The notes beneath the pieces are model-generated. The model did not search any database and was not told where the DNA came from. It worked only from the letters and a program-made list of their open reading frames with translations. Position numbers and translations under genes: made by a program. DNA of 64,000 nt from Globisporangium splendens (lineage: Eukaryota > Oomycota > Peronosporomycetes > Pythiales > Pythiaceae): contig VFIW01000020.1 in the NCBI GenBank assembly GCA_006386115.1, positions 1-64,000 on the forward strand. The letters are read 5' to 3'. Shown here one piece after another: positions 1-64,000 of the stretch (positions are counted from its first letter, which is position 1; each line of letters opens with the position of its first letter).

Positions 1-155
1 CACCAACGATCGCAAAGCAACAAACAACATCTCACCCCAACACAGAATTAAAGAGAAGCATTAGTGCTAGCATCACAGAATACGCAAGGGCGTAGCGAGC
101 AATTAGAAGTCAGTTTGCCGTACTATTTATTAACAACAATATACAGACACCTTTC
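1..155 (+). mobile_element. 3' end of a short non-autonomous retroelement
   Basis: This stretch matches the 3' part of the short element at 17595-18249 almost base for base, apart from a 2-bp indel near position 41. It ends in the same tail (tactatttattaacaac then a pyrimidine end, cctttc) directly before the target duplication at 157-171. The 5' part lies outside the window. Confidence 0.75.
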
Positions 156-156
156 A

Positions 157-171
157 ACTGAGCTAGACGGG
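157..171. repeat. Target-site duplication (tRNA-Lys 5' end)
   Basis: Sequence actgagctagacggg follows the tail of the element at 1-155. It equals positions 2-16 of the tRNA-Lys gene read on the plus strand and is the first base block of the resumed 0.7-kb unit. Confidence 0.8.
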
Positions 172-810
172 CATGAGTGCCTCTTGCCCGACCCACACCT
201 CATCGGATCGAGTCCCGCTGTGCTCTCCTGAAAAAACACATACACACACACATAGGGTTTGCATCAAAGATAAAGTGGTCAAAAGAGATGACCTCTATAA
301 AATAATAACCTGTAAGAAGTGGTGTAAGAATTGTCGGTCGGAGTTCCCCCCGCTCCGAACCAGTGACGAGGGGTTACACAAAATCAATACTCAAAGAGCC
401 AAATGACGCAATAGAAGTACACCGAGTAGGCGAAAGCGCAGTCAGCCAGTCAGTCAGTACCAAGATCGGTCAAGTAGTCCGAGTACCTCGGTAGTGTAGT
501 GGCTCGCAAGTACCCGAACGGGAGCTTTGCCTCACAAGAGTCAGTAGGTACTCGGTCGCGAAAGAAAAGAAGATGTGTTGGATCGCGGTGAGACTGAAAT
601 GCTCGAGAGGATGGATGTATTGAAGTGTGTGGTAACGAGACGCGACACTGTATGCGCAGGCGGGCGGGGTGTGTGGTTGAGCAGCAGGCCGACGGGATGG
701 TGCGAGCGAATGAGGGAGCGGTAGTGAGGTGTGTGTATCAAAAATTAGGCCGGCTGTGTTACTTGAGGAGTGGGACGGCGATCCAAGAGATGATAGATAG
801 ATAAAGAGAT

Positions 811-879
811 CGCCCCCCGTGGGGCTCGAACCCACGACCACTGGCTTAAAAGGCCAGCGCTCTACCGAGCTAGACGGGC
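811..879 (-). pseudogene. tRNA-Lys(UUU) with 4-bp D-arm deletion
   Basis: Same sequence as the intact tRNA-Lys genes of the array (anticodon loop CUUUUAA, T-loop UUCGAGC), but four bases are missing from the D-arm (ctaccgagct instead of ctaccgactgagct on the plus strand). The deletion removes part of the D-stem and box A, so the gene is probably inactive. The copy at 18905-18973 has the same deletion. Confidence 0.85.
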
Positions 880-1518
880 ATGAGTGCCTCTTGCCCGACC
901 CACACCTCATCGGATCGAGTCCCGCTATGCTCTCCTGAAAAAACACATACACACACACATAGGGTTTGCATCAAAGATAAAGTGGTCAAAAGAGATGACC
1001 TCTATAAAATAATAACCTGTAAGAAGTGGTGTAAGAATTGTCGGTCGGAGTTCCCCCCGCTCCGAACCAGTGACGAGGGGTTACACAAAATCAATACTCA
1101 AAGAGCCAAATGACGCAATAGAAGTACACCGAGTAGGCGAAAGCGCAGTCAGCCAGTCAGTCAGTACCAAGATCGGTCAAGTAGTCCGAGTACCTCGGTA
1201 GTGTAGTGGCTCGCAAGTACCCGAACGGGAGCTTTGCCTCACAAGAGTCAGTAGGTACTCGGTCGCGAAAGAAAAGAAGATGTGTTGGATCGCGGTGAGA
1301 CTGAAATGCTCGAGAGGATGGATGTATTGAAGTGTGTGGTAGCGAGACGCGACACTGTATGCGCAGGCGGGCGGGGTGTGTGGTTGAGCAGCAGGCCGAC
1401 GGGATGGTGCGAGCGAATGAGGGAGCGGTAGTGAGGTGTGTGTATCAAAAATTAGGCCGGCTGTGTTACTTGGTCTGTGACGGCGATCAAAGAGATGATA
1501 GATAGATAAAAGAGAAAT

Positions 1519-1588
1519 CGCCCCCGTGGCTCGAACCCACGACCACGGGCTTAAAAGGCCACGGCTCTACCGACTGAGCTAGACTGGC
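1519..1588 (-). pseudogene. Diverged tRNA-Lys copy
   Basis: The anticodon loop CUUUUAA and box B are recognisable. The T-arm 3' strand has lost two bases and the anticodon stem has two mismatches. Its 5' flank is not the array flank, so this copy may come from another tRNA-Lys locus or from gene conversion. Confidence 0.7.
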
Positions 1589-1835
1589 AGACTCCGGTGG
1601 CGTGGGTTAGTCGGATGCTTCTGGTCCTTACCGGTTTGTGTTGCGGGTTTTCGGCCCCACCCCGGGCAACGTCGTATCGAACCAAACTTGGAGAACGGTC
1701 GCTCCAAGCGAATATGACCGACCCCAGCCTCTGCGCACGACTTTTCAGAAATAAATAACCCTTCGGTAAATGCAGTGTATTTGTCTTAGCCATGCCGAGA
1801 AGGATAAGGTTGTTCACGGTATCTACCCCACTTCA
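1589..1835. other. Unique 250-bp insert of unknown nature
   Basis: This segment is absent from the otherwise parallel position at 19685-19687. It lies between the diverged tRNA and LINE copy 1 and ends in cttca, followed by a degenerate copy of the target duplication (acgagctagacggg). It could be a small insertion, or the natural 5' flank of another tRNA-Lys locus brought in by recombination. No ORF or RNA gene is convincing in it. Confidence 0.4.
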
Positions 1836-1851
1836 ACGAGCTAGACGGGGG

Positions 1852-1864
1852 CACTTCTCAATTT
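1852..1864 (+). promoter_or_regulatory. Initiator-like element at LINE 5' end
   Basis: CACTTCTCAATTT matches 12 of 13 positions of the oomycete initiator consensus from its CATT core onward (GCTCATTYYNCAWTTT). It is the first conserved sequence of the element, next to two extra G bases after the target site. This suggests the element RNA starts here. Confidence 0.55.
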
Positions 1865-1934
1865 GCTCGCTACCCCTCAAGTTGAATCCAAGACCTCCCA
1901 GTCACCTCCCCGCCTCTCAGCCTCCGACTTCCCC

Positions 1935-4543
1935 ATGGAAAATCCAGCTCCTCCCTCCCTCCACCAGCTGCCAGCTGTCGACACTGGCTCGAAATCTGGG
2001 TCCACACCCACTGTCGTGCCTCGTCCAACTGTCAGCCCATCCCCCTCCCAAAATTTGGAAGGGTCCGAACCCACCCAATCCAGCAACCTGGTGACGCCAC
2101 CTGGGGTCAACCGCCATGTCTCCCCTTCAGCGAGCAACTTGAATGCGACACCTGATGTCGCAGATCAAGCCCCTGCTCCTCCAACCCACGCAACTGCTCC
2201 GCCTCCCGCTGATCCCGCTCCTGTCGCTGACCCCGCCGCCATGGTGGACGATCCGATGGAGTCTGGCGGGAATGCTCAAGTGATGACCCTCGATCTCTCT
2301 GGCGACGACCCGATGGATCCTGCTGTCGCTGTCGCTCCTGCGAACGTGGACACTCGACTGTCCATGGCTGAGCTTCTGCGCAACAAGAACACCTCCGTCG
2401 AGACCGTGCTGTGATCGAAGCAACTCGCAGACGCGTCGAGACTCCGAAGCCCCTCGCTGTCGACATCGAAGCGATTGAGCGCCAGTACGCTGCTGGAGGC
2501 GACTGGTCGCACATCGCGTCGCGAATGGAGCAAGCGCGTCCCTACCAGCTCCCGACCGCCAAGTACGACATGGTGATCGAGACTGGAAGAGCGCTCGCGA
2601 AGACTCCGCTCCAAAAGATCATGGCGTCGTTGGCCGGTACGAGCCACGGAAACGCGACACTCGATGAGCTGTACCAGCGCTTCGAGATCGGTCAGATCTC
2701 CAAGCTTCCTGGTGGCAACCTCCGAGTCAAGGTCAAGACGAAGGAAGCCTGTGTGCGCTTGGAACGCACCAAGGTGAACATCCTCGGTGGTACGTTCACG
2801 TTCAAGGAGTTCGACATCCTTGGTGACAAGTATTTCATCGACATTGTCAACGTCGACCCCGACGTGGACATTCGAGTGATCGTGCACCGACTGTTCCTCC
2901 TCGGGTGCCAGCCGGTGTACCACACCTTTCGCGAAGTGAACCTCGCGACGGGGATGACATCGGCGACCTGGCGAGTGTACTTCTTGTCCAGCTCGTGTCC
3001 AAGCGCGTTGGTCGTGAACGGGTCTGTGTGCGACCAGGTGTTGTTCGACAACAAGCTGCACCCGGCGCATGGAAAGAATGCTCCGTTCCAGTCGGAGCGA
3101 CAGCCGTATGGGTATCGCTCGCACCATGGAATCGACCTCGGGACTCCAGACAGTGTGTTCCCTCCTTCGAAGCCAGCTCCAGAGCAACCCCAACAGCAAC
3201 GACAACAACCGCCGAAAACCTACGCTCAAGCTGCGAGTGCGATGCCGAAGCAAACCTCGCTGCAGAAGGCAGTCGAGGAAGGAAAGAGACGGGAAGCCCA
3301 GCTCCAGCAGAGAGCTCAGCATGGCAAGTCGTCAGCTGAAACAGCGCTGACCAAGCCGCGAAGCAACTCCGATGCGCTCTCGATTGCCACGTTCGACGAC
3401 TCGCAAGGCAAGGTGACTCCACCAGGAAGTCCCAAACCGCCAATGAAGTCCCCGACGCTGCTCTTGACGAATGGAAACGACGGTTTCTCCACCGTGACAA
3501 ACAAGAAGAAGCGCTCGAGAAACGGAGTCGACTTCTCCAACATGCTGGTGAAACAGCAACCGCAGCCTCTGGATGGTGTTGCCACCACCAACTACTTCCA
3601 GGTGCTGCAGTCGATGGAAGTGTCCTTCGAAGTGAAGAATGTGGCTGCGGACAAGAAGTATGGTCCTCGGTACCAAGTGATCCCTGTCGACGTGAAGCGT
3701 CCTGAGGCGCTAAAGACGTCGACTGAGTCGGCTTTCTTCGTGGAGAAGCACCACACGAAGATCAGGAAAGCGTCGAAGGCGTCTCCGATCTTGGAGGTGT
3801 CCGAGTCGATGCTCAACGACGAGAACACCGCGCTGGTCAACACCCTCCCGGATCGTCTTGCGCTCGCAGACACTCAGGTCGAGGGTGCGAGCAAACTCAT
3901 CGACAATGCCACGAACCCCGACCACGTCATCAAGAAGGCAGTGGACTCGCCGCTGGCTTTCAACAGCGCTCTGTCGCTCAAGATGGCAGGAAGTGGACAC
4001 GGAGTCGCAGAGCTCGCGCAGCTGCATGTGATCAACCGCGTGTTGAGTGCGACCCAGCCGAGCAAAGACACGACGTTCAGTGCGAAGTGGAAGAAGCTGA
4101 TGAAGACGACGGTCCCGTCGAAGCGAGGCGACATGTTCAAGACGTGTGCCACGTGGTGGAGATCGTCTGACCAAGTCAGCGAGCTGCCACGAGCGACGAA
4201 GGCTCTCGGGTTCTTCGAACTCATGCTGATGTCGATCGCGCCGACGATCTTCAGCAACGACCACTGGATCCACTACATCACTGGTCAACCGGTCGAGTGG
4301 ATCCCCGCGCACCACACGAGACTCCTCCACCCCAACACTCTCCTCATGCTCTTGCGGTCGGACCTTGGTGCGTACTGCTTGAGTCAATGTAACGAAGTGC
4401 AGTGGCAGGGGTACTTGTTCGACGACCTGGAAGAGCTTCGTAAGCTCGATGGGTACTACCCGGTCGACGAGTCGGTGTTGCAGCTCCGAGTTGTCGAGGG
4501 AGAGGTGGTACTGGTAGCGGGAGGCTTGGCCACTCGCTGCTAA
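1935..4543 (+). pseudogene. LINE ORF1 (copy 1), frameshifted
   Basis: Gag-like ORF1 protein, expected to bind element RNA. Compared with copies 2 and 3, one G is missing near 2380 (cttctgcgcaac versus cttctgcggcaac). The reading frame stops at 2414 after 160 codons and resumes in the shifted frame to 4543. The ATG at 1935 is the first in frame and starts MENPAPPS, as in the other copies. The N-terminal third is rich in Pro, Ser, Thr and Asp; the rest resembles copy 3 closely. The damage makes this copy non-autonomous for ORF1 unless it is supplied in trans. A sequencing error is possible. Confidence 0.8.
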
Positions 4544-7500
4544 ACCAACCTCGACTCAGCCCTCGTGGAGCAACATTAGTGCCTTGACCGTGAACACTAA
4601 TGGCATCAAAGACAACGGTCACTTATTTATCGACAACATGGTATCGAAGCACTCGATATCGTGTGTCCAGGAAACCAAGTTCAGCGACAAGCAACACCTC
4701 TCGACCTTCAAGTTCCACCTCGACTCAAGCTTCAAGCACCAAGTCTTCGTGAACGACCCGAACTCCCAGTTGGATCGACCCACACGCGGGCGTAGTGGCG
4801 GTGTTCTCACCGTTCTTCGCTCTGACGTGCCGGGTTTCGAAACGGCTGCGGAACAACCAAGCCTCGCCGTCCCAGGTCGGTACCTCGTTGTGAAGCTGAT
4901 GGTGAGCGGCGCTCCCGTCTACATTCACAACGTGTACGCTCCTGTGGACCGACAGGAAAAGCAACAATTCTTCTCGAGTCTCTCGACCGAAGGCTTTGAA
5001 GATCAAGCGACACACCTTGTGTTGGGAGATCTGAACACTCCATTGGATCCCAGACTCGACTCGTCGTCTCCAGATCTGCGTTACGACCCGGCATGGTCGA
5101 GCTGCCTTGCGTGGCTTGCTCGTCTTGGCGTTGTGGATGCGTGGCGTGTACACCATGACACAAAGCGAGTCTTCACTGGTCCCTTGCCTCGCAAGAACCG
5201 GTTGGACTATATCCTTCTCTCGGAGGCGTTCTATGAACGTTTCTACGACGACTCCAAGTACTTCGTTCCCCAGAACGCTGGCGACCACCTTGCTCACTGT
5301 GTGAGTTTCAAGACTGGCTCCCAGCTGCATGGACGCGGGTACTGGAAGTTTCCCCGTTACCTGCTGGAGTACCCAGTGGTTGTTTCCGCGATCGAGAAAG
5401 AAGCGGAAGCAGTCCGAGATCAGCTCCGTGGCTCTACCAATCCTGGTCAAATCTGGGAGAGGTGGAAGACAAGAATCAAGACCCAGCTGCAAGACGTGCA
5501 GAAGAAGCTTCGGCAACAAGACACGCAGGCTGTCGAAGAGGCTCGGATCCAACTCGATCAAGCTGCTGCTCGGTATCGCGTCGCTTCCAGTGACTCGAAC
5601 CGAGAGCATTTCGACGAAGCCATGAGGAACTACAAGGAGACGGTCACGAGGACAAGTCAATACAACCAGGACAGTGCATTCGACTTCCAAGCGGCCAACT
5701 CCGAAAAGTCCACCAAGCACTTCTTCCGTCCGCTGGACACGAGCTTGAGAAGGGTCTCGATCGAGGAGGTGGTGACACCGAGTGGCAGTGTCTCTTCGAA
5801 CCCTCAAGAGATATCGCTTCGCTTCCTGGAACACTGGGGGTCCGAGATGGGAGATCCCGACAGTCCAGCAGGAAGAGCTCCTCCACCCGACGATGGCATG
5901 CAACGCAACCTTCTCGACTCCATCGTCCGGTTCACGTCGGAGATGGATCGAGACATCCTGAATGCACCAGTCACATCTCACGATCTGGCGGATGCGATTC
6001 GACACATGAAGGCGACGTCGGCACCAGGCATGGACGGATTGACTGCTGGTTTCTACCAGGTCACTCCGGACGTGTTTGGCGAGTGTCTGAGCATCGTGTT
6101 CAGTGATCGACTCCAACGAGGAGTGCTTTTGCCATCTCAGCGCAAGTCGGCAGTGGTGCTGCTGCACAAGAAGGGTTCGCGAGCACGACCAGGCAACTAC
6201 CGACCGATCGCACTCGTGCAGGTCGATGTGAAGGTGTTGTCGAAGGCGCTGACGTACCGACTGCAGCAGGTGATCCTCGACTTGATCCACCCCGACCAAA
6301 AGGGCTTCGTCAAAGGTCGATCGATCCACCACCATGTGCGGTTCCTCGCGGATCTGCAGGACTTGGTGACGAGTCGAGACGGAGAAGCGTATGCGCTGTT
6401 CTTGGACTTCGAGAAGGCGTTCGACCGAGTGAACTGGGACTACATGTTCCGTGTGCTCGAGCGAAAGGGGTGTGGTTCGGACTTTGTTCAGTGGATCAAG
6501 CTGCTGTACACTGATCCGCAAGCGCACCTCGTCATCAACCAGAACATCCAGCCCGCGCTACATCCGACGCGAGGCGTGAAGCAGGGCGATCCGTTGTCTG
6601 CGCTGCTATTCATCTTGACCATCGAGCCGCTGGGCAACCTGCTGCGGTCCCACGAAGAGTTCGGAGTGTGTCTCAACGCAGACCACACCGCCACGAGCAC
6701 GTTCTTCGCGGACGACTCGACTCTCCTGGGCAGCTCGATTGCAAACCTGCAGGCGCAGCTAGGACTCGTGGAAGAGTACTGCAGAGGCTCCGGCGCGAAG
6801 CTCAACCTGTCCAAGTCGATGCTGCTGGCGCTCAACCGGAACCAAGACTGCCCCACGCTGCCTGGCGTCCAAGTGCTCGGTCGCACGGAGACAGTGAAGT
6901 ATCTTGGCATCCCGTTTGGACAGTCGCCCGTTAACGACAACATCGTCGAGTTCCTCGAGCAGCGCTTCTACGAAGGCTTCAAGGCTTGGTACCGACGTGC
7001 AAGGACACTTCGTGGTCGGCTCTTGGTAGCTCAAACGATGGTGCTCTCGCGTCTGTGGCACTACACGCAGCACGTAACGATTCCAGCGACAGTGGTGAAG
7101 CGGTGGCAGTCGATGCTGAATCGATTCGTGCTGAGTCGAAAGTATGATCGAGACGCATCGCACATCCAGCTCATTCCACGCGAGTTCTTGTACCATCGCA
7201 AGAGAGACGGCGGTCTGGGGATCCCAAGTCTAGACGCACAGCTCAAGAGACAGCGTCTTGCACTGCTGCTACAGTTCATGCGTGCGGCAAACAACGCAAG
7301 TGCTCGGAACTGGACAACAGCGAGCGTCGAGTTGCTGACGTCAGTGCTCCCTCGTTACGGAGAACGACAAGCCTTGGACTTCCTTGCGATCTCCCCGCTT
7401 CGACATGGCGACGTGATCAAGTGGAGTCTGACCTCGGCGTGGTGGCGAGCGACTTGGGTCTGGTGGTACAAGATTCGCTGGGAAGTCACGTGGCGGGACC

Positions 7501-8666
7501 TTCCTTTGGATAAGCACGCTGCGTACGGTCTTCGACAGCCGATCTGGTTCCACTCGGACGCTAAACTTCACTACGAGCAGACTGCAAGGACGCACACCAG
7601 CTCAGCACATCGACGATGTATTGGGATGGTTCCCGAACCGCAACGCAGCTTTCGACTACACGTGTCGAGAGTCTTCGGCGTGCGTTCACTGGCTGACTTC
7701 ATGCGCGAAGGTTGTGCTTGGCCGACGCAGCAAGACTTCGTGGAGCGACACATCGACTTCACGCTCGTGTCTACGACTCCTGGACAACAGGTGAAGTGGC
7801 TGCGAGTGCTGTACAACGAAGCCACGCAGATCGTCGAGCGTCTGAATGCACGAGATTTTGTGCTACAGACCCCGCACATTGAAAGACGAGCACTACCACA
7901 CCTGGGATGCAAGAGCGACGTCAAAGTGTGCTTGATTCCTGCGATTCCACGGTCAGCTATGCTTCGCGTGGTGTGGACACCTACACTGCCGACGAAACCA
8001 CACCCGATGACTATACACTCGCGGAGTGTGGGTGAAGAGCAGATCAAGTCGTTTGTGAAATACAGCAAGCATCTGCGCAAGATCTTGCTTCCAGTCTTTG
8101 AAGACCTGCAGTTTCGTCTCGCGTTCCGTCTTCTGCCTGTGCGCGCTCGGTTCTGGTTCCTCGAAGCTGTACACCCACGCATCCAGTATTGCGTGCGTGA
8201 CGGATGCGACGCAATCGAGACGGAGGAACACTTGTTCTTCGAGTGCACTCTTGCAGCACAGCTGTGGAGTCACTTGAACCAACTGGTGTCGCCGCTCTTC
8301 CGTACGCGACCGACTTGGCATGACATCGCCTTGGCGACGAAGATGCACGTGCGTGATGAGTGGGGAGACTGTGAAGAAGTAGTGCATGACGCTTGGCACA
8401 CACTCCGCGCTGTAACGCTTCATTTCATTTGGACAGATCGAAATCGATGCCTGTTCGACGGAAGACAGCCCACACCGTCGCTCCCTGCGCTCCAAGTGGT
8501 CTTCACGACGTTTGCGGCGCACATCCGGTTCTTCGAAAGACGGTTGTACGAGAGCGAAGACAAGCTAGCCTTGGCCACGGTTGTGCGCGCGATGAAGTCT
8601 CAGCCGGCTTTCGGCAGGTTTACCGACCTCCACCCTGGTATCACCAGTGTCCGCCAAACTGTCTAA
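4518..8666 (+). CDS. LINE ORF2 (copy 1): APE endonuclease-reverse transcriptase
   Basis: Cuts the target DNA and primes cDNA synthesis from the nick. Counting from the TTG at 4584: an endonuclease/exonuclease/phosphatase domain at about 1-240 (NTNGI, QETK, GDLNTPL near 148, GDHLAH near 233), a helical linker to about 330, reverse transcriptase at about 440-800 (YRPIAL near 539, catalytic FADD at 708), and a C-terminal zinc-binding segment near 1203 (CVRDGC then EEHLFFEC). The frame is open from 4518, overlaps the ORF1 end by 26 nt in the +1 frame, and has no ATG before the catalytic NTNG motif; the first ATG is at 4638. Translation therefore probably depends on a +1 shift from ORF1 or another non-AUG route. 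Confidence 0.9.
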   Translation, partial: REAWPLAAKPTSTQPSWSNISALTVNTNGIKDNGHLFIDNMVSKHSISCVQETKFSDKQHLSTFKFHLDSSFKHQVFVNDPNSQLDRPTRGRSGGVLTVLRSDVPGFETAAEQPSLAVPGRYLVVKLMVSGAPVYIHNVYAPVDRQEKQQFFSSLSTEGFEDQATHLVLGDLNTPLDPRLDSSSPDLRYDPAWSSCLAWLARLGVVDAWRVHHDTKRVFTGPLPRKNRLDYILLSEAFYERFYDDSKYFVPQNAGDHLAHCVSFKTGSQLHGRGYWKFPRYLLEYPVVVSAIEKEAEAVRDQLRGSTNPGQIWERWKTRIKTQLQDVQKKLRQQDTQAVEEARIQLDQAAARYRVASSDSNREHFDEAMRNYKETVTRTSQYNQDSAFDFQAANSEKSTKHFFRPLDTSLRRVSIEEVVTPSGSVSSNPQEISLRFLEHWGSEMGDPDSPAGRAPPPDDGMQRNLLDSIVRFTSEMDRDILNAPVTSHDLADAIRHMKATSAPGMDGLTAGFYQVTPDVFGECLSIVFSDRLQRGVLLPSQRKSAVVLLHKKGSRARPGNYRPIALVQVDVKVLSKALTYRLQQVILDLIHPDQKGFVKGRSIHHHVRFLADLQDLVTSRDGEAYALFLDFEKAFDRVNWDYMFRVLERKGCGSDFVQWIKLLYTDPQAHLVINQNIQPALHPTRGVKQGDPLSALLFILTIEPLGNLLRSHEEFGVCLNADHTATSTFFADDSTLLGSSIANLQAQLGLVEEYCRGSGAKLNLSKSMLLALNRNQDCPTLPGVQVLGRTETVKYLGIPFGQSPVNDNIVEFLEQRFYEGFKAWYRRARTLRGRLLVAQTMVLSRLWHYTQHVTIPATVVKRWQSMLNRFVLSRKYDRDASHIQLIPREFLYHRKRDGGLGIPSLDAQLKRQRLALLLQFMRAANNASARNWTTASVELLTSVLPRYGERQALDFLAISPLRHGDVIKWSLTSAWWRATWVWWYKIRWEVTWRDLPLDKHAAYGLRQPIWFHSDAKLHYEQTARTHTSSAHRRCIGMVPEPQRSFRLHVSRVFGVRSLADFMREGCAWPTQQDFVERHIDFTLVSTTPGQQVKWLRVLYNEATQIVERLNARDFVLQTPHIERRALPHLGCKSDVKVCLIPAIPRSAMLRVVWTPTLPTKPHPMTIHSRSVGEEQIKSFVKYSKHLRKILLPVFEDLQFRLAFRLLPVRARFWFLEAVHPRIQYCVRDGCDAIETEEHLFFECTLAAQLWSHLNQLVSPLFRTRPTWHDIALATKMHVRDEWGDCEEVVHDAWHTLRAVTLHFIWTDRNRCLFDGRQPTPSLPALQVVFTTFAAHIRFFERRLYESEDKLALATVVRAMKSQPAFGRFTDLHPGITSVRQTV

Positions 8667-8757
8667 CCGAATGACCCAAAATTTCGAACTGTCGAATAGC
8701 ATGACATGCTATTTGGAAGGGTTTTTCTCCCGATGCTGTCCGCCACGCGTTCGACAA

Positions 8758-8773
8758 GCTCATTTTCAAATTT
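8758..8773 (+). promoter_or_regulatory. Internal initiator upstream of ORF3 (copy 1)
   Basis: GCTCATTTTCAAATTT matches 15 of 16 positions of the oomycete initiator consensus. It lies between the ORF2 stop and the conserved ORF3 ATG at 8821, which would leave a 5' UTR of about 60 nt. Confidence 0.65.
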
Positions 8774-8820
8774 TCCGGCTCCAGCTCAAGCGACTCAAGC
8801 GACGACCCCAGCAACTGAAG

Positions 8821-10122
8821 ATGGCTCCAGAACAAGTTCCAGCTCTCCTCCCAACTGAATCTCTACTCGCCGGCTCGAAGGCGGGCTCTCCTCTGCGGAC
8901 TGTGTTGTCTCCGGCTGCACCCGAAAGGGAGACGGGGGGCATGAGCCCTGAGGTGTGCCCAACTGAAAGCCAGGCTGAGGAAGGTGACGGAATTGAGGCG
9001 GAGTCTGGCAACTGCGAATCAGCGTCCATGGACACGGGTAGCGCGAACGACACTGAAAACCCTGCATCGGCGGATCTGTCAGTGCTTCTACCAGAGAGCC
9101 AAGAAGCTGATGCGGCGACGTCCGACGGCGACAACGTGAAAGATCGTGGCAGTGAAGGCAACAAAAGCGATGATGATGGCTACAGCGACGACAATGACAG
9201 CGACGGCATGGAGTCAACTGCCCAGCCGAATCCGACCGCCATTCAAGCATCCGCGGCGCCTGCAGTGGAGAACCCGCGTACAGTGGACACTGTACGCCGG
9301 TACACCTTACGGAAGCGTACTGCAGAGCAACTTGAAGCGATGCGTCCAGTCAAGCGTACCCGGCGATCAGTAATGACGGAGGAGACGGGTGAAATTGACT
9401 GCATCGACAACCGAAGGACCGTGGCGACTGGGCTCGAGTATCGCGTGACATGGGTCGACAACTCGGACCCGATTTGGCTACCGCGAGACCAATTGATCGA
9501 GGATGGCAATGCGAATCTCGTCGAGACGCTCGACGCATACCTACTCCGGTACCCGAACCGTGAGCTGACGTACCAAGCATACATCAGCAGAAACGCGAGA
9601 GCCTTCAGTGCGGTCGCCGACGGGGAGAACAATGCGTGCTTGCCTCACGCTGTCCAGATGGCACTCGAGCTCCTCGGCCACCAGCAGGAGAGCGCACGAC
9701 TCCCGGAGATTTGGATGGAGTACCTACAGAACGCGGTCGATGCCAAGGTTCCGCTCTACGAAGGCTTTCACAAGCTCGGCGAGATTGTGAGGTACTGCTC
9801 CAACGCGGTCCCAAGGTGCGGTGTGGAGCTCAACATCAAGACTCTCCGCAAGAACCTCTATGATGGGGAAGGTGCCGGTCCTATGGCGATTGTGCGCCGT
9901 GTACTTCCTGACGACAAGGGAGATCGTGTGCTCAAGCCAGGCGTGTACCTTGTCGGGGGGTACAAACGCAACATGCGGGCTCAATGCTTCGCAATGGAAG
10001 TCACTACGGACGGAGACATCATCGTACGCGAGAACGGGATTGACTCAGGCATCGGCGACCAGACGTGGCTTCGCATGATCAAGTTCATCCGCAGGATCAA
10101 GGTGCAGCAAAACGAAGACTGA
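8821..10122 (+). CDS. LINE ORF3 (copy 1): chromodomain plus papain-like peptidase-like protein
   Basis: A 433-aa protein of unproven function. The N-terminal 150 residues are acidic and Ser-rich, followed by a basic stretch with a nuclear-localisation look (LRKRTAEQLEAMRPVKRTRR). Residues about 190-250 resemble a chromodomain (EYRVTWVDNSDPIWLP). Residues about 260-410 resemble a papain-fold cysteine peptidase with candidate nucleophile Cys273 in NNACLPHA. The expected catalytic His is Gln388 here (RAQCFAM), although copy 4 has His at that place. The ATG at 8821 is chosen because it is conserved in copy 4, lies after the internal initiator and has a good context (aagATGg). An earlier ATG at 8671 is not conserved in copy 4. 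Confidence 0.75.
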   Translation: MAPEQVPALLPTESLLAGSKAGSPLRTVLSPAAPERETGGMSPEVCPTESQAEEGDGIEAESGNCESASMDTGSANDTENPASADLSVLLPESQEADAATSDGDNVKDRGSEGNKSDDDGYSDDNDSDGMESTAQPNPTAIQASAAPAVENPRTVDTVRRYTLRKRTAEQLEAMRPVKRTRRSVMTEETGEIDCIDNRRTVATGLEYRVTWVDNSDPIWLPRDQLIEDGNANLVETLDAYLLRYPNRELTYQAYISRNARAFSAVADGENNACLPHAVQMALELLGHQQESARLPEIWMEYLQNAVDAKVPLYEGFHKLGEIVRYCSNAVPRCGVELNIKTLRKNLYDGEGAGPMAIVRRVLPDDKGDRVLKPGVYLVGGYKRNMRAQCFAMEVTTDGDIIVRENGIDSGIGDQTWLRMIKFIRRIKVQQNED

Positions 10123-10347
10123 TGAGTGACGCCACCTCTGTATACCTGGAGCCGTTGTGTCAGCGCCTCATGGGGTACAATGTACCCGGAGACTGGACAG
10201 AAGGAACTCCGCCATTTGGACTTAGTATACTCGCGGTGGATCTTTCTCACCCTTTCCAAGTTTGTTCGGCTAGGGTTATCTAACCCATATCGGCCATTCT
10301 ACATTATGGAGGAGCGGTTAAGAACAGGCTGGCTCGAAATCAAATGT

Positions 10348-10419
10348 TGACCACGGCGGGATTTGAACCCGTGTCTCCTGAGTGGAGAGATGGACCTCAG
10401 ACGACTGAGCCAAAGCGAC
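10348..10419 (-). pseudogene. tRNA-like segment in LINE 3' UTR (Leu/Ser-type, no anticodon arm)
   Basis: Read on the minus strand it has box A (TGGCTCAGTCG), box B (GGTTCAAATCC), a T-loop and a hairpin TCTCC-ACTCA-GGAGA like a class II variable arm, but no anticodon arm. The 3' acceptor strand CGTGGTC is not complementary to the 5' end GTCGCTT. It is therefore a degenerate tRNA-derived sequence rather than a working tRNA gene. Confidence 0.6.
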
Positions 10420-10532
10420 AATACGCAAATATCAGGGAGTATGTACAATAGTATTTATATCAGTTTCAGTCATTTTGCTAGGTAGATTGAGTAGTCACCC
10501 GGTCTTATTCTAGTAATATAGACAACCTTTCA

Positions 10533-10547
10533 ACTGAGCTAGACGGG
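10533..10547. repeat. Target-site duplication between LINE copies 1 and 2
   Basis: A perfect actgagctagacggg lies between the 3' end of copy 1 (gacaacctttca) and the first base of copy 2 (cacttctc), with no extra bases. Confidence 0.9.
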
Positions 10548-10560
10548 CACTTCTCAATTT
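10548..10560 (+). promoter_or_regulatory. Initiator-like element at LINE 5' end
   Basis: CACTTCTCAATTT directly abuts the target duplication with no extra base, which fixes the element 5' end at the start of the initiator match. Confidence 0.55.
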
Positions 10561-10630
10561 GCCGGCTACCCCTCAAGTTGAATCCAAGACCTCCCAGTCA
10601 CCTCCCCGCCTCTCAGCCTCCGACTTCCCC

Positions 10631-13240
10631 ATGGAAAATCCAGCTCCTCCCTCCCTCCACCAGCTGCCAGCTGTCGACACTGGCTCGAAATCTGGGTCCG
10701 CACCCACTGTCGTGCCTCGTCCCACTGTCAGCCCATCCCCCTCCAAAAATTTGGAAGGGTCCGAACCCACCCAAACGGGAAACCTGGTGACGCCACCTGG
10801 GGTCAACCGCCATGTCTCTCCCACAACGAGCAACTTGAATGCGAAACCTGGTGTCGCAGACCAAGCCCCTGCTCCTCCAACCCACGCAACTGCTCCGCCT
10901 CCCGCTGATCCCGCTCCTGTCGCTGACCCCGCCGCCATGGTGGACGATCCGATGGAGTCTGGTGGGAATGCTCAAGTGACGACCCTCGATCTCTCTGGCG
11001 ACGACCCGATGGATCCTGCTGTCGCTGTCGCTCCTGCGAACGTGGACACTCGACTGTCCATGGCTGAGCTTCTGCGGCAACAAGAACATCTTCGTCGAGA
11101 CCGAGCTGTGATCGAAGCAACTCGCAGACGCGTCGAGACTCCGAAGCCTCTCGCTGTCGACATCGAAGCGATTGAGCGCCAGTACGCTGCTGGAGGCGAC
11201 TGGTCGCACATCGCGTCGCGAATGGAGCAAGCGCGTCCCTACCAGCTCCCGACCGCCAAGTACGACATGGTGATCGAGACTGGAAGAGCGCTCGCGAAGA
11301 CTCCGCTCCAAAAGATCATGGCGTCGTTGGCCGGTACGAGCCACGGAAACGCGACACTCGATGAGCTGTACCAGCGCTTCGAGATCGGTCAGATCTCCAA
11401 GCTCCCCGGCGGCAACCTCCGAGTCAAGGTCAAGACGAAGGAAGCCTGTGTGCGCTTGGAACGCACCAAGGTGAACATCCTCGGTGGTACGTTCACGTTC
11501 AAGGAGTTCGACATCCTTGGCGACAAGTATTTCATCGACATTGTCAACGTCGACCCCGACGTGGACATTCGAGTGATCGTGCACCGACTGTTCCTCCTCG
11601 GGTGCCAGCCGGTGTACCACACCTTTCGCGAAGTGAACCTCGCGACGGGGATGACATCGGCGACCTGGCGAGTGTACTTCTTGTCCAGCTCGTGTCCAAG
11701 CGCGTTGGTCGTGAACGGGTCTGTGTGCGACCAGGTGTTGTTCGACAACAAGCTGCACCCGGCGCATGGAAAGAATGCTCCGTTCCAGTCGGAGCGACAG
11801 CCGTATGGGTATCGCTCGCACCATGGAATCGACCTCGGGACTCCGGACAGTGTGTTCCCTCCCTCGAAGCCAGCTCCAGAGCAACCCCAGCAGCAACGAC
11901 AACAACCGCCGAGAACCTACGCTCAAGCTGCGAGTGCGATGCCGAAGCAAACCTCGCTACAGAAGGCAGTCGAGGAAGGAAAGAGACGGGAAGCCCAGCT
12001 CCAGCAGAGAGCTCAGCATGGCAAGTCGTCAGCTGAAACAGCGCTGACCAAGCCGCGAAGCAACTCCGATGCGCTGTCGATTGCCACGTTCGACGACTCG
12101 CAAGGCAAGGTGACTCCACCAGGAAGTCCCAAACCGCCAATGAAGTCCCCGACGCTGCTCTTGACGAATGGAAACGACGGTTTCTCCACCGTGACAAACA
12201 AGAAGAAGCGCTCGAGAAACGGAGTCGACTTCTCCAACATGCTGGTGAAACAGCAACCGCAGCCTCTGGATGGTGTTGCCACCACCAACTACTTCCAGGT
12301 GCTGCAGTCGATGGAAGTGTCCTTCGAAGTGAAGAATGTGGCTGCGGACAAGAAGTATGGTCCTCGGTACCAAGTGATCCCTGTCGATGTGAAGCGTCCC
12401 GAGGCGCTCAAGACGTCGACTGAGTCGGCTTTCTTCGTGGAGAAGCACCACACGAAGATCAGGAAAGCGTCGAAGGCGTCTCCGATCTTGGAGGTGTCCG
12501 AGTCGATGCTGAACGACGAGAACACGGCGTTGCTCAACACCCTCCCGGACCGTCTTGCGCTCGCAGACACTCAGGTCGAGGGTGCGAGCAAACTCATCGA
12601 CAACGCCACGAACCCCGACCACGTCACCAAGAAGGCAGTGGACTCGCCGCTGGCTTTCAACAGCGCTCTGTCGCTCAAGATGGCAGGAAGTGGACACGGA
12701 GTCGCAGAGCTCGCGCAGCTGCATGTGATCAACCGCGTGCTGTGCGCGACCCAGCCGAGCGAAGACACGACCTTCAGTGCGAAGTGGAAGAAGCTGATGA
12801 AGACGACGGTCCCGTCGAAGCGAGGCGACATGTTCAAGACGTGTGCCACGTGGTGGATGTCATCGGACGATATCAAGGAACTATCGCGAGCGACGAAGGC
12901 ACTCGGGTTCTTCGAGCTCATGCTGATGTCGATCGCGCCGACGATCTTCAGCAACGACCACTGGATCCAGTACCTGACTGGGATGCCGGTCGAGTGGATC
13001 CCCGCGCACCACACAAGACTCCTCCACCCCAACACTCTCCTCATGCTCTTGCGGTCGGACCTTGGTGCGCACTGCTTGAGTCAATGGAACGAAGTGCAGT
13101 GGCAGGGGTACTTGCTCGACGACCTGGAAGAGCTTCGCAAGCTCGATGGGTACTACCCGGTCGACGAGTCGGTGTTGCAGCTCCGAGTTGTCGAGGGAGA
13201 GGTGGTACTGGTAGCGGGAGGCTTGGCCACTCGTTGCTAA
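10631..13240 (+). CDS. LINE ORF1 (copy 2)
   Basis: An intact 869-aa ORF1 protein starting at the conserved MENPAPPS ATG. Expected to coat the element RNA. It has a low-complexity Pro/Ala/Asp N-terminus (about 1-165) and a globular region at about 230-400 that may be RRM-like (beta-rich, with FIDIVNVDPDVDIRVIVHRL). A linker with PPRTYAQAAS follows, then a basic patch KKKRSRNG and a helical C-terminal half. No CCHC knuckle is present. It is followed by the ORF2 frame in +1. The function is inferred from position in the element, not from a recognised domain. Confidence 0.75.
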   Translation: MENPAPPSLHQLPAVDTGSKSGSAPTVVPRPTVSPSPSKNLEGSEPTQTGNLVTPPGVNRHVSPTTSNLNAKPGVADQAPAPPTHATAPPPADPAPVADPAAMVDDPMESGGNAQVTTLDLSGDDPMDPAVAVAPANVDTRLSMAELLRQQEHLRRDRAVIEATRRRVETPKPLAVDIEAIERQYAAGGDWSHIASRMEQARPYQLPTAKYDMVIETGRALAKTPLQKIMASLAGTSHGNATLDELYQRFEIGQISKLPGGNLRVKVKTKEACVRLERTKVNILGGTFTFKEFDILGDKYFIDIVNVDPDVDIRVIVHRLFLLGCQPVYHTFREVNLATGMTSATWRVYFLSSSCPSALVVNGSVCDQVLFDNKLHPAHGKNAPFQSERQPYGYRSHHGIDLGTPDSVFPPSKPAPEQPQQQRQQPPRTYAQAASAMPKQTSLQKAVEEGKRREAQLQQRAQHGKSSAETALTKPRSNSDALSIATFDDSQGKVTPPGSPKPPMKSPTLLLTNGNDGFSTVTNKKKRSRNGVDFSNMLVKQQPQPLDGVATTNYFQVLQSMEVSFEVKNVAADKKYGPRYQVIPVDVKRPEALKTSTESAFFVEKHHTKIRKASKASPILEVSESMLNDENTALLNTLPDRLALADTQVEGASKLIDNATNPDHVTKKAVDSPLAFNSALSLKMAGSGHGVAELAQLHVINRVLCATQPSEDTTFSAKWKKLMKTTVPSKRGDMFKTCATWWMSSDDIKELSRATKALGFFELMLMSIAPTIFSNDHWIQYLTGMPVEWIPAHHTRLLHPNTLLMLLRSDLGAHCLSQWNEVQWQGYLLDDLEELRKLDGYYPVDESVLQLRVVEGEVVLVAGGLATRC

Positions 13241-16200
13241 ACCAACTCCAACCCAAACAACGTGGAGCAATGTTAGTTTCGTGTCCGTCAACACTAACGG
13301 CATCAAGAAGAACGGTCACCTATTTATCGACAGCGTGCTATCGAAACACTCGGTGGCATGCGTCCAAGAAACCAAGTTGAGCGACAGAACGCATCTTTCC
13401 AAGTTCAAGTTCCACCTCGACTCGAGCTTCAAGCACCGAGTCTTTGTGAACGACCCGAACTGCCAGCTCGATCGACCGACGCGAGGAAGGAGCAATGGAG
13501 TGCTCACGGTGCTCCACTCCGACTTCCCAGGCTTCGACACGGCGGAAGAGGTCTCTCGACTCTCAGTCCCTGGTCGGTATCTCGTTGTGAAGGTGATGGT
13601 CGAGTGTGCTCCCATCTACATCCACAACGTGTATGCGCCAGTGGACCAGCAAGAGAAACAACAATTCTTCTCGAGTCTGGACACCGAAGGGTTCGAGGAT
13701 CAAGCGACGCATTTTGTGTTGGGAGATCTGAACACTCCTCTGGGCCCGAGACTCGACTCGTCGTCTCCAGATCTACGCTACAACCCCGGTCGGTCCAGCT
13801 GCTTGGAGTGGTTGGCGATGCTGGGTGTTATCGACGCATGGCGGATCCACTACGACACCAAGCGAGTCTTCACCGGTCCCCTTCCTCGGAAGAACCGACT
13901 CGACTACATCTTGCTGTCGGAGGACTTCTACGAACGCTTCTACGACGACTCCAAGTACTTCCTGCCGAAGCATGCTGGAGACCACCTCGCTCACAGTGTG
14001 AGCTTCCGGTCTGGTTCGCAGCTCCACGGTCGAGGGTACTGGAAGTTCCCTCGCTACCTTCTCGAGTACCCACTCGTGGTCTCGGCGATCGAGAAGGAGG
14101 CAGAGATGGTGCTCGACAAGCTTCGCACTTCGACATACCCTGGAAGGAGGCAGAGATGGTGCTCGACAAGCTTCGCACTTCTACATACCCTGGCAAGGTG
14201 TGGGAGAAGTGGAAGGAGAGCATCAAGTCCCAGCTCCAAGACGTGCAGAAGAAACTGCGGATGCAAGACACAGCTGCGATCAAAGAGGCTCAAGCGGCGT
14301 TGGACCAAGCGGCTGCTCGCTATCGAGGCGCGCCGACCGAGAACAACCGCAGCGAGTTCGAAGAAGCCATGAAGATGTACAAGGAGGCGGTCACGAGGAC
14401 AAGTCAACACAACCAGGACAGTGCGTTCGACTTCCAAGCGGCCAACTCCGAAAAGTCCACCAAGCACTTCTTCCGTCCGCTGGACACGAGCTTGAGAAGG
14501 GTCTCGATCGAGGAGGTGGTGACACCGAGTGGCAGTGTCTCATCGAATCCTCAAGAGATATCGCTTCGCTTCCTGGAACACTGGGGGTCCGAGATGGGAG
14601 ATCCCGACAGTCCAGCAGGAAGAGCTCCTCCACCCGACGAAACCATGCAACGTAACCTTCTCGACTCCATCGTCCGGTTCACATCGGAAACGGATCGAGA
14701 CATCCTGAATGCACCAGTCACATCTCACGATCTGGCGGATGCGATTCGACACATGAAGGCGACGTCGGCTCCTGGCATGGACGGTTTGACTGCTGGTTTC
14801 TACCAGGTCGCTCCGGACGTCTTCGGTGAGTGTCTCAGTCTTGTCTTCAACGACCAACTTCGACGAGGGGTTCTGCTCCCTTCTCAGCGCAAGTCTGCCG
14901 TCGTGCTTCTCCACAAGAAAGGCTCGAGAGCACAACCAGGCAACTACCGACCGATCGCACTCATCCCGGTGGATGTCAAGGTGCTCTCGAAGGCTCTCAC
15001 CTATCGACTGCAAAGTGTCGTACCGGACCTGGTCCACGCGGATCAGAAAGGGTTCGTCAAAGGTCGATCGATCCATCACCATGTGCGGTTCCTCGCGGAT
15101 CTGCAGGACTTGGTGACGAGTCGAGACGAAGAAGCGTATGCTCTGTTCTTGGACTTCGAGAAGGCGTTCGACCGAGTGAACTGGGACTACATGTTCCGGC
15201 TGCTCGAGCGAATGGGGTGTGGTTCGGAGTTTGTGCAGTGGGTGAGACTGCTGTACACCGAGCCGCAAGCGCACCTCGTCATCAACCAGAACATCCAGCC
15301 TGTGCTGTTCCCGACACGGGGAGTGAAGCAAGGCGACCCGCTCTCTGCGCTTCTCTTCCTTCTCACGATCGAGCCACTAGGAAACCTGCTGCGGTCCCAC
15401 AAAGAGTTCGGAGTGTGCCTCACCGAGGATCACACATCCACCAGTGTCTTCTTCGCGGACGACACGACTCTCCTGGGAGGCTCCATTGCGAGTGTGCAAG
15501 CGCAGCTTGAGCTCGTGGAGGAGTACTGCAACGGGTCTGGCGCGAAATTAAACCTTGGCAAGTCGAACCTGATGGCACTGAATCGGAACGAGATCTGTCC
15601 CCAGCTCCCTGGTGTGCATGTGCTTGGTCGAGCCGAGTCGGTCAAGTTCCTCGGGATCCCCTTCAGTCAGTCGCCAGTCAACGACGACATCGTCAACTTC
15701 CTCGAGCAACGCTTCTACGACGGCTTCAAGATGTGGTACAGACGAGCAAGGACTCTTCGCGGTCGTCTTCTTGTGGCGCAAACGATGGTCTTATCTCGCT
15801 TGTGGCACTACACCCAACACGTGTCGATCCCGTCGTCGGTCGTGAAGAGGTGGCAGTCGATGCTGAATCGGTTCGTCTTGAGTCGGAAGCACGATCGAGA
15901 CGCAAGCCACATCCAACTCATTCCGAAGGAGTTCTTGTATCTCCCGAGGAGTGAGGGTGGTCTGCAGATCCCAAGCATCGAAGCGCAACTGAAGCGACAA
16001 CGCCTCCAGCATCTACTCCAGTTCATGCGACCGGCGAGCAAGCCAGACGAGCGAAGCTGGACGACACCGAGTGCGGAGCTGCTCACAGCGGTTCTTCCTC
16101 AAGTCGGTCGACGCACGGCGCTCGACTTCCTCACGATGTCTCCTCTTCGACATGGCACGATGATCAAGTGGGAGCTGATCTCTGGTTGGTGGAAGGAGAC

Positions 16201-17419
16201 GTGGGTCTGGTGGTACAAGATCCGATGGGAGATCTCGTGGCACGACCTTCCGACGGACGAGCGTGTCTGGTATGGTCTGAACCAGCCGATCTGGTTCCAC
16301 TCAGATCCAGACCTCCACTACGAGCAGACTCCGAGGTCGCAAACCACCGCTGCACACCGCCGATGCATCGGGATGGTGCCAGAACCCCAGCGCGGGTTCC
16401 GTCTGCACATCTCGAGGGTCTTCGGCTTGCGTTCGCTGGTCGACTTCATGAGCAATGGTGCTTCCTGGCCGAGCGAGTCCGACTTCGTCCAACGGCACCT
16501 CGATCTCACTCTCGCGTCTGTGGCTCTCGGTGTGCAATCCTAGTGGTTGCGTTCTCTGTACCGAGAGACGACACAGATCGCGGTCCGACTTGGAGTGCGT
16601 GAGCTTGCACCTTTGTCTTCGGACACACGGAGTGAGAGCGCATTCCCTCACTTGGGATGCAAAAGTGGCTTGAAGGTGTGTCTGGTCCCAGCGATCCCGA
16701 GGAGCGCGCTTCTTCGTGTCGTGTGGAAGCCAGAACCACCGAACAAGTCCCACCCGATGTCGCTGCACTCTCCGAGTGTCGGTGACGAAGAAGTCAAGTC
16801 GTTCGTGAAGTACGGGAAGCATCTTCGCAAGATCCTGCTCCCCGTGTTCGAAGACCTGCAGTTCCGCCTCGCGTTTCGGCTTCTCCCCGTGCGCTCTCGG
16901 TTCTGGTTCCTGCAACACTCGAACCCGCGCATCATCTACTGCATTCGCGACGGGTGTGACGCAGTCGAGACGGAGAAACACTTGTTCTTCGAGTGTGCTC
17001 TCGCAACAAGACTGTGGGAGCACATACGGAACATCATGGCGCCATTTGTCCGATCCCAGTTGACATGGACCATGATTGCGACAGCAAGGAAACCAGTCGT
17101 GCGAGATGAATGGATGGAGTGTGAGGACGTCATCGGAGACGTGTGGCACACGTTCCGTGCTGTGACCCTCCACTTCATCTGGTCGGACCGCAATCGGTGT
17201 CTGTTCGATGGAAGACAGTCCACACCGACGACGCCAGCACTGCTGGTCATCTTCACCACTGCCAGTGCGCACTTCCGGTACAACCTGAGGTGTCGATACG
17301 ACGACGATGAGAGAGCATCACTCGAGAAGGCGTTTACCAAGATAAGGAAGTATCCGCCTTTCGGTGACTTTGCGACGACCCACCCAGCAATGTTCCAAGT
17401 TCGTCACCTCCAGCACTAG
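13215..17419 (+). pseudogene. LINE ORF2 (copy 2), frameshift and nonsense
   Basis: Endonuclease-reverse transcriptase of the same architecture as copy 1: NTNGI and QETK at the start, GDLNTPL, RPIAL, FADDTT, and a C-terminal Cys/His segment. A 50-bp tandem duplication (unit starting at 14094, repeated from 14144) shifts the frame near the end of the endonuclease domain. A TAG at 16541-16543 replaces the Lys codon found in copies 1 and 3. The reverse transcriptase core itself is open. The first in-frame ATG lies beyond the catalytic NTNG and QETK motifs, so AUG initiation could not make the full endonuclease even without the lesions. Confidence 0.88.
14094..14193 (+). repeat. 50-bp tandem duplication in ORF2 of copy 2
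   Basis: Two consecutive copies begin aaggaggcagagatggtgct at 14094 and 14144 and differ at one base (cttcgacat versus cttctacat). A 50-bp addition changes the frame. Confidence 0.95.
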
Positions 17420-17576
17420 TCTCCAGTCAGAAGATCTTTGACTAGAGCGCAACTCGCAAGATCCTGTACCATACCAAGTGTAGAGTATATTTATTCGAAA
17501 AGTAGTAGTATCTATATGTAGCTAGGCAGATTGAGTCGTCACTCCGTCTAATTCTAGTAATATAGACAACCTTTCA

Positions 17577-17591
17577 ACTGAGCTAGACGGG
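17577..17591. repeat. Target-site duplication after LINE copy 2
   Basis: A perfect actgagctagacggg follows the 3' end of copy 2. The next element starts after three extra bases (ctg). Confidence 0.9.
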
Positions 17592-17594
17592 CTG

Positions 17595-17607
17595 CACTTC
17601 TCAATTT
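17595..17607 (+). promoter_or_regulatory. Initiator-like element of short element
   Basis: Identical CACTTCTCAATTT start as in the LINEs, implying RNA polymerase II transcription of this non-coding-like element. Confidence 0.5.
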
Positions 17608-17942
17608 GCTCGCTACCCCACAAGTCGACTCTTCAGAAGTACCCAAGCCCATCACCACTCCACTTCCTCCACCTCTCTCTCCCACCCACTCTGCCTGCAG
17701 TATGGGCGTAGGGAGAACGAAGAAGAAGCGCAAGAAGACGCGCGTTTGGAGTCTGCATCGACATCGCCTTCCAGTTCGCCTCGCAACTGTCCGTCGATCG
17801 GCTCCGTCGGTAGAGCCGATGCACTTCGCTAAGCGAAGCGACCCGCATTGCGCGTGAGCAACTGCAAGACGACCGAGAGAGGTCGCGCTTGTGCGAGCGG
17901 GGAGTGCTCCGATCGCCAGCACGATCTCGAAGAATCAACCCA

Positions 17943-18001
17943 CAAAACAAGAATCAACCCACAACACAAGAATCAACCCACAACACAAGAATCAACCCAG
18001 A
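17943..18001 (+). repeat. 19-bp tandem repeat in short element
   Basis: About three copies of acaacacaagaatcaaccc in direct order. Confidence 0.85.
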
Positions 18002-18249
18002 ATCAAGTTACAACCCAACAATCCAGCCTCAAGTGTCGCAACACCAACACTCACAGTTATAGGCCATGACACAAATGCAAACTTCACCAAGCCAACACCA
18101 ACGATCGCAAAGCAACAAACAACATCTCACCCCAACAGAATTAAAGAGAAGCATTAGTGCTAGCATCACAGAGTACGCAAGGGCGTAGCGAGCAAGTAGA
18201 AGTCAGTTTGCCGTACTATTTATTAACAACAATATACGGACACCTTTCA

Positions 18250-18264
18250 ACTGAGCTAGACGGG
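18250..18264. repeat. Target-site duplication after short element
   Basis: A perfect actgagctagacggg, after which the 0.7-kb array unit resumes with catgagtgcctc. Confidence 0.9.
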
Positions 18265-18904
18265 CATGAGTGCCTCTTGCCCGACCCACACCTCATCGGA
18301 TCGAGTCCCGCTATGCTCTCCTGAAAAAACACATACACACACACATAGGGTTTGCATCAAAGATAAAGTGGTCAAAAGAGATGACCTCTATAAAATAATA
18401 ACCTGTAAGAAGTGGTGTAAGAATTGTCGGTCGGAGTTCCCCCCGCTCCGAACCAGTGACGAGGGGTTACACAAAATCAATACTCAAAGAGCCAAATGAC
18501 GCAATAGAAGTACACCGAGTAGGCGAAAGCGCAGTCAGCCAGTCAGTCAGTACCAAGATCGGTCAAGTAGTCCGAGTACCTCGGTAGTGTAGTGGCTCGC
18601 AAGTACCCGAACGGGAGCTTTGCCTCACAAGAGTCAGTAGGTACTCGGTCGCGAAAGAAAAGAAGATGTGTTGGATCGCGGTGAGACTGAAATGCTCGAG
18701 AGGATGGATGTATTGAAGTGTGTGGTAGCGAGACGCGACACTGTATGCGCAGGCGGGCGGGGTGTGTGGTTGAGCAGCAGGCCGACGGGATGGTGCGAGC
18801 GAATGAGGGAGCGGTAGTGAGGTGTGTGTATCAAAAATTAGGCCGGCTGTGTTACTTGAGGAGTGGGACGGCGATCAAAGAGATGATAGATAGATTAAAG
18901 AGAT

Positions 18905-18973
18905 CGCCCCCCGTGGGGCTCGAACCCACGACCACTGGCTTAAAAGGCCAGCGCTCTACCGAGCTAGACGGGC
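18905..18973 (-). pseudogene. tRNA-Lys(UUU) with 4-bp D-arm deletion
   Basis: Carries the same 4-bp deletion in the D-arm as the copy at 811-879; otherwise identical to the array tRNA. Confidence 0.85.
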
Positions 18974-19612
18974 ATGAGTGCCTCTTGCCCGACCCACACC
19001 TCATCGGATCGAGTCCCGCTATGCTCTCCTGAAAAAACACATACACACACACATAGGGTTTGCATCAAAGATAAAGTGGTCAAAAGAGATGACCTCTATA
19101 AAATAATAACCTGTAAGAAGTGGTGTAAGAATTGTCGGTCGGAGTTCCCCCCGCTCCGAACCAGTGACGAGGGGTTACACAAAATCAATACTCAAAGAGC
19201 CAAATGACGCAATAGAAGTACACCGAGTAGGCGAAAGCGCAGTCAGCCAGTCAGTCAGTACCAAGATCGGTCAAGTAGTCCGAGTACCTCGGTAGTGTAG
19301 TGGCTCGCAAGTACCCGAACGGGAGCTTTGCCTCACAAGAGTCAGTAGGTACTCGGTCGCGAAAGAAAAGAAGATGTGTTGGATCGCGGTGAGACTGAAA
19401 TGCTCGAGAGGATGGATGTATTGAAGTGTGTGGTAGCGAGACGCGACACTGTATGCGCAGGCGGGCGGGGTGTGTGGTTGAGCAGCAGGCCGACGGGATG
19501 GTGCGAGCGAATGAGGGAGCGGTAGTGAGGTGTGTGTATCAAAAATTAGGCCGGCTGTGTTACTTGAGGAGTGGGACGGCGATCAAAGAGATGATAGATA
19601 GATTAAAGAGAT

Positions 19613-19685
19613 CGCCCCCCGTGGGGCTCGAACCCACGACCACTGGCTTAAAAGGCCAGCGCTCTACCGACTGAGCTAGACGGGG
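19613..19685 (-). tRNA. tRNA-Lys(UUU)
   Basis: Full 73-nt cloverleaf with anticodon UUU. The first base is altered (C instead of G) because LINE copy 3 is inserted exactly at the 5' end, so the terminal acceptor pair is lost. It also lacks its native upstream flank. Confidence 0.85.
19670..19684. repeat. Left target site of LINE copy 3
   Basis: actgagctagacggg inside the tRNA at 19613-19685. The right duplicate lies at 28369-28383. Confidence 0.9.
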
Positions 19686-19686
19686 G

Positions 19687-19699
19687 CACTTCTCAATTT
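19687..19699 (+). promoter_or_regulatory. Initiator-like element at LINE 5' end
   Basis: CACTTCTCAATTT, two G bases after the target duplication; 12 of 13 matches to the oomycete initiator from its CATT core. Confidence 0.55.
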
Positions 19700-19769
19700 G
19701 CTCGCTACCCCTCAAGTTGAATCCAAGACCTCCCAGTCACCTCCCCGCCTCTCAGCCTCCGACTTCCCC

Positions 19770-22379
19770 ATGGAAAATCCAGCTCCTCCCTCCCTCCACC
19801 AGCTGCCAGCTGTCGACACTGGCTCGAAATCTGGGTCCACACCCACTGTCGTGCCTCGTCCAACTGTCAGCCCATCCCCCTCCCAAAATTTGGAAGGGTC
19901 CGAACCCACCCAATCCAGCAACCTGGTGACGCCACCTGGGGTCAACCGCCATGTCTCCCCTTCAGCGAGCAACTTGAATGCGACACCTGATGTCGCAGAT
20001 CAAGCCCCTGCTCCTCCAACCCACGCAACTGCTCCGCCTCCCGCTGATCCCGCTCCTGTCGCTGACCCCGCCGCCATGGTGGACGATCCGATGGAGTCTG
20101 GCGGGAATGCTCAAGTGATGACCCTCGATCTCTCTGGCGACGACCCGATGGATCCTGCTGTCGCTGTCGCTCCTGAGAACGTGGACACTCGACTGTCCAT
20201 GGCTGAGCTTCTGCGGCAACAAGAACATCTTCGCCGAGACCGTGCTGTGATCGAAGCAACTCGCAGACGCGTCGAGACTCCGAAGCCCCTCGCTGTCGAC
20301 ATCGAAGCGATTGAGCGCCAGTACGCTGCTGGATGCGACTGGTCGTACATCGCGTCGCGAATGGAGCAAGCGCGTCCCTACCAGCTCCCGACCGCCAAAT
20401 ACGACATGGTGATCGAGACTGGAAGAGCGCTCGCGAAGACTCCGCTCCAAAAGATCATGGCGTCATTGGCCGGCACGAGCCACGGAAACGCGACACTCGA
20501 TGAGCTGTACCAGCGCTTCGAGATCGGTCAGATCTCCAAGCTCCCCGGCGGCAACCTCCGAGTCAAGGTCAAGACGAAGGAAGCCTGTGTGCGCTTGGAA
20601 CGCACCAAGGTGAACATCCTCGGTGGTACGTTCACGTTCAAGGAGTTCGACATCCTTGGCGACAAGTATTTCATCGACATTGTCAACGTCGATCCCGACG
20701 TGGACATTCGAGTGATCGTGCACCGACTGTTCCTCCTCGGGTGCCAGCCGGTGTGCCACACCTTTCGCGAAGTGAACCTCGCGACGGGGATGACATCGGC
20801 GACCTGGCGAGTGTACTTCTTGTCCAGCTCGTGCCCAAGCGCGTTGGTCGTGAACGGGTCTGTGTGCGACCAGGTGTTGTTCGACAACAAGCTGCACCCG
20901 GCGCATGGGAAGAATGCTCCGTTCCAGTCGGAGCGACAGCCGTATGGGTATCGCTCGCACCATGGAATCGACCTCGGGACTCCAGACAGTGTGTTCCCTC
21001 CTTCGAAGCCAGCTCCAGAGCAACCCCAGCAGCAACGACAGCAACCGCCGAAAACCTACGCTCAAGCTGCGAGTGCGATGCCGAAGCAAACCTCGCTGCA
21101 GAAGGCAGTCGAGGAAGGAAAGAGACGGGAAGCCCAGCTCCAGCAGAGAGCTCAGCATGGCAAGTCGTCAGCTGAAACAGCGCTGACCAAGCCGCGAAGC
21201 AACTCCGATGTGCTGTCGATCTCCACGTTCGACGACTCGCAAGGCAAGGTGACTCCACCAGGAAGTCCCAAACCGCCAATGAAGTCCCCGACGCTGCTCT
21301 TGACGAATGGAAACGACGGTTCCTCCACCGTGACAAACAAGAAGAAGCGCTCGAGAAACGGAGTCGACTTCTCCAACATGCTGGTGAAACAGCAACCGCA
21401 GCCTCTGGATGGTGTTGCCACCACCAACTACTTCCAGGTGCTGCAGTCGATGGAAGTGTCCTTCGAAGTGAAGAATGTGGCTGCGGACAAGAAGTATGGT
21501 CCTCGGTACCAAGTGATCCCTGTCGATGTGAAGCGTCCCGAGGCGCTCAAGACGTCGACTGAGTCGGCTTTCTTCGTGGAAAAGCACCACACGAAGATCA
21601 GGAAAGCGTCGAAGGCGTCTCCGATCTTGGAGGTGTCCGAGTCGATGCTCAACGACGAGAACACGGCGCTGCTCAACACCCTCCCGGATCGCCTTGCGCT
21701 CGCAGACACTCAGGTCGAGGGTGCGAGCAAACTCATCGACAACGCCACGAACCCCGACCACGTCATCAAGAAGGCAGTGGACTCGCCGCTGGCTTTCAAC
21801 AGCGCTCTGTCGCTCAAGATGGCAGGAAGCGGACACGGAGTCGCAGAGCTCGCGCAGCTGCATGTGATCAACCGCGTGTTGAGTGCGACCCAGCCGAGTG
21901 AAGACACGACGTTCAGTGCGAAGTGGAAGAAGCTGATGAAGACGACGGTCCCGTCGAAGCGAGGCGACATGTTCAAGACGTGTGCTAAGTGGTGGATGTT
22001 ATCGGACGATATCAAGGAGCTGTCTCGATCGACGAAGGCGCTCGGGTTCTTCGAACTCATGCTGATGTCGATCGCGCCGACGATCTTCAGCAACGACCAC
22101 TGGATCCACTACATCACTGGTCAGCCGGTCGAGTGGATCCCCGCGCACCACACGAGACTCCTCCACCCCAACACTCTCCTCATGCTCTTGCGGTCGGACC
22201 TTGGTGCGCACTGCTTGAGTCAATGGAATGAAGTGCAGTGGCAGGGGTACTTGCTCGACGACCTGGAAGAGCTTCGCAAGCTCGATGGGTACTACCCGGT
22301 CGACGAGTCGGTGTTGCAGCTCCGAGTTGTCGAGGGAGAGGTGGTACTGGTAGCGGGAGGCTTGGCCACTCGCTGCTAA
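19770..22379 (+). CDS. LINE ORF1 (copy 3)
   Basis: An intact 869-aa ORF1 protein. Numbered from the ATG at 19770: low-complexity acidic/Pro-rich N-terminus (1-165); a conserved segment at about 175-215 (EATRRRVETPKPLAVDIE); a beta-rich possible RNA-binding fold at about 255-330; a linker with PPKTYAQAAS near 427; a basic patch near 524 (KKKRSRNG); and a helix-rich C-terminal half ending GGLATRC. No zinc knuckle is visible. The last 26 nt overlap the ORF2 frame (+1). In non-LTR elements the protein at this place usually forms the RNA-protein particle; that role is inferred here. Confidence 0.78.
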   Translation: MENPAPPSLHQLPAVDTGSKSGSTPTVVPRPTVSPSPSQNLEGSEPTQSSNLVTPPGVNRHVSPSASNLNATPDVADQAPAPPTHATAPPPADPAPVADPAAMVDDPMESGGNAQVMTLDLSGDDPMDPAVAVAPENVDTRLSMAELLRQQEHLRRDRAVIEATRRRVETPKPLAVDIEAIERQYAAGCDWSYIASRMEQARPYQLPTAKYDMVIETGRALAKTPLQKIMASLAGTSHGNATLDELYQRFEIGQISKLPGGNLRVKVKTKEACVRLERTKVNILGGTFTFKEFDILGDKYFIDIVNVDPDVDIRVIVHRLFLLGCQPVCHTFREVNLATGMTSATWRVYFLSSSCPSALVVNGSVCDQVLFDNKLHPAHGKNAPFQSERQPYGYRSHHGIDLGTPDSVFPPSKPAPEQPQQQRQQPPKTYAQAASAMPKQTSLQKAVEEGKRREAQLQQRAQHGKSSAETALTKPRSNSDVLSISTFDDSQGKVTPPGSPKPPMKSPTLLLTNGNDGSSTVTNKKKRSRNGVDFSNMLVKQQPQPLDGVATTNYFQVLQSMEVSFEVKNVAADKKYGPRYQVIPVDVKRPEALKTSTESAFFVEKHHTKIRKASKASPILEVSESMLNDENTALLNTLPDRLALADTQVEGASKLIDNATNPDHVIKKAVDSPLAFNSALSLKMAGSGHGVAELAQLHVINRVLSATQPSEDTTFSAKWKKLMKTTVPSKRGDMFKTCAKWWMLSDDIKELSRSTKALGFFELMLMSIAPTIFSNDHWIHYITGQPVEWIPAHHTRLLHPNTLLMLLRSDLGAHCLSQWNEVQWQGYLLDDLEELRKLDGYYPVDESVLQLRVVEGEVVLVAGGLATRC

Positions 22380-25300
22380 ACCAACCTCGACTCAGCCCTC
22401 GTGGAGCAACATTAGTGCCTTGACCGTGAACACTAATGGCATCAAAGACAACGGTCACTTATTTATCGACAACATGGTATCGAAGCACTCGATATCGTGT
22501 GTCCAGGAAACCAAGTTCAGCGACAAGCAACACCTCTCGACCTTCAAGTTCCACCTCGACTCAAGCTTCAAGCACCAAGTCTTCGTGAATGACCCGAACT
22601 CCCAGTTGGATCGACCCACACGCGGACGTAGTGTCGGTGTTCTCACTGTTCTTCGCTCTGACGTGCCGGGTTTCGAAACGGCTGCGGAACAACCAAGCCT
22701 CGCCGTCCCAGGTCGGTACCTCGTAGTGAAGCTGATGGTGAGCGACGCTCCCGTCTACATTCACAACGTGTACGCTCCAGTGGACCGACAGGAAAAGCAA
22801 CAATTCTTCTCGAGTCTCTCGACCGAAGGCTTTGAAGATCAAGCGACACACCTTGTGTTGGGAGATCTGAACACTCCATTGGATCCCAGACTCGACTCGT
22901 CGTCTCCAGATCTGCGTTACGACCCGGCATGGTCGAGCTGCCTTGCGTGGCTTGCTCGTCTTGGCGTTGTGGATGCGTGGCGTGTACACCATGACACAAA
23001 GCGAGTCTTCACTGGTCCCTTGCCTCGCAAGAACCGGTTGGACTATATCCTTCTCTCGGAGGCGTTCTATGAACGTTTCTACGACGACTCCAAGTACTTC
23101 GTTCCCCAGAACGCTGGCGACCACCTTGCTCACTGTGTGAGTTTCAAGACTGGCTCCCAGCTGCATGGACGAGGGTACTGGAAGTTTCCCCGTTACCTGC
23201 TGGAGTACCCAGTGGTTGTCTCCGCGATCGAGAAGGAAGCGGAAACAGTCCGAGATCAGCTCCGTGGCTCTACCAATCCTGGTCAAATCTGGGAGAGGTG
23301 GAAGGCGAGAATCAAGACCCAGCTGCAAGACGTTCAGAAGAAGCTCCGCATGCAAGACACAGCCGCGGTTGAAGAGGCTCGTGCTTCGCTTGACCAGGCT
23401 GCTGCACGCCACCGCGAGTCTTCCACTGAGAACAACCGCAGCCAGTTCGACGACGCAATGAAGATGTACAAGGAGACGGTCACGAGGACAAGTCAATACA
23501 ACCAGGACAGTGCGTTCGACTTCCAAGCGGCCAACTCTGAAAAGTCCACCAAGCACTTCTTCCGTCCGCTGGACACGAGCTTGAGAAGGGTCTCGATCGA
23601 GGAGGTGGTGACACCGAGTGGCAGTGTCTCATCGAATCCTCAAGAGATATCGCTTCGCTTCCTGGAACACTGGGGGTCCGAGACGGGAGATCCCGACAGT
23701 CCAGCAGGAAGAGCTCCTCCACCCGACGAAACCATGCAACGCAACCTTCTCGACTCCATCGTCCGGTTCACGTCGGAAACGGATCGAGACATCCTGAATG
23801 CGCCAGTCGCATCTCACGATCTGGCGGATGCGATTCGACACATGAAGGCGACGTCGGCTCCTGGCATGGACGGCTTGACTGCTGGTTTCTACCAGGTCGC
23901 TCCGGACGTGTTTGGCGAGTGCTTGAGCATCGTGTTCAATGATCGGCTTCGACGAGGCGTGCTGCTTCCATCTCAACGCAAGTCGGCAGTGGTGCTGCTG
24001 CACAAGAAGGGTTCGCGAGCGCAGCCTGGCAACTACCGACCGATCGCACTCGTGCAGGTCGATGTGAAGGTGTTGTCGAAGGCGCTGACATACCGACTGC
24101 AGCAGGTGATTCTCGACTTGATCCACCCCGACCAAAAGGGATTCGTCAAAGGTCGATCGATCCACCACCATGTGCGGTTCCTCGCGGATCTGCAGGACTT
24201 GGTGACGAGTCGAGACGAAGAAGCGTATGCTCTGTTCTTGGACTTCGAGAAGGCGTTCGACCGAGTGAACTGGGACTACATGTTCCGGGTGCTCGAGCGA
24301 ATGGGGTGTGGTTCGGAGTTTGTGCAGTGGGTGAGACTGCTGTACACCGAGCCTCAAGCGCATCTTCTCATCAACCAGAACATCCAGCCCGCGCTGCATC
24401 CGACGAGAGGAGTGAAGCAAGGCGACCCGTTGTCCGCGCTGCTCTTCATCTTGACCATCGAGCCACTGGGCAACCTGCTGCGGTCCCACGAAGAGTTCGG
24501 AGTGTGTCTCAACGCAGACCACACCGCCACGAGCACGTTCTTCGCGGACGACTCGACTCTTCTCGGCAGCTCGATTGCAAACCTGCAGGCGCAGCTCGGG
24601 ATCGTGGAAGAGTACTGCAGAGGCTCCGGTGCGAAGCTCAACCTGTCCAAGTCGATGCTGCTGGCGCTCAACCGGAACCAAGACTGCCCCACGCTGCCTG
24701 GCGTCCAAGTGCTCGGTCGCACGGAGACAGTGAAGTATCTTGGCATCCCGTTTGGACAGTCGCCCGTTAACGACAACATCGTCGAGTTCCTCGAGCAGCG
24801 CTTCTACGAAGGCTTCAAGGCTTGGTACCGACGTGCAAGGACACTTCGTGGTCGGCTCTTGGTAGCTCAAACGATGGTGCTCTCGCGTCTGTGGCACTAC
24901 ACGCAGCACGTAACGATTCCAGCGACAGTGGTGAAGCGGTGGCAGTCGATGCTGAATCGATTCGTGCTGAGTCGAAAGTATGATCGAGACGCATCGCACA
25001 TCCAGCTCATTCCACGCGAGTTCTTGTACCATCGCAAGAGAGACGGCGGTCTGGGGATCCCAAGTCTAGACGCACAGCTCAAGAGACAGCGTCTTGCACT
25101 GCTGCTACAGTTCATGCGTGCGGCAAACAACGCAAGTGCTCGGAACTGGACAACAGCGAGCGTCGAGTTGCTGACGTCAGTGCTCCCTCGTTACGGAGAA
25201 CGACAAGCCTTGGACTTCCTTGCGATCTCCCCGCTTCGACATGGCGACGTGATCAAGTGGAGTCTGACCTCGGCGTGGTGGCGAGCGACTTGGGTCTGGT

Positions 25301-26502
25301 GGTACAAGATTCGCTGGGAAGTCACGTGGCGGGACCTTCCTTTGGATAAGCACGCTGCGTACGGTCTTCGACAGCCGATCTGGTTCCACTCGGACGCTAA
25401 ACTTCACTACGAGCAGACTGCAAGGACGCACACCAGCTCAGCACATCGACGATGTATTGGGATGGTTCCCGAACCGCAACGCAGCTTTCGACTACACGTG
25501 TCGAGAGTCTTCGGCGTGCGTTCACTGGCTGACTTCATGCGCGAAGGTTGTGCTTGGCCGACGCAGCAAGACTTCGTGGAGCGACACATCGACTTCACGC
25601 TCGTGTCTACGACTCCTGGACAACAGGTGAAGTGGCTGCGAGTGCTGTACAACGAAGCCACGCAGATCGTCGAGCGTCTGAATGCACGAGATTTTGTGCT
25701 ACAGACCCCGCACATTGAAAGACGAGCACTACCACACCTGGGATGCAAGAGCGACGTCAAAGTGTGCTTGATTCCTGCGATTCCACGGTCAGCTATGCTT
25801 CGCGTGGTGTGGACACCTACACTGCCGACGAAACCACACCCGATGACTATACACTCGCGGAGTGTGGGTGAAGAGCAGATCAAGTCGTTTGTGAAATACA
25901 GCAAGCATCTGCGCAAGATCTTGCTTCCAGTCTTTGAAGACCTGCAGTTTCGTCTCGCGTTCCGTCTTCTGCCTGTGCGCGCTCGGTTCTGGTTCCTCGA
26001 AGCTGTACACCCACGCATCCAGTATTGCGTGCGTGACGGATGCGACGCAATCGAGACGGAGGAACACTTGTTCTTCGAGTGCACTCTTGCAGCACAGCTG
26101 TGGAGTCACTTGAACCAACTGGTGTCGCCGCTCTTCCGTACGCGACCGACTTGGCATGACATCGCCTTGGCGACGAAGATGCACGTGCGTGATGAGTGGG
26201 GAGACTGTGAAGAAGTAGTGCATGACGCTTGGCACACACTCCGCGCTGTAACGCTTCATTTCATTTGGACAGATCGAAATCGATGCCTGTTCGACGGAAG
26301 ACAGCCCACACCGTCGCTCCCTGCGCTCCAAGTGGTCTTCACGACGTTTGCGGCGCACATCCGGTTCTTCGAAAGACGGTTGTACGAGAGCGAAGACAAG
26401 CTAGCCTTGGCCACGGTTGTGCGCGCGATGAAGTCTCAGCCGGCTTTCGGCAGGTTTACCGACCTCCACCCTGGTATCACCAGTGTCCGCCAAACTGTCT
26501 AA
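22354..26502 (+). CDS. LINE ORF2 (copy 3): APE endonuclease-reverse transcriptase
   Basis: Intact, 1382 codons from the frame opening at 22354; the TTG used in alignment to copy 1 is at 22420. The domain order matches copy 1: endonuclease (NTNGI, QETK, GDLNTPL, GDHLAH), reverse transcriptase (MDGLTAGFY, YRPIAL, FADDST), and C-terminal zinc segment. The region 23230-24360 is a mosaic. For example, KLRMQDTAAVEEA and TENNRSQFDDAMKMYK resemble copy 2, while the downstream half is almost identical to copy 1. There is no ATG before the catalytic NTNG. The stretch between the ORF1 stop and NTNG contains no stop codon in this frame, which favours continuous translation from ORF1 by a +1 shift. Confidence 0.92.
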   Translation, partial: REAWPLAAKPTSTQPSWSNISALTVNTNGIKDNGHLFIDNMVSKHSISCVQETKFSDKQHLSTFKFHLDSSFKHQVFVNDPNSQLDRPTRGRSVGVLTVLRSDVPGFETAAEQPSLAVPGRYLVVKLMVSDAPVYIHNVYAPVDRQEKQQFFSSLSTEGFEDQATHLVLGDLNTPLDPRLDSSSPDLRYDPAWSSCLAWLARLGVVDAWRVHHDTKRVFTGPLPRKNRLDYILLSEAFYERFYDDSKYFVPQNAGDHLAHCVSFKTGSQLHGRGYWKFPRYLLEYPVVVSAIEKEAETVRDQLRGSTNPGQIWERWKARIKTQLQDVQKKLRMQDTAAVEEARASLDQAAARHRESSTENNRSQFDDAMKMYKETVTRTSQYNQDSAFDFQAANSEKSTKHFFRPLDTSLRRVSIEEVVTPSGSVSSNPQEISLRFLEHWGSETGDPDSPAGRAPPPDETMQRNLLDSIVRFTSETDRDILNAPVASHDLADAIRHMKATSAPGMDGLTAGFYQVAPDVFGECLSIVFNDRLRRGVLLPSQRKSAVVLLHKKGSRAQPGNYRPIALVQVDVKVLSKALTYRLQQVILDLIHPDQKGFVKGRSIHHHVRFLADLQDLVTSRDEEAYALFLDFEKAFDRVNWDYMFRVLERMGCGSEFVQWVRLLYTEPQAHLLINQNIQPALHPTRGVKQGDPLSALLFILTIEPLGNLLRSHEEFGVCLNADHTATSTFFADDSTLLGSSIANLQAQLGIVEEYCRGSGAKLNLSKSMLLALNRNQDCPTLPGVQVLGRTETVKYLGIPFGQSPVNDNIVEFLEQRFYEGFKAWYRRARTLRGRLLVAQTMVLSRLWHYTQHVTIPATVVKRWQSMLNRFVLSRKYDRDASHIQLIPREFLYHRKRDGGLGIPSLDAQLKRQRLALLLQFMRAANNASARNWTTASVELLTSVLPRYGERQALDFLAISPLRHGDVIKWSLTSAWWRATWVWWYKIRWEVTWRDLPLDKHAAYGLRQPIWFHSDAKLHYEQTARTHTSSAHRRCIGMVPEPQRSFRLHVSRVFGVRSLADFMREGCAWPTQQDFVERHIDFTLVSTTPGQQVKWLRVLYNEATQIVERLNARDFVLQTPHIERRALPHLGCKSDVKVCLIPAIPRSAMLRVVWTPTLPTKPHPMTIHSRSVGEEQIKSFVKYSKHLRKILLPVFEDLQFRLAFRLLPVRARFWFLEAVHPRIQYCVRDGCDAIETEEHLFFECTLAAQLWSHLNQLVSPLFRTRPTWHDIALATKMHVRDEWGDCEEVVHDAWHTLRAVTLHFIWTDRNRCLFDGRQPTPSLPALQVVFTTFAAHIRFFERRLYESEDKLALATVVRAMKSQPAFGRFTDLHPGITSVRQTV

Positions 26503-26593
26503 CCGAATGACCCAAAATTTCGAACTGTCGAATAGCATGGCATGCTATTTGGAAGGGTTTTTCTCCCGATGCTGTCCGCCACGCGTTCGACAA

Positions 26594-26609
26594 GCTCATT
26601 TTCAAATTT
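26594..26609 (+). promoter_or_regulatory. Internal initiator upstream of ORF3 (copy 3)
   Basis: GCTCATTTTCAAATTT, identical to copy 1; 48 bp before the ORF3 ATG at 26657. Confidence 0.65.
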
Positions 26610-26656
26610 TCCGGCTCCAGCTCAAGCGACTCAAGCGACGACCCCAGCAACTGAAG

Positions 26657-27958
26657 ATGGCTCCAGAACAAGTTCCAGCTCTCCTCCCAACTGAATCTCT
26701 ACTCGCCGGCTCGAAGGCGGGCTCTCCTCTGCGGACTGTGTTGTCTCCGGCTGCACCCGAAAGGGAGACGGGGGGCATGAGCCCTGAGGTGTGCCCAACT
26801 GAAAGCCAGGCTGAGGAAGGTGACGGAATTGAGGCGGAGTCTGGCAACTGCGAATCAGCGTCCATGGACACGGGTAGCGCGAACGACACTGAAAACCCTG
26901 CATCGGCGGATCTGTCAGTGCTTCTACCAGAGAGCCAAGAAGCTGATGCGGCGACGTCCGACGGCGACAACGTGAAAGATCGTGGCAGTGAAGGCAACAA
27001 AAGCGATGATGATGGCTACAGCGACGACAATGACAGCGACGGCATGGAGTCAACTGCCCAGCCGAATCCGACCGCCATTCAAGCATCCGCGGCGCCTGCA
27101 GTGGAGAACCCGCGTACAGTGGACACTGTACGCCGGTACACCTTACGGAAGCGTACTGCAGAGCAACTTGAAGCGATGCGTCCAGTCAAGCGTACCCGGC
27201 GATCAGTAATGACGGAGGAGACGGGTGAAATTGACTGCATCGACAACCGAAGGACCGTGGCGACTGGGCTCGAGTATCGCGTGACATGGGTCGACAACTC
27301 GGACCCGATTTGGCTACCGCGAGACCAATTGATCGAGGATGGCAATGCGAATCTCGTCGAGACGCTCGACGCATACCTACTCCGGTACCCGAACCGTGAG
27401 CTGACGTACCAAGCATACATCAGCAGAAACGCGAGAGCCTTCAGTGCGGTCGCCGACGGGGAGAACAATGCGTGCTTGCCTCACGCTGTCCAGATGGCAC
27501 TCGAGCTCCTCGGCCACCAGCAGGAGAGCGCACGACTCCCGGAGATTTGGATGGAGTACCTACAGAACGCGGTCGATGCCAAGGTTCCGCTCTACGAAGG
27601 CTTTCACAAGCTCGGCGAGATTGTGAGGTACTGCTCCAACGCGGTCCCAAGGTGCGGTGTGGAGCTCAACATCAAGACTCTCCGCAAGAACCTCTATGAT
27701 GGGGAAGGTGCCGGTCCTATGGCGATTGTGCGCCGTGTACTTCCTGACGACAAGGGAGATCGTGTGCTCAAGCCAGGCGTGTACCTTGTCGGGGGGTACA
27801 AACGCAACATGCGGGCTCAATGCTTCGCAATGGAAGTCACTACGGACGGAGACATCATCGTACGCGAGAACGGGATTGACTCAGGCATCGGCGACCAGAC
27901 GTGGCTTCGCATGATCAAGTTCATCCGCAGGATCAAGGTGCAGCAAAACGAAGACTGA
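26657..27958 (+). CDS. LINE ORF3 (copy 3): chromodomain plus papain-like peptidase-like protein
   Basis: 433 aa, with essentially the same sequence as ORF3 of copy 1. It has an acidic N-terminus (runs such as SDDDGYSDDNDSDG), a basic putative nuclear signal, a chromodomain-like segment and a Cys-containing NNACLPHAVQMAL motif. Gln again replaces the His that copy 4 has in the RA(H/Q)CFAM motif. If the peptidase assignment is right, this subfamily has lost a catalytic residue and may keep only binding functions. The chromodomain-like part could tether the element machinery to chromatin; this is speculative. Confidence 0.75.
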   Translation: MAPEQVPALLPTESLLAGSKAGSPLRTVLSPAAPERETGGMSPEVCPTESQAEEGDGIEAESGNCESASMDTGSANDTENPASADLSVLLPESQEADAATSDGDNVKDRGSEGNKSDDDGYSDDNDSDGMESTAQPNPTAIQASAAPAVENPRTVDTVRRYTLRKRTAEQLEAMRPVKRTRRSVMTEETGEIDCIDNRRTVATGLEYRVTWVDNSDPIWLPRDQLIEDGNANLVETLDAYLLRYPNRELTYQAYISRNARAFSAVADGENNACLPHAVQMALELLGHQQESARLPEIWMEYLQNAVDAKVPLYEGFHKLGEIVRYCSNAVPRCGVELNIKTLRKNLYDGEGAGPMAIVRRVLPDDKGDRVLKPGVYLVGGYKRNMRAQCFAMEVTTDGDIIVRENGIDSGIGDQTWLRMIKFIRRIKVQQNED

Positions 27959-28183
27959 TGAGTGACGCCACCTCTGTATACCTGGAGCCGTTGTGTCAGC
28001 GCCTCATGGGGTACAATGTACCCGGAGACTGGACAGAAGGAACTCCGCCATTTGGACTTAGTATACTCGCGGTGGATCTTTCTCACCCTTTCCAAGTTTG
28101 TTCGGCTAGGGTTATCTAACCCATATCGGCCATTCTACATTATGGAGGAGCGGTTAAGAACAGGCTGGCTCGAAATCAAATGT

Positions 28184-28255
28184 TGACCACGGCGGGATTT
28201 GAACCCGTGTCTCCTGAGTGGAGAGATGGACCTCAGACGACTGAGCCAAAGCGAC
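28184..28255 (-). pseudogene. tRNA-like segment in LINE 3' UTR (copy 3)
   Basis: Identical to the segment at 10348-10419: boxes A and B and a variable-arm-like hairpin, but no anticodon arm and an unpaired acceptor. Confidence 0.6.
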
Positions 28256-28368
28256 AATACGCAAATATCAGGGAGTATGTACAATAGTATTTATATCAGT
28301 TTCAGTCATTTTGCTAGGTAGATTGAGTAGTCACCCGGTCTTATTCTAGTAATATAGACAACCTTTCA

Positions 28369-28383
28369 ACTGAGCTAGACGGG
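28369..28383. repeat. Target-site duplication between LINE copies 3 and 4
   Basis: A perfect actgagctagacggg joins the two elements. Copy 4 starts on the next base. Confidence 0.92.
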
Positions 28384-28396
28384 CACTTCTCAATTT
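28384..28396 (+). promoter_or_regulatory. Initiator-like element at LINE 5' end
   Basis: CACTTCTCAATTT directly after the target duplication with no extra base, as in copy 2. Confidence 0.55.
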
Positions 28397-28466
28397 GCCG
28401 GCTACCCCTCAAGTTGAATCCAAGACCTCCCAGTCACCTCCCCGCCTCTCAGCCTCCGACTTCCCC

Positions 28467-31124
28467 ATGGAAAATCCAGCTCCTCCCTCCCTCCACCAGC
28501 TGCCAGCTGTCGACACTGGCTCGAAATCTGGGTCCGCACCCACTGTCGTGCCTCGTCCCACTGTCAGCCCATCCCCCTCCAAAAATTTGGAAGGGTCCGT
28601 ACCCACCCAATCCAGCAACCTGGTGACGCCACCTGGGGTCAACCGCCATGTCTCTCCCACAACGAGCAACTTGAATGCAACACCTGGTGTCGCAGATCAA
28701 GCCCCTGCTCCTCCAACCCACGCAACTGCTCCGCCTCCCGCTGATCCCGCTCCTGTCGCTGACCCCGCCGCCATGGTGGACGATCCGATGGAGTCTGGTG
28801 GGAATGCTCAAGTGACGACCCTCGATCTCTCTGGCGACGACCCGATGGATCCTGCTGTCGCTGTCGCTCCTGCGAACGTGGACACTCGACTGTCCATGGC
28901 TGAGCTTCTGCGTCAACAAGAACATCTTCGTCGAGACCGAGCTGTGATCGAAGCAACTCGCAGACGCGTCGAGACTCCGAAGCCCCTCGCTGTCGACATC
29001 GAAGCGATTGAGCGCCAGTACGCTGCCGGCGGTGACTGGTCTGCCATCGCCTCCAGCATCCACCAGTCTCGCCCGTACCAGCTTCCCCATGCCAAGTACG
29101 ACATGGTGATCGAGACGGGCAAGACGTTCGCCAAGACACCGCTGACGAAGATCATGGCCGCGCTCGTGGGAACGAACTACGGCAACCGCGCGCTCGACCG
29201 TCTGTACGAACAGAAGCTCGTCGGCCAAGTGTCGAAGCTGCCGGGTGGCAATCTGCGCCTCAAGCTCAAGTCTCGTGAAGCGTGCCTGAAGCTCGAGCGC
29301 ACGACTGTGAGCATCCTCGGTGGTGTCTTCCCGTTCAAGCCGTTCGACGTTCTGGCGAGCAAGTTCTACTTGGATGTCTCGAACGTCGACTCGGACACGA
29401 ACACGGACCTCATGCTGCGTCGGCTGTACCTGCTCGGGTGCGAACCGGTGTACGACACGTTCCGCGATGTGAACCTGGCGACGGGTCTCACGTCCGCGAC
29501 GTGGCGTGTGTACTTCCGGTCGAGCGAGTGTCCGCCTCCGCTGGTGGTGAACGGCTCGGTCTGCGACCAGATCGTCTTCAAAAACAAGCTGTACCCCGCG
29601 CACGGCAAGGACGCGCCGTTCCAGTCGGAGCGTCTCCCCTTCGGCTTTCGCTCGCATCACGGCATCGATTTGAAGTCGTCCGAATCGTCGAATGCTGCGT
29701 TCGCTCGCTCTGCTTCAGCGTCGGTTGCAACTCCCGCTGCCAAGTCGAACTCGTCGAAGAACCAAGAGAAAGCACCTCCCGCTCCGCCGAAGACGTACGC
29801 GCAAGCTGCTCAAGCCGGACCGGTCTTCTCCTCGCTCCGCAACGCGCTCGAGGACGAAGAGAAGAAAGAGGATGGCCAGCTCCAGTCTGGAGCTCAGCAT
29901 GGCCAGCGATCTGCGGCCAGTCAACTCGCGAAGAGAATCATCGACATCGACGACGCGCTCTCGATCTCGACGTTCACTGGATCCGGTGGTCGTATCTCGC
30001 CGCCTGCGAGTCCGAAGGCTCCGCCCAAGCCGGTGCTGCTGCTGACAAATGGTTCGGACGGCTTCACCACCGTCGAGAACAAGAAGAAGCGCTCGCGCGG
30101 AGGTGTCGACTTCAGCAACATGCTGACGAAGCAGATGCCAAAGCCGCTCGATGGCGTCGCGACCGCGAACTACTTCCAGGTGCTCCAGACGATGGAAGTC
30201 AGGTTCGAGTCGATCGACGCGACCGTGGACAAGAAGTACGGCGTCCGTCACCACGTGCGTCCGGTCGACGTGAAGCGTCCCGGCGCGCTCAAGGCGTCGA
30301 CCGAGTCTGCGTTCTTCGTCGAGAAGCATCACACGAAGATCCGCAAGGCATCAAAGCCGTCGCCTGTCGTCGAGGTGACCGAGTCGATGATCAGCGACGA
30401 GAACACGGCGCTTCTGAACACGCTTGCCGACCGTCTCGAGGATGCGGACAAGAAGGTCGACGGCATCGCCACGATCCTCGGGAACGCGACGAACCCCGAC
30501 CACATCCTGAAGAAGGCGGTCGAGTCCCCACTCGCGTTCAACAGCGCGCTGTCGCTCAAGATGGCTGCTAGTGGCAACGAGATCGAGGAACTCGTGCAGC
30601 TGCACATGATCAACCGTGTGCTGAGCGCGACGAAGCCGGATGAAGACACGACGTTTGCTGCGAAGTGGAAGAAACTCATGGGAGCGTCGGTTCCGTCCAA
30701 GTGCCAAGACATCTTCGTCACATGCGGCAAGTGGTGGAAGGTGACCCCGAAGATCTTCGAGCTCACGCGCTTCACCAAGGCGCTGAGCGCGTTCGAGCTC
30801 TCGCTCATGTCGATCGCGCCGACGCTGTTCGCGAACGATCACTGGATCCAGTTCGTGACGGGACATCCGGTCGAATGGATTCCCGCTCACCACGCGCGTC
30901 TGCTGCACCCGAACACGCTGCTGAGTCTCCTGCGGTCGGAGCTTGGCGAGTTGTGCATGACGCACTGGCGTGAGATCCAGTGGCAAGGCCACATGTTCGA
31001 TGAACTCGAAGAGCTGCGCACACTCGAGGGACACTACCCAGCGGACGAGTCGGTTCTTCAGCTCCAGGTCGCGGACGACGGCTCGGTAACGCCAGTGGCG
31101 GGAGGCGTAGCCACTCGCTGCTAA
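28467..31124 (+). CDS. LINE ORF1 (copy 4), chimeric
   Basis: Intact, 885 aa. Residues 1 to about 187 are nearly identical to the ORF1 of copies 1-3. From the codons after AIERQYAA the protein diverges (for example GDWSAIASSIHQ versus GDWSHIASRMEQ), while keeping the same order of motifs: the beta-rich segment, PPKTYAQAAQ, KKKRSRGG, and a C-terminal helical region ending GGVATRC. The abrupt change in similarity indicates recombination or template switching between subfamilies. The ORF2 frame overlaps the end in +1 from 31111. Confidence 0.78.
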   Translation: MENPAPPSLHQLPAVDTGSKSGSAPTVVPRPTVSPSPSKNLEGSVPTQSSNLVTPPGVNRHVSPTTSNLNATPGVADQAPAPPTHATAPPPADPAPVADPAAMVDDPMESGGNAQVTTLDLSGDDPMDPAVAVAPANVDTRLSMAELLRQQEHLRRDRAVIEATRRRVETPKPLAVDIEAIERQYAAGGDWSAIASSIHQSRPYQLPHAKYDMVIETGKTFAKTPLTKIMAALVGTNYGNRALDRLYEQKLVGQVSKLPGGNLRLKLKSREACLKLERTTVSILGGVFPFKPFDVLASKFYLDVSNVDSDTNTDLMLRRLYLLGCEPVYDTFRDVNLATGLTSATWRVYFRSSECPPPLVVNGSVCDQIVFKNKLYPAHGKDAPFQSERLPFGFRSHHGIDLKSSESSNAAFARSASASVATPAAKSNSSKNQEKAPPAPPKTYAQAAQAGPVFSSLRNALEDEEKKEDGQLQSGAQHGQRSAASQLAKRIIDIDDALSISTFTGSGGRISPPASPKAPPKPVLLLTNGSDGFTTVENKKKRSRGGVDFSNMLTKQMPKPLDGVATANYFQVLQTMEVRFESIDATVDKKYGVRHHVRPVDVKRPGALKASTESAFFVEKHHTKIRKASKPSPVVEVTESMISDENTALLNTLADRLEDADKKVDGIATILGNATNPDHILKKAVESPLAFNSALSLKMAASGNEIEELVQLHMINRVLSATKPDEDTTFAAKWKKLMGASVPSKCQDIFVTCGKWWKVTPKIFELTRFTKALSAFELSLMSIAPTLFANDHWIQFVTGHPVEWIPAHHARLLHPNTLLSLLRSELGELCMTHWREIQWQGHMFDELEELRTLEGHYPADESVLQLQVADDGSVTPVAGGVATRC

Positions 31125-34100
31125 GACGGTCCCGACGTCGCAACCGACTTGGAACAACGCCAGCGTGTTGACCGTGAACACGAACGGCGTCAAGAAGAAC
31201 GGACACCTCCTGATCGAAAACCTGCTGTCGAAGTACGCGGTGTCGTGCGTCCAAGAAACCAAGTTCGCGGACCGCTCGCACCTCGCAAGCTTCAAGTTCC
31301 ACCTCGAGTCCGCATTCGAGCACAAGCTGTTCGTGAGCGACTCGAACTCGCTGCTGGATCGGCCGACGCGCGGTCGGAGCAATGGAGTGCTGACAGTGCT
31401 CCGCTCCGACTTCCCCGGCTTCGACACGGTGGTGGAGATGACCCGAATGACCGTCCCTGGCCGGTACCTCGTCGTGCGTGTGACGGTTGAGCTCGCTCCC
31501 GTCTACATCCACAACGTGTACGCGCCGGTGGACAAGCAAGAGAAACAAGCGTTCTTCTCAAGCCTGCCGACGGAGGAGTTCGAAGATGGCGCGACGCACT
31601 TGGTGCTTGGCGACCTCAACACTCCGCTGGACCCGAGCTTGGACTGTTCGACACCAGATCTGCGCTACGAACCGAGTCGTTCGTGCTGCCTTGAGTGGCT
31701 GGCACGTCTTGGAGTCGTCGACGCCTGGCGGATCCATCACGACTCGGCACGCGTGTTCACCGGTCCGATGCCTCGCAAGAACCGTCTTGACTACATTCTG
31801 GTCTCGGACGCGTTCTGCAACAGCTTCTACGGCGACGCCAAGTACTTCCTGCCGAGGCACGCTGGAGACCACCTGGCGCACAGTGTGTCGTTCAAGCCGG
31901 GCTCGCAACTGCACGGTCGAGGATACTGGAAGTTCCCGCGCTATCTGCTCGACTACCCGTTGGTGGTGTCGGCGATCCAGCGCGAAGCTGAAGATGTCTT
32001 GGCACAGCTCCGCTCCGCGTCAAACCCCGGTAAGACGTGGGAGCAGTGGAAGTCGAGCATCAAGGCGCAGCTGCAGGACCTCCAGAAGAAGCTCCGCGCA
32101 CAAGACACGCAAGCTGTCGAAGACGCTCGTGTCGCGCTGGATCAAGCTGCTGCTCGGTACCGAGTCTCTGCTGACGACGCCAACCGAGAACTGTACGAGG
32201 AAGCCATGCGCGACTACAAGGAGACGGTGACGCGGTCGAGCCAGTATCACCAAGACACTGCGTTCGACTTCCAAGCCGCGAACTCCGAGAAGTCGACGAA
32301 ACACTTCTTCCGACCGCTGGACACGAGCTTGAGGCGGGTCTCGATCGAGGAAGTCGCGACACCGAGTGGAAGTGTCTCGACGAGCCCTCACGAGATCTGT
32401 CTTCGCTTCCTGGAGCACTGGGGGTCCGAGATGGGTGACCCAAACAGTCCGACAGGAAGAGCTCCTCCACCCGATAACGCTGTGCAGCGCAAGCTTCTCG
32501 ACTCGGTCGTCCGCGTCCTGTCAGAGCTCGACAGGGAGGCTCTCGACATGGACGTGACCGCTCTCGACTTGACCGAAGCCATCAAACACATGAAGGCGAC
32601 GTCGTCTCCCGGCATGGACGGCTTGACAGCGGGATTCTACCAAGTCGCGCCGGACGTGTTCGGACAGTGCCTTGAACTGGTCTTCAACGATCGTCTCGAA
32701 CGTGGCAAACTTCTCGCGTCGCAGCGCAAGTCGGCTGTCGTGCTGTTGCACAAGAAGGGTTCGCGTGCAGACCCAGGCAACTACCGACCGATCGCGCTCG
32801 TCCAAGTCGACGTGAAGGTGTTATCAAAGGCGCTGACGTATCGGCTGCAGTCTGCCATACCGAAGCTCATCCACCCGGACCAGAAAGGTTTCGTCCGCGG
32901 TCGCTCGATCCATCACCACGTGCGCTTCCTCGCTGATCTCCAAGACCTCGTCACCAGTCGCGACGAAGAGGCGTACGCGCTGTTCTTGGATTTCCAGAAG
33001 GCATTCGACCGGGTCAACTGGGACTACATGTTCCGGCTGCTCGAGCGCATGGGGATCGGGGACGGCTTCACGCGCTGGGTCAAGCTGCTGTACACGGATC
33101 CGCAGGCGCATATGCTGATCAACGGTGACATCCAGCCAGCGCTGCATCCAACGCGAGGCGTGAAGCAAGGCGATCCGCTGTCCGCGCTGCTCTTCATTCT
33201 AACGATCGAGCCGCTCGGCAACATGCTTCGATCGCACGAGGAGTACGGCGTGTGTCTGAATGACGACCACACTGCGACGAGCATCTTCTTCGCGGACGAC
33301 TCGGCGCTTCTCGGCAGCTCCATCGTGAACCTTCAGGCGCAGCTTGGGCTCGTGGAGGAGTACTGCCAAGGCTCCGGCGCGAAGTTGAACCTGTCCAAGT
33401 CGGTGCTGCTGGCGCTGAACCGGAGTCACGACTGTCCGTCGATGCCTGGTGTCCAAGTGCTCGGTCGCTCGGAGTCGGTCAAATACCTCGGTATCCCATT
33501 CAGCCAGTCGACTGTCGACGATCGCATCCTTGAGTCGCTTGACCAGCGTTTCTACGACGGCTTCAAGTCGTGGTATCGCCGCGCTCGGACACTCCGCGGA
33601 CGCCTCTTGGTCGCGCAGACCATGGTGCTCTCGCGCTTGTGGCACTACACGCAGCACGTCTCGGTTCCGTCGGCGGTCGTCCGGCGATGGCAGTCGATGT
33701 TGAACCGGTTCGTGCTGAGTCGCAAGCACGATCGCGACGCGACGCACGTCCAGTTGATCCCGAGTGAGTTCCTGTATCTGCGGCGCGCAGACGGCGGTCT
33801 TGGTGTCCCGTGTCTCGACGCGCAGCTCAAGCGACAGCGACTCGTTCTCTCGATGCAGTTTGTGGCGCAGGCTCGCGCGTCGAGCGGACGCTGGTGGACG
33901 ACTGCGAGCACGGAGTTGCTGCGGTCGATACTTCCTCGATACAGTGGCAGTCACGCACTCGACTTGCTGACGATATCACCGCAGCGACACGGCGAGATGA
34001 TCAAGTGGCGACACGTGTCGACATGGTGGAAGACGACTTGGACGTGGTGGCATCGGACGCGATGGGAGAAGACGTGGCGCGACCTGCCGTCCGATGATCG

Positions 34101-35253
34101 CGTCGAGTACGCGCTTCACCAGCCGATCTGGTTCCACTCCGACGCCGATCTTCACTACGAGCAGCGCATGCGCGGCGGCACGACCGCTGCACATCGACGC
34201 TGCATCGGCATGGTGCCTGAGCCGCAACGAAGCTACCGTCTTCACGTCTCTCGTGTCTTCGGTCTTCGGTCGCTCGCGGACTTCATGCGCGATGGAAGCG
34301 CGTGGCCGACGCAAGTCGACTTCGTGAATCGGCACATCGACTTCACACTTGTGGACATCACGCCAGGGAAGCAAGCCAAGTGGCTGCGCACGCTATACCG
34401 CGAAGCGACGCAGATCGTGGAGCGGCTTGGTGCACATGATGTTGTTCTGCAGGCGACCGACGGAGGTAGCCCGAGGTTGGTACCGTACGTCGGCGTCACG
34501 AGCAACGAGAAGCTGTGCTTGTTCCCGGAGATCCCGCGCTCGGCCGCCATGTGCATCGTGTGGACGCCGAAGTCGCCGACGAAGCCACACCCGATGAAGA
34601 TCCACTGGGATCGCGTCGACGAGGACACCATCAAGGCGCATGTGAAGCTTGGCAAGCGTCTGCGCAAGGTGCTGCTCCCGATCTTCGACGACCTTCAGTT
34701 CCGCCTGGCGTTCCGTCTTCTGCCGGTCCGGTCGCGCTTCTGGTTCCTGGAAGCCTCGAACCCGGGGATACACAAGTGTGTGCGTGACGGCTGCGACGCG
34801 ATCGAGTCCGAGCAGCACTTGTTCTTCGACTGCACGCTCGCATCCGGACTGTGGCGACAGGTGCTCAGCATCACGACGAAGCTCTTCGCGACACGGCCGA
34901 CGTGGCTTGACATCGCGCTAGCGAGGCAGCTGCGTGTGCGCGACGAGTGGATGGACCACGAGACGATCATAGCCGACGTGTGGCATGTCCTTCGCGCGGT
35001 GACGCTTCACTTCGTGTGGTCGGATCGCAATCGGTGCCTGTTTGATGGAAGACAGCCGACACCGACGCTCGCTGCGCTTCAAGTGGTGCTGACGACGTCC
35101 GCTGCGCACATCCGGTACTTCCAGCGGCGCCTGTATTCAGCAGATCAGCAGAATCTGCTACGTGAAGCACTCCGGTGTCTGGGCACGCAGTCGGGTTTTG
35201 GCGGTTTTGTTGAACACCATCCCGGTATTACCAGTGTCCGTACAACTGCCTAA
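31111..35253 (+). CDS. LINE ORF2 (copy 4): APE endonuclease-reverse transcriptase
   Basis: Intact, 1380 codons from the opening of the frame just after an upstream TAG (31108-31110). Endonuclease motifs NTNGV, QETK, GDLNTPL and GDHLAH are followed by reverse transcriptase with YRPIAL and FADDSA, and a C-terminal CVRDGCDAIESEQHLFFDC zinc-like segment. No ATG occurs before the catalytic NTNG and QETK residues. The codons between the ORF1 stop and NTNG read PTWNNASVL, recognisably like PSWSNISAL in copy 1. This stretch therefore appears to be conserved protein, which supports translation through from ORF1. Confidence 0.92.
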   Translation, partial: PLAAKTVPTSQPTWNNASVLTVNTNGVKKNGHLLIENLLSKYAVSCVQETKFADRSHLASFKFHLESAFEHKLFVSDSNSLLDRPTRGRSNGVLTVLRSDFPGFDTVVEMTRMTVPGRYLVVRVTVELAPVYIHNVYAPVDKQEKQAFFSSLPTEEFEDGATHLVLGDLNTPLDPSLDCSTPDLRYEPSRSCCLEWLARLGVVDAWRIHHDSARVFTGPMPRKNRLDYILVSDAFCNSFYGDAKYFLPRHAGDHLAHSVSFKPGSQLHGRGYWKFPRYLLDYPLVVSAIQREAEDVLAQLRSASNPGKTWEQWKSSIKAQLQDLQKKLRAQDTQAVEDARVALDQAAARYRVSADDANRELYEEAMRDYKETVTRSSQYHQDTAFDFQAANSEKSTKHFFRPLDTSLRRVSIEEVATPSGSVSTSPHEICLRFLEHWGSEMGDPNSPTGRAPPPDNAVQRKLLDSVVRVLSELDREALDMDVTALDLTEAIKHMKATSSPGMDGLTAGFYQVAPDVFGQCLELVFNDRLERGKLLASQRKSAVVLLHKKGSRADPGNYRPIALVQVDVKVLSKALTYRLQSAIPKLIHPDQKGFVRGRSIHHHVRFLADLQDLVTSRDEEAYALFLDFQKAFDRVNWDYMFRLLERMGIGDGFTRWVKLLYTDPQAHMLINGDIQPALHPTRGVKQGDPLSALLFILTIEPLGNMLRSHEEYGVCLNDDHTATSIFFADDSALLGSSIVNLQAQLGLVEEYCQGSGAKLNLSKSVLLALNRSHDCPSMPGVQVLGRSESVKYLGIPFSQSTVDDRILESLDQRFYDGFKSWYRRARTLRGRLLVAQTMVLSRLWHYTQHVSVPSAVVRRWQSMLNRFVLSRKHDRDATHVQLIPSEFLYLRRADGGLGVPCLDAQLKRQRLVLSMQFVAQARASSGRWWTTASTELLRSILPRYSGSHALDLLTISPQRHGEMIKWRHVSTWWKTTWTWWHRTRWEKTWRDLPSDDRVEYALHQPIWFHSDADLHYEQRMRGGTTAAHRRCIGMVPEPQRSYRLHVSRVFGLRSLADFMRDGSAWPTQVDFVNRHIDFTLVDITPGKQAKWLRTLYREATQIVERLGAHDVVLQATDGGSPRLVPYVGVTSNEKLCLFPEIPRSAAMCIVWTPKSPTKPHPMKIHWDRVDEDTIKAHVKLGKRLRKVLLPIFDDLQFRLAFRLLPVRSRFWFLEASNPGIHKCVRDGCDAIESEQHLFFDCTLASGLWRQVLSITTKLFATRPTWLDIALARQLRVRDEWMDHETIIADVWHVLRAVTLHFVWSDRNRCLFDGRQPTPTLAALQVVLTTSAAHIRYFQRRLYSADQQNLLREALRCLGTQSGFGGFVEHHPGITSVRTTA

Positions 35254-35335
35254 TCGAATACCGGTGGAGGGGTACCAGTCAACACTGGCGATATGCAGTT
35301 TGGCAGTTGGTGGTCCCTGCTCTCCATGCCGAGGA

Positions 35336-35351
35336 GCTCATTTTCAAATTT
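35336..35351 (+). promoter_or_regulatory. Internal initiator upstream of ORF3 (copy 4)
   Basis: GCTCATTTTCAAATTT is kept exactly although the surrounding spacer has diverged from copies 1 and 3. It lies 45 bp before the ORF3 ATG. Confidence 0.7.
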
Positions 35352-35395
35352 TCCAGGTCCAGCTCAAGCAACTCAAGCACCCCAAGCAACTCAAG

Positions 35396-36763
35396 ATGGC
35401 CCCGCAGCAGGTCCCCGTACCCAAGCGATCTGACTCTCCCGTCGCCAACTCGAAGTCGGGCTCCCCTCTGCGGACTGTAATGTCTCTGGCTGCACCTGAA
35501 AAGGGGACGGGGGGCATGAGCCCTGAGGGGGGCTCGGCTGACGGCTCAGGCGACGAAGAGGATGATGTCGATGCTGCGGGCGAGGGAGACGACCTCGCAG
35601 CGACCGATCTCTCCGATCTCCTGCCGGAGGAGGTGAATGCCAACGTCGAGCTTGATGACGGCGACCGCGTGAGCACTAACGACCTTCCGAACACCAGCGT
35701 GGGCGACAGCGAGAGCGACGACTCCAGCGCCAGCGAGGACGACGCCAACGGTGATGTCGACCGTACCGAGCATGAAGAGGGCGAGCGCGAGGAGGAGAGT
35801 GAAAGCGGGGAGAGCGACGACGAGGACTCTGACCCGGAGATTGCGACCCCGCCTCCACTGACCACGGCGCAGCCAGCATCGGCGACGGCGACGAGGACCC
35901 TGACAACTGTGACTGGGTACCATCTTCGAAAGCGGACTGCTGAACAGCTCGAGGCTCTGCGTCCAGTCAAGCGCGCTCGGAACAAGCGCGCTCGGGAGTC
36001 TCGCGTGTGGGAAGGCGAAGGCGAGATCGACACCATAGACAAGCGGCGAACGACTGCCACGGGACTCGAGTATCGTGTAACGTGGATCGACGGCTCCGAC
36101 CCGGTGTGGCTGCCGAGAGACCAGCTCATCGAAGATGGCAACCTCAACCTGATCGAGACGCTCGACGCGTACTACCTCCGGTACCCGAACCGAGAAGTCA
36201 GCTACCAAGCGTACGTCAGCAGGAACGCGCGAGCTTACGCGGCAATCGCGGACAACGTGGACAACTCGTGCCTGCCCCACGCCATCCAAATGGCACTCGA
36301 ACTGCTGGGGTATCAGCAGGAGAGCGATCGGCTTCCGGACATCTGGGTGAAGTACCTGCAAGACGCGATCGAGGCAAAGGTCCCGCTCAACGAAGGGTTC
36401 CACAAGATCAGCGAGATCGTTCGCTACTGTGCAAAGGGCGTGCCAGAGTGCGGAGTTGAGATCAGCATCAAGACCCTCCGAGTCAACCTCTTCGACGGTG
36501 AGGGCGCCGGCCCCATGGCTATCGCCAAGCGCGTTCTTCCCGACGAGGACGGTGGTCGCGTGCTCAAGCCCGGTGTATACATCGTCGGCGCGTACAAGCG
36601 CAACATGAGGGCGCACTGCTTCGCGATGCAAGTGACCGAGGACGAGGACATCATCGTGCGCGAAGAAGGCATGGACTCTGGCATCGGCGACCAGACGTGG
36701 CTGCGCATGATCAAGTTCATCCGCAAGGTGGAAGTGAGGCAAAAGATTATCTCTGATGAGTGA
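35396..36763 (+). CDS. LINE ORF3 (copy 4): chromodomain plus papain-like peptidase-like protein
   Basis: 455 aa; the ATG at 35396 (MAPQQV) is the only upstream in-frame ATG and matches MAPEQV in copies 1 and 3. Acidic N-terminal half (many Asp, Glu and Ser), then LRKRTAEQLEALRPVKRAR as a possible nuclear signal, then a chromodomain-like segment (EYRVTWIDGSDPVWLP). The C-terminal domain has Cys292 in DNSCLPHAIQMALELLG and His407 in MRAHCFAMQV, the spacing and context expected of a papain-fold cysteine peptidase (C39/OTU-like look). The possible substrate is unknown. This is the only copy here with both candidate catalytic residues. Confidence 0.78.
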   Translation: MAPQQVPVPKRSDSPVANSKSGSPLRTVMSLAAPEKGTGGMSPEGGSADGSGDEEDDVDAAGEGDDLAATDLSDLLPEEVNANVELDDGDRVSTNDLPNTSVGDSESDDSSASEDDANGDVDRTEHEEGEREEESESGESDDEDSDPEIATPPPLTTAQPASATATRTLTTVTGYHLRKRTAEQLEALRPVKRARNKRARESRVWEGEGEIDTIDKRRTTATGLEYRVTWIDGSDPVWLPRDQLIEDGNLNLIETLDAYYLRYPNREVSYQAYVSRNARAYAAIADNVDNSCLPHAIQMALELLGYQQESDRLPDIWVKYLQDAIEAKVPLNEGFHKISEIVRYCAKGVPECGVEISIKTLRVNLFDGEGAGPMAIAKRVLPDEDGGRVLKPGVYIVGAYKRNMRAHCFAMQVTEDEDIIVREEGMDSGIGDQTWLRMIKFIRKVEVRQKIISDE

Positions 36764-36967
36764 TCCTACCTCTGTACACCTGGAGCCGTTGTGTCAGCGT
36801 CTCTTGGGGTACATTGTACCCGCGGGACAGGACAGAAGGGACTCCGCCATTCGGACTAAGCATACTCGCGGTGGATCTTTCTCACCCTGTCCAAGTCTGT
36901 TCGGCTAGGGTTACATAACCCATATCGGCCATTCTACATTATGGAGGAGCGATCGAGAACCGGGTGC

Positions 36968-37040
36968 TGCGCGCTGTGGGGATCGAACCCACGACCTGCT
37001 GCTTACAAAGCAGCTGCTCTACCATTTGAGCAAACGAAGA
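36968..37040 (-). pseudogene. tRNA-Thr(UGU)-like segment in LINE 3' UTR
   Basis: A 73-nt cloverleaf on the minus strand with good D, anticodon (UUUGUAA loop, UGU) and T arms. The 5' acceptor strand UCUUCGU does not pair with the 3' strand AGCGCGC. It is inside LINE copy 4, at the same place where copies 1 and 3 have a Leu/Ser-type tRNA remnant. Confidence 0.7.
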
Positions 37041-37276
37041 TTGTCGACAAGAAGGCGAAGCGACTCCAACCTGACACAATCGGCACGGACACAACTTCAA
37101 GCAACATCGCACACCTGATTCAAGCAACATTCAAGCAACCGTAGAGCAACATTCAAGAAAAACGACCTTAAAAGTCGAAGATGAGATAGTATGTACGATA
37201 GTATTTATATCAGTGAGGTTAGTCATTACCAGGTAGATTGAGAAGCCACTCAGTCTATTGTAATAGACAACTTTCA

Positions 37277-37291
37277 ACTGAGCTAGACGGG
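37277..37291. repeat. Right target-site duplication of LINE copy 4
   Basis: A perfect actgagctagacggg; the array spacer follows directly. Confidence 0.92.
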
Positions 37292-37931
37292 CATGAGTGC
37301 CTCTTGCCCGACCCACACCTCATCGGATCGAGTCCCGCTATGCTCTCCTGAAAAAACACATACACACACACATAGGGTTTGCATCAAAGATAAAGTGGTC
37401 AAAAGAGATGACCTCTATAAAATAATAACCTGTAAGAAGTGGTGTAAGAATTGTCGGTCGGAGTTCCCCCCGCTCCGAACCAGTGACGAGGGGTTACACA
37501 AAATCAATACTCAAAGAGCCAAATGACGCAATAGAAGTACACCGAGTAGGCGAAAGCGCAGTCAGCCAGTCAGTCAGTACCAAGATCGGTCAAGTAGTCC
37601 GAGTACCTCGGTAGTGTAGTGGCTCGCAAGTACCCGAACGGGAGCTTTGCCTCACAAGAGTCAGTAGGTACTCGGTCGCGAAAGAAAAGAAGATGTGTTG
37701 GATCGCGGTGAGACTGAAATGCTCGAGAGGATGGATGTATTGAAGTGTGTGGTAGCGAGACGCGACACTGTATGCGCAGGCGGGCGGGGTGTGTGGTTGA
37801 GCAGCAGGCCGACGGGATGGTGCGAGCGAATGAGGGAGCGGTAGTGAGGTGTGTGTATCAAAAATTAGGCCGGCTGTGTTACTTGAGGAGTGGGACGGCG
37901 ATCAAAGAGATGATAGATAGATTAAAGAGAT

Positions 37932-38004
37932 CGCCCCCCGTGGGGCTCGAACCCACGACCACTGGCTTAAAAGGCCAGCGCTCTACCGACTGAGCTAGAC
38001 GGGC
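37932..38004 (-). tRNA. tRNA-Lys(UUU)
   Basis: Cloverleaf read from the minus strand: acceptor GCCCGTC/GGGGGGC (one mismatch), D-arm GCTCAGTCGGTAGAGC, anticodon stem CTGGC/GCCAG with loop CTTTTAA (anticodon UUU), T-arm GTGGG-TTCGAGC-CCCAC. CCA is not encoded. The next run of five T on the transcript strand is about 67 nt downstream, so the primary transcript probably has a long trailer. Confidence 0.95.
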
Positions 38005-38643
38005 ATGAGTGCCTCTTGCCCGACCCACACCTCATCGGATCGAGTCCCGCTATGCTCTCCTGAAAAAACACATACACACACACATAGGGTTTGCATCAAA
38101 GATAAAGTGGTCAAAAGAGATGACCTCTATAAAATAATAACCTGTAAGAAGTGGTGTAAGAATTGTCGGTCGGAGTTCCCCCCGCTCCGAACCAGTGACG
38201 AGGGGTTACACAAAATCAATACTCAAAGAGCCAAATGACGCAATAGAAGTACACCGAGTAGGCGAAAGCGCAGTCAGCCAGTCAGTCAGTACCAAGATCG
38301 GTCAAGTAGTCCGAGTACCTCGGTAGTGTAGTGGCTCGCAAGTACCCGAACGGGAGCTTTGCCTCACAAGAGTCAGTAGGTACTCGGTCGCGAAAGAAAA
38401 GAAGATGTGTTGGATCGCGGTGAGACTGAAATGCTCGAGAGGATGGATGTATTGAAGTGTGTGGTAACGAGACGCGACACTGTATGCGCAGGCGGGCGGG
38501 GTGTGTGGTTGAGCAGCAGGCCGACGGGATGGTGCGAGCGAATGAGGGAGCGGTAGTGAGGTGTGTGTATCAAAAATTAGGCCGGCTGTGTTACTTGAGG
38601 AGTGGGACGGCGATCAAAGAGATGATAGATAGATTAAAGAGAT

Positions 38644-38716
38644 CGCCCCCCGTGGGGCTCGAACCCACGACCACTGGCTTAAAAGGCCAGCGCTCTACCG
38701 ACTGAGCTAGACGGGC
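38644..38716 (-). tRNA. tRNA-Lys(UUU)
   Basis: Identical 73-nt sequence to the gene at 37932-38004. It marks the switch from the first to the second spacer type. Confidence 0.95.
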
Positions 38717-39352
38717 ATGAGTGCCTCTTGCACCACCCACAGCTCACGCGATCGAGTCCCGCTATGGTCTCTCGGAAAACACACACACACACAGGGTTTG
38801 CATCAAAAATAAAGTGGTCAAAAGAGATTGACTCTATAAAATAATAACCTGTAAGAAGTGGTGGAAGAATTGTCGGTCTGAGTTCCCCCGCTCCGAACCA
38901 GTGACGAGGGGTTGCACAAAATCAATACTCAAAGAGCCAAATGACGCAATAGAAGTACACTGAGTAGGCGAAAGCGCAGTGAGTCAGTCAGTGCCAAGAT
39001 CGGTCAAGTAGTCCGAGTACCTCGGCAGTGTGGTGGCTCGCAAGTACCCGAGCGGGAGCTTTGACTCAAGAGCGAGTAGGTACTCGGTCGCGAAAGAGGA
39101 GAGGAGAGAAGATGTGTTGGGTCGCGGTGAGACTGAAATGCTCGAGAGGATGGATGCATTGAAGTGTGCGGTAGCGAGACGCGGCACTGTATGCACAGGT
39201 GGTGTGTGTGTGTGTGTGATTGAGCAGCAGGCTGATGGGATGGTGCGAATGAGGGAGCGGTAGTGATGTGTGCATGTGTCAAAAATGAGGATGGCTGTGT
39301 TACTTCAGGAGTGGGACGGTGATCAAAGAGATGATAGATCGATTAAAGAGAT

Positions 39353-39425
39353 CGCCCCCCGTGGGGCTCGAACCCACGACCACTGGCTTAAAAGGCCAGC
39401 GCTCTACCGACTGAGCTAGACGGGC
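39353..39425 (-). tRNA. tRNA-Lys(UUU)
   Basis: Identical copy; anticodon loop CTTTTAA, intact boxes A and B. Confidence 0.95.
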
Positions 39426-40063
39426 ATGAGTGCCTCTTGCACCACCCACAGCTCACGCGATCGAGTCCCGCTATGGTCTCTCGGAAAACACACACACACA
39501 CACAGGGTTTGCATCAAAAATAAAGTGGTCAAAAGAGATTGACTCTATAAAATAATAACCTGTAAGAAGTGGTGGAAGAATTGTCGGTCTGAGTTCCCCC
39601 GCTCCGAACCAGTGACGAGGGGTTGCACAAAATCAATACTCAAAGAGCCAAATGACGCAATAGAAGTACACTGAGTAGGCGAAAGCGCAGTGAGTCAGTC
39701 AGTGCCAAGATCGGTCAAGTAGTCCGAGTACCTCGGCAGTGTGGTGGCTCGCAAGTACCCGAGCGGGAGCTTTGACTCAAGAGCGAGTAGGTACTCGGTC
39801 GCGAAAGAGGAGAGGAGAGAAGATGTGTTGGGTCGCGGTGAGACTGAAATGCTCGAGAGGATGGATGCATTGAAGTGTGCGGTAGCGAGACGCGGCACTG
39901 TATGCACAGGTGGTGTGTGTGTGTGTGTGATTGAGCAGCAGGCTGATGGGATGGTGCGAATGAGGGAGCGGTAGTGATGTGTGCATGTGTCAAAAATGAG
40001 GATGGCTGTGTTACTTCAGGAGTGGGACGGTGATCAAAGAGATGATAGATCGATTAAAGAGAT

Positions 40064-40136
40064 CGCCCCCCGTGGGGCTCGAACCCACGACCACTGGCTT
40101 AAAAGGCCAGCGCTCTACCGACTGAGCTAGACGGGC
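40064..40136 (-). tRNA. tRNA-Lys(UUU)
   Basis: Identical copy, 711 bp after the previous gene. Confidence 0.95.
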
Positions 40137-40774
40137 ATGAGTGCCTCTTGCACCACCCACAGCTCACGCGATCGAGTCCCGCTATGGTCTCTCGGAAAAC
40201 ACACACACACACACAGGGTTTGCATCAAAAATAAAGTGGTCAAAAGAGATTGACTCTATAAAATAATAACCTGTAAGAAGTGGTGGAAGAATTGTCAGTC
40301 TGAGTTCCCCCGCTCCGAACCAGTGACGAGGGGTTGCACAAAATCAATACTCAAAGAGCCAAATGACGCAATAGCAGTACACTGAGTAGGCGAAAGCGCA
40401 GTGAGTCAGTCAGTGCCAAGATCGGTCAAGTAGTCCGAGTACCTCGGCAGTGTGGTGGCTCGCAAGTACCCGAGCGGGAGCTTTGACTCAAGAGCGAGTA
40501 GGTACTCGGTCGCGAAAGAGGAGAGGAGAGAAGATGTGTTGGGTCGCGGTGAGACTGAAATGCTCGAGAGGATGGATGCATTGAAGTGTGCGGTAGCGAG
40601 ACGCGGCACTGTATGCACAGGTGGTGTGTGTGTGTGTGTGATTGAGCAGCAGGCTGATGGGATGGTGCGAATGAGGGAGCGGTAGTGATGTGTGCATGTG
40701 TCAAAAATGAGAATGGCTGTGTTACTTCAGGAGTGGGACGGTGATCAAAGAGATGATAGATCGATTAAAGAGAT

Positions 40775-40847
40775 CGCCCCCCGTGGGGCTCGAACCCACG
40801 ACCACTGGCTTAAAAGGCCAGCGCTCTACCGACTGAGCTAGACGGGC
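40775..40847 (-). tRNA. tRNA-Lys(UUU)
   Basis: Identical copy, 711 bp after the previous gene. Confidence 0.95.
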
Positions 40848-41476
40848 ATGAGTGCCTCTTGCACCACCCACAGCTCACGCGATCGAGTCCCGCTATGGTC
40901 TCTCGGAAAACACACACACACACAGGGTTTGCAGCAAAAATAAAGTGGTCAAAAGAGATTGACTCTATAAAATAATAACCTGTAAGAAGTGGTGGAAGAA
41001 TTGTCGGTCTGAGTTCCCCCGCTCCGAACCAGTGACGAGGGGTTGCACAAAATCAATACTCAAAGAGCCAAATGACGCAATAGAAGTACACTGAGTAGGC
41101 GAAAGCGCAGTGAGTCAGTCAGTGCCAAGATCGGTCAAGTAGTCCGAGTACCTCGGCAGTGTGGTGGCTCGCAAGTACCCGAGCGGGAGCTTTGACTCAA
41201 GAGCGAGTAGGTACTCGGTCGCGAAAGAGAAGAGAAGATGTGTTGGGTCGCGGTGAGACTGAAATGCTCGAGAGGATGGATGTATTGAAGTGTGCGGTAG
41301 CGAGACGCGGCACTGTATGCACAGGTGGTGTGTGTGTGTGTGATTGAGCAGCAGGCTGATGGGATGGTGCGAATGAGGGAGCTGTAGTGATGTGTGCATG
41401 TGTCAAAAATGAGGATGGCTGTGTTACTTCAGGAGTGGGACGGTGATCAAAGAGATGATAGATCGATTAAAGAGAT

Positions 41477-41549
41477 CGCCCCCCGTGGGGCTCGAACCCA
41501 CGACCACTGGCTTAAAAGGCCAGCGCTCTACCGACTGAGCTAGACGGGC
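41477..41549 (-). tRNA. tRNA-Lys(UUU)
   Basis: Identical copy, 702 bp after the previous gene; the spacer is shorter in its AG- and GT-rich runs. Confidence 0.95.
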
Positions 41550-42185
41550 ATGAGTGCCTCTTGCACCACCCACAGCTCACGCGATCGAGTCCCGCTATGG
41601 TCTCTCGGAAAACACACACACACACACAGGGTTTGCATCAAAAATAAAGTGGTCAAAAGAGATTGACTCTATAAAATAATAACCTGTAAGAAGTGGTGGA
41701 AGAATTGTCGGTCTGAGTTCCCCCGCTCCGAACCAGTGACGAGGGGTTGCACAAAATCAATACTCAAAGAGCCAAATGACGCAATAGAAGTACACTGAGT
41801 AGGCGAAAGCGCAGTGAGTCAGTCAGTGCCAAGATCGGTAAAGTAGTCCGAGTACCTCGGCAGTGTGGTGGCTCGCAAGTACCCGAGCGGGAGCTTTGAC
41901 TCAAGAGCGAGTAGGTACTCGGTCGCGAAAGAGAAGAGAAGAGAAGATGTGTTGGGTCGCGGTGAGACTGAAATGCTCGAGAGGATGGATGTATTGAAGT
42001 GTGCGGTAGCGAGACGCGGCACTGTATGCACAGGTGGTGTGTGTGTGTGTGATTGAGCAGCAGGCTGATGGGATGGTGCGAATGAGGGAGCGGTAGTGAT
42101 GTGTGCATGTGTCAAAAATGAGGATGGCTGTGTTACTTCAGGAGTGGGACGGTGATCAAAGAGATGATAGATCGATTAAAGAGAT

Positions 42186-42258
42186 CGCCCCCCGTGGGGC
42201 TCGAACCCACGACCACTGGCTTAAAAGGCCAGCGCTCTACCGACTGAGCTAGACGGGC
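42186..42258 (-). tRNA. tRNA-Lys(UUU)
   Basis: Identical copy, 709 bp after the previous gene. Confidence 0.95.
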
Positions 42259-42889
42259 ATGAGTGCCTCTTGCACCACCCACAGCTCACGCGATCGAGTC
42301 CCGCTATGGTCTCTCGGAAAACACACACACACACACAGGGTTTGCATCAAAAATAAAGTGGTCAAAAGAGATTGACTCTATAAAATAATAACCTGTAAGA
42401 AGTGGTGGAAGAATTGTCGGTCTGAGTTCCCCCGCTCCGAACCAGTGACGAGGGGTTGCACAAAATCAATACTCAAAGAGCCAAATGACGCAATAGAAGT
42501 ACACTGAGTAGGCGAAAGCGCAGTGAGTCAGTCAGTGCCAAGATCGGTCAAGTAGTCCGAGTACCTCGGCAGTGTGGTGGCTCGCAAGTACCCGAGCGGG
42601 AGCTTTGACTCAAGAGCGAGTAGGTACTCGGTCGCGAAAGAGAAGAGAAGATGTGTTGGGTCGCGGTGAGACTGAAATGCTCGAGAGGATGGATGTATTG
42701 AAGTGTGCGGTAGCGAGACGCGGCACTGTATGCACAGGTGGTGTGTGTGTGTGTGATTGAGCAGCAGGCTGATGGGATGGTGCGAATGAGGGAGCGGTAG
42801 TGATGTGTGCATGTGTCAAAAATGAGGATGGCTGTGTTACTTCAGGAGTGGGACGGTGATCAAAGAGATGATAGATCGATTAAAGAGAT

Positions 42890-42954
42890 CGCCCCCCGTG
42901 GGGCTCGAACCCACGACCACTGGCTTAAAAGGCCAGCGCTCTACCGACTGAGCT
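42890..42954 (-). pseudogene. tRNA-Lys(UUU) truncated by gypsy LTR
   Basis: Only nucleotides 9-73 remain. The first eight bases, including the whole 5' acceptor strand, are replaced by the 5' LTR, so no mature tRNA can form. Confidence 0.92.
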
Positions 42955-43500
42955 TGTACAAGGGGTCACACGCTAAGTTGCACCGCAGCAACTTAGCTCA
43001 ATCTGTTGGCATTGGACTAAGTCCGCATGCAACTAAAGTTTCCGTACTTAGCTACGAGAAACACCAAAGCAGCCGATCCATTAGGTTCGCCGCACTTACT
43101 CGAACCACAAAGGTAGCCAAGCTACTCTGATTAGAGGCCGGTCACAGACACGACTCTCATAGGCTAAAACTATATGCTTTTAGACCAATTGAATAACACG
43201 GCAATTCAGAGCCATTCACTTATGTCCACATTGAAATAAGCGGATTCACTATGCTAGAAGTGAACTAAAGATAACTCAGGGTGTCCTGCAGAGGGCAACC
43301 CCCAACAAATAAACAGTTCCATTTTTACCTCTGACTAAGTCTTTAGTTATTGACGGTTACTCTATAGAGATCTATAGGTAACCGATCGTTGCACTGCAGG
43401 AAGCAGGCAACAGCTCTTGGAACAGAGTCCTTGAGAGAAGTCGTGCACACGCTTCCTCACACACGTACCGTGCTGCGTAACTCGGAAGTGTCCGGTTACA
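42955..43500 (+). repeat. 5' LTR
   Basis: Begins TGTACAAGGGG and ends CCGGTTACA, with a TG...CA border. It matches the 3' LTR throughout, except at the first bases (tgtacaa versus tgtaac) and some scattered differences. Confidence 0.92.
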
Positions 43501-43502
43501 AC

Positions 43503-43516
43503 TGGTAGCACTCGTA
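43503..43516 (+). promoter_or_regulatory. Primer-binding site
   Basis: TGGTAGCACTCGTA, two bases after the 5' LTR, begins with TGG as expected for pairing to a tRNA 3' CCA end. The tRNA would end CGAGTGCTACCA; its identity was not determined, and it is neither the tRNA-Lys nor the tRNA-Thr sequence seen here. Confidence 0.6.
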
Positions 43517-43572
43517 GTCAATCTACGACCCGGCAGAGGTGACTGCCTGAATCGCTTCCTCAAGGATTCACC

Positions 43573-44733
43573 ATGGCGTCAATTGACCCTGCGCAGTTCC
43601 CGCACCTCTCGGCTGAACACCGGAGTGTGCTGACCCGAATGGCACAAGCTCTAGGCGACCAAGTCGCGCTAGAGTTGCTCTCGGCGTCGCCGGAGCAGCA
43701 AATCTTTCGACTCGAGCAGTTCGAGAACTTCTCGAACGCTCAGCGCCTCGAAGGAGAGCGAAGTGCGCAAGCACAAATGCAAGCCACCGCAAGCTTGACC
43801 GCAGAGATGCTGCGCTCAGCCGCTGAGTCGCGTGAAGCGCTCGAGCGAGTGGTATCTGTGGTTGCTGGTGCAGCCACGTCTTTGTCGAGTGCGGCTGCTG
43901 CGCCTCAGACACCCACGTCCCAAACTCCCCGCCCAAGAGCTGTCAAGATTGACGCTCCGAAATTCGATGGTGCGGATGGCGACAAGCTCATCCACTGGCT
44001 ACTCGCCGTGGAGCGTTGCGCCAAGGCTCAGCTCATCGACAGCAACGAGCAGATGGTGTCTTTCGCCATCTCGAACCTGCGCGGTCGAGCGTCGGAATGG
44101 GCATTCTCGACGTTGCTCGCCGATGAGTGTGCGTTCGACACGTGGGATATTTTCCGTGCGAAAATCACCGCCATGTATCAGCCTCCGAACAACGAAGTGC
44201 TGTTGCAAGGTCGTTTCTTCTCCTTGAGACAAGGGAAGCTCTCGCTGGAACGATACATCCAGGAGATGAGAAGCCTATGCGCGGCGATCACGATCAGCCC
44301 TTTGCCTGAGTCTGTGAAAGTGCCTGCGTTTCTCAACGGCCTCAACAGTGGACCAGCGCGTCAGGAGCTGTACCGACGCTTGCCGGCCACGATGGAAGAT
44401 GCGATCCGCATTGCGCTCGTTGAGCAGCAATCATTCAGAGTCAGTCGACCTGATTGGAACGCTGGCCGCCACAATGGTGCGCATACCAGCCACCGAGCAG
44501 TCACGAACGGACAGCGCTTCCATGGCCCGATGCCAATGGATCTTAGCAGCGCCGAAGTGGTCTGCTTCAATTGTGGCAAGCGAGGACACTATCAGTCGAA
44601 GTGTCCCGCTCCAAGGCAGTCCGCTCCTCGCACTGGAAATCAGGCGAGAGACTACCAACCGCCGCGCGGTAACCACGCTCATCGAGGTGGCAGATCCGCT
44701 GCGGCAAGAAAGGGAAACGGAACGTCTCAGTAG
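43573..44733 (+). CDS. gag: Gag polyprotein with CCHC zinc knuckle
   Basis: 386 aa, starting at an ATG in good context (accATGg). It forms the particle that packages the element RNA. There is a helical retrotransposon-gag region at about 130-285 (for example WAFSTLLADECAFDTWDIF and FSLRQGKLSLERYIQEM) and a single CX2CX4HX4C knuckle near residue 331 (CFNCGKRGHYQSKC). A basic tail (RGGRSAAARKGN) follows. The frame ends shortly after a GGGAAAC slippery heptamer, so most ribosomes would make Gag and a fraction Gag-Pol. Confidence 0.95.
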   Translation: MASIDPAQFPHLSAEHRSVLTRMAQALGDQVALELLSASPEQQIFRLEQFENFSNAQRLEGERSAQAQMQATASLTAEMLRSAAESREALERVVSVVAGAATSLSSAAAAPQTPTSQTPRPRAVKIDAPKFDGADGDKLIHWLLAVERCAKAQLIDSNEQMVSFAISNLRGRASEWAFSTLLADECAFDTWDIFRAKITAMYQPPNNEVLLQGRFFSLRQGKLSLERYIQEMRSLCAAITISPLPESVKVPAFLNGLNSGPARQELYRRLPATMEDAIRIALVEQQSFRVSRPDWNAGRHNGAHTSHRAVTNGQRFHGPMPMDLSSAEVVCFNCGKRGHYQSKCPAPRQSAPRTGNQARDYQPPRGNHAHRGGRSAAARKGNGTSQ

Positions 44734-44756
44734 AAGCGGGACGCTCTACTGAGACG
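44712..44756 (+). promoter_or_regulatory. -1 ribosomal frameshift signal between gag and pol
   Basis: Slippery heptamer G GGA AAC at 44712-44718 in the gag frame. A 4-nt spacer separates it from a stem of 12 perfect pairs (CGTCTCAGTAGA at 44723-44734 with TCTACTGAGACG at 44745-44756). Inner GCG/CGC pairs close a GGA loop. The -1 frame is open from the heptamer through the gag stop into pol. Confidence 0.85.
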
Positions 44757-47700
44757 GACTCTATAGCTTCGGCATCGCCGACTACTAGAGTCGTGCAGAT
44801 GGGAAGCTTAGTCCCAGGAGCTCTTGGCAACAAGGCTCCGAGTGAGATGTTGGTATATAGCGCCGATGTGAAGGGCTATGAGAAGAAAATGACGGTTCTT
44901 GTTGACTGCGGTGCGTCACAGAACTTCGTCTCTAAGTCAGCTCTGAAACAGAGTCTGCAAGCGTATGAGCGACTTGTCCACACTGGCAAGCGCGAGAAGA
45001 TGATCGTACGTCTGGCCGATGGGTCGACAGTACACACTGAAGGAGTTCGAGTTGAACTCTCTTTCAGGTTTTGCGACTTTGTCTGCAAAGAAACATTCGT
45101 AGTACTAGCGATGGGGTCGAAGTACGACCTCATCCTAGGAATGCCTTGGCTGGCGAAACATCAGCCTTGGATCGATTGGCGAGCACGCACAATCGGGAGC
45201 TCCACCCCTTCCTCTGATGAAGAGCGAAGATTGCGGGAATATTTCCACGCTATGGATGTGAGCATTGAACACGCTGCGGCAGGGAGCCCAGCTGGAAGAC
45301 ACGCGGCGGCAGGTAGCCCCGCTTCAAGCGCACACGCTGCGGCAGGGAGCCCGGCTGGAAGACACGCGGCGGCAGGTAGCCCCGCTTCAAACACACACGC
45401 TGCGGCAGAGAGCCCAGCAAGAAGATGCGCTGAGGCAGGTAGCCCAGCGAAGCGATACACTGTGGCAGGTAGCCCAGTTTGTGCGGAAGCGCCAGAAAGT
45501 CCAGACGTGGACACTGGTGCGCAAGTGTGCGGCTCCAGAGCATCTGAGCCAGCCCCCGCAAGTGACAGCGACAGTACAGGCGTACACGCGTCAGCCAGCT
45601 CGTACCACCCTGACGGTGCAGTACTGGAGCTCAGAACCGCGAGGTCGCGTGTTCGCATCAACCGACGAGGGCGACGCAAGTTGTCAGCTCGCAAGAGAGA
45701 CAGTGCATTGGCATCTGTTGCTGAGGAAACGGCCGCCTCGCACACGATTGCCCCATCTCTCGACGCAGCTGCAGCTTCGCTGCGCGCCTTTGACAGGATC
45801 TCGGATCCGTCGATAGATCGCGCTCACGTTGACGTGGCACTCAGACGCGCAAAGCGCAGTCCGGAAGCAAACGCAACAGACGAAGTGTTCTTCGCTGAAT
45901 TTGCGGCGCTCCATGGGCTGCCGAGTACCGTTGAGGCGATCGTATCCCTCGAAGAAATGAGCTTCGAGCTCTTTCTTACGGAGCTAGAGCGTGATCAGAT
46001 CCGCGAGATCGTCGTTCCTACCGCGTTTACGCGTAGCGAACTGTGCACCTCGTCCACTGCGGATGAGAGTGTTTTGGAGTCAGACAAACAGAGGCGGTTT
46101 GCTGCTCAGGACTGGGACGCCGTGAAAGGCAGTCCATACTTTGACTTGTTGTGGGAGTTCAAAGATGTGTTCCCCGACAAAGTGCCAAGTGCCCTGCCCG
46201 TTGACCGTGGCGTACGGCACGAGATCGATCTCGAGCCCGGGAGCAAATATTGCGTGACCAGACAATGGCCGCTGCCCCGCGAGCAGGTTGAGGCTATCGA
46301 CGAGTTCTTCGCGAAACGAGCCCTCGCCGGTCATGTGAGAGAAAGCAAGTCTCCACATAGCTCACCCACGTTTTGTGTGCGGAAAGCGACTGGTGGCTGG
46401 CGCATTGTTCACGCTTTCAACAAGCTGAACGCCGCCACCATTCCAGCACAAACACCGATCCCAAGAAAGGATGTCTTGATCGACTCCATGGGCGGCTCAA
46501 CTGTGTTCTCAGCATTGGATCTGATGGATGGGTTCTATCAGATCCTCATGCGAGAGAGTGACGTTCCCTTGACGGCAGTAAGCACACCCAGCGGAATGCT
46601 GTGGGAGTGGCTCGTTATGCCGCAAGGTCTGAAGAATGCACCAGCGACGTTCAATCGTCTGGTAACGCATCTTCTGCGTCCTCATCGTGCGTACGCACCG
46701 AGCTACTTCGATGACATCTTCGTGCACAGTCGTGCCGAAGGAGATCTCAGAGCCGTTGACGTGCACAAGAGACATTTGCGCTCAGTGTTGCAGTGCTTAC
46801 GAGACAACAGTCTGTATTGCAACCTGAAGAAGTGCATCTTTGGCGCCTCAGAGATTCCGATCCTGGGGTGCTATGTTGGCAAAGCTGGAGTCCGCGCGGA
46901 CCCAGAGAAGATCAAGGCGATCGCCGACTGGCCGATCCCAAAGAACGTCAAGGATTTGCGCAAGTGGCTTGGCTTGGCAAACTATTTGCACAAGTACAGC
47001 CACAACTATGCGGCGAGAGTCCGTCCACTCACGCATCTCTTGAAAAAGGATGTCGAATGGGACTGGACCAGCGATGTCATGAATGCATTCATTGACGTGA
47101 AGGAGTCGCTTGTTCGCGCTCCTGTCCTGGCGTTGCCGGACCACACGAAAGCTTTCAGTGTCGTGTGCGATGCCAGCGATTTTGCAATCGGCTGTGCGCT
47201 GATGCAGAAGGATGATGACGGCCATGAGCGCGTCGTATCATACCAAAGCAGACTGCTTAAAGCAGCTGAAAAGAACTATCCTGTGCACGACAAGGAGCTG
47301 CTTGCGATCAAGTACGCTCTCTTGAAGTTCAGGGTCCACCTTTTGGGTGCGACACCGTTTGTTGTGTACACGGATCACGCGTCCTTGCGGACCGCGATTA
47401 ATTCTCCCCATTTGTCGCAGCGAATGGCGCGATGGCTTGCATTCTTCTCCGAGTTCAACTTTCGGGTCGAATACAAGCCGGGAAAGGAAAATGTTCTGGC
47501 GGACGCGCTTTCGCGCCGTCCAGATTACGAGTCGAGCGTTGACAACAGCGCCGACGCTCTGTGTTCGGAGCGCGCTCCTGATCTCATGCATCTGAGCATC
47601 AGTCGAGTGCAAACAAAGCTCAAGGACAATATTCAGTCGCTTTATCCAAAGGACGATGAATGTCGCTTGTTGATTGCTCACTTTGACGGCTCGTCGAAAG

Positions 47701-49844
47701 AGTCATTGCCTGCCAAACTCGAGTCAAAGCTTGCTCGGTTTAGTTATCACGACGGGTTATTGTGGCATCAACTGTCCAACTTCGATTACCCGCGTGTGTA
47801 TGTACCGCATGACCAGGATCTGAAACTTTCGATCCTTCATGAGTTTCACGATGCGCCAGCGAGTGGGCATCTGGGGCGTGAAAAGACCTTCTTGCAAGTG
47901 TCCAATGTGTTTTGGTGGCCACACCAGTACAAATGGGTGGCCAATTATGTACGTTCATGCGAACAGTGCCAGCGCGTGAAGCCTGCGGGCAAGAACAAAG
48001 CGCCGCTGCATCCGCTGCCGATTCCGCAAGATTGCTGGAAGTCGGTCAGCATGGATTTCGTCTTCGGTTTCCCGGAAGACAAGGCGCGCAACACAGGCGT
48101 CGTCGTGTTCGTCGACCGACTGAGCAAAATGGTGCATGTTGCGCCTGTGCGCAAGCATGTCACTGCCCAAGAGACGGCGTGCCTATTTTTAGAGCACGTG
48201 TTCCGCTATCACGGCTTGCCCGAGTCTATTGTATCAGACCGGGACCCGCGTTTCACCGCTGCCTTTTGGCGCGAACTCTTCCGCCTGCTCGGCACAGATC
48301 TGGCGATGTCCACTGCCGATCATCCCGAGACAGACGGGCAAACCGAGCGCGTAAACCGTGTCGTCGAGGATATTCTTCGCAGCATCGCTGTCGATCATCC
48401 CCGCGACTGGAGCCGCTGGCTGCCGTACGCCGAGTTTGCTATAAATAGCAGCGAGCACGCCTCTACGGCCGTGACTCCGTTCTATTTTAACTCGCTGCGG
48501 CACCCGCGCGTACCCGCCACTCTGTTTGAGGGCGTCGAATATTCTGCGGTGGGAGGGCAACTCGCTGCGCTCGATGCGAGTGCGCGACCTCCGTCACCAG
48601 ACGTGGCGTTAACCGCTCACGTGGACGCGCGCGATGCGCCGCCTGTGCGGTCGCACTTCGAATCTGTCACGGTCTTACCGGACGGCACGCGTTCCACATT
48701 TGGAGAGAAAAACACGGTACTGAGTTACGGTACTCGTGTCCCTATAGATCGATCTTCCACGGTACTGAGTTACGGTACTCGTGTCCCTATAGATCGATCT
48801 TCCACGGTACCGAGTTACGGTACTCGTGTCCCTATAGATCGATCTCCCACGGTACTGAGTTACGGTACTCGTGTCCCTATAGATCGATCTCCCACGGTAC
48901 CGAGTTACGGTACTCGTGTCCCTATAGATCGATCTCCCACGGTACTGAGTTACGGTACTCGTGTCCCTATAGATCGATCTCCCACGGTACCGAGTTACGG
49001 TACTCGTGTCCCTATAGATCGATCTCCCACGGTACCGAGTTACGGTACTCATGCCAAAAATAGCCAGTCTCAGACAGAATCAGGTGACTGCTCGTGCGAG
49101 CGTCAGCCACGAAAGGGAGAGCGCGCGGTGTCACCCACCGGCGCAGAAATAGATCTCTCTGCAGCACGCGCTGCGAGAGCAACGAAAAAGCAAGACAAAG
49201 CCGTCGCGGCAGCGCGGCAATTTGTCGATGAGCGCGCAGCATTGTTGCGTCGCGTACGCGACCAACTAGCTGCTGCGCAAGACAAGCAGAAGCTCTACGC
49301 CGATAAATCGGGTAGAAAGAACAAACAAACGTTTTGTGTGGGTGATAAAGTGCTATTGAGCATTAAAAACCTACCAAACGATGCAGTCACAACGCTCCCC
49401 AGCGGGAGCAAGTTGTTGCCACGATTCATCGGGCCGTACACTGTTGTGGAGAAGATTGGAGACTTGAATTACAAGCTCGATCTCCCAACGCGAATGGCAA
49501 CGCACCCCGTGTTTTACGTGGGTTTGCTGAAACGCTACCATGACGCTACTGCGGATTCTTATCCCAGTGCGGGAGCACGTCGGTCTCATCAGGGGGCTCA
49601 GACGCCGCCCATCGAGACACGAGCGCGTTGTGCCTCTCCCAAAGCGTCTTCACTCGCGGAGCGTACCTCGCGTGGAAGTTCTTCCCGCGGACATGGTACT
49701 CCTCCAGCATCTGACGAGCTTCCCCTCAGCTCCGTCTCAAGCGCCGTCACCCTCTGCTTTAACAGCGAGGTCTCGTCCAGATATTGCTGGCGAAGGGCAC
49801 GGACGTCTTGCTGTAGTGCCCCCAAAGACGATGCGTTCGCGTGA
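44712..49844 (+). CDS. pol: Pol polyprotein: protease, RT, RNase H, integrase
   Basis: Expressed by the -1 shift; the first ATG in the frame is at 44799. Aspartic protease with the unusual active site DCGAS (44904) and LILGMPWL; an Ala/Gly/Ser/Pro repeat tract (45268-45483). Reverse transcriptase (FSALDLMDGFYQI; catalytic YFDD at 46704-46715). RNase H at about 47140-47520 (DASDFAIGCAL, DHASL, LADALSRRP). Integrase zinc finger (HEFHDAPASGHLG with CEQC) and core (SMDFVFGFP, VSDRDPRF, HPETDGQTERVNR). A 45-bp minisatellite, then a GPY/F-like segment (RFIGPYTVV) and HPVFYVGLLKRY. The frame then runs into non-conserved sequence and stops, while the chromodomain lies in the +1 frame. Confidence 0.93.
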   Translation, partial: GKRNVSVEAGRSTETDSIASASPTTRVVQMGSLVPGALGNKAPSEMLVYSADVKGYEKKMTVLVDCGASQNFVSKSALKQSLQAYERLVHTGKREKMIVRLADGSTVHTEGVRVELSFRFCDFVCKETFVVLAMGSKYDLILGMPWLAKHQPWIDWRARTIGSSTPSSDEERRLREYFHAMDVSIEHAAAGSPAGRHAAAGSPASSAHAAAGSPAGRHAAAGSPASNTHAAAESPARRCAEAGSPAKRYTVAGSPVCAEAPESPDVDTGAQVCGSRASEPAPASDSDSTGVHASASSYHPDGAVLELRTARSRVRINRRGRRKLSARKRDSALASVAEETAASHTIAPSLDAAAASLRAFDRISDPSIDRAHVDVALRRAKRSPEANATDEVFFAEFAALHGLPSTVEAIVSLEEMSFELFLTELERDQIREIVVPTAFTRSELCTSSTADESVLESDKQRRFAAQDWDAVKGSPYFDLLWEFKDVFPDKVPSALPVDRGVRHEIDLEPGSKYCVTRQWPLPREQVEAIDEFFAKRALAGHVRESKSPHSSPTFCVRKATGGWRIVHAFNKLNAATIPAQTPIPRKDVLIDSMGGSTVFSALDLMDGFYQILMRESDVPLTAVSTPSGMLWEWLVMPQGLKNAPATFNRLVTHLLRPHRAYAPSYFDDIFVHSRAEGDLRAVDVHKRHLRSVLQCLRDNSLYCNLKKCIFGASEIPILGCYVGKAGVRADPEKIKAIADWPIPKNVKDLRKWLGLANYLHKYSHNYAARVRPLTHLLKKDVEWDWTSDVMNAFIDVKESLVRAPVLALPDHTKAFSVVCDASDFAIGCALMQKDDDGHERVVSYQSRLLKAAEKNYPVHDKELLAIKYALLKFRVHLLGATPFVVYTDHASLRTAINSPHLSQRMARWLAFFSEFNFRVEYKPGKENVLADALSRRPDYESSVDNSADALCSERAPDLMHLSISRVQTKLKDNIQSLYPKDDECRLLIAHFDGSSKESLPAKLESKLARFSYHDGLLWHQLSNFDYPRVYVPHDQDLKLSILHEFHDAPASGHLGREKTFLQVSNVFWWPHQYKWVANYVRSCEQCQRVKPAGKNKAPLHPLPIPQDCWKSVSMDFVFGFPEDKARNTGVVVFVDRLSKMVHVAPVRKHVTAQETACLFLEHVFRYHGLPESIVSDRDPRFTAAFWRELFRLLGTDLAMSTADHPETDGQTERVNRVVEDILRSIAVDHPRDWSRWLPYAEFAINSSEHASTAVTPFYFNSLRHPRVPATLFEGVEYSAVGGQLAALDASARPPSPDVALTAHVDARDAPPVRSHFESVTVLPDGTRSTFGEKNTVLSYGTRVPIDRSSTVLSYGTRVPIDRSSTVPSYGTRVPIDRSPTVLSYGTRVPIDRSPTVPSYGTRVPIDRSPTVLSYGTRVPIDRSPTVPSYGTRVPIDRSPTVPSYGTHAKNSQSQTESGDCSCERQPRKGERAVSPTGAEIDLSAARAARATKKQDKAVAAARQFVDERAALLRRVRDQLAAAQDKQKLYADKSGRKNKQTFCVGDKVLLSIKNLPNDAVTTLPSGSKLLPRFIGPYTVVEKIGDLNYKLDLPTRMATHPVFYVGLLKRYHDATADSYPSAGARRSHQGAQTPPIETRARCASPKASSLAERTSRGSSSRGHGTPPASDELPLSSVSSAVTLCFNSEVSSRYCWRRARTSCCSAPKDDAFA
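45268..45483 (+). repeat. In-frame repeat coding AAAGSPA units
   Basis: Degenerate direct repeats, with a period of about 66 bp for the double unit, encoding HAAAGSPAGR and HAAAGSPAS-type blocks between protease and reverse transcriptase. Probably a flexible linker expanded by slippage. Confidence 0.85.
48716..49055 (+). repeat. 45-bp coding minisatellite in pol
   Basis: Seven full units and a partial eighth of a 45-bp sequence encoding TV(L/P)SYGTRVPIDRS(S/P). It lies between the integrase core and the GPY/F-like segment. The period is a multiple of three, so the frame is kept. Each unit contains TATAGATCGATC and a palindromic ggtac-rich segment. Confidence 0.95.
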
Positions 49845-50133
49845 ACCATCTGAACCATCGCATCAGGTGCAACCACCGATGCTGAAGCGCGGTAGGGCGC
49901 CACCGGTCCCGCTGATTGATAAGCAGGGACAGCGCCACTACCATGTCGAGCGCCTGCTGCGTGTGCAGCGGCGCAAGGGGAACACCCACTACCTTGTGAA
50001 GTGGCGTGGATACGATTTGTCGCAGAGCTCATGGGAGCCTGCTGAGCGCCTCCTCGAGGACGTTCCCGACATGGTCGCCGCTTTTGAGCGTGCGTTGATG
50101 GCGAGTGAGACTCGTCCATCTGTCGCTTGTTAA
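49540..50133 (+). CDS. Chromodomain segment of pol in +1 frame
   Basis: The +1 frame relative to pol is open here and encodes a clear chromodomain near 49937-50090 (YHVERLLRVQRRKG, HYLVKWRGYDLSQSSWEP). Such domains at the integrase C-terminus bind modified histone tails and steer integration. There is no ATG-led structure specific to it; it should be the C-terminus of Pol. An indel somewhere between about 49550 and 49900, or a second recoding event, separates it from the pol frame. The coordinates are those of the open frame, not of a proven protein. Confidence 0.75.
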   Translation: MTLLRILIPVREHVGLIRGLRRRPSRHERVVPLPKRLHSRSVPRVEVLPADMVLLQHLTSFPSAPSQAPSPSALTARSRPDIAGEGHGRLAVVPPKTMRSREPSEPSHQVQPPMLKRGRAPPVPLIDKQGQRHYHVERLLRVQRRKGNTHYLVKWRGYDLSQSSWEPAERLLEDVPDMVAAFERALMASETRPSVAC

Positions 50134-51082
50134 TACCGAGACTCGTGCGAGCACGGTCATCACTCTTTGTTGCTTCGCGGTACTTTTGTACGCGCTGCAC
50201 AGCGAATTGCATGCGCTGGCTACGTTGTGCCCCAGGATCGGTGGCCAATGTACGCGCAGTCCCAAAGCGTTTCACACCGGTTCTTGATGCCAAGAACGCG
50301 GTTTCGTATTGATCCTCGGTCTCACCTTCGTAAAGGATAACCGGGATCGGGTGCACGCGCAGTGCCCCATCACGTCCTCGCAGATCGGCTTCGCGCCATC
50401 GTGCGAACTCGGAGTCATACCTCTCGAGTGGAACCCGCGCCCGTGCAAGTAAATTTGCCGGGGTTTTCGCTGTCGGCCATTCCTTTGGCGGCGGCATAAC
50501 GGGAAGCGAAAAATGGACGGAACCTTTTGGTGGTGGTTCCAGTCCGGTCTCATTGTTGGTAATGATGACCTCCTCCTTCTCCCTTTCATTGACAGTCTTT
50601 GCGACGTCATTCTCTTCCTCCGTCCGATAAATCGAGACGTCTGCCGAGGGATTTCGCTCCAACTCGTGCAGTTCGGGGCTACCGCTCCCGTAACGCAGCT
50701 CCTCATACTCGACCCACTCGTCGATGGAGTCGCGCCTCACGGTGATGCCTTCCTCTTCCTCCCCTTCCTCGGGTGAGTACTCTTGGTAGTCGACTGCCGT
50801 GTCGTCATCGGCGTCGCTTGCCCTGCTCATCGGCTTGATGGCAGGGAGATCGCCAAATTGCAGCTCACTGACACCGTCAGGAGCAGTCTTCGATTGAGTC
50901 GACTCGTCGTCGCTCATGCTCACGTCTTCCGTGGCAGACGTGACCGCAGCGGCAGCGCGTTGTTTTGCGCTTGCCGCCTCGCGCTTCTCAGCGCCGAGCT
51001 TCTGCAGTCTTTGAACGAGTCCTTCTGCAGGACCGCTCGCGCTTCGGGCGATCTTTTCGCGCACCGATTTGTTCGTCGCCAT
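49598..51082 (-). CDS. Antisense ORF near the 3' end of the gypsy element
   Basis: 494 codons on the opposite strand, from an ATG in good context (gtgATGgcg) at 51082; the frame is open further upstream to 51202. No similarity is recognised. It has an acidic Glu/Asp/Ser-rich N-terminal part, a PPPKEWPTAKTPANLLARARV motif region, a WREADLRGRDG segment, and a C-terminal heptad region that looks like a coiled coil (LGALQQDVRALRQQ, LLKQRVTALETELRG). Between 50134 and 51248 no sense ORF competes, so this is not a shadow of pol there. It overlaps the chromodomain region antisense. Antisense ORFs at this place are known in some plant Tat-lineage gypsy elements; no link is claimed. Confidence 0.55.
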   Translation of the reverse strand: MATNKSVREKIARSASGPAEGLVQRLQKLGAEKREAASAKQRAAAAVTSATEDVSMSDDESTQSKTAPDGVSELQFGDLPAIKPMSRASDADDDTAVDYQEYSPEEGEEEEGITVRRDSIDEWVEYEELRYGSGSPELHELERNPSADVSIYRTEEENDVAKTVNEREKEEVIITNNETGLEPPPKGSVHFSLPVMPPPKEWPTAKTPANLLARARVPLERYDSEFARWREADLRGRDGALRVHPIPVILYEGETEDQYETAFLASRTGVKRFGTARTLATDPGAQRSQRMQFAVQRVQKYREATKSDDRARTSLGINKRQMDESHSPSTHAQKRRPCRERPRGGAQQAPMSSATNRIHATSQGSGCSPCAAAHAAGARHGSGAVPAYQSAGPVAPYRASASVVAPDAMVQMVHANASSLGALQQDVRALRQQYLDETSLLKQRVTALETELRGSSSDAGGVPCPREELPREVRSASEDALGEAQRARVSMGGV

Positions 51083-51231
51083 CACGTGTGCGTTCACACT
51101 TGTGATGTTGCGATGCTTTTCGGAGAGATTTGCACGCGTGTTCGCAGTGCCTCTCCCGAAGAATTCTGACCACGACTTCGTGCGTCGTAGCGTGGCCACC
51201 ACTCTTTCGAAACCACTCCCGTGTTTCGCAC

Positions 51232-51248
51232 TTTAGGTGGGGGGGTGG
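51232..51248 (+). promoter_or_regulatory. Polypurine tract
   Basis: Purine-rich run (aggtgggggggtgg) immediately before the TG of the 3' LTR, the expected plus-strand primer site. Confidence 0.65.
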
Positions 51249-51796
51249 TGTAACGGGGTCACACGCTAAGTTGCACCGCAGCAACTTAGCTCAATCTGTT
51301 GGCATTGGACTAAGTCCGCATGCAACTAAGGTTTCCGTACTTAGCTACGAGAAACACCAAAGCAGCCGATCCATTAGGTTCGCCGCACTTACTCGAACCA
51401 CAAAGGTAGCCAAGCTACTCTGATTAGAGGTCGGTCACAGACACGACTCTCATAGGCTAAAACTATATGCTTTTAGACCAATTGAATAACACGGCAATTC
51501 AGAGCCATCCACTTATGTCCACATTGAAATAAGCGGAGGTTCACTATGCTAGATAGTGAACTAAAGATAACTCAGGGTGTCCTGCAGAGGGCAACCCCCA
51601 ACAAATAAACAGTTCCATTTTTACCTCTGACTAAGTCTTTAGTTATTGACGGTTACTCTATAGAGATCTATAGGTAACCGATCGTTGCACTGCAGGAAGC
51701 AGGCAACAGCTCTTGGAACAGAGTCCTTGAGAGAAGTCGTGCACACGCTTCCTCACACACGTACCGTGCTGCGTAACTCGGAAGTGTCCGGTTACA
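51249..51796 (+). repeat. 3' LTR
   Basis: Begins TGTAACGGGG and ends CCGGTTACA, giving short inverted ends TGTAAC/GTTACA. Followed directly by gtatgcacaggtggtg, a mid-spacer array sequence. Confidence 0.93.
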
Positions 51797-51958
51797 GTAT
51801 GCACAGGTGGTGTGTGTGTGTGTGATTGAGCAGCAGGCTGATGGGATGGTGCGAATGAGGGAGCGGTAGTGATGTGTGCATGTGTCAAAAATGAGGATGG
51901 CTGTGTTACTTCAGGAGTGGGACGGTGATCAAAGAGATGATAGATCGATTAAAGAGAT

Positions 51959-52031
51959 CGCCCCCCGTGGGGCTCGAACCCACGACCACTGGCTTAAAAG
52001 GCCAGCGCTCTACCGACTGAGCTAGACGGGC
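51959..52031 (-). tRNA. tRNA-Lys(UUU)
   Basis: Identical 73-nt copy; first tRNA after the gypsy element. Confidence 0.95.
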
Positions 52032-52660
52032 ATGAGTGCCTCTTGCACCACCCACAGCTCACGCGATCGAGTCCCGCTATGGTCTCTCGGAAAACACACA
52101 CACACACAGGGTTTGCATCAAAAATAAAGTGGTCAAAAGAGATTGACTCTATAAAATAATAACCTGTAAGAAGTGGTGGAAGAATTGTCGGTCTGAGTTC
52201 CCCCGCTCCGAACCAGTGACGAGGGGTTGCACAAAATCAATACTCAAAGAGCCAAATGACGCAATAGAAGTACACTGAGTAGGCGAAAGCGCAGTGAGTC
52301 AGTCAGTGCCAAGATCGGTCAAGTAGTCCGAGTACCTCGGCAGTGTGGTGGCTCGCAAGTACCCGAGCGGGAGCTTTGACTCAAGAGCGAGTAGGTACTC
52401 GGTCGCGAAAGAGAAGAGAAGATGTGTTGGGTCGCGGTGAGACTGAAATGCTCGAGAGGATGGATGTATTGAAGTGTGCGGTAGCGAGACGCGGCACTGT
52501 ATGCACAGGTGGTGTGTGTGTGTGTGATTGAGCAGCAGGCTGATGGGATGGTGCGAATGAGGGAGCGGTAGTGATGTGTGCATGTGTCAAAAATGAGGAT
52601 GGCTGTGTTACTTCAGGAGTGGGACGGTGATCAAAGAGATGATAGATCGATTAAAGAGAT

Positions 52661-52733
52661 CGCCCCCCGTGGGGCTCGAACCCACGACCACTGGCTTAAA
52701 AGGCCAGCGCTCTACCGACTGAGCTAGACGGGC
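52661..52733 (-). tRNA. tRNA-Lys(UUU)
   Basis: Identical copy, 702 bp after the previous gene. Confidence 0.95.
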
Positions 52734-53367
52734 ATGAGTGCCTCTTGCACCACCCACAGCTCACGCGATCGAGTCCCGCTATGGTCTCTCGGAAAACACA
52801 CACACACACAGGGTTTGCATCAAAAATAAAGTGGTCAAAAGAGATTGACTCTATAAAATAATAACCTGTAAGAAGTGGTGGAAGAATTGTCGGTCTGAGT
52901 TCCCCCGCTCCGAACCAGTGACGAGGGGTTGCACAAAATCAATACTCAAAGAGCCAAATGACGCAATAGAAGTACACTGAGTAGGCGAAAGCGCAGTGAG
53001 TCAGTCAGTGCCAAGATCGGTCAAGTAGTCCGAGTACCTCGGCAGTGTGGTGGCTCGCAAGTACCCGAGCGGGAGCTTTGACTCAAGAGCGAGTAGGTAC
53101 TCGGTCGCGAAAGAGAAGAGAAGAGAAGATGTGTTGGGTCGCGGTGAGACTGAAATGCTCGAGAGGATGGATGTATTGAAGTGTGCGGTAGCGAGACGCG
53201 GCACTGTATGCACAGGTGGTGTGTGTGTGTGTGATTGAGCAGCAGGCTGATGGGATGGTGCGAATGAGGGAGCGGTAGTGATGTGTGCATGTGTCAAAAA
53301 TGAGGATGGCTGTGTTACTTCAGGAGTGGGACGGTGATCAAAGAGATGATAGATCGATTAAAGAGAT

Positions 53368-53440
53368 CGCCCCCCGTGGGGCTCGAACCCACGACCACTG
53401 GCTTAAAAGGCCAGCGCTCTACCGACTGAGCTAGACGGGC
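53368..53440 (-). tRNA. tRNA-Lys(UUU)
   Basis: Identical copy, 707 bp after the previous gene. Confidence 0.95.
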
Positions 53441-54069
53441 ATGAGTGCCTCTTGCACCACCCACAGCTCACGCGATCGAGTCCCGCTATGGTCTCTCGGA
53501 AAACACACACACACACAGGGTTTGCATCAAAAATAAAGTGGTCAAAAGAGATTGACTCTATAAAATAATAACCTGTAAGAAGTGGTGGAAGAATTGTCGG
53601 TCTGAGTTCCCCCGCTCCGAACCAGTGACGAGGGGTTGCACAAAATCAATACTCAAAGAGCCAAATGACGCAATAGAAGTACACTGAGTAGGCGAAAGCG
53701 CAGTGAGTCAGTCAGTGCCAAGATCGGTCAAGTAGTCCGAGTACCTCGGCAGTGTGGTGGCTCGCAAGTACCCGAGCGGGAGCTTTGACTCAAGAGCGAG
53801 TAGGTACTCGGTCGCGAAAGAGAAGAGAAGATGTGTTGGGTCGCGGTGAGACTGAAATGCTCGAGAGGATGGATGTATTGAAGTGTGCGGTAGCGAGACG
53901 CGGCACTGTATGCACAGGTGGTGTGTGTGTGTGTGATTGAGCAGCAGGCTGATGGGATGGTGCGAATGAGGGAGCGGTAGTGATGTGTGCATGTGTCAAA
54001 AATGAGGATGGCTGTGTTACTTCAGGAGTGGGACGGTGATCAAAGAGATGATAGATCGATTAAAGAGAT

Positions 54070-54142
54070 CGCCCCCCGTGGGGCTCGAACCCACGACCAC
54101 TGGCTTAAAAGGCCAGCGCTCTACCGACTGAGCTAGACGGGC
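54070..54142 (-). tRNA. tRNA-Lys(UUU)
   Basis: Identical copy, 702 bp after the previous gene. Confidence 0.95.
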
Positions 54143-54778
54143 ATGAGTGCCTCTTGCACCACCCACAGCTCACGCGATCGAGTCCCGCTATGGTCTCTCG
54201 GAAAACACACACACACACACAGGGTTTGCATCAAAAATAAAGTGGTCAAAAGAGATTGACTCTATAAAATAATAACCTGTAAGAAGTGGTGGAAGAATTG
54301 TCGGTCTGAGTTCCCCCGCTCCGAACCAGTGACGAGGGGTTGCACAAAATCAATACTCAAAGAGCCAAATGACGCAATAGAAGTACACTGAGTAGGCGAA
54401 AGCGCAGTGAGTCAGTCAGTGCCAAGATCGGTCAAGTAGTCCGAGTACCTCGGCAGTGTGGTGGCTCGCAAGTACCCGAGCGGGAGCTTTGACTCAAGAG
54501 CGAGTAGGTACTCGGTCGCGAAAGAGAAGAGAAGAGAAGATGTGTTGGGTCGCGGTGAGACTGAAATGCTCGAGAGGATGGATGTATTGAAGTGTGCGGT
54601 AGCGAGACGCGGCACTGTATGCACAGGTGGTGTGTGTGTGTGTGATTGAGCAGCAGGCTGATGGGATGGTGCGAATGAGGGAGCGGTAGTGATGTGTGCA
54701 TGTGTCAAAAATGAGGATGGCTGTGTTACTTCAGGAGTGGGACGGTGATCAAAGAGATGATAGATCGATTAAAGAGAT

Positions 54779-54851
54779 CGCCCCCCGTGGGGCTCGAACC
54801 CACGACCACTGGCTTAAAAGGCCAGCGCTCTACCGACTGAGCTAGACGGGC
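54779..54851 (-). tRNA. tRNA-Lys(UUU)
   Basis: Identical copy; last tRNA of the array in this window. Confidence 0.95.
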
Positions 54852-55064
54852 ATGAGTGCCTCTTGCACCACCCACAGCTCACGCGATCGAGTCCCGCTAT
54901 GGTCTCTCGGAAAACACACACACACACACAGGGTTTGCATCAAAAATAAAGTGGTCAAAAGAGATTGACTCTATAAAATAATAACCTGTAAGAAGTGGTG
55001 GAAGAATTGTCGGTCTGAGTTCCCCCGCTCCGAACCAGTGACGAGGGGTTGCACAAAATCAATA

Positions 55065-55313
55065 GTGCACTTTTGTTTGGGTGCGTGTGATGATGATCGT
55101 GCAGGAGGTGGGTTGGGTGGTCGCGGTTGTGGTCGAGTAAAACTCTGAAGTATTAATTACTAGGCTTAACCTTATTACATACTGGGTTTTTGAAGAAAAT
55201 CAAAAGTTTCCAGTCTGGTGCGAACTTAACGAGTGCGTTTGACTTTGCTCTATTCATATATCACGTTTTGTCGATTTCCCCGCCTGCCACTTCGACCTGA
55301 TTCCATTTTCCAA
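55065..55313. other. Unique intergenic DNA / 5' region of UNC93-like gene
   Basis: First non-repeat sequence. An AT-rich stretch lies at 55140-55200. An initiator-like CATTTTCCAAAT at 55303-55314, directly before the ATG, is a weak promoter candidate that would leave almost no 5' UTR. Nothing else is recognised. Confidence 0.4.
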
Positions 55314-56840
55314 ATGGCGATGGCGCCGCAGCTCGACGTGCTCGCGTGGATCTGCTTCTGCGGCCCGGGACTCTTCAACGCGCTCACATCCTTCGCGAGC
55401 GGCCTGGACGATCCGTGGCTCGCGTTCACGGGCAACGCGCTCATCTACGCATTCTTCGCTGTGTGCAGCGCGCTCGCAGCGGCGCTCGTGCCAGCAATGG
55501 GTGTGCGCGCGGCGCTCGTCGTCGGCGCCTCGGGCTACTTTGTGTACGCTGCCGCGCTGTTCAACCTGCATGTCGACGGCTTTGCGCCGGTGGCCGCGTT
55601 CGTGGCGGCGTGCGTCGCTGTGGGTGTGTCCGCGGGGTTCCTCTGGACGGTGCAGGGGCTCATGATCATGAGCTACCCGAGCATCGAGACGCGTGGCCAG
55701 AGCGTGAGTCGCTTCTGGGTCATCTTCAACTTGGGCGCAGCGGTAGGCGGTGTGGTCGAGTTCGTGCTGAATTTCCATCAGGATGCGGGCAGCACGACGG
55801 CAGTGACACGCGCGTCCACAGGCATGTTTGCTGTGTTCCTGGCGCTCATGGGCGTCGGCGTTGCGCTGGCGGTATGCTTCATTGAGGACGCGGACGTGAT
55901 CCATGACGGCGATGGAGATGGCAAAGCGCAACCTTCGAGTAGAACTGCGTCTGCTGTGGAAGCATCCTGGACGCAGTGGCGAGCGCAGCTGCACACGGCG
56001 TGGAGCGTCGTCATCTGCGATCAAACGCACCGCAACGTGCTGCTCTGTCTGCTCCCGCTGTTTGTGTACAGCAACTGGTTCTACACGTATCACGCGTTCT
56101 TCAACGTCGCAGTGTTCGATCCGCGCACAAGTGGCCTCGCGAGCGCGAGCTATTGGCTGGCGCAGATGGGCAGCGCGTACATGTCCGGCCGCGTTCTGGA
56201 CCACCAGATCCAGAAGCAGCAGAAGCAGGTTGAGTGCGTCAATGGTGCAATTCCGAGCGAAGCACAAAGCAGCAGTCACGACACTATTGCGCGAGTTGCA
56301 AAGCAGTTTCTGCTGGTGTTTTTCGCGTTCGCAAACGTCATGTGGGGAATCGGCTGGTTCGTTCAGGACTCGTGGCTTCATTTGAGCTACGAGACGAACC
56401 TGAATGTGGATTTCTGGTCCCAGGAATCATCCGAGTCGTCGTTCCTGCTGCCGCTGGTGCTATACGTTGTCTATGGCTTCCACGACGCTCTCTGTCAAGT
56501 GTGGATCTACTGGTTTATGAGCATGCGCACTGCGAACGATGCAATCGCGTGCAGTTGCTACGCTGGCATGTACAAGTCCGTCCAAGCAGCGAGTGCTGCT
56601 GTTGCGTGGTATCTAGGCGCCATTCAAGTAGCCCCACTGACGCAGCTACAGGTCAACATGGTTCTATGCAACGTTGGGATCCTCTGTGCCTGGATTTCGT
56701 GCAAGACCTCGAGCCCAGCCAATCGTCCTGGCAGCGCTGACCCAGGAGAACCAGACGAACGAAACCCGTTGCTTCGTGCGAAAAATGTCGATTGGCCACT
56801 GCAAGTTGCTGTGCCCACTCCAGTCAACTTATCGTCCTGA
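55314..56840 (+). CDS. UNC93-like major facilitator family membrane protein
   Basis: 508 aa from the first ATG (aaATGGcg); a second ATG follows two codons later. A polytopic membrane protein with about 10-12 hydrophobic segments. The first helix region reads WICFCGPGLFNAL, typical of the UNC93/DUF895-type branch, and GVSAGFLWTVQGLMIMSYP matches the family's central helix. Charged loops occur at about 195-230 (DADVIHDGDGDGK) and 300-330. UNC93-type proteins act as trafficking or ion-channel regulatory membrane proteins; the exact role in oomycetes is unknown. A single exon. It is the nearest single-copy gene to the repeat array. Confidence 0.82.
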   Translation: MAMAPQLDVLAWICFCGPGLFNALTSFASGLDDPWLAFTGNALIYAFFAVCSALAAALVPAMGVRAALVVGASGYFVYAAALFNLHVDGFAPVAAFVAACVAVGVSAGFLWTVQGLMIMSYPSIETRGQSVSRFWVIFNLGAAVGGVVEFVLNFHQDAGSTTAVTRASTGMFAVFLALMGVGVALAVCFIEDADVIHDGDGDGKAQPSSRTASAVEASWTQWRAQLHTAWSVVICDQTHRNVLLCLLPLFVYSNWFYTYHAFFNVAVFDPRTSGLASASYWLAQMGSAYMSGRVLDHQIQKQQKQVECVNGAIPSEAQSSSHDTIARVAKQFLLVFFAFANVMWGIGWFVQDSWLHLSYETNLNVDFWSQESSESSFLLPLVLYVVYGFHDALCQVWIYWFMSMRTANDAIACSCYAGMYKSVQAASAAVAWYLGAIQVAPLTQLQVNMVLCNVGILCAWISCKTSSPANRPGSADPGEPDERNPLLRAKNVDWPLQVAVPTPVNLSS

Positions 56841-57135
56841 TTGCCGGTCTTGCACGTGGTGAAGTCGCCGCCACTGACTAAATATACTCTGGACTCCAGC
56901 GTCGATGCGTATTTTTAAGGAGGAAAATGCACGCAATTTTAGCATTCGACAGCGGGTGATGATGCGCTTCGGATGTGCGTCTGTGTGAATACGCGAATGC
57001 GTGCCAACAAGAAAGACCAGTGTCTGGAAGAGGAGAACCAGCTGAGCTGCTGACCGGTTCTCTCTCTCTTTTGTTCAGAGCCGCCGTGGTGTATCGATTT
57101 GCACTGCAAAATCTATCTATCTCTGACGTCATCGA
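56841..57135. other. Intergenic region without recognised features
   Basis: About 295 bp between two same-strand genes. It contains a CT-rich run (tctctctctcttttg) near 57060 that could be part of the next gene's promoter. No ORF or RNA gene is seen. Confidence 0.4.
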
Positions 57136-57534
57136 ATGGCATTTCTGAACGGCGGCAACGATGAGCCTTCGCGCCCGACCACCGCGCAGTCCAAGGGCAG
57201 ACTTGTGCTCCAGGTCACAGATTTCCTGCTTGCAAACAAGGTCGCAGTCGTGAGCATCCACGAGGTCCAGAACACTGGGCAGGGCTCTTCGTCCTCAGTC
57301 GCCACAAGCCTCCCAACATTCGTATTAAGGACTGAGCGTTCGACCTCCGATGGTGAAAACTCCGCTGCCGCTGAGGTTGCCGGCTTTTACGTGACGGCGA
57401 TCGACGAAGTGGAAAACGAGTACGCGTTGTATACCTCGCGCCAGAAAGCCGAGTATTTGTACCGCGTCGAGCAAGAAAATGCCATTGCCAACGGTGGCAA
57501 TGGTGCTTCAGTATCACTCTCTGGACAAAAATAG
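57136..57534 (+). CDS. Unknown protein, fragment 1 of TPR/IQ locus
   Basis: 132 codons from ATG 57136. It begins MAFLNGGNDEPSRP and contains LQVTDFLLANKVAVVSIHEV and AEVAGFYVTAIDEVENEYALY. No family is recognised. The frame ends at a TAG right after a run of five A (ggacaaaaatag). The next frame continues with sensible protein sequence (KNSITLEDMATSILAHLDIIG), so one extra A, real or a sequencing error, may split one gene in two. It may instead be a separate small gene. Confidence 0.5.
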   Translation: MAFLNGGNDEPSRPTTAQSKGRLVLQVTDFLLANKVAVVSIHEVQNTGQGSSSSVATSLPTFVLRTERSTSDGENSAAAEVAGFYVTAIDEVENEYALYTSRQKAEYLYRVEQENAIANGGNGASVSLSGQK

Positions 57535-57883
57535 CATCACCTTGGAGGATATGGCGACCAGCATCCTCGCACACCTCGATATCATCGGCAATCGCCACCG
57601 CGACATTGGGAAACTCACGTGTCGCGAGCCGCAAGCACCCGTCGTGAAGAAAGCGCGCATGATGCTGCCAGCCAAAAATCTGTCGGCAAAGCACAAGAAT
57701 GCGCATTTCCTGCAGGCCAAGCGGCAAGATCAACACGCCGCGATATCGCTGCAAACGGCTGTGAAGACGATGGAGGCGATTGCATCTGCGCACCAACGCG
57801 GCAGTGGTGGGGGCAAGACGACTGTGGACAACGAAGAGGAGGAACTGAGTCCGAGAACGAGGAAAGCACGCAAGAGCAGCTAG
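57479..57883 (+). CDS. Unknown protein, fragment 2 of TPR/IQ locus
   Basis: Open in the +1 frame relative to fragment 1, from about 57400 to a TAG at 57881. It includes ITLEDMATSILAHLDIIGNRHRDIG and a basic, acidic-ended tail (EEEELSPRTRKARKSS). The same frame continues after the TAG as fragment 3, beginning with ATG at 57902. The TAG is therefore either the true end of a small gene, a nonsense mutation, or inside an unrecognised intron. No domain is recognised. Confidence 0.4.
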   Translation: MPLPTVAMVLQYHSLDKNSITLEDMATSILAHLDIIGNRHRDIGKLTCREPQAPVVKKARMMLPAKNLSAKHKNAHFLQAKRQDQHAAISLQTAVKTMEAIASAHQRGSGGGKTTVDNEEEELSPRTRKARKSS

Positions 57884-57901
57884 TATCGTCTGCTCAGTCG
57901 C

Positions 57902-60877
57902 ATGGCAGCTGCAGATTCGAAGACGATCTGGAAATCTGAGCTCGAGTCGATCCACGACGACCCGAGCTTCCGCGCCATCGTGAAAGGGATCCACAAGGAC
58001 GACTTGGAGGCATCGGGGTCATCCTCAATGCTTGGACCGATTCATTCAAGTGGCGATAAATACGCGAGCTCAACGACGATTTGCCGAAGAGCTCTGCCTG
58101 AGAAGAAAACAAAGCACAAGGAACTCCAGGAGCGGCGTGAGAAAGGACGGAATGCCCGCCTTCGCGTCACGCGAGAGACGTCTTCGTCTGTACTGCACGA
58201 CATAGCTGCCTCTGCTGGTTCTGATGCTGCTGAGCCAAGTGTGGTTGTGACCCCGTCGCGAGCAGCCACGTTTGAAGAAATCGATGCGCCAGCGAGCAAT
58301 TCCAGTCAGCGCAAACTCACTATAGCTCCGTCGTCGAGGAGACTTCTGCTGGCGACGGTGAACTCGATTCAAGACATCAATACGCTCGCAGGTAATGCGT
58401 ACTCTATGAAGGCGCTAGAGGTGGAGGAGCAAGAGCAAGAGCAAGAGACGTTCTTACGCAAGCGGTCCGTGACGAGTGCGCAAAAGCGTGTGCTCAAGGC
58501 CGACAGCCTGTTCAACGAGATCCCTGGAATGGGTGTCGAGATCACCAACGAACGTCCAGTGAATCGCGGCTCGCTTTCTCTCCTTGGGTCTCCTCGTGGA
58601 GACGATCTCATGCGCGAAGTGAAGCTGCGGATGCAGGAAAACGCGCGCCGAAGCTCGTTGGTGCGCGACGAAAACGGAAACTTGCGTCAACGCTTGAGCC
58701 TCGCGCGCTCGGCGTCGCGGAGGAAGTCGCTTCTGTTCGTTGACGACGGCTTGGCGACCTCAGCGTCCGCACCAGAGCTACCGCGCAAAGAAGAGAACAC
58801 GGAACTGGAGCATCAAATTGAAGCGCGTTCACCCCGATTGAAGATTCCTACCCCACGTCGCGTGGGAAGTGCAGACTCCACGCCACGACAGATCGCATGC
58901 AACGAGGCTGAAGACGACAACCAGGGTCTGTTTGCGACAACGAGAGCGGTCAGCAGTGACTCATCGTCGCCCCGGGATACTTTGCGCACCGAGCGTGACG
59001 TTTCGGGGCGTGATCTTGCAGATTCTGTGCACTTGAGCCCTCGTTATGGGTGCGATGTCGCTGCGCTGGGGACAGTGACTCCGCGGTCTAGCCGCATGGG
59101 AAGCACTCCTATTGCGCCACACATCATAGAGATCCAGGAAGGCGAATTGGAGCAGAACAATGACACTGTTGGAGAAGAAAGACATGATGACGACGCTGGT
59201 AGTAATGGGCTGAATGGCGGGCAGCAAGCATCAATGATGTGTGAAATCCAGTTTGCAAGGTCTACTACAGTTGTATCCCCTCGGCAGGCTTGCTGGGGAG
59301 AAGATCCTCTCAATGAAGAAGGGCTTCTTTCCACGCCTTTGTCTCCGCGAACTCTTCCCTGTGTTGAAGCTACGGTGACACAACAACAAACCGCTCGTGG
59401 TCGCGTGGAAGATCCTCAGCTTCAACGTCAGAGTGACGCATTGGACCTGCGCACGCGGAGCTTCGACCAGTTTCCTGCGAAGACACCAATCACGAGGGAG
59501 CTCTCTGAAAGTACTGATGAAGAAAGTCTGGTTGATAGTCAACAAGTGCCTCGCACAAAAAGTCTGGACAGAGTCGATGCTATTACCGCGGCCGATTCCC
59601 ATCCATCGCATACTGAGGATGCCAGCAACAACATTGAGGACACTGCAGCGTCCACTGCCCTCATAATCCCTCAAGAGCGGATAGATTGTGTGGACGGGGG
59701 ACCTGTTGAGGACGAGAGTGCAGATCTAGCAACACACGATGAATCTGAAAGCGAAACAAATCGAGGCTTCGAAAATATGTCAATCGCTGCTATAGAACGC
59801 ACAGAATTGGAGCTTGTCGGTGAAGCACAGGGTGATAATCATGATGAGCATGATGAGCACCACGATGAACAGGAGGATCGTCAAAGCAACGAGCAGAATG
59901 GTCTGCACAAATTTGAAGACGAGAAGTCAATGGACCAGGAGAAACTGGCAAATGAAGTCGTCTTCGCTGATCATGCGCCGTTATCTCCTGCTGAAAATTT
60001 GATTTCGCCAAGTGAGACTCGAATCTTAAATGCGCACGCCATGTCCGAACCGAAAAGCAAGAAATCTACTGTTGGGATGGGAGCGCGAAGGAGCTCCACG
60101 AAGTCGTCCGCTGCTGCAGCCACTGGCCGGTCGCCGACACGGGAATCGTCGAAATCACCGTCTAAGAAATCGAAATATGCTGCAAACTCGAGTGCCCAGG
60201 CGTCGTCGAGCGAAAACAGGCGGCTTTCTGAGCATCGTGAGAGCAGCCTGGGCATCCCAGCAGGATTCTACGAGGCTAAAGACGCTAGCCTCAATGATTT
60301 CACGTCCAGTGCTGCTCGAAAGAGTATCGTGAAAGCCACAAACTCCCACTACATCTCTGGGGATCAACCTGACATTGCAGAGAACGGACCAAAGGGCAAA
60401 GCAAATCGAGCCGCAGCAGCAGGTCATACCAAACGCGCACTGTCATCGTCTTCACTATCCCCATCGACTGCGTTCCTGGACATGCCGTCGACGTACCACA
60501 AGAAATGGGGCAAGTGGCTCAACGGCCGGTTCATCGTCGACAAGATCAGTTGTATGCAGCTCGAAGAGCTCGTGCTCCAAGACCCACAGAATGAAAAGCA
60601 TCTCGTGAAGCTTGGACTGCGGTATGCGCGCTGGTTCGAGACGAGTCTCGCGGCGATCCTGCTGCTCGAGCATGGCGGACCCGCTGTTGCTGCTGTGGTA
60701 CGCAATTTGCCTCTTCTGGCAGCGCGAAAACGTACAGAGCAACCTCGAGAAGGCCGACGACGTGTTTCGCGACTTACGAGCGAAATTCGCGACGTTTTGC
60801 GACAAAGACCGGCCAAATCTACTGTTCCTGCATTTCCAGATCCTGTGTCGACTGCACATGTACCACGTAGCAGCTGA
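57902..60877 (+). CDS. Large low-complexity protein, fragment 3 of TPR/IQ locus
   Basis: A 991-codon open frame starting MAAADSKTIWKSELESI. Most is Ser/Glu/Asp-rich and likely disordered, with His/Asp/Glu clusters near residue 650 (HDEHDEHHDEQEDRQ) and Lys/Ser-rich stretches. The last conserved-looking segment (KKWGKWLNGRFIVDKISCM to RYARWFETSLAAILLLEH, about 60500-60670) resembles the start of a TPR-like helical domain. That segment continues in the +1 frame (fragment 4) rather than in this frame, whose final 65 codons look like out-of-frame sequence. The natural protein is therefore probably a fusion of fragments 3 and 4. Confidence 0.6.
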   Translation: MAAADSKTIWKSELESIHDDPSFRAIVKGIHKDDLEASGSSSMLGPIHSSGDKYASSTTICRRALPEKKTKHKELQERREKGRNARLRVTRETSSSVLHDIAASAGSDAAEPSVVVTPSRAATFEEIDAPASNSSQRKLTIAPSSRRLLLATVNSIQDINTLAGNAYSMKALEVEEQEQEQETFLRKRSVTSAQKRVLKADSLFNEIPGMGVEITNERPVNRGSLSLLGSPRGDDLMREVKLRMQENARRSSLVRDENGNLRQRLSLARSASRRKSLLFVDDGLATSASAPELPRKEENTELEHQIEARSPRLKIPTPRRVGSADSTPRQIACNEAEDDNQGLFATTRAVSSDSSSPRDTLRTERDVSGRDLADSVHLSPRYGCDVAALGTVTPRSSRMGSTPIAPHIIEIQEGELEQNNDTVGEERHDDDAGSNGLNGGQQASMMCEIQFARSTTVVSPRQACWGEDPLNEEGLLSTPLSPRTLPCVEATVTQQQTARGRVEDPQLQRQSDALDLRTRSFDQFPAKTPITRELSESTDEESLVDSQQVPRTKSLDRVDAITAADSHPSHTEDASNNIEDTAASTALIIPQERIDCVDGGPVEDESADLATHDESESETNRGFENMSIAAIERTELELVGEAQGDNHDEHDEHHDEQEDRQSNEQNGLHKFEDEKSMDQEKLANEVVFADHAPLSPAENLISPSETRILNAHAMSEPKSKKSTVGMGARRSSTKSSAAAATGRSPTRESSKSPSKKSKYAANSSAQASSSENRRLSEHRESSLGIPAGFYEAKDASLNDFTSSAARKSIVKATNSHYISGDQPDIAENGPKGKANRAAAAGHTKRALSSSSLSPSTAFLDMPSTYHKKWGKWLNGRFIVDKISCMQLEELVLQDPQNEKHLVKLGLRYARWFETSLAAILLLEHGGPAVAAVVRNLPLLAARKRTEQPREGRRRVSRLTSEIRDVLRQRPAKSTVPAFPDPVSTAHVPRSS

Positions 60878-61874
60878 GTGCATGAAAATGGTGTTGAGTG
60901 TTCTTGATGCAGCATCAGCCCAGCTTCCAGGCACCGACAGCAACAGTCTGCGTCCGACATCTAAATTATCGTCGTCGCGTCCAACTACCAGCAATGCGTC
61001 ACAATCTCTCACCCCCGCGCCGTACGACGCCACGGACTACATGCTGATGCTCATGCACAGCCAGCAATCGAGCGGCGATTATGTGCAGGCGTCAGCGACG
61101 TTCTCGACAATTTTGAAAGTGAGGCACATGGCGGAAGCTGGAGAAGGCGGCAGCAGCGTCCTACGCGACGACCAGAACCTGGAGATCTGGCATTCGCTGG
61201 CGGAGAAATGCTTTTTCCATGAAGAGCACTCGCTGGCCTTGGAGTTCTACTCGATCGCGCTCAACTTTGCCAAGGACTCGCACGTTCTCGCGAACATCCA
61301 CTTCCATCGCGGACTCTGCTTCCAGGCGATCGGAGACGACGCCAACTGCGTCACCGAGTACAAACGCGCGCGGAATTTGAATCGGCACGTCTCGGCGCCC
61401 GTGGCCATCGCCGAGTTGCACGCCAAGTACGCCGACCAGTTTGCCGTGCTGCTGCGAAAGCCGATCAAACTCGTGATCGACGAAGTGCGCGTGCTGCTGT
61501 ACGACAAGGCTGTGAAGAAGCTGCAGCGCATCTTCCGCCGCAAGCAGCACCAGCAAAAGCAAAACAACACGCGAAATGCGACCGACTCAGTGAAGAAGCC
61601 CCATAACGGCCCACATGTGAAGCGAACTGCGTCTTCATCTAGCGACAAATATGACAGACGTAGTACCACAGGGAGTGAGGCGACAGGAGAAGGCGAATTT
61701 GGTGGTGGTGAAAATGGCAGCAGCATAGGTGTAGACGAGTCCGCTGCACTTTCAAGTGAGAGTCAACTGCACGCGCGCTTTCTCGCAAGACAATGAGCAG
61801 CACAGGACAAAATCCGCGCGATTCGCTCGGATGCGCAGTTTCAACCAGCTCGGTACTCGCCTTTGCACTCGCCT
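60672..61874 (+). CDS. TPR-like helical protein with IQ-type motif, fragment 4
   Basis: From an ATG at 60672 in the +1 frame of fragment 3. Helical repeats of TPR type are seen (for example NLEIWHSLAEKCFFHEEHSLALEFYSIALNFA, and ANIHFHRGLCFQAIGDDANCVTEYKRARNL). They are followed by a possible IQ motif (VKKLQRIFRRKQHQQ) that would bind calmodulin. A TGA at 61794 interrupts the frame. A 45-nt intron with a good donor (GTGAGA at 61756) and acceptor GCAG (61797-61800) would remove it. The frame then continues to 61874, where a consensus donor GTGAGT starts a 220-nt intron. TPR domains mediate protein contacts; the partner is unknown. Confidence 0.6.
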
Positions 61875-62094
61875 GTGAGTGCGGCTGCGACGAAACCGAG
61901 GAAAATCAAGTCGATGCCGAGCGATTCGCTGACACATAGCGCACTCCTGAGTCCCGAGATGGAGCGACCGGAAGCAGTCCATGGAGACGCTCCATAAGAT
62001 AAAGTTGACTGCCATGTTGATGCACTCAGGACCGAAGTCAAATCTCTTTTCAGATAATGTGTCCTAAACTTTGTTTCCTGCTGTTGTGCTTTAG
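61875..62094 (+). other. Probable intron in the TPR/IQ locus
   Basis: Begins GTGAGT and ends TGTGCTTTAG, with a branch-like CTAAAC about 27 nt before the acceptor. Its removal joins the frame of fragment 4 (phase 0) exactly to the frame of fragment 5. Confidence 0.6.
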
Positions 62095-62943
62095 CTCGTG
62101 TACGTGCTGACGACGATGGTGAGCGTCGCGTACTGGGAGAATCTGCTCGTCGTCGCCAGAGATCTCTACGAGACCCGATCGGGATTGTATCGATGCCTGG
62201 CGTGTGTTCGCAACGCGCTGCCGCACATAACCGACGCGGTCGCGTATTGCGCATTGGCTGAGTGCGCAGCGCAAGTGGATGAAGCCATCGAGAAGCTACA
62301 CGACCCGACTTACGAGCGCGATCTGGCATGTGTCTGCACCATTCTCGACGTTTCGCGAATGATGATGGCGCAGCAGCAGAACTTCCACGATGCGAGTCGA
62401 GCACCATCTTCTACCAGCAGTAGCACTTCCCGTAGTATGTCTGGCGCCAACTCGTGTACGGACTCGACACATCCCAGTGGTGGTGTCCGATTCCCCGCGA
62501 TAGCATCCAACGATCCGCATCACTCGCCACGCGGAACAAGTGGTTCCCAGGCATTGAATGCACATGTGACGACGACGTCGCGGCGTGTGGTGCTGCCGTA
62601 CTTTGGCTCGTCCTACGACCTCCACGGCGCAAAGTCTGTGGCAAAGGAGAAGCCAACAGAGTCATCTCCCTCTCGACTCACGGAGATGGTGGATGCCCAT
62701 TTCCAAGAACGAAAGCATGCGACTTTGACGGATCCCACCCCACGAGGTTTGCATTCGCTAGCGACGGAGACTGTGACGGTGCTCCATGATTTCCGCGAGA
62801 TCAACAATGCTGTGCTCTTGAGTTCGCAGCAGCCCTTTGGCGCGTTCATGAACTGCAAAGTCTGGTGGCAAATAATTGAAATAGAGTCTCATGGCGAAGT
62901 TCTCAACGATCTGTCATCAGTTTCTTTGTCGTGGTGTCATTGA
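62095..62943 (+). CDS. C-terminal part of TPR/IQ locus, fragment 5
   Basis: Follows the acceptor at 62094 in phase. It starts LVYVLTTMVSVAYWENLLVV and has a helical segment (CRLACVR-like, ITDAVAYCALAECAAQVDEAIEKL) ending near residue 110. A Ser/Thr-rich tail follows. The last residues (WWQIIEIESHGEVL) may be read-through past a true end or another splice site. No ATG is needed because this is an internal or terminal exon. No family is recognised. Confidence 0.5.
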   Translation, partial: LVYVLTTMVSVAYWENLLVVARDLYETRSGLYRCLACVRNALPHITDAVAYCALAECAAQVDEAIEKLHDPTYERDLACVCTILDVSRMMMAQQQNFHDASRAPSSTSSSTSRSMSGANSCTDSTHPSGGVRFPAIASNDPHHSPRGTSGSQALNAHVTTTSRRVVLPYFGSSYDLHGAKSVAKEKPTESSPSRLTEMVDAHFQERKHATLTDPTPRGLHSLATETVTVLHDFREINNAVLLSSQQPFGAFMNCKVWWQIIEIESHGEVLNDLSSVSLSWCH

Positions 62944-63152
62944 TGCCAAAGCTCTAGCTCCACAGCATACCAGTTCGTCAAAATCAGCATTCCATCACTG
63001 CAACGAAGAAGAAAAGCTGAGCAACGTACAATTACACGTTAGACAATCACAAGGCAGCGAGGAGGCATGCCAACTCTCAAGCGCGTTCTCTTCCATGCCC
63101 CTGCTTCTCGAAGCACAAGATCCAAATTCAATTCGCTCTCTTTGCATCTTAC
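62944..63152. other. Short intergenic region between convergent genes
   Basis: About 210 bp between the 3' end of the plus-strand TPR/IQ locus and the 3' end of minus-strand VPS34. No features are recognised. Confidence 0.4.
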
Positions 63153-64000
63153 TTATTTCAGCCGTGTCGCGATCTTGTGGATGTACTCCATCAGCACGGG
63201 GAAGAGCGCTGTGACACTGTCCGTGATCAGCCCCAGGAAGAAATGCTCGGCTTGCTCGTCCGTGAGATCGAGTCGAAACTTCTCTTGCACCTTTTGCAGC
63301 GTCGTCTCCGGGTCGTTCGACAGCTCCTCAATACCCGCGTCCGCCATGAGACTCAGCAGATTCAGAATCAAGTCGGCGCTCTTGCGCAGCCAGTTGAACG
63401 CCTGGCAGCAGTACGTCTGGAACTTCAAATAGTGCTGCGATTGCACTCCGCCCATACCTTCGACCATCTCTTTCGTGAGCTTGAACGGCGGCGGGTACGG
63501 CTTTGGATCGGCGCCAAAGATGAACCCAAAGTCAATGTGGAACAAGTGGCCCTCGGTCTTCATCATCAAGTTGTCCAAATGGCGATCACCGATCCCGAGC
63601 AAGTACGTCAGCACACAGTACCCGGCCACCGACTTGACGTACGTGTTGAGCGCCTCGGGGTTCACGCCGTACTCGGCCAACGGATCCGGATTGTGTTTCC
63701 GCAGAAAGCCCAGCACTTGTGGGGATTCGAACTTCGAGACAACGTACGACACCGGGTACGAGTCCTGGACAAACTCCATGAGGCCGTCGTTTGCACCCGT
63801 GGCCAAGATCCGATATGGCGTCAGTTTCAAGTCCAGATTGACTTTCTTGAGCAGCCGATCCATGAGCGTAAACATTTGCATGATCAGCTGATCCTGGCGC
63901 AGATCGTCGCCGTTCTTGACCATGACCTTGTACATCGGACCTTCGCGGTCGCTTTTCAGGTAATTGATCATGCGCGTCGAGAGCGAACTGCGCGCCAGGT
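63153..64000 (-). CDS. VPS34: Class III phosphatidylinositol 3-kinase VPS34, C-terminal part
   Basis: The C-terminal catalytic domain of the lipid kinase that makes PtdIns3P on endosomes and autophagosomes. Visible in order: the GDDLRQDQL segment typical of PI3/PI4 kinases; LDLKLTPYRILATG; the catalytic loop GIGDRHLDNLM; the metal-binding DFG as HIDFGFIFG; then the family-specific C-terminal helix ending near FRLDLTDEQAEHFF and HKIATRLK. Class III rather than class I/II is indicated by the short C-terminus without C2/PX domains and by the sequence around LTPYRILATG. The gene is cut by the window edge: the frame is open past 64000, so the start lies outside. It is convergent with the TPR/IQ locus. 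Confidence 0.95.
   Translation of the reverse strand, partial: LARSSLSTRMINYLKSDREGPMYKVMVKNGDDLRQDQLIMQMFTLMDRLLKKVNLDLKLTPYRILATGANDGLMEFVQDSYPVSYVVSKFESPQVLGFLRKHNPDPLAEYGVNPEALNTYVKSVAGYCVLTYLLGIGDRHLDNLMMKTEGHLFHIDFGFIFGADPKPYPPPFKLTKEMVEGMGGVQSQHYLKFQTYCCQAFNWLRKSADLILNLLSLMADAGIEELSNDPETTLQKVQEKFRLDLTDEQAEHFFLGLITDSVTALFPVLMEYIHKIATRLK

What the first reader, a model, noticed from the sequence alone, without database searches (positions are those of the whole stretch)
19670..37291. LINEs insert at one exact position in the tRNA-Lys 5' end with a constant 15-bp duplication
Every LINE or short-element junction in the window is at the same point of the tRNA-Lys gene. The duplicated sequence is actgagctagacggg (tRNA positions 2-16 on the minus strand), seen at 157, 10533, 17577, 18250, 19670, 28369 and 37277, with a degenerate version at 1836. 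All elements are in the same orientation, opposite to the tRNA. At 19613-19685 the tRNA is kept nearly whole to the left and the duplicate plus spacer resume to the right of copy 4. This is strong site specificity for an APE-type LINE. RNA-gene targeting is known from Dictyostelium TRE elements and Tx1-clade elements. Cutting inside the tRNA 5' end with this duplication looks different from the Dictyostelium upstream-offset pattern.
Basis: partly seen in the sequence, partly recalled or inferred. Interest (0 to 1): 0.88.

Follow-up and report, generated by a model that had tools for sequence, protein, structure and literature searches.

The report
LINEs landing precisely in tRNA genes
In a water-mould genome, a group of jumping genes and their short hitch-hikers insert at one exact point inside many kinds of tRNA gene, in a way that leaves the tRNA gene whole and appears to recreate a landing site for the next insertion.

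Summary
The window (Globisporangium splendens, an oomycete) holds a tandem tRNA-Lys(TTT) array carrying APE-type LINEs, short elements and a SINE, all in one orientation at one point of the gene. The target is not tRNA-Lys alone. Of 40 genomic LINE 5' ends found by similarity, 39 abut a tRNA gene, stub or 5' half at one position (31 exactly, 8 with 1-6 extra bases): Ala, Asn, Ile, Lys, Met, Phe, Thr, Tyr. The fortieth lies 17 bp upstream of tRNA-Leu.

Two corrections follow. (1) The base before the element is tRNA position 1 (T1 in Asn, C1 in Tyr), so the element starts ACTTCTCAATTTGC and the tRNA gene stays whole. (2) At tRNA-Ala(AGC), native CATTTGAGC reads CAACTGAGC in all 12 3' junctions found. 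So AAC is the element's own 3' end, and the duplication is 14 bp (positions 1-14).

Model: the sense strand is nicked after A14 of box A and primes reverse transcription. The element's CAAC plus TGAGC rebuilds box A, which would explain the tandems. I judge this a new variant of site-specific non-LTR retrotransposon.

The parts
1..158 (+). 3' part of a short element SE1, cut by the contig start, ending CTTTCAAC (151-158)
   Evidence: 97% identical to 18094-18249 region of SE1; 3' end position
159..172 (+). tRNA-Lys stub (positions 14-1), right-hand duplication of that SE1
   Evidence: exact TGAGCTAGACGGGC
1514..1587 (-). degenerate tRNA-Lys copy left of the SINE (not called by ARAGORN)
   Evidence: read; ends ACTGAGCTAGACTGGC
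1589..1837 (+). SINE of about 250 bp, 3' end CACTTCAAC; 5' boundary approximate
   Evidence: aligns over its length with a copy at C162 and 4 further places; L197 shows it at tRNA-Phe
1838..1852 (+). degenerate right-hand duplication of the SINE (GAGCTAGACGGG plus extra bases)
1853..10534 (+). LINE copy e1, ACTTCTCAATTTG ... CTTTCAAC
   Evidence: 98% identical to e3; ends
10535..10548 (+). 14-bp duplication between e1 and e2
   Evidence: exact TGAGCTAGACGGGC
10549..17578 (+). LINE copy e2; ORF2 split (1061 + 290 aa); 5' 3.5 kb close to e1, rest diverged
17579..17592 (+). 14-bp duplication between e2 and SE1, followed by extra TGC
   Evidence: sequence
17596..18251 (+). non-autonomous short element SE1, LINE-like 5' 32 bp and 3' CTTTCAAC
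18252..18265 (+). 14-bp duplication right of SE1
19612..19686 (-). tRNA-Lys(TTT) kept at the left of e3 (position 1 altered by the extra bases at the junction)
   Evidence: ARAGORN, Rfam RF00005 59.4 bits
19688..28370 (+). LINE copy e3
28371..28384 (+). 14-bp duplication between e3 and e4
28385..37278 (+). LINE copy e4
31165..35253 (+). ORF2 of e4: APE endonuclease and reverse transcriptase (listed from a GTG; true start not known)
   Evidence: PF03372 33.6 bits, PF00078 119.9 bits; closest solved relative LINE-1 ORF2p
35162..36763 (+). ORF3 of e4 (listed frame), with a chromodomain-like segment
37279..37292 (+). 14-bp duplication right of e4, then native 5' flank of the tRNA-Lys unit
37931..42259 (-). 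seven uninserted tRNA-Lys units (37931, 38643, 39352, 40063, 40774, 41476, 42185), the in-array empty sites
   Evidence: sequence for three of them

Best explanation
These are APE-type LINEs, with a SINE and short elements that share their 3' end and site, that target the box A/D-arm of tRNA genes. Shown by sequence: the product is [whole tRNA gene]-[element, ACTTCTC...CTTTCAAC]-[tRNA 1-14 stub]-[native tRNA 5' flank], the element pointing away from the tRNA, for at least eight isotypes. Inferred: the endonuclease nicks the tRNA-sense strand after A14 (TAGCTCA^GT); the freed ...GCTCA-3'OH primes reverse transcription of an RNA ending ...CUUUCAAC; the other strand is cut 14 bp away, just before tRNA position 1; the cDNA reaches the RNA's first A. 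Inferred: CAAC plus the stub's TGAGC reads CAACTGAGC, complement of box A GCTCAGTTG, so every insertion makes a new landing site, which explains head-to-tail tandems. Inferred: the first A is the start site of an oomycete INR+FPR core promoter whose preceding C is supplied by tRNA G1.
For: 5' ends: pattern CTGAGC-N(5-16)-CACTTCTCAATTTG 57 hits, control 0, 48 with exactly 8 bases between. Similarity-based set of 40: 32 ARAGORN tRNA genes, 5 stubs after an element 3' end, 2 tRNA-Tyr (1 with only its 5' half recognisable), 1 after the SINE; 39 at one position, 31 of them exact. Position 1: all 6 copies at Asn or Tyr lack the C and carry the gene's own base. 3' ends: CTTTCAACTGAGC 100 hits, controls 1 and 1; 40 of the 100 read, all 40 followed by the bases of a targeted tRNA type. 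tRNA-Ala(AGC): 12 of 12 3' junctions AAC, 0 native TT. Off-target copy near tRNA-Leu: same element ends, 13-15 bp duplication. Tandems: 13 of 57. INR YCAYTYY, 2-nt gap, FPR MWTTTNC from PMC3599244 passages. Several isotypes for one ORF2 lineage: copies 96-99% identical to e4 next to Met and Phe stubs.
Against: No experiment. Off-target 3' ends exist: 5 of 40 LINE tails, plus 1 at an unidentified TGAGCTAAACCC site; for SE1 1 of 31 off target and 1 degenerate. Two of the off-target flanks do not begin TGA (CGATG, TGTGG). 8 of 40 5' junctions carry 1-6 extra bases. In some arrays the two flanks of one element belong to different tRNAs (C29: Phe left, Met right), which a simple insertion does not give. 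The first Y of INR comes from tRNA position 2 and is a G in many copies. Copies in arrays are not independent events.
Confidence: 0.83

Rival explanations
1. Targeting works through the Pol III machinery (TFIIIB/TFIIIC on active tRNA genes), as proposed for TRE5, and the endonuclease only needs a TCA nearby; the fixed point follows from which part of the gene is exposed.
For: Two off-target copies lie beside tRNA genes: 17 bp upstream of tRNA-Leu (C164) and in the 3' flank of a tRNA-Ala in its array (C114). Four of the six off-target flanks start TGA with otherwise unrelated bases. TRE5 ORF1-TFIIIB interaction is reported in PMC5911963 (passages).
Against: Nearly base-exact position across isotypes (31 of 40 exact), and the hit isotypes share GCTCA, while Gly-, Glu- or Asp-type D-arms were not seen in the 40 (isotype D-arms recalled, not surveyed here). 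Tandem insertion may use stubs without box B, but whether a stub or the whole gene was hit cannot be read from the sequence.
Confidence: 0.3
2. Base pairing decides the site: the RNA itself ends ...CAACUGAGC, complementary to box A, and anneals to the nicked or open tRNA gene.
For: CAACTGAGC is the exact complement of GCTCAGTTG. Annealing of 3' UTR repeats to the target is proposed for SART1 (PMC7265360, passages).
Against: At C164 the element reads CAAC and then native TGATCC, at C114 TGACC, so bases beyond CAAC(UGA) are not copied from the RNA. At most a 3-nt UGA pairing is left open.
Confidence: 0.15
3. Most copies were spread by unequal crossing-over and gene conversion between arrays, with few real insertions, so the constant flank is inherited.
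For: Regular spacing about 7.47 kb at tRNA-Thr(TGT) on C34; e1 and e3 98% identical; elements with flanks from two different tRNAs.
Against: At least eight isotypes with unrelated flanks, each with its own bases 1-9 duplicated on both sides, need separate insertions; LINE families of 70-75% ORF2 identity, short elements and a SINE share the site.
Confidence: 0.15
4. One reading: a tRNA-Lys-specific LINE with a 15-bp duplication at tRNA 2-16.
For: True of the window taken alone.
Against: ACTGAGCTAGACGGG occurs only on C70 and C111 (34 places with up to 1 mismatch), while the same element ends occur at many other tRNAs.
Confidence: 0.02

Closest known systems
Dictyostelid TRE5, TRE3 and D. purpureum NLTR-A (PMC5006619 section 9 read; PMC5911963 passages)
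   Same: Non-LTR elements at tRNA genes of many kinds; NLTR-A sits 2-6 bp upstream of the mature tRNA, the nearest published position that I saw; APE nicking is described for TRE5-A.
   Different: TRE5 about 50 bp upstream and TRE3 about 100 bp downstream, over a window of positions; no in-gene nick, box A rebuilding or restored gene by duplication in the passages read.
NeSL-1_TV (tRNA-Pro), LIN15_SM (tRNA-Arg), LIN25_SM (tRNA-Glu) (PMC4640811 passages)
   Same: Sequence-specific LINEs inside tRNA genes.
   Different: Discussed among the restriction-like-endonuclease NeSL-related LINEs; one tRNA each; here APE-type and many isotypes.
Oomycete Utopia in U2 snRNA genes (PMC4640811 section 6 read)
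   Same: Oomycete LINE; an intact RNA gene lies upstream and a fragment downstream of the element; arrays with several families.
   Different: Restriction-like endonuclease, U2 target; the fragment downstream is U2 from base 39 on, and no duplication was established.
Tx1-clade APE elements: Keno (U2), Mutsu (5S), Dewa (tRNA-Leu spacer) (PMC3706591 passages; Keno's APE in PMC4640811 section 6)
   Same: Keno: APE endonuclease with strict RNA-gene target.
   Different: Different targets. The Tx1 clade of Mutsu and Dewa is recalled; whether the present LINE belongs to it could not be tested.
Dada DNA transposons of Perkinsus (PMC3706591 passages)
   Same: Insert in the box A of tRNA-Ile and tRNA-Tyr; putative duplication TAGCTC.
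   Different: DDE transposase, 6-7 bp duplications, each family with its own tRNA.
SART1/TRAS telomere LINEs (PMC7265360 passages)
   Same: APE-type (recalled) site-specific LINEs in repeats; target-like bases in the 3' UTR proposed to anneal to the target.
   Different: Telomeric repeat target.

Membership tests
APE-type non-LTR retrotransposon (LINE) | Reverse transcriptase domain | tested here: met
   PF00078 119.9-126.3 bits in e1, e2, e4; closest solved relative LINE-1 ORF2p, E 3.4e-59
APE-type non-LTR retrotransposon (LINE) | APE endonuclease N-terminal to the RT | tested here: met
   PF03372 above cut-off in e1 and e4; not reported in the split ORF2 of e2
APE-type non-LTR retrotransposon (LINE) | No LTRs; target site duplication | tested here: met
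   No long terminal repeats in e1-e4 in the self comparison; 14-bp duplications
Dictyostelium TRE elements | Insertion about 50 bp upstream or about 100 bp downstream of tRNA genes | tested here: not met
   39 of 40 5' ends at the tRNA 5' end itself
Tx1 clade | RT phylogeny with Tx1 references | not testable with these tools
   No Tx1 RT reference sequence was at hand; no tree made
Oomycete L1 with archaeal-type RNase H (PMC5348765 section 5) | RNase H domain at the C-terminal end of ORF2 | tested here: not met
   No RNase H family at E <= 0.1 in ORF2 of e1 or e4; a diverged domain is not excluded
Utopia / NeSL-type LINEs | Restriction-like endonuclease after the RT | tested here: inconclusive
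   An APE is present; no specific search for a restriction-like endonuclease was made beyond Pfam

The most novel reading that the evidence does not exclude
Both ends of the element are fitted to the tRNA gene. Its 3' end CAAC completes the duplicated TGAGC into a full box A complement, even where the original target had a weaker one (tRNA-Ala), so each insertion makes a new and sometimes better landing site. Its 5' end is the +1 A of an INR+FPR core promoter whose preceding C is the target's own G1, so each insertion also rebuilds the promoter. The host keeps a whole tRNA gene. The system is a self-renewing safe harbour shared by LINEs, short elements and a SINE across at least eight tRNA isotypes.
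Probability: 0.42. Interest if true: 0.8.

Novelty: new variant of a known kind. Interest (0 to 1): 0.7.

Why it matters
It gives an APE-type LINE with near base-exact specificity inside a Pol III promoter element shared by many tRNA genes; the site-specific LINEs in the papers that I saw are mostly tied to one gene or placed at an offset. It shows how an element can enter an essential gene family and leave the gene whole, and how an element's own end can rebuild its target. It makes testable whether tRNA targeting works through DNA sequence or through Pol III factors, and it is a candidate source of a tRNA-gene-specific endonuclease. Tandem piles (four elements in a row in this window) explain part of the structure of the tRNA arrays in this genome.

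Tried and rejected
Rejected: tRNA-Lys-only specificity. Rejected: CACTTCTCAATTTGC as a marker of the LINE. Its 935 hits with up to 2 mismatches (controls 44 and 41) include another repeat with copies of the motif about 7.17 kb apart, which I take for an LTR-like element but did not read through; a shared core promoter is the likely reason. A 3' terminal hairpin before ACAACYTTTCAAC: of 24 distinct tails 3 had positive z and 21 had z of -0.32 to -2.8 against mononucleotide shuffles; too weak to claim. Relatives in viral contigs: none by protein; one exact 18-base match (L194) lies in a stretch without a called tRNA or a tblastn match and I take it for chance. The tRNA behind the stub TGAGCTACTCGCG (C182) was not identified; ARAGORN found no tRNA at the two other places with that word. 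The SINE looks tRNA-headed by eye (GGTTCGAGCCCC), but ARAGORN and Rfam call no tRNA in the copies given. The structure of ORF3 was not obtained. No tree was made.
Full report
WHAT IS THERE. The window is G000:C111:1-64000 of a 53.3-Mb, 195-contig assembly. Protein records whose contig lengths equal those of this assembly (587329, 124742, 1065501, 429825) name Globisporangium splendens, an oomycete. The window holds a tandem array of tRNA-Lys(TTT) genes about 710 bp apart on the minus strand. In it are four LINE copies (e1-e4), a short element SE1 and the 3' part of a second SE1 at the contig start, a degenerate SINE, and an LTR element.

OBSERVATION. In the assembly it occurs, with up to 1 mismatch, at 34 places, all on C70 and C111.

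ELEMENTS. e1 and e3 are 98% identical over 8.7 kb; e2 is close to e1 in its first 3.5 kb and then diverges; e4 is about 75% identical to e1 over much of its length. ORF2 of e1 and e4 (1360 and 1362 aa as listed) has Exo_endo_phos and RVT_1. The best solved relative is LINE-1 ORF2p (E 3.4e-59), ahead of R2 (5.5e-28). In the assembly ORF2 of e4 gives 36 matches from 34 scored of 600 candidates; 32 are near full length, 24 of these without a stop and 8 with one. SE1 shares about 32 bp at its 5' end with the LINEs and the 3' end CCTTTCAAC.

GENOME-WIDE FLANKS, 5' END. With 117 bp of e4 as query, 40 of 50 candidates were scored, and all 40 flanks were read. In 32, ARAGORN calls a tRNA gene: Ala(AGC) 10, Asn 4, Met 3, Ile 3, Thr(AGT) 3, Thr(TGT) 3, Thr(CGT) 2, Lys 2, Ala(CGC) 1, Leu 1. 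Five follow an element 3' end plus a stub (Met, Thr, Phe, Lys, Lys). Two are tRNA-Tyr: one an intron-bearing gene, one with only its 5' half recognisable. One is e1 after the SINE. Thirty-nine have the junction at the same point of the tRNA: 31 exactly, 3 with 1, 4 with 2 and 1 with 6 extra bases; the Leu copy is 17 bp upstream of its gene (the script's -9 for four Met copies is a second GAGC in the stub and counts as exact). Independently, CTGAGC-N(5-16)-CACTTCTCAATTTG has 57 hits, 0 in the control, 48 with exactly 8 bases between; this pattern also finds Phe genes.

WHERE THE ELEMENT STARTS. At tRNAs with G1 the junction reads ...C|ACTTCTC. In the 4 Asn copies (T1) it reads ...A|ACTTCTC and in the 2 Tyr copies (C1) ...G|ACTTCTC; these six are the hits that match the query only from its second base. 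So that base is tRNA position 1, and the tRNA gene is complete. ACTTC-TC-AATTTGC with the preceding C fits the Phytophthora INR YCAYTYY, 2-nt gap and FPR MWTTTNC, where initiation is usually at the A (PMC3599244, passages), except that the first Y is set by tRNA position 2 and is often G.

GENOME-WIDE FLANKS, 3' END. CTTTCAACTGAGC has 100 hits, controls 1 and 1. I fetched 40 of the 100; all 40 continue with the bases of a targeted tRNA type and then another sequence; I did not pair each with its own left flank. Without that pattern: of 40 scored LINE tails (83 candidates) 31 end there, 3 more are at Tyr or Phe stubs with a point change in the element end, 1 (C143) is at an unidentified TGAGCTAAACCC, and 5 are off target. 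Of 31 SE1 tails, 28 end there, 1 more is at Phe, 1 is off target and 1 is degenerate.

THE DUPLICATION IS 14 BP. tRNA-Ala(AGC) natively reads CCATTTGAGC. A pattern that allows native or element bases on either side finds 67 sites: 45 native on both sides (one of these, C114:11561, has an element 6 bases further on), 10 5' junctions and 12 3' junctions. All 12 read CAACTGAGC and none CATTTGAGC. So AAC comes from the element, and the native part begins at tRNA position 14. The copy near tRNA-Leu agrees: left ...TGATCCAACCAAC|ACT, right CTTTCAAC|TGATCCAACCAACAC..., a 13-15 bp duplication. One SE1 copy at Phe (L192) reads CTTTCAACAACTGAGC, again with the element's own end. In tRNA-Lys the effect is hidden.

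MECHANISM. Shown: fixed ends, fixed orientation, 14-bp duplication, whole tRNA, at least eight isotypes, tandem junctions (13 of 57). Inferred: nick after A14 of the sense strand, priming by ...GCTCA-3'OH, second cut before position 1, and CAAC+TGAGC as a rebuilt target. Of six off-target flanks four start TGA (TGATC, TGACC, TGAGT twice), and two do not (CGATG, TGTGG), so the endonuclease may need little more than TCA^, the rest coming from box A or from Pol III factors. One ORF2 lineage serves several isotypes: copies 96-99% identical to e4 (Lys) lie next to Met stubs on C162 and C125 and Phe stubs on C29 and C34. Which of stub or whole gene takes the next insertion cannot be read from the sequence.

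COMPARISON. Paper searches cover an open-licence PMC library only. In the listings and the passages or sections that I read I saw no APE-type LINE with this site; subscription papers and Repbase entries were not searched. Closest are Dictyostelid TRE and NLTR-A, tRNA LINEs of the NeSL/LIN group, oomycete Utopia with the same layout of an intact gene upstream, and Dada transposons that use TAGCTC of box A. ORF2 relatives are named from Plasmopara, Peronospora matthiolae, Lagenidium giganteum and Aphanomyces astaci and ORF3 relatives from Phytophthora cactorum; their flanks could not be read here.

LIMITS. One assembly, no experiment; search counts are lower bounds; copies in arrays are not independent; clade not settled; no tRNA census was made.

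Noticed in passing
window 36968-37039 (-) in e4; 28181-28249 (-) in e3; L165, L170, L175, L176: LINE 3' UTRs of several families carry an antisense tRNA: tRNA-Gly(CCC) by ARAGORN in two copies and RF00005 at 46-59 bits in four of the 16 fetched tails and in e4; the one in e1/e3 is only tRNA-like (21.6 bits, below gathering). All three kinds have GCTCA in the D-arm. How they got there is unexplained.
   Followed up: partly
window 35162-36763 and 8647-10122: The long LINE families have a third ORF with a chromodomain-like segment (profile match to cpSRP43 chromodomain, E 4.5e-5) and, by eye only, a cysteine-protease-like part; Pfam does not name a chromodomain (best other match Stealth_CR1, 0.00044, in 9 of 13). 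Relatives in Phytophthora cactorum.
   Followed up: partly
window 810-880, 18904-18974; C70:68171: Three tRNA-Lys copies lack 4 bases (ACCGAGC for ACCGACTGAGC) exactly at the inferred nick site; they may be one deletion spread by array exchange, or a scar of nicking.
   Followed up: no
window about 42957-51796: Ty3-like LTR element (LTRs 98.9% identical, 542 bp; gag-pol domains) breaks a tRNA-Lys unit; the array resumes at a different point of the unit, so the insertion is not a simple one.
   Followed up: no
C29:123957-124699; C35:84314-85054; C162:1695087: Some elements have a left flank from one tRNA and a right stub from another (for example Phe and Met), which suggests exchange between arrays through the elements.
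   Followed up: no
window 10549-17578: e2 is a mosaic: its first 3.5 kb is 93% identical to e1, the rest about 79%.
   Followed up: no
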